Shown one piece after another: positions 1 through 26,617 of a stretch of 26,617 nucleotides of DNA. Origin of the DNA: a virus. The stretch spans positions 1 through 26,617 of IMG/VR virus record IMGVR_UViG_3300000117_008524, one strand, 5' to 3'. Both the position numbers and the translations under genes were made by a program. The notes beneath the pieces were generated by a model, which saw nothing but the letters and a program-made list of their open reading frames with translations, was not told the DNA's origin and made no database searches. Within the stretch, counting starts at the first letter, position 1. Every line of letters starts with the position of its first letter.

Positions 1-1
1 T

Positions 2-673
2 TATCTTACAAAAGATATTGGCCTTAACGAAAATATCAATTATGAGATCTTTGATTATGCCATTATTTGCACCCCAACAATGGATCACATGGAGGAAATC
101 TCCAATGCCTTAAGAGGCAATGATAAGTTAAGAATCTTATGTGAAAAGCCTCTCACAAAACACCCTTTTAAAGACGATATTCATTACTCATATTTGAAGG
201 CCTTTAAAAATATCCATATGGTCAACAATTATGATTATGCTTTTAAAAGAGCATGTAGAGACCAGTCCAATTTTGTAAATGCAACAGGGTTGACCACTTA
301 TGAGTATTACCAAACAGGGCGTGATGGCCTTTTATTTGATTGCATTCAGTTAATTAAAATGGCCAAAGCAGATATTGAGTTAAAAGGTTATGGGTGGAAG
401 TGGCAGTGTCAAATTAACGGTTGGAGGATCGACCGTAACCTTATTGATGATAGCTATTATGATATGATTGAGGACTTTATCTCAGATAAATTAGAACAAA
501 CGGATTTGGACGAGTTATTAATACTCCATAAATTTATCGGACTTGAAAATGAGCAATTTGAACAAGAATCTCTATTCGGTGACCAACGTAAGCATTGGCG
601 TGCAAGCAAGGACGACCTCAAAAAGATTTCCGGCCAAAGTTTTGCAAATTATGGGCGACCGATGCTTAGTTGA
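2..673 (+). CDS. Gfo/Idh/MocA-type dehydrogenase, partial (5' end outside window)
   Basis: The reading frame is open from the first base, so the N-terminal part of the gene lies outside the window. Near the window start, the translation shows the family's two adjacent signatures: a hydrophobic strand leading into ICTPTMDHMEEI, then a short helix and CEKPLT. In Gfo/Idh/MocA oxidoreductases these lie at the end of the NAD(P)-binding Rossmann fold, and the EKP lysine is catalytic. Only a short C-terminal domain of about 150 residues follows. Members oxidise or reduce sugar or nucleotide-sugar hydroxyls; the substrate here is unknown. The last 30 residues overlap the next gene by 95-125 bases in another frame, which is unusual for this compact genome, so the true 3' end may be disturbed. 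The neighbours (cytidylyltransferase, aminotransferase, acetyltransferase) suggest a role in making an activated sugar. Confidence 0.72.
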   Translation, partial: YLTKDIGLNENINYEIFDYAIICTPTMDHMEEISNALRGNDKLRILCEKPLTKHPFKDDIHYSYLKAFKNIHMVNNYDYAFKRACRDQSNFVNATGLTTYEYYQTGRDGLLFDCIQLIKMAKADIELKGYGWKWQCQINGWRIDRNLIDDSYYDMIEDFISDKLEQTDLDELLILHKFIGLENEQFEQESLFGDQRKHWRASKDDLKKISGQSFANYGRPMLS

Positions 674-1091
674 CCACGTTATAGGTAATGCCACCTACTC
701 AAGCAGGTATATTAACCGTCACACACATAGAACAGGGGTAAAATGCCAGGTCTTTTTATTAGTCCCTAAAGGGGATAATAGGCTTTTAGTCTCAAGACCA
801 GGAGTTACCGTTATTGAGGGTGACGAAAATGACGTTTTATCTAGATATACTAAAATGCAAGACCAGCACCCAGCGGACTTTATTTGCAGGATAACAGCTG
901 ACTGCCCCATGGTACCTTCGGCCATGATCACTAAGGCAATTATGGGGGCCGTTAAAGGCCCTTGGGATTTCATGACTAATGCTATGCCAGGGTATAGGAC
1001 TTACCCTGACGGATCTGACGTTGAGGTTATGTCAGCAAAACTCTTAGAGCACTTGGCAAAAAATGCAGTGGGTCACAAAGAGAGCATGTGA
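549..1091 (+). CDS. SpsF/NeuA-like cytidylyltransferase, N-terminal part (frameshifted)
   Basis: The N-terminal motif VQARTTSKRFPAKVL matches the nucleotide-binding signature of SpsF-type cytidylyltransferases (family pattern: QAR, two to three residues, S-x-R-x-P-x-K-x-L). Further on, DENDVLSRY and RITADCPMV match the family's conserved blocks around the metal-binding aspartate. These enzymes transfer CMP from CTP to an acidic sugar. ATG 549 gives a slightly long N-terminus; GTG 579 fits the family length better, and neither has a convincing ribosome binding site. The frame stops at 1091, just where the family expects REHV. That motif is present in the other frame at 1079-1090, so the C-terminal part is separated from this part (see the next entry). 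The gene is either an assembly error or a decayed gene. Confidence 0.7.
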   Translation: MSNLNKNLYSVTNVSIGVQARTTSKRFPAKVLQIMGDRCLVDHVIGNATYSSRYINRHTHRTGVKCQVFLLVPKGDNRLLVSRPGVTVIEGDENDVLSRYTKMQDQHPADFICRITADCPMVPSAMITKAIMGAVKGPWDFMTNAMPGYRTYPDGSDVEVMSAKLLEHLAKNAVGHKESM

Positions 1092-1288
1092 CCAATTTAC
1101 TATGGCAAGACTTCCCTGCTTGGGCATCGATAAGTCATATGTTTAACAATTATGATTTTTCAGATTTGAAATACTCTGTGGACACAGAAGAAGACTTTGA
1201 ACGCGTAAAGGATAATTATGAATCGGTTAGGGATAAGATCAAGCATTGGTGCGATCGTCATGGGCAATCAAGCGCCCATCGATTTTGA
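1088..1288 (+). CDS. SpsF-like cytidylyltransferase, C-terminal part after frame change
   Basis: This frame continues the preceding protein. Upstream of the nominal GTG at 1088, codons from 1079 read REH followed by VTNLLW, matching the conserved REHVT block of SpsF proteins. Further on, LKYSVDTEEDFERVK matches the family's LRLTVDTxEDFxxV C-terminal motif. The two frames join without a gap if one extra A is placed in the AAA run at 1077-1079, which would restore GHKREHVT. A separate start at GTG 1088 has no ribosome binding site and would cut the REH residues off. I therefore read this as the displaced 3' part of one gene spanning about 549-1288 rather than an independent protein. Confidence 0.6.
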   Translation: MTNLLWQDFPAWASISHMFNNYDFSDLKYSVDTEEDFERVKDNYESVRDKIKHWCDRHGQSSAHRF

Positions 1289-1334
1289 TTACCTAAGAAG
1301 ATCACGAGGTTATTGGGCAAAATTGTTTAACTAA
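1260..1334 (+). other. Likely displaced 5' end of the aminotransferase gene
   Basis: A 24-codon frame starts at ATG 1260 and includes IDFDYLRRSRGYW before stopping at 1334. In the +1 frame the codons just upstream of ATG 1351 read VIGQNCLTNSKNPK and run directly into the aminotransferase. GSA-type aminotransferases of surface-sugar clusters usually begin with a helix followed by a short VIxGG-xxTLSKxP segment, so the two pieces look like one N-terminus. Dropping one G from GAGGT at 1306-1310 joins them as RRSR-VIGQN. This is inference from family shape and was not tested by alignment. Confidence 0.35.
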
Positions 1335-1350
1335 CTCTAAAAACCCAAAA

Positions 1351-2481
1351 ATGCTTATTAAAGGAGTTTATCCAACCCATGCGACACACGCCAAAGGATG
1401 TCATATCTTCACAAAGGGTAATTGTAAGTATACTGATTTTATATGTGGCCTTGGAACTAATCTGCTTGGTTATGCAAATAGGGCCCTAATCGATGTAGCT
1501 CATAATGAAATGCTTAAGGGCATGTGTTATTCCATTTCATCTAGAACAGAAGTAGAGGTAGCAGAAAAATTTAGAGACGCCTTTTTTTTTGAAAAATGGA
1601 AATTTCTAAAAACAGGCACAGAGGCCTGCATGGGCGCTGTTAAAATAGCTAGGGCCTACACTAATAGGGATTTTGTTTTAACAGAAGGTTATCATGGATG
1701 GTCTAACGAGTTTATTAACGAAAAAATCACTCCTCCTGGGAAGGGCGTCCCTTACCAATCATACGTGGATAAGCTTGAACACTTGGATCAAATTAATAAA
1801 GAAATTGCATGCGTTATCGTCGAGCCTGTCCAATTAGATAACTCTCCAAAAAGAATAAAATGGTTATCTGATTTAAGGGCAAAATGTAATGAGACAGGGA
1901 CAGTCCTTATTTACGATGAGGTTATAACAGGTGGGCGCTATAAAAAAATGTGCGTCTCAAGGCACTTGGATATTAAGCCTGACCTTATTATTTTAGGGAA
2001 GGCCATATCTAATGGATTCCCTTTATCGGCCATAGGGGGATCCAAGGATCTTTTAGATGGGGACTATTTTATTAGTGGCACCTACTACGGAGAAAATGTC
2101 TCCCTAGCTGTGGCCAAAAAAGTCTTGTCTTTGCTTTTAGAGGACTCTGAGTACGACATGGAATTATTATGGGGGCACGGCCAATCATTTATTGAGGACT
2201 TTAATAGTTTATGGCCAGGGCAGCTTTACATAGCAGGCTACCCCACTAGAGGACAGTTTTTTGCTTTAGATAATAACGTTAAGCATGTGTTTTGGCAGGA
2301 GTGTGCTAAAGCGAATATTCTCTTTGGGCCTAGTTGGTTTTTTAATTTCCCTCATCTAGAAGTTGATAAAAAAGTTTTGGAAAACGTAAAAGATATTATT
2401 AGGCTTATGAAGATTAAACTTCCTAAACTCCAAGGAGAAGCACCATGTCCACCATTTTCCTCACAAAGCAGGCAGCAATAG
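1351..2481 (+). CDS. Class III PLP aminotransferase, glutamate-1-semialdehyde aminotransferase-like
   Basis: This is a fold-type I, class III aminotransferase. Visible landmarks are GLGTNLLGYAN near the N-terminus, FLKTGTEACMGAVKIAR for the PLP phosphate-binding loop, YHGW, IYDEVITG with the PLP-N1 aspartate at residue 189, and LGKAISNGFP with the Schiff-base lysine at residue 217. GVYPTHATHAKG at the start resembles the GSA-like branch found in polysaccharide and nonulosonate loci rather than HemL of haem synthesis. ATG 1351 is the first in-frame start, but conserved sequence continues upstream to about 1297, so the true start is probably ATG 1260 with a frame change between. The C-terminus overlaps the next gene by 37 bases. 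Its role is probably to transfer an amino group to a keto-sugar; the substrate is unknown. Confidence 0.85.
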   Translation: MLIKGVYPTHATHAKGCHIFTKGNCKYTDFICGLGTNLLGYANRALIDVAHNEMLKGMCYSISSRTEVEVAEKFRDAFFFEKWKFLKTGTEACMGAVKIARAYTNRDFVLTEGYHGWSNEFINEKITPPGKGVPYQSYVDKLEHLDQINKEIACVIVEPVQLDNSPKRIKWLSDLRAKCNETGTVLIYDEVITGGRYKKMCVSRHLDIKPDLIILGKAISNGFPLSAIGGSKDLLDGDYFISGTYYGENVSLAVAKKVLSLLLEDSEYDMELLWGHGQSFIEDFNSLWPGQLYIAGYPTRGQFFALDNNVKHVFWQECAKANILFGPSWFFNFPHLEVDKKVLENVKDIIRLMKIKLPKLQGEAPCPPFSSQSRQQ

Positions 2482-2666
2482 ATAGACTTGTAGAACTTAG
2501 AAAAGAAATTGTAGAGTTTAACAAAAAGCAACAAAAAGCACTTGATCAATATAATAAGATCATGAAGGAAAATTTTGGTTTTATAGAGGATGGTAAAACC
2601 ATAGATAAGCTTGATATCATCTTGCTTATTCAGAAGCTTCAAGCACAAAACCAAATCGTGGGATAA
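2445..2666 (+). CDS. Small coiled-coil protein, function unknown
   Basis: A 73-residue protein starting at ATG 2445 behind a good AAGGAG site (about 2432-2437). The sequence is charged and heptad-like from residue 10 to 45 (IDRLVELRKEIVEFNKKQQK), then a short linker, then a second amphipathic helix. It has no signal peptide, membrane segment or cysteine pair. It is sandwiched between the aminotransferase (37-base overlap) and the acetyltransferase, whose ATG follows its stop codon directly, so all three are probably translated from one message. I do not recognise a family; an oligomerisation or chaperone-like role is possible but unsupported. Confidence 0.6.
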   Translation: MSTIFLTKQAAIDRLVELRKEIVEFNKKQQKALDQYNKIMKENFGFIEDGKTIDKLDIILLIQKLQAQNQIVG

Positions 2667-3218
2667 ATGTATTTAGATGTCGTCCTAGAAAGTGACCTGC
2701 CTTATCTAAGAAATTACCGTAACATGTACCCCATAAGGCGCTGGTGCCGTCAAATGGGGCTCATATCCGAGCCTCAACAATACGGCTGGTACCAAATGAT
2801 TAATGAGGACTCCTCTATTGAAATGTTTTGCATAAGAGTCGACGATGAGGATGAGGGTAAGGTTACCTTGCCTGTTGGAGTGTGTGGTCTCACTAGCATA
2901 TCCGGCCTTCATCGTAGGGCAGAATTTAGCCTTTATATAGCGCCTGCTTTTCAACGTAAGGGTTATGCCAAAAAGGCCCTAAAAATGCTTTTAAAATTTG
3001 GTTTTGATGAGCTCGGGCTTAATATCATTTGGGGGGAGTCCTTTGAGGGTAACCCAGCTACAAAAATGTTTGAGTCTCTTGGTATGATTCACGAGGGGAC
3101 TAGGCATCAATTTTACTACAAAGAAGGTCAGTTTATTGACGCTAACCTATATTCAATTACCTCTAAAGAGTTTAATAAAAGAAATCCCAAACTAAGGATT
3201 GAGTCCAGCGATGAATGA
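2667..3218 (+). CDS. GNAT-family N-acetyltransferase (RimJ/PseH-like)
   Basis: A 183-residue GNAT domain. The acetyl-CoA pyrophosphate-binding motif A is seen as LYIAPAFQRKGYAKKAL, matching Q/R-x-x-G-x-G/A after a beta strand. It is followed by the typical strand and helix, GESFEGNPATKMFESLGM, which is the NxxAxxxxxxxGF-type motif of RimJ/RimL-like members. The N-terminus contains a WYQM motif before the central sheet, as in acetyltransferases acting on protein N-termini or amino sugars. PseH, which acetylates the 4-amino sugar in pseudaminic acid synthesis, is a GNAT of this size, and the flanking sugar enzymes make that reading attractive. Sequence alone does not separate the alternatives. 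Confidence 0.85.
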   Translation: MYLDVVLESDLPYLRNYRNMYPIRRWCRQMGLISEPQQYGWYQMINEDSSIEMFCIRVDDEDEGKVTLPVGVCGLTSISGLHRRAEFSLYIAPAFQRKGYAKKALKMLLKFGFDELGLNIIWGESFEGNPATKMFESLGMIHEGTRHQFYYKEGQFIDANLYSITSKEFNKRNPKLRIESSDE

Positions 3219-3447
3219 GGCCATATTACTTACCTTTGTGATCGGGTTAATTGTAGGCATGATCTTTGGCCTATTTGTTATAAGCTCATTAAAAAAACAA
3301 ACAAGCGTACAATCCCCCCCGCCTCCACCAAAAAAAGAGAAAAAGAGACCTAAAGTCCCCCCTGGTGTTACAGTAAATAATGACATCAAATTTTGGAGGT
3401 CTGAAAAATGCAAGGATTACGAAAGTGGGGGGCCGTCACAATTTTAG
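3211..3447 (+). CDS. Small single-span membrane protein (lysis-module candidate)
   Basis: Starting at ATG 3211, the protein has a short N-terminal segment, one clear membrane helix (AILLTFVIGLIVGMIFGLFV) with glycine zipper-like spacing, a basic stretch, then a proline run and a Lys-rich region (PPPPPKKEKKR). A TTG twelve bases upstream also fits the frame, but the AAGGA at 3194-3198 and the overlap with the preceding stop codon favour ATG 3211. The size (78 residues) and position just before a second membrane protein and an amidase suggest part of a holin or spanin set. The family is not recognised. Confidence 0.6.
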   Translation: MNEAILLTFVIGLIVGMIFGLFVISSLKKQTSVQSPPPPPKKEKKRPKVPPGVTVNNDIKFWRSEKCKDYESGGPSQF

Positions 3448-3638
3448 GTGCCATGCTAGCTGGTCTAGGCACATTTCTTTTAGATCATTTTTTAACTGAT
3501 TATCCCAACTTAAAAGCACAAGTCAGAGTCTTAGAAATCCAATCAGAGGATAAATTAGAGATACTTAGCGACATGAGAGAAGACATTAAAGAGATTAGGC
3601 AAGGGCAAATAGAAATCTATAAAATATTGGTAGACTAA
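3408..3638 (+). CDS. Membrane-anchored coiled-coil protein (holin/spanin-like)
   Basis: A 76-residue protein with a strong GGAGG site just upstream. Residues 8-30 form an N-terminal membrane helix (AVTILGAMLAGLGTFLLDHF). The remainder is a charged coiled coil with ...LEIQSEDKLEILSDMREDIKEIRQ. A membrane anchor followed by a coil is the topology of phage inner-membrane spanins and of many small holin-associated proteins. It overlaps the end of the preceding membrane protein by 40 bases in another frame, an arrangement seen for Rz/Rz1 pairs, although there the overlap order and the lipoprotein signal differ; no lipobox is visible here. The next gene, the endolysin, starts in its stop codon (TAATG). 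Confidence 0.6.
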   Translation: MQGLRKWGAVTILGAMLAGLGTFLLDHFLTDYPNLKAQVRVLEIQSEDKLEILSDMREDIKEIRQGQIEIYKILVD

Positions 3639-4051
3639 TGCGCAAGATCAATGAGTGTATAATCCACTGCACAGCAATAAATAAAGACTTATCCATAGAA
3701 GACATTAGGAAAATGCACGTAGGGCAAGGCTGGGATGATTGTGGCTATCATTACTTGGTGCGCCACTCAGGCACTATTGAGGTAGGCCGGCCTCTTTGGA
3801 TCATGGGTGCCCATTGTAGGGGTCATAATAAAAACTCAATCGGTATAGCTTTTAACGGACTTAATGAGTTTTACGAAGAGCAATTTCAGTCCGCTGCATC
3901 ACTTATATTTGACCTCCAACAGATTTTCGGGGATCTTAAGATATCGCCACACAACAAATATTCAAACAAACGATGTCCAGTATTTGACGTCAGTATAATC
4001 AAAGGATTGATCGATGGGATGGAAAAGCTACGTACTTCTTATATGGAATAG
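3638..4051 (+). CDS. N-acetylmuramoyl-L-alanine amidase, T7 lysozyme type (endolysin)
   Basis: A 137-residue Amidase_2 (T7 lysozyme-like) protein. Zinc ligands expected from T7 lysozyme (His17, His122, Cys130) are matched by His10 in IIHCTA, His105 in SPHNKYSNKRC and Cys113 in RCPVFDV. The His-Cys spacing of eight is the same as in T7. The catalytic tyrosine and lysine are matched by Tyr37 (CGYHYLV) and Lys111, two before the cysteine. The protein is therefore probably an active zinc amidase that cuts the bond between muramic acid and L-alanine in peptidoglycan. It lacks a signal peptide, so it should need a holin; the two upstream membrane proteins are the candidates. The one departure from the usual motif is PHNKY in place of GHR/GHN-type sequence before the ligand. 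Confidence 0.92.
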   Translation: MRKINECIIHCTAINKDLSIEDIRKMHVGQGWDDCGYHYLVRHSGTIEVGRPLWIMGAHCRGHNKNSIGIAFNGLNEFYEEQFQSAASLIFDLQQIFGDLKISPHNKYSNKRCPVFDVSIIKGLIDGMEKLRTSYME

Positions 4052-4157
4052 CGGTGGAAAATTGGCCTTAACTGCTATTGCAAAAAGAACAGACAATAAA
4101 TGGGATGATTTGGCCGTAGACTCAATTGATAAAGTTATAAATCAAGTGTTAGGATAA
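4014..4157 (+). CDS. Small phage protein, 47 residues, holin-like tail motif
   Basis: ATG 4014 has an AAAGGA site seven bases upstream and opens a 47-codon frame that overlaps the amidase by 38 bases. The product has a short hydrophobic N-terminus (SYVLLIWN) and then LALTAIAKRTDNKWDD followed by an amphipathic C-terminal helix ending in VINQVLG. The pattern IAKxTxNKWDD followed by a helix recurs in small phage proteins beside holins and endolysins. The hydrophobic part is too short for a confident membrane helix. It is the last gene before the terminator. Confidence 0.5.
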   Translation: MGWKSYVLLIWNSGGKLALTAIAKRTDNKWDDLAVDSIDKVINQVLG

Positions 4158-4198
4158 AGATACCACTGCTATTTATCTATTTTTCGCTTCTTATCTTT

Positions 4199-4243
4199 AA
4201 CCCCACTAGCGTTTTTCGAACTTTCACTAGTGGGGTTTTATTT
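4199..4243 (+). terminator. Rho-independent terminator after the lysis module
   Basis: An 11-base perfect stem, AACCCCACTAG at 4199-4209 and CTAGTGGGGTT at 4227-4237, encloses a 17-base loop and is followed by a T-rich tail. It lies between the plus-strand lysis genes and a minus-strand operon ending at 4238, so it separates convergent transcripts. On the minus strand the tail is weaker. Confidence 0.82.
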
Positions 4244-4471
4244 AATTCGCTCTATCTCTTTTTCGCAATCTTCTCTGTTAAAAGTTATAGGCCAAACGTC
4301 ATCTTCATTTATTTTTATCTCCATGCCAGTAACATCATAGTAATAAATAACAAGATCCTCATCTTCATTGTCAGGGCATTTAGCTCTATAAAAACAGGCC
4401 TGCGTAGGATCGCCATACTCAGAAATAACCCACCAAGGTTTTTTAATCCTCTTCAATTTTCCTAGCTTCAC
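4238..4471 (-). CDS. Hypothetical phage protein, 77 residues
   Basis: The start is GTG at 4471-4469, chosen because an AGGAG lies seven bases upstream on the minus strand and no in-frame ATG sits near it. The protein has a basic N-terminus (KLGKLKRIKKPWW) and an acidic middle (DNEDEDLVIYYYD), and ends in a charged helix. Two cysteines near the middle (ACFYRAKC) could pair or bind metal, but no family is recognised. It overlaps the gene upstream of it by 29 bases and is the last gene of the short minus-strand operon led by the ERF protein. Confidence 0.65.
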   Translation of the reverse strand: MKLGKLKRIKKPWWVISEYGDPTQACFYRAKCPDNEDEDLVIYYYDVTGMEIKINEDDVWPITFNREDCEKEIERIK

Positions 4472-4592
4472 GTTTTAACTCCTGGTGGTAACCCTCTTCT
4501 CCATACTCAGGGCAATCACATGCCCTGATCCAACCTTTAGTAATTTTCCCACAGATAAGGCACTCCTCTTCATGCTCATCTTCGTAAAACAT
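4443..4592 (-). CDS. Small zinc-ribbon-like protein, 49 residues
   Basis: A 49-codon frame starts at ATG 4592-4590, only two bases past the stop codon of the ERF gene, and runs into the start of the next minus-strand gene. The protein is acidic at the N-terminus (FYEDEHEEE) and has CLIC followed 11 residues later by CDC, a possible four-cysteine metal site. It ends in a charged helix. A weak AGGCG precedes the start. The tight spacing in a three-gene operon supports it being translated. Confidence 0.52.
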   Translation of the reverse strand: MFYEDEHEEECLICGKITKGWIRACDCPEYGEEGYHQELKREARKIEED

Positions 4593-4594
4593 AA

Positions 4595-5113
4595 TTAGCG
4601 CCTATTATATTGACGGTCATACTCAACCCTAGGGCCAGACTGTTGTACAGGTGGTCTTTGCTGTGTCTGTTGAGGCGCTTGATTAGGTTGGCGGTTATAT
4701 GCTTGTTGGGGCCGTGGCTGTCCAGAGCTTCTACCATCGTCGTCCTCATCCCCTACAATGCCTAATAGGTTTTGTATTGAATAGCGACGCGCGTAAGTAA
4801 TGGCAGATCCAAGGGATTGCATAGCGTTCATCTTGCCTTTTCCATCCATTAATAAACGCATAGAGTCGCCAATAAACTCCCCACTAGAGTGGTAAATCCT
4901 AGTATTGACCACCATTGACTCACCGTCCGAGTCAACAGACTGTACTATACATAGTCCATTTTCAGCTAATATTGGCCGTGCCATGTCGAGTATGGACGGA
5001 AGGTCAGCGTATTTGTAACCATAGCCACTCTTGGATTTATCAGGATTTTTAAATTTTGCTTGGGCGGTTATTAGGGCAGGGATGATAGATTTTACAGACT
5101 CACTGGTCTTCAT
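4595..5113 (-). CDS. ERF-family single-strand DNA annealing protein
   Basis: The 172-residue product has the ERF signature: an N-terminal helix, then YGYKYADLPSILDMARPIL, a beta-rich middle (VNTRIYHSSGEFI) and SAITYARRYSIQNLLGI. The family member P22 Erf anneals complementary single strands for recombination-dependent replication and genome circularisation. The C-terminal third (from about residue 125) is a low-complexity Gln/Pro/Arg tail, which in such proteins often contacts a partner such as SSB; that role is inference here. The start ATG follows an AAAGGAG site with the sequence GGAGTTTCAAATG, also found at the ParB gene. Its promoter should lie in 5114-5186, to the left of the hairpin at 5187-5219. 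Confidence 0.87.
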   Translation of the reverse strand: MKTSESVKSIIPALITAQAKFKNPDKSKSGYGYKYADLPSILDMARPILAENGLCIVQSVDSDGESMVVNTRIYHSSGEFIGDSMRLLMDGKGKMNAMQSLGSAITYARRYSIQNLLGIVGDEDDDGRSSGQPRPQQAYNRQPNQAPQQTQQRPPVQQSGPRVEYDRQYNRR

Positions 5114-5186
5114 TTGAAACTCCTTTATTGTAATGCGTAAATGTCGTAGAGAAGCTTATAATGAGGCTCTTGGAATGTCTAGAAAT

Positions 5187-5219
5187 AAAAAGGCCGTAAG
5201 AAATACCTACGGCCTTTTT
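5187..5219. terminator. Symmetric hairpin with A/T flanks, possible bidirectional terminator
   Basis: A perfect 12-base inverted repeat, AAAAAGGCCGTA at 5187-5198 and TACGGCCTTTTT at 5208-5219, with a 9-base loop. The A and T runs give a terminator-like structure on both strands. It lies between the divergent ERF and replication genes, where no gene needs an end. It may therefore insulate the two operons, attenuate a leader or terminate a small RNA. The second hairpin begins at the next base. Confidence 0.6.
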
Positions 5220-5329
5220 GCACTAGTCGGAGTTTCAAATTTCGACTAATGTAGTGCTGGTTTTGCCTCGACTAAAAGGAAAAATAAAACCAACAACAAA
5301 TCATCTTCCTTTTAGCCGGCCCAAAACCA
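5220..5329 (+). promoter_or_regulatory. Two abutting hairpins in the replication-gene leader
   Basis: Hairpin A: GCACTA at 5220-5225 pairs with TAGTGC at 5252-5257, and GTCG at 5226-5229 with CGAC at 5243-5246, leaving a TAATG bulge. Hairpin B: TGGTTTTG at 5258-5265 pairs with CAAAACCA at 5322-5329, and inside it CTAAAAGGAA at 5272-5281 pairs with TTCCTTTTAG at 5306-5315. With the preceding hairpin (5187-5219) these form an uninterrupted row of three. The last one ends about 20 bases before the AAGGAG site of the DnaD-like gene. It could be a 5' leader, a small RNA or part of a replication origin. The pairing is seen directly; the function is unknown. Confidence 0.45.
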
Positions 5330-5361
5330 CTTGTCTAGTGATTTGGTTAAAAGGAGTCATA

Positions 5362-6219
5362 ATGGATCACAAAGTCGATATTCAGCCTAATTCATGTAAA
5401 AATGACACGGTAGCGAATGAAGTTGTACAGGATCAATGGAAATATGGCCTTGATAACATGGAGTCCCATAATTTCTTTACAGAAGACGCCATAAAGTATG
5501 GGGCCGAAGAGGCCATAGTTTTATCCAATATAAGATTCTGGCTCAAAAAAAATGAGATATCAGAGAAAAACCTGCACGATGGGCGATATTGGACATTCAA
5601 TACGATTAAGGCCTTTGCAAGGTATCACCCCTATTTCTCAGTGAGACAATTAGAAAGGATATTAAAAAACCTTATTAGCAAAGGGGCGCTAGTCACAGGC
5701 AATTATAATAAAACCCTATATGATAGGACTAAGTGGTATGCCGCAGGGTTTCCACCAAACGCGAAAATGGAAAAACCTAAAAGCGTAAATGAAAAAACCC
5801 AAACGGTGGAACCTATACCAGATATAAAACCTAATAATAAAACCAATTATTTATGTGAGGCAGGTGCCTCACCTGCATGTAAAGAAGATGAAATCATTGA
5901 GCATTTAAACACCAAAGCAAAGCGTCAATTTAACAAAGTCGAGGCACATAGGACTAAGATCCGATCCCTTTTAAAAGACTACCCCTTAGATGCCCTTAAA
6001 ATGGTCATAGATTACAAAGTTAAAGAATGGATGGGGAGTAAGTGGGAAAAATATTTAAGGCCTTCTACGCTCTTCTCAGTAAAGCATTTCGATGAGTACC
6101 TAGATGAGGCAAAAAAAGAATCATCAACTAAGGCCAGTGAAGATGGGGGGATAACCAATGACGAGCTATTCCAGCAAATGGAAAAAAATAGAGACCGTTT
6201 AAATGAGGGATTAAAATGA
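5362..6219 (+). CDS. DnaD-like replication initiator with conserved phage C-terminal domain
   Basis: The open frame reaches back to 5254, but ATG 5362 follows an AAGGAG (5351-5356), while the upstream part has no start codon with a site and lies in the hairpin region. Residues 30-130 form a winged-helix domain typical of phage replisome organisers: EEAIVLSNIRFWL, RYWTFNTIKAFARYHPYFS, then VRQLERILKNLISKGAL and the DRTKWYAAGF block. Residues 175-245 resemble the phage C-terminal domain known as Phg_2220_C: IIEHLNTKAKRQF, then VIDYKVKEWMG and KYLRPSTLFSVKHFDEYL. Such proteins bind the phage origin and load the helicase. The next gene (ATPase) overlaps its stop codon, in line with a replication pair. 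Confidence 0.87.
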   Translation: MDHKVDIQPNSCKNDTVANEVVQDQWKYGLDNMESHNFFTEDAIKYGAEEAIVLSNIRFWLKKNEISEKNLHDGRYWTFNTIKAFARYHPYFSVRQLERILKNLISKGALVTGNYNKTLYDRTKWYAAGFPPNAKMEKPKSVNEKTQTVEPIPDIKPNNKTNYLCEAGASPACKEDEIIEHLNTKAKRQFNKVEAHRTKIRSLLKDYPLDALKMVIDYKVKEWMGSKWEKYLRPSTLFSVKHFDEYLDEAKKESSTKASEDGGITNDELFQQMEKNRDRLNEGLK

Positions 6220-7031
6220 TTTCAATGGATAAAAGCGAAAAAGATTATATACGTGCCAATAGAGACACTATGCACATAGTCACAGATATTAAGTGGGCAA
6301 AGCAGCACAATGGTTTCAGGCCAGGTAAAATGCATGTCTTCTTAGGAGCATCCCACGCAGGTAAATCAACTTATGTGCGCACAATTATAAAAGACTATTT
6401 CCAAAATAATGATACAGGATTCTGTGGTCTGTGGTTAAGCGAAGAGTCAATCCAAGATTTTAAAGAGGCCGTAGTTGATCTTAACCTCCCCCAAAGGGCA
6501 GATATATGCCTTGAGTTAGAAGCTGAAATTGACCTTAAAAGCAAAAAAGAAATTAAAGAAAAGCTCATCACTTTTATGGATCGACATCAACCTGCGTTAT
6601 TTATAATAGATAATATAACAACAAGCGCCTGTTATGAGGGAGCAGATTTAAATGAGGCCATAACAATTTTGCAAGATCTAAAAAGGGCAGCACATAAAAA
6701 CAATACGGCCTTAATCGTAGTGGCCCATTCAAGGGCAGATATTGGTGAGTACAATGGAAGGATCATAGAGCCCAACGATGTCAGGGGGACTAAATCAATC
6801 GTCAATTTGGCACAATTTTATTACGTATTGCAAAACTTTAAAATAAACTCTCATGTCTACCCCACTTTAAGGATTTCAAAACACAGGGGTTATGACAGGG
6901 AGACTATAAAAAATATATTTTGGACATCGGATTATAATACAAAAACAAAAACATTCGATCAGACATGGTTTATTAATTGGGCCGAATTCAAAGAGAAATA
7001 TAAAGCAAGCGATAAATTAACAGGCAAATAG
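6216..7031 (+). CDS. RecA/RepA-fold ATPase, probable replicative helicase or loader
   Basis: A single RecA-like ATPase domain of 271 residues. Walker A is GASHAGKST at residues 44-52 and Walker B is ALFIIDNI with the aspartate at residue 132. A conserved VVAHSRADIG follows at about residue 171, as in RepA and DnaB-type hexameric helicases, where the histidine acts as sensor. There is no N-terminal primase-binding domain, so it resembles compact phage or plasmid RepA-type helicases. The start overlaps the end of the DnaD-like gene, with GAGGG upstream. Together the two genes suggest initiation and helicase functions. Assignment as helicase rather than loader or recombinase is inferred from context. 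Confidence 0.83.
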   Translation: MISMDKSEKDYIRANRDTMHIVTDIKWAKQHNGFRPGKMHVFLGASHAGKSTYVRTIIKDYFQNNDTGFCGLWLSEESIQDFKEAVVDLNLPQRADICLELEAEIDLKSKKEIKEKLITFMDRHQPALFIIDNITTSACYEGADLNEAITILQDLKRAAHKNNTALIVVAHSRADIGEYNGRIIEPNDVRGTKSIVNLAQFYYVLQNFKINSHVYPTLRISKHRGYDRETIKNIFWTSDYNTKTKTFDQTWFINWAEFKEKYKASDKLTGK

Positions 7032-7039
7032 GAGTGTTT

Positions 7040-7441
7040 ATGCCAAGGATTTACGACATGACAAATCAAATAGTGCAGGAGGCGATTGCGCAATACCTCC
7101 CCTTTTTGGAAATTATTAGATGGGAGCGCCTGGACTCAGGTAAAACTAAAGATTTCGTTATTAAAAACGACCATTACTATTTTGACATCTCTACAACCTC
7201 TTTTAGTAGTGAAGTAGATCCTGGCTGGGACTTAGTAGACTTTGACGGAAAAGAAATAGAGAATAATGAGGCCAACAGAAAAAAATACGCCCTAGGCACT
7301 TGGCTTAAAATGGATAAAACAAATGGTGCATCCTACGCCAAACGAATAGCAAGGTGGCGTGAAAATGAGAAAAAGGCAAAATCAGAAGATAAGCTTAAAA
7401 AATGGAATCAAATAGAGGAAAAACATAGGCAATTTATATGA
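7040..7441 (+). CDS. Hypothetical phage protein, 133 residues
   Basis: ATG 7040 is preferred over GTG 7034 because GGAG at 7031-7034 is correctly spaced for it. The product has a predicted alpha/beta N-terminal part: VIKNDHYYFDISTTSF looks like strands, then a loop with DPGWDLVDFDG. The C-terminal half is a highly charged helix (RIARWRENEKKAKSEDKLKKW). It contains no cysteine pairs, nucleotide-binding loop or membrane segment, and I do not recognise the family. It lies between the ATPase and the HExxH protein, with an ATGA overlap to the latter, so it is probably part of the same replication transcript. Confidence 0.65.
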   Translation: MPRIYDMTNQIVQEAIAQYLPFLEIIRWERLDSGKTKDFVIKNDHYYFDISTTSFSSEVDPGWDLVDFDGKEIENNEANRKKYALGTWLKMDKTNGASYAKRIARWRENEKKAKSEDKLKKWNQIEEKHRQFI

Positions 7442-7974
7442 GCGATTTAAAATCTAAGGTACTTTTAAAAGAAGGCTTTTCAAGAGAAGATGCAATCTTC
7501 ACTTATGAGGCCCTACGCCTTATTGACGTAGGAGTCCCCACCCAACAATACAAAACTAGATTTATGGCCAAAAACCTTAAGCACGATAAAGGTATGTCTA
7601 ATCTAGAGATATTCAATAAACAAATCACAGGTTGGGATCGCTTTAATGATAAGGCCGATTACCTATTAGATTTTGTCCTCTATAAATACAAAAAGAAAAA
7701 AGGCACCTATGCCTCAACTAATATGTCTAATGGAATAATCGTCATAAACTCAATCTATTTTAACTGGTGCAAATCTAGGCGTAATGGATCCATAAACCTA
7801 GCTAGGACTTTATGGCATGAGTACCAGCACTCTCAACTAGGATTTAAACACCCTTGGTGGCCACGAAGCTGGTACCGCAAGTCAGTGCCTCACCAATCAG
7901 GTAACACACTTGGCGAAGTATTAGACCTCCACGTTTTGAGAGGGCATGACTTGACTAGGTTGCCAAATCTATAA
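7438..7974 (+). CDS. HExxH-motif protein, putative zinc metallopeptidase-like
   Basis: A 178-residue protein with HEYQH at residues 127-131 inside an aliphatic helix (LARTLWHEYQHSQLGF), the arrangement of zincin metalloproteases. A downstream glutamate at residue 160 in GNTLGEVLDL could be the third ligand, in gluzincin style, with His in PHQSG nearby. The N-terminal 90 residues contain basic stretches (LYKYKKKKG) and no signal peptide, so the protein should act in the cytoplasm. Its start overlaps the preceding stop codon (ATGA). It may cleave a host or phage protein, or it may be a non-catalytic metal-binding relic. No family name can be given. Confidence 0.7.
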   Translation: MSDLKSKVLLKEGFSREDAIFTYEALRLIDVGVPTQQYKTRFMAKNLKHDKGMSNLEIFNKQITGWDRFNDKADYLLDFVLYKYKKKKGTYASTNMSNGIIVINSIYFNWCKSRRNGSINLARTLWHEYQHSQLGFKHPWWPRSWYRKSVPHQSGNTLGEVLDLHVLRGHDLTRLPNL

Positions 7975-7986
7975 TTTGATTATAAA

Positions 7987-8102
7987 GGTCAGGATAACTC
8001 AGAAGAGTTAGGTCAGACGCACTTAACGGCCTTGGTGGAAAATTAACTAGCGGTTTGGCCGTTGGTCTATTGAACTTTTGCAATCACCAAGGTCGTTTTT
8101 TT
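7987..8102 (+). promoter_or_regulatory. Structured leader with alternative pairings and terminator-like 3' end
   Basis: The gap after the HExxH gene is packed with paired segments. TAACTC 7995-8000 and GAGTTA 8005-8010 form a hairpin with an AGAA loop, flanked by GGTCAG repeats at 7987 and 8011. ACGGCCTTGGTG at 8026-8037 pairs with CACCAAGGTCGT at 8085-8096 (one G-U), followed by seven T residues. The same left arm can instead pair with GGCCGTT at 8057-8063 through AACGGCC at 8025-8031, so the two folds exclude each other. The AAGG of the long stem is the only candidate ribosome binding site for ATG 8103. This looks like an attenuator, riboswitch-like or small-RNA element; the ligand is unknown. 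Confidence 0.5.
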
Positions 8103-8321
8103 ATGCATAAAATCCATGAAAAAGAAATCCGAACCCTAATGGCAAAAAATCTAAGAGCACTCGCCAGAAGAATTAATAACAATCACTGCCTTTTAAAGCA
8201 ATCCGAGTACATGTTAGTCTTAGCTACAAAATTTAAAGAGTATATAGATGACATGGAAAAGATTGAAAAATGCAACCTGAAAAAATCATCGAAAATGCCG
8301 TCCTCCAATTCATCAACCTAA
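8103..8321 (+). CDS. Small helical protein, 72 residues, function unknown
   Basis: The open frame begins upstream of 8103, but ATG 8103 is the first sensible start: it follows the T run of the structured leader, with AAGG at 8089-8092 as the only nearby ribosome binding site. The protein is basic and alpha-helical (EIRTLMAKNLRALARRINN, then YMLVLATKFKEYIDDMEKI). Its tail, rich in serine, overlaps the VRR-NUC gene by about 50 bases. The helical repeats could bind nucleic acid, but there is no recognised motif. Translation should be low when the leader hairpin forms. Confidence 0.5.
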   Translation: MHKIHEKEIRTLMAKNLRALARRINNNHCLLKQSEYMLVLATKFKEYIDDMEKIEKCNLKKSSKMPSSNSST

Positions 8322-8662
8322 GACCAGGCTGGTATGCCTTTAAAGTCCAATCTACAGGGCTATGGGATCCCACTAAAAAAGTCTATCGCAAATCAAACAA
8401 CCGTTGGCACGCTAAAGGCGTCTCAGACATTTTGGCCATTTATAAAGGCCTTTTTGTGGCCTTAGAAATCAAGACAAAGACAGGCCGTTTATCTGATAAT
8501 CAAAGGGAGTTTATAAAAACAATCCAAGATCACGAGGGGGTGGCAAATGTTATCAGGTCTATCGAAGACGCAAATACTCTTTTATTACAAGTGGAAGAGT
8601 CTGTGCGCAGAGAGGATAATAGAGCTAGAGAAGCTCTTAGAGGACGGGCGCTACGCTTATAA
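8270..8662 (+). CDS. VRR-NUC domain nuclease (PD-(D/E)XK, resolvase-like)
   Basis: The 130-residue product has the compact phage VRR-NUC layout: an N-terminal helix (EKIIENAVLQFINLR), a strand with WYAFKVQSTG, then KGVSDILAIYKGLFVALEIKTKTG and LSDNQREFIKTIQ. The GVSDI aspartate and the ALEIKTK residues match the D...(D/E)xK active site. Family members act on branched or flapped DNA and often serve as Holliday-junction resolvases in phage recombination. It sits in the replication module with the ERF, initiator and ATPase genes. The C-terminal 20 residues are Arg-rich and overlap the next frame, so they may lie outside the domain proper. Confidence 0.78.
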   Translation: MQPEKIIENAVLQFINLRPGWYAFKVQSTGLWDPTKKVYRKSNNRWHAKGVSDILAIYKGLFVALEIKTKTGRLSDNQREFIKTIQDHEGVANVIRSIEDANTLLLQVEESVRREDNRAREALRGRALRL

Positions 8663-8759
8663 TAAATCCTTCTATGAGAGGACATTAGCTTTAAACAAGG
8701 TCATTTATCAGTATTTAGACCGCCAATATAAACCCGAATGGGCAGACACATTGCAATAA
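8547..8759 (+). CDS. Small hypothetical protein overlapping the nuclease gene
   Basis: ATG 8547 follows GAGGGGGTGG, a usable ribosome binding site, and overlaps the nuclease gene by 116 bases in another frame. The 70-residue product is helical and charged in the second half (CAERIIELEKLLEDG, then ERTLALNKVIYQYLDRQ), with no membrane segment. The part downstream of 8662 reads like ordinary phage coding sequence. The first 25 residues may not be translated if a later non-ATG start is used. No family is recognised. Confidence 0.45.
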   Translation: MLSGLSKTQILFYYKWKSLCAERIIELEKLLEDGRYAYNKSFYERTLALNKVIYQYLDRQYKPEWADTLQ

Positions 8760-8789
8760 ATACACACTCCTATTTATAACGCGCAACAC

Positions 8790-8818
8790 TTGTATACAAA
8801 GCGTACCTTTTTTAATAA
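8790..8818 (+). promoter_or_regulatory. Candidate promoter with palindromic operator before the RHH-ParB genes
   Basis: TTGTAT at 8790-8795 and TAATAA at 8813-8818 are 17 bases apart, a weak sigma70-type match (three of six bases each). TTGTATACAA at 8790-8799 is a perfect 10-base palindrome covering the -35 box, suited to a dimeric regulator such as the adjacent ribbon-helix-helix candidate. It lies in the 89-base gap before that gene. Confidence 0.25.
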
Positions 8819-8848
8819 ATGATCCCCAACAAACTCAAAGGATGAAAA

Positions 8849-9049
8849 ATGAATAAATGTACTAAGCCTTATGGGCGTATGAGTTTTGTTGTCGGATTGC
8901 AAGAGATTCGGGATATCAAGGCATACGCTTGGCACCAGAAATTACAGAAAAAAGAGTTTATGGAAAAAATGATCGCTTACTATTTTAAAAATAAAAAGCA
9001 CCAAGAGCAATTAGACGTTGCTTTAAGGGACTATTTTAAGAAACGATAA
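8849..9049 (+). CDS. Small ribbon-helix-helix-like protein
   Basis: The 66-residue protein has one strand (RMSFVVGL) followed by two helices (EIRDIKAYAWHQKLQKKEF and EKMIAYYFKNK), the order of a ribbon-helix-helix (CopG/Arc/ParG-like) domain, then a basic tail. ATG 8849 follows AAAGGAT with good spacing. Its position directly before a ParB gene recalls small RHH partners in partition operons, which also repress their own promoter. Assignment is from secondary-structure pattern only. Confidence 0.58.
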   Translation: MNKCTKPYGRMSFVVGLQEIRDIKAYAWHQKLQKKEFMEKMIAYYFKNKKHQEQLDVALRDYFKKR

Positions 9050-9059
9050 GGAGTTTCAA

Positions 9060-9872
9060 ATGCTAGAAATGAATGTCATTAAAATCCCACTTAAAAAAAT
9101 TAAACTAGATAAAAACCATCGCGCAGAAGTGGGAGATGTCTCAGGTTTAATGGACTCTATTCAACAGTACGGCCTTTTTAATCCAGTAACCGTTATAGAA
9201 ATGGATAAAGGGAAATACGAGCTTGTAGCAGGCTATCGTCGCTATGAGGCCACAAGGAAAATAGGTGCTTTAGATATTAATTGCAATGTGATTAATGCCG
9301 ATGAGGATGATAAAGACTACATCAACTTAATTGAAAATATCCAACGTGAAAACACCACTCCATTTGAGCATGGTATGGCCATAAAAAAACTTATCGATAA
9401 AGGATATTCAATCCCCGAAGTGGCCAAGCGAATTGGAGTGTCGAGGGCGTATGTTAATAATTGCGTAATGATTATCGATTTTGTCCCTAAAAAGTTTAAA
9501 GGGAAAATAGCTAAAGATGGGATTAATACAAAAAAGGGCGAAATTTCGCTGTCAACCGCTAAGGCCATAGAAAACGTGTCTAAAACTAATAAGTACACTG
9601 TAAAACAAAAAGAAGAGCTCTATGCTTTAGCATTTAAAGGTCAATTAAATAGCAATAATCTAAAAGGAATTGGCAGGGCAATTAGAAGAGGACGCATGAC
9701 GCCCACTAAATTTGTCCAAGAGAAAAATAATATAGCTTATCTAAAAGTGGATATCCCTGTTAAAAAAAATGAATTAGAGAAGTATTTAAAAAAGACAGGC
9801 ACAAGGAATGGGGCCGAATTTGTTAGGAAGGTTTTCAGGGAAGGCATTAAAGTCAAGTTAACGGAGATTTAA
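9060..9872 (+). CDS. ParB/Spo0J family DNA-binding protein
   Basis: A 270-residue ParB-like protein. The N-terminal domain shows IKLDKNHRAEVGD, SIQQYGLFNPVTV and the GYRR box in YELVAGYRRYEA, which binds CTP in this family. The next block, NLIENIQRENTTPFEHGMA, matches the conserved ENIQR motif. The central helix-turn-helix is SIPEVAKRIGVSRAYVNN. The C-terminal half is basic and would bind DNA or dimerise. The start has a clean AAGGAG site in the same GGAGTTTCAAATG context as the ERF gene. No ParA ATPase is visible nearby, so the protein may act in partition with an unseen partner, in regulation of late genes, or in DNA packaging. Confidence 0.9.
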   Translation: MLEMNVIKIPLKKIKLDKNHRAEVGDVSGLMDSIQQYGLFNPVTVIEMDKGKYELVAGYRRYEATRKIGALDINCNVINADEDDKDYINLIENIQRENTTPFEHGMAIKKLIDKGYSIPEVAKRIGVSRAYVNNCVMIIDFVPKKFKGKIAKDGINTKKGEISLSTAKAIENVSKTNKYTVKQKEELYALAFKGQLNSNNLKGIGRAIRRGRMTPTKFVQEKNNIAYLKVDIPVKKNELEKYLKKTGTRNGAEFVRKVFREGIKVKLTEI

Positions 9873-9873
9873 A

Positions 9874-10002
9874 ATGAAAATGCTTAACTGCGACCTATGT
9901 GGGCAAGAATGGGATGGGGATGAGCTAGAGTGCCACGATGATTGGGATGGCAATGGTAACCCATGTAGTGCCTGCCCAAACTGCCTTTCAGTTTTCAATT
10001 AA
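9874..10002 (+). CDS. Small four-cysteine protein, 42 residues
   Basis: ATG 9874 begins one base after the ParB stop codon, with GGAG at 9863-9866 eight bases away. The product contains CDLC, a middle cysteine, and CSACPNC, i.e. six cysteines in an acidic background (EWDGDELECHDDWDG). This is a plausible small zinc ribbon. Such proteins are common beside phage replication genes and their roles are unknown. Confidence 0.52.
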   Translation: MKMLNCDLCGQEWDGDELECHDDWDGNGNPCSACPNCLSVFN

Positions 10003-10039
10003 AAAGAAAACCCAAACAAAAAAATGAATCTTAATTTAA

Positions 10040-10048
10040 TGGTACAAT
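10040..10048 (+). promoter_or_regulatory. Candidate extended -10 promoter
   Basis: TGG followed by TACAAT (10043-10048) gives an extended -10 element (TGn before a TAnnnT box) in the 96-base AT-rich gap before the RebB-like gene. No good -35 is visible 17 bases upstream, as is usual for extended -10 promoters. It could drive the genes from 10099 onwards. Confidence 0.25.
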
Positions 10049-10098
10049 TTACTGCATTTTAGTAATATTTCTTTACACAAATTAACAAAGGAATTCCT

Positions 10099-10425
10099 AT
10101 GGCATTATCAGAAAACGTTGTCCAATCCGTCTCAGAAGCTAATTTTAAAAACCTAGCAGATGGGGCAGCATTTGCAATCAACCTATCTTACCAAGACGCA
10201 GTGGCCCATCAAAGAGCAGTTAACTCATTAAGAGAGGCGTCTTTAGGTGCTGCTTTAAAAGGATTAGTTGAACTAGATCCTTCTCAAGCATTGAGCCAAG
10301 TAAAGGCCTTATCAGGTAATGACCTAGCTGGGCAATTACTCCAACTATTAAGCGCCCTTGGTGGTGGGCAACAAGCAGCCAAGGTAAGTCAATCAACGCC
10401 TCCCGAGACTGCCCAACCCAAGTAA
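10099..10425 (+). CDS. RebB-like small helical protein (R-body family candidate)
   Basis: A 108-residue Ala/Leu/Gln-rich helical protein behind an AAAGGA site. The segment from about residue 5 to 45 (ENVVQSVSEANFKNLADG, then AFAINLSYQDAVAHQ) follows the pattern of RebB 'killing trait' proteins: V-x-x-x-V(T/S)x(T/A)N(V/F)K, a short AxA block, YQ and then an Asn/His/Gln-rich helix. RebB proteins polymerise into R-bodies, coiled protein ribbons. The order of motifs fits, but identities are few and the tail (Gln-rich, ending SQSTPPETAQPK) is generic. The alternative is an unrelated helical phage protein. It is followed by an unusual hairpin over the next start codon. Confidence 0.62.
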   Translation: MALSENVVQSVSEANFKNLADGAAFAINLSYQDAVAHQRAVNSLREASLGAALKGLVELDPSQALSQVKALSGNDLAGQLLQLLSALGGGQQAAKVSQSTPPETAQPK

Positions 10426-10435
10426 TTGACTAAAC

Positions 10436-10465
10436 TCATCCCATAAGGCTAACCTCGTGGGATGA
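10436..10465 (+). promoter_or_regulatory. Hairpin covering the start codon of the ParB-methyltransferase gene
   Basis: TCATCCCA at 10436-10443 pairs perfectly with TGGGATGA at 10458-10465, with a 14-base loop. The ATG of the next gene (10462-10464) sits inside the right arm and the only AAGG-like site (about 10446) lies in the loop. Folding would hide the start codon, so it could control translation of a potentially toxic methyltransferase. Confidence 0.4.
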
Positions 10466-11700
10466 AAATTTTATGCAAATACGACGAACTACTTCCACTA
10501 CACAAGATTATCCCTAATCCAAAAAACCCTAACGAGCACTCAACTGACTCAACGGATTTTCTGGCCAAAAATATCGACTACCAAGGTATAAGGTGGCCAA
10601 TAATTATATCCAATAGGTCAGGGTTCATAGCGGCTGGTCATGGGAGGTTATATGCTGCCCAGCAATTAAAATACGCCTCATTCCCAGTCGTCTACCAAGA
10701 CTTTGAGACCGAAGCTCAAGAGTATGAATTTTTAGTTGCCGATAATAAATTGGCCGAATTTAGCTCAACAAATGAGGACTTGGTTTTAAAGGCCTTAAAA
10801 GATCTACCAGAAATAAAAATAGATATGCTGGCCATGCCTGGACTAGAGGACTCAATCGAGGACGATCAAGTTAAAGAGGGGCAAACAGAAGATGATGCTG
10901 TGCCTGAGGTAGAGGATAATCCTTATGGGGTTAAGAGGGGTGACATTTGGGAACTGGGTGAGCATAGGGTTATGTGTGGGGATAGCACGAGTAAAGAGGA
11001 TGTGGATAGGTTAATGGGTGGGGAGAGGGTTGATATGGTGGTAACTGATCCACCATACAACGTTGCTTTGGGAATGGATGAAACAGAAGAATCGGCCAAG
11101 GCTAGAAATAGAAGAACAGATGGACTAACTATAAAGAACGATAAAATGAGTGATTCCGACTTCCGATCATTCTTGTTACAGGTGTTTAATAACTATAGCG
11201 CCTCCTTGGTAGAGGGTGGCTCTATATATGTTTTTCATGCGGATTCAGAAGGTTATAACTTCAGAGGCGCTTTTATAGACGCAGGCCTTTTACTTAAGCA
11301 ATGTCTTATATGGAACAAGTCGACATTAGTTATGGGAAGGCAAGACTACCAATGGAAACATGAGCCTATTTTATATGGATGGAAACCAGGGAAGGCACAT
11401 AAATGGAATTCAGATAGGAAACAGACAACGGTCTTAGACTACGATAAACCATCGTCTAGTAAACTGCATCCCACTATGAAGCCTGTTGAAATGGTTCTAT
11501 ATTTCATTACGAATAGCTCAGATAAAAACTCCTCTATCCTCGACCTATTCCTAGGTTCAGGCTCAACCCTAATCGCATGCGAAAAAACCAATCGTAAATG
11601 CTATGGCATGGAAATTGACGAACACTATGTGTCAGTTATTATAAAAAGATGGGAAGATTTTACTGGGCTTAAGGCCAGACGCATCACTACGGCCAACTAA
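10462..11700 (+). CDS. ParB-N domain fused to beta-class DNA methyltransferase
   Basis: Residues 1-110 are a ParB/sulfiredoxin-like domain (IPNPKNPNEHS, then GFIAAGHGRLYAAQQL and ADNKLAEFSS). After an acidic linker, the methyltransferase domain has TDPPYN (residues 195-200), and later LDLFLGSGST with the SAM-binding FxGxG at 363-367 and a KPVEM block. DPPY preceding FLGSGS defines the beta class of amino methyltransferases (N6-adenine or N4-cytosine). This fused layout is common in phages; the target site is unknown. The enzyme would shield phage DNA against host restriction or mark it for packaging. No partner restriction gene is present. The start codon lies within a hairpin. Confidence 0.92.
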   Translation: MKILCKYDELLPLHKIIPNPKNPNEHSTDSTDFLAKNIDYQGIRWPIIISNRSGFIAAGHGRLYAAQQLKYASFPVVYQDFETEAQEYEFLVADNKLAEFSSTNEDLVLKALKDLPEIKIDMLAMPGLEDSIEDDQVKEGQTEDDAVPEVEDNPYGVKRGDIWELGEHRVMCGDSTSKEDVDRLMGGERVDMVVTDPPYNVALGMDETEESAKARNRRTDGLTIKNDKMSDSDFRSFLLQVFNNYSASLVEGGSIYVFHADSEGYNFRGAFIDAGLLLKQCLIWNKSTLVMGRQDYQWKHEPILYGWKPGKAHKWNSDRKQTTVLDYDKPSSSKLHPTMKPVEMVLYFITNSSDKNSSILDLFLGSGSTLIACEKTNRKCYGMEIDEHYVSVIIKRWEDFTGLKARRITTAN

Positions 11701-11709
11701 GGATAATGC

Positions 11710-12108
11710 GTGTCTAAAAAGAAAGAGCCACCTACTCATGACGAGCGTGGCAAATTCGCTAAAGGCAATATAATACCTAGAAAGTATGGCCTTGATCCAG
11801 AAGTGAAGACTCTAAGAGAGCATCTTAGAGCGGCCGTAATAAGCACTGCTCATGACGAGCTTTTAAGTCCTGCTAGTAGGTTTAAAGAGACCGATGTAAC
11901 CAAGCTAACCACTCTCCAATACCTAATCAAGCGTGCCGTCTCAGTGGGCAACTTTAAGTTTATTCAATATCTATTAGATCAAGCTATAGGTAGACCAATT
12001 ACCCCTATTATTGCTAAGACAGAAGGCACTCAGGCCCCTAAGACAATCATTAGGCGTCAGGATGGATCGACTATTGAATATTCGTTAGAGGATAAGAAGG
12101 AAGGGTAA
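11710..12108 (+). CDS. Small terminase subunit candidate
   Basis: The start is GTG 11710 behind AAGGA, nine bases past the methyltransferase gene. The 132-residue protein opens with a basic, Gly-containing segment (THDERGKFAKGNIIPRKYG) and continues as helices, ending in an acidic tail (IEYSLEDKKEG). The KGN segment resembles DNA-binding heads of some small terminases and DUF5681-type proteins. The position, between DNA modification genes and the large terminase about 2.5 kb downstream, supports a packaging role, but no diagnostic motif is visible. It overlaps the NeuB gene in a TAATG junction. Confidence 0.62.
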   Translation: MSKKKEPPTHDERGKFAKGNIIPRKYGLDPEVKTLREHLRAAVISTAHDELLSPASRFKETDVTKLTTLQYLIKRAVSVGNFKFIQYLLDQAIGRPITPIIAKTEGTQAPKTIIRRQDGSTIEYSLEDKKEG

Positions 12109-13049
12109 TGACTTTCATAATAGCCGAAATAGGATCTAATTTCCGATCACTCGATGATTGCATCAAAGCAATCGCCTACTCCAAGCACTGTGGGGCAAAC
12201 GCTGTGAAATTTCAACTTGCGAGTGAAGTTGAGCTTTATGGCCATGATATTGGCCTGGAAATAGATAAGCATTTCATTAAAAGAGAGTGGCTCGATCCTC
12301 TTAGGGATGAGGCCAACACTCAAGGTATTGAACTTATGTGTAGCGCCTTCTCCTCCCAGGGTTATAGCTATGTAAATGAGTATGTGACTCGCCACAAGAT
12401 CGCCTCATGTGAAAATACTGATCCCACTATTTTAAAAACAGTAGCTCATTTTAAAAAGCCAACTATTATATCGCTAGGCGACACCACAGAGTATGAAATG
12501 GATAAGATCCATGGGATATTCAAAGAGTGTCCTCTCACATTTATGTACTGCGAAGTAAAATATCCATGTAAAACACACCACTTAGAATTTATAAGCTATC
12601 TTAAAAAAAAATACGGCCATGCTGGCTTTAGCGATCACTCTACTGATTTTTCCACTATACCTATTACAGCTGCACACCATTATGGGGCATCGATCATTGA
12701 AAAACATTTCAACCCATTAGATATAGTGGGCACACCAGACGCCCCCCACTCCCTCTCTATCCCTGAGTTTTCTGGTATGTGCATGAAGATCAACAATATA
12801 GATCAACCCCCATTATTATGGCCTACTATAGGGGCCAGACCATTTAAGCGTACTGTAGTGGCCACACAAGACATTAAAATAGGTGAGGCATTCACTCCTC
12901 ATAATATTGGAGTCTATAGGTCTACCAATAGACATGCAGGGCCTAGTGCCCTAGACTATGAGGATCTAATCAAAGGCAAGGTGGCCAGCAAAAATTACTC
13001 GCAATGGAGTGCGATAGATGGCAATGGATCCACATGTAAATCAACGTGA
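12108..13049 (+). CDS. NeuB-type N-acetylneuraminate (nonulosonate) synthase
   Basis: A 313-residue NeuB-family protein with an N-terminal TIM barrel and C-terminal SAF domain. Visible are IAEIGSNF at the start, GANAVKFQLAS, HKIASCENT, GFSDHSTDF at residue 174, IEKHF at residue 197 and PDAPHSLS. These are the conserved, metal- and phosphoenolpyruvate-binding blocks of NeuB, PseI and LegI enzymes. The SAF part is seen in RTVVATQDIKIGEAFTPHNI, which caps the substrate in this family. The reaction joins phosphoenolpyruvate to a six-carbon amino sugar to give a nine-carbon acidic sugar. Which sugar is made is not determined. It sits between packaging and virion genes instead of beside the other sugar genes, and overlaps both neighbours. 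Confidence 0.93.
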   Translation: MTFIIAEIGSNFRSLDDCIKAIAYSKHCGANAVKFQLASEVELYGHDIGLEIDKHFIKREWLDPLRDEANTQGIELMCSAFSSQGYSYVNEYVTRHKIASCENTDPTILKTVAHFKKPTIISLGDTTEYEMDKIHGIFKECPLTFMYCEVKYPCKTHHLEFISYLKKKYGHAGFSDHSTDFSTIPITAAHHYGASIIEKHFNPLDIVGTPDAPHSLSIPEFSGMCMKINNIDQPPLLWPTIGARPFKRTVVATQDIKIGEAFTPHNIGVYRSTNRHAGPSALDYEDLIKGKVASKNYSQWSAIDGNGSTCKST

Positions 13050-14316
13050 GTATGATAAGTTTGTCCAGACTCCAGCACCTGGGCTTAATACAGCTATCAG
13101 AGTGCAGGCCAGTTTTGGCGACTCAGTTGCAAACGATGCATTTGGTAGGCTGCGGGTATCAAATACAGGGCAACGGCTAGATGTAGAATTTCTTTATGAT
13201 CTTCAACCTGAGTATTTTGATCAGATCACAAATAACGGCACAGTAACACATAACGACAATCCACGAGATTTAACGCTTGCACTAGACGATGCGAACAACG
13301 GCTCATATGCAAGAATGTCTAGTTACCCCGTACCGTACACACCTGCAAATTCTCAACTAATAGAGATGACTGGAGTGCTTGACTTAGCGGCCATTGGCGG
13401 TGGTACTGTTTCAGTTTTTGTTCGAACTAAAACATCTGGGGCAGTAGTCGAGCAGACTTTTAAACAATCGACATGGGACAATCTGACAACATCGGCAGAC
13501 ATTGATTTCACAAAATCACAATTATTTTCAATAGATTTTCAAAGCCTTAAGGTTGGTCGGATAAGATTTGGAATATTTCAATCGGGTATATATATACCGA
13601 TCAAATCAGTTACACACGACAACTCTGTTAATGTTGGTCAATGGCAACTAGCTAACCTACCAGTAAGCTACTCTATAAGAACAACAGCAGGAACAACATA
13701 TTTAGAAATCGGATATTTCAACGACGATAATGGGTGTGGTTTCAGATATGAAATATCTGCTAATGCATCGGCCACTCTCAAGGCAATTTTCTGTACTGTT
13801 AAGTCAGAGGACGGTCCTACTCTTCAAGACATGCCAGGCCTACCAAGATCGGTTGACAGAGGTATAACCCCCTACACAGTATCAACGACATTAGTCCCGT
13901 TAATATCAATACGACCAAGGTCCACATTTCAGAGTGTTGATAATCTAATATTGAGCATCCCAAAGGGTTACACAATTCAGACGAACGAGGCGATTAGGGT
14001 TGCAATAGTACACGGTGGGACATTAACAAACGCTTCGTGGACGGCAGTGGACACGAACCGCTCATCAATTGAGTATGATGTTGCAGCAACGGCAATTACA
14101 AACGGCCATGAGAACAGCTCTGAATATATTTATGCTACTAGTACAGGCCCAGCGGCTACACGGCAAATTGAATCGGGCGGCGGCCTCTTAGGTAAAACGA
14201 TTTTATGGAATCGACAAGATGCGAATGAAACAGGCATAATTTCTTTATGTGCGATTAGGACGGGTGCGTCTGATGCGTCTGTTTTAGCAGGGATTAACTG
14301 GGAAGAACTAAGATGA
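13018..14316 (+). CDS. Large virion structural protein, DAFGRLRVS family
   Basis: The 432-residue protein carries DAFGRLRVSNTGQRLDVEF near the N-terminus, a block widely shared by phage structural proteins (tail or head fibre-associated). It is followed by beta-rich sequence with VSVFVRTKT, YSIRTTAGTTYLEIGYF and Thr/Ser/Gly-rich loops. The domain looks like a beta-jelly-roll or fibre protein without signal peptide or catalytic motif. It overlaps NeuB by 32 bases, with TGGAG upstream of ATG 13018. By eye, codon use differs from its neighbours: Arg is written CGx more often and there are more ACG and GCG codons, which suggests a separate origin. Its exact virion role is uncertain. Confidence 0.8.
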   Translation: MAMDPHVNQREYDKFVQTPAPGLNTAIRVQASFGDSVANDAFGRLRVSNTGQRLDVEFLYDLQPEYFDQITNNGTVTHNDNPRDLTLALDDANNGSYARMSSYPVPYTPANSQLIEMTGVLDLAAIGGGTVSVFVRTKTSGAVVEQTFKQSTWDNLTTSADIDFTKSQLFSIDFQSLKVGRIRFGIFQSGIYIPIKSVTHDNSVNVGQWQLANLPVSYSIRTTAGTTYLEIGYFNDDNGCGFRYEISANASATLKAIFCTVKSEDGPTLQDMPGLPRSVDRGITPYTVSTTLVPLISIRPRSTFQSVDNLILSIPKGYTIQTNEAIRVAIVHGGTLTNASWTAVDTNRSSIEYDVAATAITNGHENSSEYIYATSTGPAATRQIESGGGLLGKTILWNRQDANETGIISLCAIRTGASDASVLAGINWEELR

Positions 14317-14350
14317 TATCAATCTTCTAACCTTGTTTTAAGGAGGACAT

Positions 14351-14419
14351 ATGATAGAGATGAAATGCAAAGGGAAAAAAAAAGGCGGTAAAAAAGGTGG
14401 CAAGGGAGGAAAATACTGA
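14351..14419 (+). CDS. Tiny Lys/Gly-rich peptide, 22 residues
   Basis: ATG 14351 follows a near-perfect AAGGAGGA site. The coded peptide begins MIEMKCKG and becomes a repeat of KKGGKKGGKGG ending in Y. It contains a run of nine A residues (14374-14382), a slip-prone site. In the +1 frame the sequence stays open for 50 more codons beyond this stop, so a slippage product is possible (see Part 2). Lys/Gly-rich tails of this kind can bind nucleic acid. Its function is unknown. Confidence 0.5.
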   Translation: MIEMKCKGKKKGGKKGGKGGKY

Positions 14420-14429
14420 CTACGAACCA

Positions 14430-14546
14430 GTGATTATTATCCCCCACCGAATCTACCAATCACTAATGAAGCAACTTTCTAAAAATGACAAACAAGCTCA
14501 AGGTATAGCAAGATACTGGGATGGTAACAGCACTAACTGTATATAG
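14430..14546 (+). CDS. Possible small ORF or slippage extension, 38 residues
   Basis: GTG 14430 opens 38 codons: a hydrophobic start (VIIIPHRIYQSLM) then a polar tail ending DGNSTNCI. It has no usable ribosome binding site of its own. In the same frame the sequence is open from 14364, overlapping the Lys/Gly-rich peptide, so it may be reached only by frame slippage at the A run. Supported only by open frame and the phage-like sequence, so weak. Confidence 0.25.
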   Translation: MIIIPHRIYQSLMKQLSKNDKQAQGIARYWDGNSTNCI

Positions 14547-14594
14547 GTCTACAGTGTGGTTGACATGTGCCGCAGCATGAAATACCCTTAATCC

Positions 14595-16934
14595 ATGAAA
14601 ACGTCTATATTTACCCCTCACAGCACAAAGCAAGAAGAAGCAATCTTCTCAGAGAAAGATATAACCTTGTGCCTAACTGGATTACAATGGGGGAAGGGCC
14701 TATATAATAATAATTACGTTTTAACTCCTACTGGATATCGAAAAGTAAAAGATATTAAAGTAGGTGATGTTCTTTTTGACAGAAATGGGGAAAAGACAAA
14801 GGTTATGGGGGTTTTCCCTCAAGGGAAAAAAAGGGCCTATAGGATTACAACTACAGATGGGAAGGAGTTAATAACAGACTCTAGTCATATAAATATAATT
14901 ATCCCTAGGCATGGGCGTGATGAAATATTAATGACTACTAGGGAGCTTTTTTCTAGGGTTGATTTGTGGTCAAAAAGCACTAGGGCCAGAATCCCATCTT
15001 TATCAGCGCCAATTAATTTTAGTGAAAAAGAATTATATATTTCGCCTTATGCTCTTGGGTGTTTAATTGGTGATGGTGGATTAACTAGTGGAGTAAATTT
15101 AACCAATATAGACAAAGATCTTATTGGCCGATTTATTAAAGAGTTACCTAATGGATTTAATTTAACATTAAGTAATAAAATAACTTATAGGGTTACTTCT
15201 AGTGAAAGGACTAAAGAGGGTTATGGAAAGAATTCAATAACAGATGAATTACGAAGTATTGGACTCTATGGGCTAAAATCACATGAAAAATTTATTCCCG
15301 ACAAATATAAATACTCTTCCATTGGCCAAAGATTAGATCTTTTAAGAGGGTTAATGGACACCGATGGTTGGGTGGCCAAAAATAAGGCCATTGAATTCAC
15401 AACCACATCTAAACTCCTTGCGAATGATATTGTTTATCTAATCGAGTCCCTTGCAGGGAAGGCATGGATTAATGAAAAAATCCCTAAACTAAAAGGTGTT
15501 AAGTATAAGAAATGCTATATGGTTAGGTTTATCCTGAAATCATTTAATCCTTTTTATATAAAGAGGAAGGCAGATAAATATTTCATCCATGAAAATACTC
15601 AAGATAAGATTATAAAAAGTGTAGAAAAATTAGCATACAGAGAGACGACCTGTTTTAAAGTTGACTCTCTTACTTCTAGTTTTATCGCTCAAGGGCAAAT
15701 AGTCACACATAATACCACAGTAGGTGCTAGGTGGCTGTTGGCCCAAGTTTTTAAGTACGCATTCCCAGAGGCCAATTTTATTATTACGGCCCCCACTTAC
15801 AAGATTATGAATCAATCGACCCTCCCTGAGTTTTTAAAAGTCTTTGAGCCTTATGGAGAGTTTAGACGTGGGGACATGGAGTTTAAGTTAAACTGGGGCT
15901 CTACCATTTATTTAAGGACAGGGACGGATCCTGACTCAGTTGTAGGGGTAACTAATGTTTATGCTATATGGGGGGATGAGGCAGGTAAATATGGCCTCTA
16001 CTTCTGGCAAAACATAGAAGGTCGGGCAGCACTAAAAGACGCCCCTATTATGCTAACGACTACACCCTACTCACTTAACTGGTTATATAAAGAATTAGTT
16101 AAACCCTACTATGAGGAAAAAAGAGACGACTGTCTTTTCATCTCAGCTAAGTCTATCGAAAACCCTTATTTCTCTAAAAAGACCTACTATAAGCGAAAAC
16201 AAACCATGGATCCTAGAATGTTTAGGGCCATGTACGAGGGCACCTTTGAGCGCTTGGCAGGTACCGTCTATGATTGTTTTACCGAGCATGGGAATATCCA
16301 AAAACAAATAGCACCAGAAGTTCTTAACCAAATGACCTTTTATGGAGGGATCGATTGGGGTTATACGGATCCCTTTGTTTTATTAATCATGGGCGTGACT
16401 CCTAATGGAGATAGGTTTATCGTTAGCGAGTTTTATAAAACTAACCAAACGCCCGATATGATCGTGGAAATGTTAACGGCCAAAATGTCGTACTTCCCTA
16501 TGAAGCTTGTTTGGTGTGATCCAAGTAGGCCAGACATGATCGCAATGCTAAGTGAAAGGAGATTTCCAGTGACCAAGGCAAACAACGATATTATGGCCGG
16601 AATAGGTGAGGTTTATGATTGTTTTAAAAATGAAAAACTTAAAGTCCTAGAAGATTCGGCCCCTAACCTATTGGACGAAATTGAAATGTATCATTACCCT
16701 GAGCCAAAGGATCTTATGCCTGATCAGGACTCTAAAAAAGAAAAACCAGTTGACCAATATAACCACGCCATGGACGCTTTACGTTATCTCACAATGGGAG
16801 TTAAGCATATGGTAACTCATAACCAACCCCAAACTAATGTTTATGAGATTAGACCTAGACAGCAAGAACAACCTCATGAGCAGGTGGCCAGAATAAGACG
16901 CCCCTCTAGAAGGCGCAGTGAAGTATGGAGTTAG
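14595..16934 (+). CDS. terL: Large terminase subunit (TerL) interrupted by an intein
   Basis: The gene codes for 779 residues: 34 N-terminal extein residues, a 339-residue intein and 406 C-terminal extein residues, giving a 440-residue terminase after splicing. Extein features: TGLQWGK joins TTVGARW at the Walker A loop; IWGDEAG is Walker B (the DE pair acting in ATP hydrolysis); MLTTTPYSL matches the coupling motif. The nuclease domain shows GIDWGYTDP, LVWCDPSRP and YNHAMDALRY, the three metal-binding acidic motifs of a Terminase_6/RNase H-like fold. TerL cuts and translocates DNA into the capsid via the portal. ATG 14595 has no recognisable ribosome binding site and follows a nine-codon ORF (14565-14591) that stops three bases before it; coupling is possible. 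Walker A is slightly degenerate, as in many TerL. Confidence 0.96.
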   Translation: MKTSIFTPHSTKQEEAIFSEKDITLCLTGLQWGKGLYNNNYVLTPTGYRKVKDIKVGDVLFDRNGEKTKVMGVFPQGKKRAYRITTTDGKELITDSSHINIIIPRHGRDEILMTTRELFSRVDLWSKSTRARIPSLSAPINFSEKELYISPYALGCLIGDGGLTSGVNLTNIDKDLIGRFIKELPNGFNLTLSNKITYRVTSSERTKEGYGKNSITDELRSIGLYGLKSHEKFIPDKYKYSSIGQRLDLLRGLMDTDGWVAKNKAIEFTTTSKLLANDIVYLIESLAGKAWINEKIPKLKGVKYKKCYMVRFILKSFNPFYIKRKADKYFIHENTQDKIIKSVEKLAYRETTCFKVDSLTSSFIAQGQIVTHNTTVGARWLLAQVFKYAFPEANFIITAPTYKIMNQSTLPEFLKVFEPYGEFRRGDMEFKLNWGSTIYLRTGTDPDSVVGVTNVYAIWGDEAGKYGLYFWQNIEGRAALKDAPIMLTTTPYSLNWLYKELVKPYYEEKRDDCLFISAKSIENPYFSKKTYYKRKQTMDPRMFRAMYEGTFERLAGTVYDCFTEHGNIQKQIAPEVLNQMTFYGGIDWGYTDPFVLLIMGVTPNGDRFIVSEFYKTNQTPDMIVEMLTAKMSYFPMKLVWCDPSRPDMIAMLSERRFPVTKANNDIMAGIGEVYDCFKNEKLKVLEDSAPNLLDEIEMYHYPEPKDLMPDQDSKKEKPVDQYNHAMDALRYLTMGVKHMVTHNQPQTNVYEIRPRQQEQPHEQVARIRRPSRRRSEVWS
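14697..15713 (+). mobile_element. LAGLIDADG-containing intein inside terL, class-3-like
   Basis: The insertion begins with GLYNNNYVLTPTGYRKVKDI and KVGD, the block A pattern of an intein, and ends with IVTHN followed by Thr+1. Block F is TTCFKVDSL...SSFIAQGQIVTHN. The first residue is Gly, with no Cys1 or Ser1. Cys in block F and Thr before the terminal His-Asn fit class 3 inteins, which start splicing from an internal Cys. The expected Trp two residues past the block B His is Asn here (SSHIN). A homing endonuclease lies in the middle: ALGCLIGDGGL at residues 153-163 and LLRGLMDTDG at residues 249-258, each with its catalytic Asp. The endonuclease therefore looks intact. Insertion in Walker A is a common intein site. 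Confidence 0.87.
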
Positions 16935-16935
16935 T

Positions 16936-17295
16936 ATGATTTATGAATATCACTGTGAAAGGTGCGACAAAAACTTTGATGTACACAAGCACCATGATCA
17001 GCATAGAAGGCAAGAGTATTGCCCTCAATGCAAAGCAATAGGGATTAGAAGATATCGAATAGCTCGCCCTATAATTGATAAAACTAGCGCTGAGTATTAT
17101 CCTAGTTTAGGTACTGTGGTTAAAAGTAAAAGTCATAGAAAAGAATTAATGAAAATTCATAACCTAGAAGAGGTTGGCAATGAGACTCCCGACACAATCC
17201 ACAAAGAGGCCAATAAAACCTTAGAGTCTAATAAGGCCAAAAAAAAGGAAGAGTGGGACAGGGAGTGGGACAAGGTCATCCAGGAGACAAAATAA
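16936..17295 (+). CDS. FmdB-like zinc-ribbon protein
   Basis: ATG 16936 is preferred over GTG 16918 because GGAG lies five bases upstream. The first 45 residues show YHCERCDKNF and YCPQCKAIG, two CxxC knuckles of a zinc ribbon similar to FmdB regulatory proteins. The rest (residues 50-119) is a basic, helical, Lys/Glu-rich tail. Phages often place such a ribbon between terminase and portal, where it may help packaging or assembly; this is inferred from position. The terL stop is one base upstream and the portal starts directly after this gene's stop codon. Confidence 0.72.
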   Translation: MIYEYHCERCDKNFDVHKHHDQHRRQEYCPQCKAIGIRRYRIARPIIDKTSAEYYPSLGTVVKSKSHRKELMKIHNLEEVGNETPDTIHKEANKTLESNKAKKKEEWDREWDKVIQETK

Positions 17296-19131
17296 ATGGA
17301 AGAGAGAGTCCTAGAAGAGCATGAGAGTCATAGGAATAGGGATGAGCAACAAGACCAGCCTGAGATGTCTAATGCCGATAGAAAGCTTTTAAAAAGAATA
17401 GAAAAGAATTTTCATCAATCAAAACTTTATAGAGAAAAGTTTGATCATAAATGGATGGATTACTACAAAATGTTTAGAGGGAGGCAATGGAAGGAAGAGC
17501 GCCCTCCTTATAGACATAGTGAAGTGATTAACATGGTCTTTAGCGCCATTCAGTCTGTCATCCCTATTATGACCGACTCAAGACCTAGATTTGAGTACCT
17601 CCCAACAGAGCCAAGTGATAGACCATTTGCTGAGCTTATTAATCAACTGGCCGAACACGATTGGGCCAGAAATAATTGGAATTATACTGTAGCAGAATGC
17701 CTCTATGACTCGCATTTTTTTGGTACTGGCTTTAGTTCAATGAAATGGGATCCTAAGTTAGAGTATGGAATAGGTGGCATTAGATATGAGTCTAACGACA
17801 CCTTCCACTTCTATCCGACACCGAAGGTAAAAACGATTCAGGATGACGATCTATTTATAATCGCATACCCCATGAGTCTAGAAGAAATTAAAAAGCGATG
17901 GCCAAAAAAGGCCAAATACGTGAAGCCTGATATTGAGACTAATAAGTATGATCGGACCGAGCTATCCAAGATGCGCTACGTTAGCCCTACAGATCAGCTA
18001 CAGTTAATAGAAGCTGAAAGGCTTTACTCGGAAAAAGAGGGCAAAGAAGCTTTAGTCATAGAAGCTTATATCAAAGATGAGGAGATAGAGAGCGAAGAAA
18101 ATGAGAAAGTTGAAGTGGTCAAGACCGATGACGGCCTGGCCAGACAGGAAATTTCCAAGACTTTCAAGCATAGAAAAAAATATCCTGGTGGTCGTCGGGT
18201 TGTAATAGCTAATAAAGTTATCCTAGAAGATAAACCTAACGAGTACAAGGATCAGAAATGGCCCTATAGTCAGGTTAAAAATTATATAGATCCTCACCAA
18301 TTTTGGGGCATAAGTGAAGTAGAGCAATTAGAAGGGCCTCAAAAAACTTTTAATAAACTTATTAGCTTTGTTTTAGATATCCTAACAATGATGGGCAATC
18401 CTATTATTGTTATGGACACCAATACAGGCATTGATCCCGATATGGTCTACAATGAGCCTGGTCTTATTGTGACAAAAAACCCAGGATCAGAGTTTAGAAG
18501 AGAAGAGGGAGTCCAGTTACAGCCTTATGTTATTCAGATCATTGATAGGATGAAATCCTATTTTGATGATATCAGTGGATCCACCGATGTCTCTAAGGGG
18601 ATTAGTCCAACGACTGGAGCAAGTGGTTTTGCTATTGATCAATTACAAGAGGCAGCACAGACAAGGATCAGGCAAAAGTCACGCAATTTAGATGTAATGC
18701 TTAACGACATAGGACAAATGTATGTATCCAGGGTACTTCAATTTTATAATACTCCTAGGGTGGTTAGGATTACGAATAACCAGGATGCTCAACAATTTTT
18801 TAAAGTAGAATTTCAAGAGGACGATCAAGGACAAGTATTTGCCAAACGTCAAAATTTCACTGAGAATGAGTTAGGACGGCCTGTGCCCGATGGGAGTCCA
18901 GAAATCATACCTTTATCAGGACAACTTGACGTAAAGGTAGTAACTGGCTCATTATTACCATTTAGTAAGACGGCCAAAGAATCTAAGTTAATAGCGCTGT
19001 ATAGAGACGGCATTATTGATAGAGAAGAGGTACTTAAAGGCATAGACCACCCTAACTGGGAAGGCGTGCTAGAGAGAGTAACCGCTGCCGAACAGGCACA
19101 AGCTCAGGCCGCGCAAGCTCAAATCCAATAA
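17296..19131 (+). CDS. Portal protein
   Basis: A 611-residue protein, of usual length for a portal. The N-terminal helix (DRKLLKRIEKNFHQS) is followed by YYKMFRGRQW, then NMVFSAIQSVIPIMTDSRPRFE, a block characteristic of podovirus-like portals. The central part has alternating strands and charged helices (RWPKKAKYVKPD, and the acidic EEIESEENEKVEV). QLEGPQKTFNKLISFVLDIL and the SGSTDVSKGISPTTGASG loop match the stem and tunnel-loop regions. The C-terminal 15 residues are Gln/Ala-rich. It should form the dodecameric ring at one capsid vertex through which TerL moves DNA. ATG 17296 is preceded by GGAG and directly follows the previous stop codon. Confidence 0.92.
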   Translation: MEERVLEEHESHRNRDEQQDQPEMSNADRKLLKRIEKNFHQSKLYREKFDHKWMDYYKMFRGRQWKEERPPYRHSEVINMVFSAIQSVIPIMTDSRPRFEYLPTEPSDRPFAELINQLAEHDWARNNWNYTVAECLYDSHFFGTGFSSMKWDPKLEYGIGGIRYESNDTFHFYPTPKVKTIQDDDLFIIAYPMSLEEIKKRWPKKAKYVKPDIETNKYDRTELSKMRYVSPTDQLQLIEAERLYSEKEGKEALVIEAYIKDEEIESEENEKVEVVKTDDGLARQEISKTFKHRKKYPGGRRVVIANKVILEDKPNEYKDQKWPYSQVKNYIDPHQFWGISEVEQLEGPQKTFNKLISFVLDILTMMGNPIIVMDTNTGIDPDMVYNEPGLIVTKNPGSEFRREEGVQLQPYVIQIIDRMKSYFDDISGSTDVSKGISPTTGASGFAIDQLQEAAQTRIRQKSRNLDVMLNDIGQMYVSRVLQFYNTPRVVRITNNQDAQQFFKVEFQEDDQGQVFAKRQNFTENELGRPVPDGSPEIIPLSGQLDVKVVTGSLLPFSKTAKESKLIALYRDGIIDREEVLKGIDHPNWEGVLERVTAAEQAQAQAAQAQIQ

Positions 19132-19140
19132 TTATTTTAT
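19129..19140 (+). repeat. TAATTATTTTAT late-gene element, copy 1
   Basis: First of four exact 12-base copies, here starting in the portal stop codon. It is followed by an AT-rich 50-base spacer before the next gene, without a strong hairpin. Confidence 0.6.
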
Positions 19141-19188
19141 CATTTATCTTATTTCCTAATCATTGACTTATTTTAAAGAGGATTACTT

Positions 19189-19479
19189 ATGCCTGGTGAT
19201 ATGCCACAAGATCAAGCACAAGCCCCCCAACCTCAAGGTGGGGTTAAAGAGCTTGTCAGTAATGTCCATGATCAAATGGTACAATTACTTGACGTACTTG
19301 ATCAAAGTCAAGTGGCCAGTCCAGAAGATAAGCAAGTCCTTGCAAATATTTTACAGCAATATAGATCCTTTGTTGGGCAATCACTTGGAGCAGGCCCTAA
19401 AGAAGAGGGGCAAAAAGCAGGTGGTGGGGGCAATACCCCTATGGAATTTGTCGACCAAGGATCAGTTTTACCAGCATAA
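19189..19479 (+). CDS. Small Gln-rich head-module protein
   Basis: The 96-residue protein opens with a low-complexity Gln/Pro/Ala segment (DQAQAPQPQGG), then one helical domain (KELVSNVHDQMVQLLDVLDQ and DKQVLANILQQYRSF), and ends in a Gly-rich segment. ATG 19189 has AAGAGGA upstream. Its position between portal and scaffold suggests an assembly or head-completion role, but no family is recognised. Confidence 0.68.
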   Translation: MPGDMPQDQAQAPQPQGGVKELVSNVHDQMVQLLDVLDQSQVASPEDKQVLANILQQYRSFVGQSLGAGPKEEGQKAGGGGNTPMEFVDQGSVLPA

Positions 19480-19488
19480 TTATTTTAT
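19477..19488 (+). repeat. TAATTATTTTAT late-gene element, copy 2
   Basis: This copy begins in the preceding stop codon and runs into AGGA, the ribosome binding site of the scaffold gene. After AGGA it reads TTGTTTTATC before ATG, closely matching the leader at copy 3. Confidence 0.65.
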
Positions 19489-19502
19489 AGGATTGTTTTA
19501 TC

Positions 19503-20393
19503 ATGGAAGAAAATTTTGGTTTAACTGACGATCAAATCGATCAACTAGTTGGCGATATGACCGTTAACCCTCCTTCGGAAAACGAAGCACCCATGGAAGG
19601 GGCACAGTCCACTCCTACTGAGACCAATACTAATGCGCCATTCTTACGATTTAAAGCGAATGGCAAAGAGATAGAGGCCACAGAAGATCAAGTGAGACAG
19701 TGGGCATCACAGGGATATGATTACGGCCGTCTTACAAATGAATTCAAAACCAAGCAGGATGAATTCATTAGTAAGCAAAATCAGTTCAACGAAAAATATC
19801 AGTTATACCAAAAAATTGATGAGTACGCGCAATCCAACCCTGACTGGTGGTCAAGAGTTCAACAAGGCTACCAGGAAGCGCAACAAGGACAACAGGAAAG
19901 TCCTACCCCAACGGGCGACCTCCCTCCAGAAGTCCAAAATGTGTTGCAAGGATTGCAAAAAGAGATAAGCGAATTGCGCGAGTTCAAAAATGGCCTAACT
20001 CAAAAAGAAGAGCAGGCCAGAATTGAGCAAGAGGATCAAAAACTCGCAAGTGAGGTCGATTCAATCCGTCAGCTATACCCTGACCTAGATTGGACGAACG
20101 TTGATTCCAACGGAAAACACTTAGAGTTAAAAGTCCTTGAGCACGCCCAGAAGATTGGCACCAATTCTTTTAAGGCAGCATTTCGCGATTTAATGTTTGA
20201 CGACCTACTCAATCACTCAGTGAGTAAGGCCAAAGATGAGACCATCAAAACGGTTCAGCGCAATCAAAAATTAGGGCTTCTAGGTGAGACACCCGATCCC
20301 CTAAAGAAATACTTGCCTACTGAGCCTACACGTAACCAAACGTGGGACGATGTACTCAAAGAGGCCATGGAAGAGGTGGGCGTTGCTGATTAA
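19503..20393 (+). CDS. Capsid scaffolding-like protein
   Basis: The 296-residue protein has the shape of a phage scaffold: an acidic, disordered N-terminus with TPTETNTNAP, a short folded segment (LRFKANGKEIEATEDQVRQW), then long Gln/Glu/Lys-rich coiled coil (NEFKTKQDEFISKQNQF, KEISELREFKNGLTQ). The C-terminal region has a helical segment LFDDLLNHSVSKAK-like and a positively charged end (PLKKYLPTEP). It sits directly before the major capsid gene, the standard place. Scaffold proteins guide procapsid assembly and leave or are cleaved afterwards. No protease domain is visible. Assignment rests on composition and position. Confidence 0.75.
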   Translation: MEENFGLTDDQIDQLVGDMTVNPPSENEAPMEGAQSTPTETNTNAPFLRFKANGKEIEATEDQVRQWASQGYDYGRLTNEFKTKQDEFISKQNQFNEKYQLYQKIDEYAQSNPDWWSRVQQGYQEAQQGQQESPTPTGDLPPEVQNVLQGLQKEISELREFKNGLTQKEEQARIEQEDQKLASEVDSIRQLYPDLDWTNVDSNGKHLELKVLEHAQKIGTNSFKAAFRDLMFDDLLNHSVSKAKDETIKTVQRNQKLGLLGETPDPLKKYLPTEPTRNQTWDDVLKEAMEEVGVAD

Positions 20394-20416
20394 TAACAAT
20401 CAAGGAGGATCGACTC

Positions 20417-21337
20417 ATGAATTTAACATGGGATCAGGTTGGGGCGATCACGTCAAAAAAGTTTGTAAAAAAACTTGCTGACAATATATTTGACTCCAAT
20501 CCATACTTTGAACGAACTAGACGTAAGAGTTTAATGAAGCTAGATGGTGGGGACTCTATCATGGTACCCCTCAACTATGCTACACCTACTGCTAGTGGGT
20601 GGTATTCTGGCAATGACACTCTTAATATCTCAGATAATGACCAAATAACTGCGGCCCAATACGAGTGGCGACAAGCTTATACAGCTGTCTCTATTTCTCG
20701 TTTGGAAGAGATTAAAAACTCTGGGGACTCAGCTAAATTGTCTTTGGCCAAATCTAAAATGGAAATTGCTGAGAAAAACTTAGCTGATATCCTTGGTACG
20801 GCCATGTATAATGACGGCAGTGTTGCTAAAGCGCTTCACGGTCTACGTCACATTGTAGCTACTGCTAATACAGTTGGTGGGATTTCTCAATCAACTAACT
20901 CTTGGTGGCAAGCACAAGTTGATAGCACCTCTACTGTATTAACTATGTCAGCTTTACAGACACAGTACAATGCAGCTGCTATTGGCAACGATGTACCAAC
21001 AGTTGGGTTCACTACTCGTACAATTTATAATCTTTATTATAACTTGCTACAACCTGCTCAACGCTTTCAAGATAAAGACACTGCTAGAGCAGGGTTTACT
21101 AGCCTTATGTTTAATGGCATCCCGATTTTGTCAGATAGCCATTGCCCGGCCAGTAACCTTTTCTTTTTAAATGAGAATTACTTGATGCTTAAAGTGCATA
21201 AAGATGAATTCTTTAGAGATGAGCCTTTCGCAAAACCTATTAACCAAAACATCCGCGTAAGTAAGATTTTCTTTGCTGGTAATCTCTGTTCTTCAAACAA
21301 CAGAATGCACGCAAGATTATCTGCGATCGCTAGTTAG
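20417..21337 (+). CDS. Major capsid protein, HK97-fold candidate
   Basis: A 306-residue protein directly after the scaffold gene, with a strong AAGGAGGA site. It carries the elements expected of a short HK97-fold capsid protein: an N-terminal helical arm (KKFVKKLADNIFDSNPYFERTRR), a LDGGDSIMVPLNY strand, then a helix with SRLEEIKNSGDSAKLSLAKSK (spine-helix-like), a ...ILGTAMYNDGS loop and later strands around FTTRTIYNLYYNLL and FNGIPILSDSHCP. There is no obvious N-terminal propeptide, so scaffolding appears to come from the separate gene. The C-terminus is beta-rich (IRVSKIFFAGNLCS). The family match is by eye, but the gene order leaves little doubt about its role. Confidence 0.87.
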   Translation: MNLTWDQVGAITSKKFVKKLADNIFDSNPYFERTRRKSLMKLDGGDSIMVPLNYATPTASGWYSGNDTLNISDNDQITAAQYEWRQAYTAVSISRLEEIKNSGDSAKLSLAKSKMEIAEKNLADILGTAMYNDGSVAKALHGLRHIVATANTVGGISQSTNSWWQAQVDSTSTVLTMSALQTQYNAAAIGNDVPTVGFTTRTIYNLYYNLLQPAQRFQDKDTARAGFTSLMFNGIPILSDSHCPASNLFFLNENYLMLKVHKDEFFRDEPFAKPINQNIRVSKIFFAGNLCSSNNRMHARLSAIAS

Positions 21338-21352
21338 TAGGAGGATTTAATT

Positions 21353-21856
21353 ATGGCAGATATGGACACAGTATTTGACGCTTTATCTTTCGAGGAGAGC
21401 GTCTCGGCCGTAACGGCCACCAATAGTGTAGATCTTGGATCTAGACGAGTATGGAAAGGTGAGGAGTATGTCTACTGCTTCAATGCAGGGGGCTCTCAAG
21501 CTTCACCTTCTTACGGTCTTAAGATTGTAACTGGTGCTTCTGGATATTCAGTGGCCGTTACTTCTTTGACCGACACTGCTCATCCATTCGTAGGGGTTGT
21601 TAAGCATGCGACTTTAACAACTGACACTTACGGTTGGGTTATGACTAGAGGATTTGTGAGCGTTGAAAACGATGCTGATTCAACTATCACAGGTGATTAT
21701 GTTGCTCTTGCCTTATCTAAGGACGGGACATTTCACCAGGCATACCCAGTTACCGATGCTGTGGGCGTAGGGACATTCAACGTTGTTGGATTTGGCCTTG
21801 ACGTTGACACTGCTTCTGGTGGCTCTTTTTATGCCATGATCCGATCAGGTATTTAA
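21353..21856 (+). CDS. Capsid decoration or head-stabilising protein candidate
   Basis: A 167-residue, beta-rich protein just after the capsid gene, behind AGGAGG. It is rich in Ser, Thr, Val and Gly, with few Lys. KGEEYVYCFNAGGSQA, YGWVMTRGFVSVENDAD and GDYVALALSKDGTF suggest repeated small beta sheets, as in many decoration proteins. No catalytic motif or signal peptide is visible. Its location and composition support binding to the outside of the capsid, but it could be a different minor head protein. An outer protein of this kind would be a good acceptor candidate if virions are glycosylated (inference). Confidence 0.72.
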   Translation: MADMDTVFDALSFEESVSAVTATNSVDLGSRRVWKGEEYVYCFNAGGSQASPSYGLKIVTGASGYSVAVTSLTDTAHPFVGVVKHATLTTDTYGWVMTRGFVSVENDADSTITGDYVALALSKDGTFHQAYPVTDAVGVGTFNVVGFGLDVDTASGGSFYAMIRSGI

Positions 21857-21860
21857 AGTT

Positions 21861-21886
21861 AGGCAGCGTCCTGAAAGGGACTGCCT
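21861..21886 (+). promoter_or_regulatory. Intergenic hairpin with a second competing arm
   Basis: AGGCAG at 21861-21866 pairs with CTGCCT at 21881-21886, extended by TCC/GGG inside. A second CTGCCT at 21908-21913 could pair with the same left arm. There is no T run, so it is not a normal terminator. It lies in the 84-base gap between the decoration and DUF115 genes and may moderate readthrough or RNA stability. Confidence 0.45.
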
Positions 21887-21915
21887 TGTCCTAGGTAAGA
21901 CTTAAAACTGCCTCA

Positions 21916-21927
21916 TAATTATTTTAT
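21916..21927 (+). repeat. TAATTATTTTAT late-gene element, copy 3
   Basis: Exact 12-base copy that is not part of a stop codon, unlike copies 1, 2 and 4. This argues that the element is conserved for its own sake. It overlaps the AGGAG site and is followed by CTTTTATC before ATG. Confidence 0.65.
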
Positions 21928-21940
21928 AGGAGCTTTTATC

Positions 21941-22999
21941 ATGGTAATGCGTACAGTTGAAATGGACTTTGAATATATGAATTATATCCCTAAGTCCCCC
22001 ACCCCTAGAGAGAATCTTTTTAAACAAGCGTGCTCAAATGACGGTTTGACAGTTAACAGCTGGCATAAAGTCTGGGTTGGAAATGCTAAGGCCAATCATA
22101 AAAAGTATGGCCCTTTCAAAAAGAGATCCTTAGGAAATTTGTGGGGTAAGTACGCTAGGCAACCCATTATTGCCCAGGGTAGTGGCCCTAGCTTGAGAAA
22201 TAATATCAAGCTACATAGACCGACTTTTATTAGGAAGGACGTCCTAGGTAAGACTGTTGAAGTCCCTATGGAAATTCCTATTATTAGTTGTCTACACAAC
22301 TACCACTACAATGAGGATAATGGAGTACGGCCTAAGTATTATGTCTCTTTAGACGCAGGTGAGATAACCATCGATGAAATATCCAAAGGTGGTTTGAAAT
22401 CCCCCAAAGAATATCTTGAGAGCACAAAGGATAAAACGCTTATTGCCTACATAGGCTCAAGTCCAAAGCTTTTAGAAGCATGGAAGGGAGAAATCCTTTT
22501 TTTCAACTGTAGCGTCCCCGATAAGCAGATATGTAAAGAGATGAAGGCCATTGAGGATTTCAATTGCTACGTCTCAAGTGGGGGCAACGTCTTAGGGGCC
22601 TGTGTTTATATCGCTAAGGCCTTTTTTGGATGTAACCCTATTTGTTTTACTGGTGCTGATTTTTCCTTTTCTTACGCTAAAGAATTTCATCCATGGAAGG
22701 ATGAGACTTATGCGAAAGTAGGAAATGCTATGAGAGGGATTGATGTTTATGGCAACAAAGTTTTAACTTGGCGGTCATACTTTAATTTCAAATCGTTTTT
22801 CGATTGGATGGCACAAACAGTACCAGGGATTTATGTAAATGCCACAGAAGGGGGCACACTAGGTGCTTACCCCGAAGGTAATATAGCTGATATTAAGCAA
22901 ATGCCTTTGGAATATTTTATCCGAATGTATCACATGCATTGGGACATGGAAGCTCAGGCAAAAACGCCTGAAAAACCATCTAACTTCATTCTTTATTAG
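21941..22999 (+). CDS. DUF115 (Maf/MptE-like) protein, putative nonulosonate glycosyltransferase
   Basis: A 352-residue protein with the DUF115 core. PIIAQGSGPSLRNN has the GxGPSL loop at residues 80-85, PKYYVSLDAG and ...AYIGSSPKLLEAWKG follow, then SSGGNVLGACVYIAKAFFGC and ICFTGADFSFS with the conserved Asp at residue 240. This family includes bacterial motility-associated factors (Maf), which transfer pseudaminic or legionaminic acid to flagellin, and archaeal MptE, a pterin diphosphokinase. The catalytic fold is shared, so substrate is uncertain. Here it lies among virion genes, between decoration and connector genes, and the same phage has NeuB and a cytidylyltransferase. That makes a sugar-transferring role on the virion more likely than a pterin role. 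The start follows AGGAG. Confidence 0.85.
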   Translation: MVMRTVEMDFEYMNYIPKSPTPRENLFKQACSNDGLTVNSWHKVWVGNAKANHKKYGPFKKRSLGNLWGKYARQPIIAQGSGPSLRNNIKLHRPTFIRKDVLGKTVEVPMEIPIISCLHNYHYNEDNGVRPKYYVSLDAGEITIDEISKGGLKSPKEYLESTKDKTLIAYIGSSPKLLEAWKGEILFFNCSVPDKQICKEMKAIEDFNCYVSSGGNVLGACVYIAKAFFGCNPICFTGADFSFSYAKEFHPWKDETYAKVGNAMRGIDVYGNKVLTWRSYFNFKSFFDWMAQTVPGIYVNATEGGTLGAYPEGNIADIKQMPLEYFIRMYHMHWDMEAQAKTPEKPSNFILY

Positions 23000-23008
23000 G
23001 AGAGATAA

Positions 23009-23272
23009 ATGAGCGTCTCTGTTATTGATAAACAACTTTTTGGCAATAAGAGATTGCACGTCATCTCTTACGTTGCTTCTGGTGCCGAAGACAATGTGAC
23101 CACTGGGCTTGATATAGTCGATCACTTCTCTGTAGGCATTCAGTCTGTGGCGACTAGTGCTTATTCAATGGTTAAAAATACAGACTCTAGTGGGACTGCC
23201 TCTAATGGATCTGTTGGTGTAAGTGGCGTTGCTTCTGGTGACCATTTTTTCATTTACGCTTATGGAAGATAG
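23009..23272 (+). CDS. Small head-module protein, 87 residues
   Basis: ATG 23009 follows AGGAGA closely after the DUF115 gene. The 87-residue product is Ser/Gly/Val-rich and beta-like (LHVISYVASGAEDN, then FSVGIQSVATSA and GVSGVASGDHFFIYAY). There is no charged coil or catalytic motif. The next protein has a similar size and composition, so the two may be related or pair in the virion. The family is not recognised; a head-completion or decoration role is likely from position. Confidence 0.68.
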   Translation: MSVSVIDKQLFGNKRLHVISYVASGAEDNVTTGLDIVDHFSVGIQSVATSAYSMVKNTDSSGTASNGSVGVSGVASGDHFFIYAYGR

Positions 23273-23281
23273 GAGGCCTAT

Positions 23282-23623
23282 ATGTTTGGCCCTAAAGCTA
23301 AGAGTTTTGAAATTGATTTATCGTCAGGTAGTACTTCTACAAGCGCCTTCGCCTTAGGAGGCCATAGCTGGGATCATATCTTTTTAGAAATCCCATCTCA
23401 CGCTAGTGGTGGGACTCATTACATTCAAGTAAGTGACGATGAATCAGGTAACTTCCATAGGCTTCACTTAATTGATGAGGCAGATGGTGGTGATAATGTG
23501 GTACAAATATTGGCCCCTAACGGGAAGGTCGTTAAACTTCCTAGTGGGCTTAGTTTTGTAAAAGTCGAAAACACAAGTGGAGTAACAGACTCTACTATGA
23601 GTTATGTCTTTTACTGTTCTTAA
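23282..23623 (+). CDS. Small beta-rich virion protein, 113 residues
   Basis: The 113-residue product follows AGGAGG and has sandwich-like strands: SFEIDLSSGSTSTSAF, HIFLEIPSHASGGTHYIQV, FHRLHLIDEADG, then LSFVKVENTSG. Composition matches neck, decoration or tail-adaptor proteins. No enzyme motif is present. It ends in the fourth TAATTATTTTAT element, which starts with its stop codon. Confidence 0.68.
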   Translation: MFGPKAKSFEIDLSSGSTSTSAFALGGHSWDHIFLEIPSHASGGTHYIQVSDDESGNFHRLHLIDEADGGDNVVQILAPNGKVVKLPSGLSFVKVENTSGVTDSTMSYVFYCS

Positions 23624-23632
23624 TTATTTTAT
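23621..23632 (+). repeat. TAATTATTTTAT late-gene element, copy 4
   Basis: The last exact copy, starting in a stop codon and followed by ATGGAGATTTT ahead of ATG 23644, so it runs into the next ribosome binding site. Confidence 0.6.
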
Positions 23633-23643
23633 ATGGAGATTTT

Positions 23644-24006
23644 ATGAGCATGGTTAAGGTATGGAATGATAATCATTTAGACTACACAGAGCCATTTGAG
23701 GACTACCACATTTCAATTAAGGCCGGACACTTTATTACAATGGACGAGGAAAAGGCCATTAAATTTAAAGGGCAGTACCGACCGATTATTAAAGATGGGG
23801 GAGGAGTCCAAAAACCAGAGAGCTACAAAATGATTAGGATTGAGCCTATTGGGAAGCAAGAGTTAAAGACAATTGACTCCCATAGATGTCAGGGTTGTTC
23901 TTTTATCGGTAAAGATAAAAAAGACCTGGACGCTCATATCACTGAAATGCACCTAGACCAAATCCTTGATAAAGACGAGTACAAAAAAAGACTGGCAGGT
24001 AAATAA
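23644..24006 (+). CDS. Head-module protein with a C2H2-type zinc finger
   Basis: The 120-residue product has a beta-rich N-terminal half (MVKVWNDNHLDYTEPF, then ISIKAGHFITM). In its second half is HRCQGCSFIGKDKKDLDAH followed by ITEMH, which reads C-x2-C-x12-H-x4-H (Cys82, Cys85, His98, His103), the spacing of a classical C2H2 zinc finger. The finger is followed by a charged helix. Such fingers occur in some phage structural and head-tail proteins; nucleic acid or protein binding is possible. It overlaps the next gene by one base (TAATG). Confidence 0.72.
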   Translation: MSMVKVWNDNHLDYTEPFEDYHISIKAGHFITMDEEKAIKFKGQYRPIIKDGGGVQKPESYKMIRIEPIGKQELKTIDSHRCQGCSFIGKDKKDLDAHITEMHLDQILDKDEYKKRLAGK

Positions 24007-24443
24007 TGGAGCTAAAGGGTTATTACACAGCAATTTGTAGGGGCCCTAATGGCGAAATTAAAGGGCAAGTCCAAGGTCACAACGTTATTACTTCTGTTGG
24101 TAAAGAGTTTCTTGCTTCTTTTCTTAGCTCTGCTTGTGCTGGGGCCTCCACCTTTACGATGAAATATCTAGCGGTGGGATCCGACAATTCAGCAGAGGCC
24201 GACACAGACACAGACCTAGGGACAGAAATTGGCCGTCACACAGGGACGGTTAGTTATTTGTCTAATCAAATTTATCAAGTTGTCGCGACCTTTGCCACTG
24301 GCTCGGCAGCTGGTCAAGTTAGCGAGTATGGAATTTTCTCAAGCAATACAGGGGGCACGATTTTAAGTAGGGACACAGAGAGTACCTTATCAATCGGCAG
24401 TAACGACACTTTAACCGTCACTGCCCAGATTACGATAGCCTAA
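24006..24443 (+). CDS. Virion fibre- or tail-associated protein, 145 residues
   Basis: The product has the common phage layout NVITSVGKEFLASFL near residue 30, then MKYLAVGSDN and ADTDTDLGTEIGRH, followed by alternating beta strands (YQVVATFATGSAAG, SEYGIFSSNTGG). These blocks occur in many small virion proteins of tail-fibre or head-fibre type. There is no signal peptide or enzyme motif. It begins in the previous stop codon and is followed by two more small genes leading to the connector proteins. Confidence 0.7.
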   Translation: MELKGYYTAICRGPNGEIKGQVQGHNVITSVGKEFLASFLSSACAGASTFTMKYLAVGSDNSAEADTDTDLGTEIGRHTGTVSYLSNQIYQVVATFATGSAAGQVSEYGIFSSNTGGTILSRDTESTLSIGSNDTLTVTAQITIA

Positions 24444-24462
24444 GGAATAACATGGGGGGATT

Positions 24463-24843
24463 ATGGCCGATCAGACAAAATCGATATCCAATACCCTCTC
24501 ATTTTTTGGGCCTGAGCCTGCTTACTATAATACCGCTGTTTATGGCACTGACACCTATGGCGACACTAATGATCTAGATGTCCAAATAGGTAAAGTCTTA
24601 TCTAATTCAATTACCCCAGACACAGACATTTTTAAAAACCTTAGTATTGTTAGAACTAACTCACTTAGCTTTATAGGGGATTGGACGACTAGCGAACTAG
24701 TGGGGGACGGCTCAGGTTGGTTTTATAACTTCCCTCCAAAAAATGCAGAAAACAGATCCTTAACTTCTTGGACTCAACAAACAGAAGAGGACTCGACCTG
24801 GTCTCCTGTTAGTAGTCCAGACTACGATTGGGATGAGACATGA
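24463..24843 (+). CDS. Hypothetical virion protein, 126 residues
   Basis: An acidic, aromatic-rich protein (SFFGPEPAYYNTAVYGTDTY, then DLDVQIGKVL, and a tail with DYDWDET). It contains few basic residues. Trp and Tyr repeats suggest surface exposure or packing against another beta protein. It has a GGGGGATT-type site before ATG 24463 and ends in an ATGA overlap with the head-tail adaptor gene, so the two are probably translated together. No recognised family. Confidence 0.65.
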   Translation: MADQTKSISNTLSFFGPEPAYYNTAVYGTDTYGDTNDLDVQIGKVLSNSITPDTDIFKNLSIVRTNSLSFIGDWTTSELVGDGSGWFYNFPPKNAENRSLTSWTQQTEEDSTWSPVSSPDYDWDET

Positions 24844-25490
24844 CAATTACGGAATTTTTAACTTTGGCCAGAGAGAGCTATAACGCAGTAGGGGACACAT
24901 TTTGGTCAGATAATGAATTACTTGGTTATGCCTATATTGCTGAGCTAGCTATTGCTCGCAATGGACTAGACATAGAAAGGACATTCACTACCGACTCAGT
25001 AAATGGCCAAAGCGAGTATGACTACCCCACAAATGCTATTCAGATAAAGCGCTTAACTTATAATGGAGCAAAACTTCAACCTATTAGCTTTGGAGAGTGG
25101 GACGCCTTAACCGCTATGGACGAGGACTCAACGACTTCTGGCGAGCCTCAATATTACATCCAATGGAATGACGTTTTTATTTTATATCCGACTCCTGACA
25201 CAGATGGGACAGACTATATAAAAGTTAGGGCCATTGTAAGACCTACAAGGCAATCGGCAACAGGTGCCTTTAGTGTAGATGAGCAATGGCACCCAATCAT
25301 TATGGATCATACGCTTTATCGTATGGCCGTTAAAGATCAAAACATGGCAGTAGCTAAAGACTATAAGGACTCGTTTGAGAGAGGTCTTTTAGATGTCCTT
25401 CAATGGCGCGCTAAGAAAAAAAGAGGGGATCGCTTTGCTATTGTTAAAAATACCGATGCAAGGCCATGGACAGTAATGGGATCAGTATGA
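24840..25490 (+). CDS. Head-tail adaptor protein candidate
   Basis: The 216-residue product has an N-terminal helical domain (ITEFLTLARESYNAV, WSDNELLGYAYIAELAIAR) followed by beta sequence (EYDYPTNAIQIKRLTYNG, then YYIQWNDVFILYPTP) and a helical end (YRMAVKDQNMAVAKDYKDSFERGL). This pattern, WSDxELLxY at the start and a YPxNxIxIxR segment, is seen in phage adaptor proteins that attach below the portal, of the kind used by podoviruses (tail tubular A-like). Overlap with the next gene (ATGA) supports coordinate translation. The assignment is by pattern and by order after the capsid genes. Confidence 0.75.
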   Translation: MTITEFLTLARESYNAVGDTFWSDNELLGYAYIAELAIARNGLDIERTFTTDSVNGQSEYDYPTNAIQIKRLTYNGAKLQPISFGEWDALTAMDEDSTTSGEPQYYIQWNDVFILYPTPDTDGTDYIKVRAIVRPTRQSATGAFSVDEQWHPIIMDHTLYRMAVKDQNMAVAKDYKDSFERGLLDVLQWRAKKKRGDRFAIVKNTDARPWTVMGSV

Positions 25491-26617
25491 CTAAGCCTTT
25501 TACAAAAATTTACCCCAATATAGGCGATGGGATTATTACCCTTGATGGTGGCCTTAACTCTAGATTCCCTGTGTCCACTATACAGGATAATGAAAGTCCA
25601 GACTGCCAAAACGTAGTCTTTGAAGATGGGACAGTCTCAACAAGAGAGGGGACGTCTAAATTAAATACGGCCTCTATTGGATCCTTTGTAGGGGATGGGC
25701 TTTATACAAGGCACGATAACTCAGGCAGTGAGACCATGGTCGCGTTTGCTGGTGGATCAGCATGGGATCTTCAAGGGACATCTTTTATCACAATAGGATC
25801 TGCCCAGTCAGTTTTTACAGCTGGTATTAGGGTGGGATCGTGTGAGTATGAAAATCAATTATTTTGTGGAAATGGGGGCGTGATCCCTTATAAATGGAAT
25901 GGGACCGATTTCACTAGACATGGGGTTTATCCTCCCACTTCTACAATGACGGCAGCGACAAGCTCTAATGGGACTTTAACAGGAGACTACCTTTATCGGC
26001 TAACGTTTGTTAATAGTCAGTCTGTTGAAAGCGATGTAGGCCCTATTATGGCCACCTTCACGGCAGCAAGTGAAGAGATATCAGTAACAAGCATCCCTGT
26101 GGCCCCACAAAGCTTTGGCATATCAACCCGACGATTATACAGGACGGAAGCTGGTGGTAGTACTTATAAACTTGTCGCGACAATTAATGATAACACCACT
26201 ACTAGTTACACCGACAATAACGACGATGCCGAACTTGGAGGGGATGCCCCAACCGATCAGGGTGTACCTCCAAACTATGGCTTCTGTGTTACATTTGCTG
26301 ATCGCATTTTTTGTAACGATCCTTCTAATCTTAATTACGGTTGGTATAGCGAGCTTGGCAATCCGTATGTTTTTAAAGCTACTAACTTCCAAAAAGTAGG
26401 GGATAACTCAGGTCAATTACTTAGAGGTATCCAAGTCCATAATAATGGTATTTGCTATGCCCACGACGAGGGCTTTACCTTTTTATATATGCCTGACACT
26501 AATCCGACTAACTGGGTTAGAGTAGAGCTCCCAGTTGATTACGGATCCCGAAGTCCATTTGGCCTTATCAACTTTCAACAGCGCTTATTATTCCCTGCAC
26601 TACGTAATGAGAAGATC
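25487..26617 (+). CDS. Tail tubular or stopper-like beta-propeller protein, partial
   Basis: ATG 25487 overlaps the previous stop (ATGA), and the frame runs off the window after 377 codons. The start, ITLDGGLNSRFPVSTI then DNESPDCQNVVFEDGTVSTR, is typical of large phage proteins next to adaptors: a strand-rich beginning with DNExP and NVxF. Later segments show repeated blades, e.g. GDYLYRLTFVNSQSVES, FADRIFCNDPSN and GICYAHDEGFTFLYMP, in line with a beta-propeller-like fold. Tail tubular B proteins of podoviruses have this position. The missing 3' part prevents certainty. Confidence 0.77.
   Translation, partial: MTKPFTKIYPNIGDGIITLDGGLNSRFPVSTIQDNESPDCQNVVFEDGTVSTREGTSKLNTASIGSFVGDGLYTRHDNSGSETMVAFAGGSAWDLQGTSFITIGSAQSVFTAGIRVGSCEYENQLFCGNGGVIPYKWNGTDFTRHGVYPPTSTMTAATSSNGTLTGDYLYRLTFVNSQSVESDVGPIMATFTAASEEISVTSIPVAPQSFGISTRRLYRTEAGGSTYKLVATINDNTTTSYTDNNDDAELGGDAPTDQGVPPNYGFCVTFADRIFCNDPSNLNYGWYSELGNPYVFKATNFQKVGDNSGQLLRGIQVHNNGICYAHDEGFTFLYMPDTNPTNWVRVELPVDYGSRSPFGLINFQQRLLFPALRNEKI

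Follow-up and report, generated by a model that had tools for sequence, protein, structure and literature searches.

A possible nonulosonic acid glycosylation pathway kept alongside the packaging and capsid genes in a clade of tailed phages

In bacterial loci for flagellin glycosylation with pseudaminic or legionaminic acid, PseB, PseC, PseH, PseG, PseI and PseF are encoded together with Maf. Maf enzymes act in the cytoplasm, where they glycosylate proteins. A second type of bacterial nonulosonic acid (NulO) cluster, found here in loci L306-L309 and L314, combines the pair of an SpsF cytidylyltransferase and a class-III aminotransferase with NeuB, and in several cases with PseB or Gfo/Idh. Among phages, neuB reads were listed for viral metagenomes (Table 1 in PMC3877843) and viral NeuB is widespread, but pathway, synteny and transferase were not described there. 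Acinetobacter prophages encode EpaA, a CTP_transf_3 domain fused to an aldo-keto reductase, and the SDR protein EpaB (PMC12053666). These resemble the system described below in that a phage-encoded CTP_transf_3 enzyme acts on a NulO; however, they alter only host-made pseudaminic acid on the capsule, include neither NeuB nor Maf and use other reductase types. Structural proteins of mycobacteriophages bear glycans (Freeman et al. 2023, cited in PMC12619734), for which the citing paper describes no NulO pathway. The presence of neuB in viromes and of nonulosonate-modifying enzymes in prophages is therefore already known. A literature search of partial coverage yielded no earlier description of a phage NulO pathway, and no phage in the literature searched is known to build a nonulosonate sugar itself and attach it to its particles.

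The DNA analyzed here (the window, 26.6 kb) is a piece of an uncultured phage with an Mx8-like capsid protein. A preliminary description had named six sugar-related families in it, and profile matches recovered all six close to where it had placed them; all features given below lie on the plus strand. The same seven families (PseB-like dehydratase, Gfo/Idh, SpsF, aminotransferase, GNAT, NeuB and DUF115) occur together, with their order conserved, in about 30 divergent phages, which have a median portal identity of 41%, show overlapping contig ends in 15 cases and include the apparently complete G036, G033 and G043. Most of these phages keep both the gene order NeuB-TerL-portal-MCP-decoration-DUF115 and an operon PseB-Gfo/Idh-SpsF-aminotransferase-GNAT, which in the relatives follows the tail genes and is not part of the head module. 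In the window the genes for Gfo/Idh, SpsF, class-III aminotransferase and GNAT form one contiguous operon that is truncated by the contig edge, and the PseB-like dehydratase gene that comes first in the relatives would fall beyond this edge. The genes had been called scattered, which is true for NeuB, ahead of the terminase, and for DUF115, downstream of the capsid and decoration genes, but not for the first four; both outlying positions are conserved in the relatives, and NeuB is located within the operon in three of them (G029, G030, G032). Compared with the bacterial pseudaminic acid loci, the phages have PseB-like, PseI/NeuB and Maf-like members, a candidate PseH counterpart and a CMP-transferase that is frame-broken in the window. 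They differ in that no PseC (DegT) or PseG was found and that an aminotransferase of class III and a short dehydrogenase of the Gfo/Idh type are present instead; they also use the SpsF type instead of PseF, and carry the genes in packaging, head and late modules.

We consider it fairly probable that these genes form a phage-owned, late-expressed NulO glycosylation pathway that acts on a head protein. What is known of the families suggests the individual reactions, their order, late expression and a virion target. The PseB-like dehydratase would convert UDP-GlcNAc to a 4-keto-6-deoxy HexNAc, the class-III aminotransferase, aided by the short Gfo/Idh dehydrogenase, would add an amine, and the PseH-like GNAT would acetylate that amine. 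NeuB would form an N-acylated nine-carbon acid from the free sugar and PEP, SpsF would convert the acid to the CMP-sugar, and the DUF115/Maf-like enzyme would move the sugar in the cytoplasm onto Ser/Thr residues of a head protein, for which the neighboring decoration protein and the major capsid protein are the likeliest candidates. As the enzyme set is kept faithfully and a Maf-like transferase is encoded beside the capsid genes, phages of this family are predicted to sugar-coat, and probably do sugar-coat, their own particles. A broader proposal, which in our estimate falls somewhat short of an even chance, is that a core trait of this tailed-phage clade, inherited with the packaging genes, is a reduced pathway for nine-carbon acidic sugars (class-III aminotransferase replacing PseC, no PseG) together with a stand-alone Maf-like enzyme for which the capsid or decoration protein of the phage itself is the acceptor. 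In that case, a widespread group of phages would have sialic-acid-like coats built into its virions. This would bear on how hosts are recognized, on the charge and stability of the particles, on evasion of immunity or predators and on competition between phages, and the small Maf-like transferases and the compact NulO pathway could be of use for glycoengineering.

The SpsF-like cytidylyltransferase (543..1288; CTP_transf_3, E 1.5e-12) had been described as a single open frame at 549-1288, which did not hold: the frame that runs from 543 ends at a stop at 1091, and a different frame, up to 1288, holds the conserved C-terminal half (REHVT...SVDTEEDFERV). The break adjoins an A6 run near 1057-1065. 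This run is similar to a slippery site, but a programmed frameshift as a conserved feature was rejected because the relatives encode SpsF without a break. An exact DNA pattern scan for near-identical contigs spanning the break found none. Unlike EpaA, SpsF in the window has no fused reductase, and the window showed no SDR gene. The neighboring class-III (GSA/HemL-like) PLP aminotransferase (1351..2481; Aminotran_3, E 4.3e-35) has its Lys217 conserved, and its 5' end also appears to be frame-broken next to an A-run: ahead of ATG 1351 the same frame contains the conserved LTNSK motif but no usable start, a peptide resembling the N-terminus sits in another upstream frame, and the true start probably lies upstream at an ATG near 1260, the frame break falling between the two. 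Either mutation or sequencing error may have caused the breaks in the window. Two breaks within about 300 bp could mean that the operon is a decaying remnant in this phage, with SpsF and the aminotransferase as pseudogenes and the pathway dead here and functional only in relatives, and one relative (G035, see below) shows that such loss of the set occurs in the clade. We regard this as unlikely, though to be taken seriously, as both breaks adjoin A-runs near a contig end, a frequent location of sequencing or assembly errors, and NeuB and DUF115 are intact in the window and in near-identical contigs, NeuB differing by seven synonymous and four nonsynonymous changes and DUF115 by none.

Homologues of the aminotransferase in IMG/VR were found by an alignment-based scan, while a single-sequence scan gave nothing. 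The phage aminotransferases form one phage-only clade (SH-aLRT 100), separate from the bacterial SpsF-aminotransferase clusters. In bacterial loci SpsF is often fused to this aminotransferase family, with PseB, NeuB, Gfo/Idh or Maf as neighbors. A first scan of bacterial aminotransferase neighborhoods showed no SpsF or NeuB because those matches were generic and HemL-like. Two bacterial SpsF-aminotransferase loci that were read closely also encode proteins of PseC-like and PseG-PseH-like appearance, unlike the phages.

The putative CMP-sugar transferase of the DUF115/Maf-like type (21941..22999; Pfam MptE-like, E 2.7e-15) was modeled with AF2 at a pLDDT of 92, and the predicted model folds like Maf, in agreement with the Maf-like nature assigned to it before. 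The best Foldseek match was Magnetospirillum Maf (PDB 5mu5, E 1.5e-10), and VIA-align gave a Z of 22.2 for a core fold common over 240 residues, followed by CMP-sialyltransferases with Z up to 9.8. The phage protein has the MptE-like core fold but not the full Maf length (352 residues versus 632 in 5mu5); the phage versions are stand-alone, 336-370 residues long and without flanking Maf domains, and are encoded beside capsid genes and not flagellins. By analogy with its family it would transfer CMP-NulO to Ser/Thr of a protein. Candidate acceptors are the Mx8-like major capsid protein (20417..21337; phrog_9953, E 9.4e-63), which is about 31% identical to that of Mx8/Mx9, and a Ser/Thr-rich putative head decoration protein (21353..21856), whose function is suggested by its position. 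S18 and T21 of the decoration protein are invariant and conserved Ser/Thr residues also occur in the capsid protein, so that no single acceptor is picked out by conservation.

The same CMP-nonulosonate might instead be attached to the host surface (LPS, capsule or flagellin) during lysogeny or infection, where it would block superinfection or change a receptor. The capsule-altering EpaA/EpaB of prophages (PMC12053666) set an example for this, the operon comes behind the tail genes and not in the head module, bacterial counterparts include Maf-bearing loci, and one relative (G007) has an integrase-like tyrosine recombinase as judged by eye. The transferase, however, is Maf-like and encoded inside the head module, where 76 of 80 loci also have the decoration gene, and no integrase was recognized in the window or, with the G007 profile, in other relatives. 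A host-surface target seems rather improbable to us. A separate scan, meant to find the host through prophages, returned no phage-type DUF115 from about 1180 genomes of three phyla, but it lacked a positive control and so carries no information.

Glycosylation with a NulO of the phage's own making is also consistent with the synthase. NeuB (12108..13049; E 3.7e-35), a NeuB/PseI-type nonulosonate synthase with a SAF domain, is encoded upstream of the terminase gene, and its profile matched the pseudaminic acid synthase 8h2c in the PDB (E 2.4e-61). Positions aligned with K53, K129, S154, Y186, H215, H236 and D247 of the meningococcal synthase vary little or not at all, and in the window K34, K97, E102, S122, Y152, H177, H200 and D211 align with known synthase positions; the roles of these active-site positions we take to be those known for the synthase. 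Of the steps missing from the window, PseB has a homologue in the relatives: all 17 dehydratases scanned match the PseB model TIGR03589 (best 1.2e-83), with scores below the curated cut-off wherever a score is shown, and the phage dehydratase matches PDB 2gn4 (E 1.9e-90). PseC and PseG, in contrast, gave no matches in 33 phage sequences while the bacterial loci used as positive controls did, and the class-III aminotransferase is present in phages where PseC would be expected. The canonical pseudaminic acid pathway is thus incomplete in all phages examined, and the sugar is something other than plain pseudaminic acid. The GNAT N-acetyltransferase (2667..3218; E 4.1e-14) has PseH as its best NCBIfam model (2.4e-13; score 50.5, below the cut-off of 93.1), and 20 of 20 GNATs match that model (best 5.1e-25), although spermidine acetyltransferases outrank PseH in the PDB profile search. 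The short NAD(P)-dependent Gfo/Idh-type dehydrogenase, represented by its C-terminal part (2..673, truncated 5' by the contig edge), is weak by itself (GFO_IDH_MocA, E 2.5e-4), yet it can be aligned with 19 phage homologues, and 20 of 20 homologues match this Pfam model (best 5.3e-12).

The AF2 model of a Gfo/Idh homologue (pLDDT 95) has the UDP-GlcNAcA dehydrogenase WlbA/WbpB as top match, and the best PDB match of the SpsF profile, the cytidylyltransferase 6oew, is followed by CMP-Kdo synthetases. Together with the missing PseC and PseG this might indicate an amino-sugar nucleotide or 8-amino-Kdo-like sugar, made by the oxidation, transamination and acetylation logic of WbpB/WbpE/WbpD or KdnB/KdnA and meant for DNA or another target. 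We find this improbable, as NeuB matches PseI, NeuB and SpsE but not Kdo8P synthases, and the PseB-like dehydratase and PseH-like GNAT indicate a 6-deoxy-diamino NulO.

The nonulosonate set is carried almost as faithfully as the packaging and capsid genes in this phage family. Of 14 contigs of at least 26 kb in a DUF115-anchored sample, 12 carry NeuB and 10 the aminotransferase, and the distances of all pathway genes correlate with the portal and TerL distances (r 0.45-0.78). In one apparently complete relative with overlapping ends, G035, these profiles detect no PseB, Gfo/Idh, SpsF, GNAT or NeuB, and the aminotransferase is without its catalytic lysine; since DUF115 is retained there without the synthesis genes, it may have another donor or role. 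PseB and Gfo/Idh are missing from G007, whose contig ends also overlap. The proposal of the preliminary description, an integrated phage program in which the genes act together, is supported by co-occurrence and order in about 30 phages, the cases of NeuB within the operon, the joint loss in G035 and co-evolution with structural genes. Bacterial homologues exist for each family, but independent passenger genes that landed by chance, which had been argued against before, are very improbable given the set's co-conservation across the clade, mostly in the same places, its synteny, single origin and correlated loss. Isolated phages gave two weak matches for NeuB, none for DUF115 and, for the aminotransferase, generic matches from bacterial-type or host-like records. 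In IMG/VR 525 relatives of viral NeuB were found, and other phages (G001-G003) carry NeuB-DegT-SDR cassettes, in which the synthase is combined with different partner enzymes.

The NulO (nonulosonic acid) gene set is a property of a phage clade. All six gene families of the preliminary description (Gfo/Idh, SpsF, a class-III aminotransferase, GNAT, NeuB and the Maf-like DUF115 protein) were borne out in the window by profile searches. An alignment-based search with the aminotransferase recovered 24 viral contigs at 33-49% identity, which were compared together with other relatives and the window. Counts among these 33 sequences, biased because the majority were recovered via the aminotransferase, were 32 for the aminotransferase, 31 for portal, 30 for SpsF, 29 each for TerL and GNAT, 28 each for NeuB, PseB and DUF115, 27 for Gfo/Idh and 25 for capsid. 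The dehydratase step previously listed as missing was present, as a PseB homologue, in 28 of the 33. A second sample, anchored on DUF115 and independent of the aminotransferase, yielded 156 relatives, of which 80 were kept. Here the putative decoration gene accompanied DUF115 in 76 of 80 loci, and NeuB lay upstream in 24 of the 26 loci with TerL and enough preceding sequence; in L010 of viral contig G007, one of the two exceptions, NeuB was located further upstream. Contigs of at least 26 kb in this sample (n=14) carried NeuB in 12 and the aminotransferase in 10 cases, with one aminotransferase broken. In 15 contigs the two ends overlapped, in most cases by about 100-170 bp, as expected of complete circular assemblies; this is less certain for G031 and G036 due to a short overlap, the compared sequence being 88 bases incomplete, and repeat-rich ends. 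Contig G037 showed an in-frame TAG inside NeuB (11353-12321) and an aminotransferase match split within a 592-residue frame, possibly by an insertion.

The usual operon order was PseB, Gfo/Idh, SpsF, aminotransferase and GNAT, placed after the tail genes, with NeuB usually before TerL and DUF115 after the capsid and decoration genes. NeuB was among the operon genes in G029, G030 and G032, and the order in G030 was rearranged. By comparison with this order, the four genes at the left end of the window are the cut end of one operon, and PseB is expected just beyond the contig; the genes had been described as scattered, which holds for NeuB and DUF115 but not for these four. In G035 (L253, L254; overlapping ends) PseB, Gfo/Idh, SpsF, GNAT and NeuB were not detected by the profiles used, and an aminotransferase remnant (L254:8140-9087) lacked the catalytic lysine. 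This joint loss of synthesis genes supports one pathway, while the retention of DUF115 leaves room for a different donor or function.

The pathway genes appear to have been inherited vertically with the phage. For each pathway protein, pairwise distances correlated with the portal and TerL distances (r 0.45-0.78); in permutation tests every comparison reached the limit of 1 in 300, apart from TerL-aminotransferase at 0.01. In a quick maximum-likelihood tree all 28 phage aminotransferases tested formed one group (support 100), separate from bacterial SpsF-linked and HemL-like enzymes. Between the otherwise close G012 and G016, NeuB differed at 71 synonymous and 82 nonsynonymous codons and TerL also differed strongly, with portal nearly alike (7 synonymous, 0 nonsynonymous), a pattern that may reflect recombination or diversifying selection acting on NeuB.

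One reading frame in the window was broken and a second appeared to be. SpsF was confirmed as a family but not as a single frame, since the conserved C-terminal stretch REHVT...SVDTEEDFERV lay in a different frame from the N-terminal part (543-1091); no comparable break occurred in the other recovered phage SpsF genes. For the aminotransferase a conserved segment, LTNSK...GVYPTH, was in frame upstream of the ATG at 1351 without a start codon, and an N-terminus-like peptide sat in a different frame, so the true start seems to be missing. Both breaks adjoin A-runs less than 1.4 kb from the contig end, and sequencing error and decay are thus both possible. Near-identical contigs covered the window from 11842 to its end, and no second contig was found spanning the frame-break region.

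All 17 PseB-like dehydratases matched TIGR03589 PseB (best 1.2e-83; below the curated cut-off where a score was shown), with UDP-GlcNAc C6 dehydratase 2gn4 as best solved relative. TIGR03585 PseH matched 20 of 20 GNAT proteins, with the window score below cut-off, and among solved structures spermidine acetyltransferases outscored PseH. The best solved relative of NeuB was pseudaminic acid synthase 8h2c (2.4e-61), followed by SpsE and NeuB/SiaC. Positions aligned to the active-site residues K53, K129, S154, Y186, H215, H236 and D247 of 1xuu were invariant or near-invariant in 22 phages. Among solved structures SpsF was closest to cytidylyltransferase 6oew, with CMP-Kdo synthetases next, and a model of the short Gfo/Idh (pLDDT 95) best matched WlbA/WbpB sugar dehydrogenases.

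In sampled bacterial genomes SpsF was often fused to the same aminotransferase type, giving a single protein of about 700 residues. Many of the SpsF loci adjoined NeuB, PseB, Gfo/Idh or Maf. The two most closely read bacterial loci, L308 and L309, also seemed to encode PseC-like and PseG-PseH-like proteins. Profiles made from these proteins, with the bacterial loci as positive control, detected neither PseC nor PseG among the phage sequences. Of the steps sought, PseB was recovered in relatives and neither PseC nor PseG was, indicating a reduced or different phage pathway. The aminotransferase may stand in place of PseC, and UDP removal may be left to the host.

The DUF115 model, built on 48 sequences (pLDDT 92.1, pTM 0.91), had its best Foldseek hit, at E 1.5e-10, in the Maf glycosyltransferase 5mu5, and VIA-align superposed 240 residues of the two at 3.1 A with Z 22.2. 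An archaeal MptE-type enzyme (Z 14.7) and human and Campylobacter CMP-sialyltransferases (Z up to 9.8) ranked behind it. A CMP-nonulosonate donor would suit a Maf-like domain that occurs together with NeuB and SpsF, the fold alone being no proof of function. The late-module position, the resemblance to Maf and the constant presence of the decoration gene next to it lead us to favour glycosylation of a phage head protein as the probable role. The main rival is a change of the host surface, for which EpaA/EpaB provide a precedent (PMC12053666) and to which an integrase-like gene in G007 also points. G007 further encoded a 522-residue collagen-like Gly-X-Y repeat protein (18915-20480) directly upstream of the terminase.

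Virion glycosylation is established for mycobacteriophages, as cited in PMC12619734, and neuB reads have been reported from 8 of 9 uncontaminated viromes (PMC3877843). We found at least 525 NeuB-like viral loci in IMG/VR. In the literature searched, of which coverage was partial, no earlier account turned up of a phage-borne NulO pathway that includes a Maf-like transferase. A different cassette was present in further phages whose capsid protein is distantly related (G001-G003; L028-L033, e.g. L031:5749-10233): it combines NeuB with a DegT-type aminotransferase, an SDR and a protein resembling CMP-transferases, the non-NeuB families being judged by eye. This suggests that phage NulO cassettes come in a second type.

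The window itself is a linear IMG/VR virus fragment of 26,617 bases. Matches to phage families were obtained for its portal, terminase and major capsid protein and for its tail-type genes, and the capsid protein shared about 31% identity with its counterparts in Myxococcus phages Mx8 and Mx9 and Stenotrophomonas phage BUCT555. In its TerL (14595-16934) an intein-like segment with LAGLIDADG features occupies about residues 35-376 and interrupts the protein at its Walker A motif. The segment has a C-terminal HN before Thr and a first residue that is seemingly Gly, atypical of inteins; TerL of G007 aligned with residues 6-34 and 377-779. The window also encoded an adenine-specific DNA methyltransferase fused to a ParB-like domain (10462-11700).
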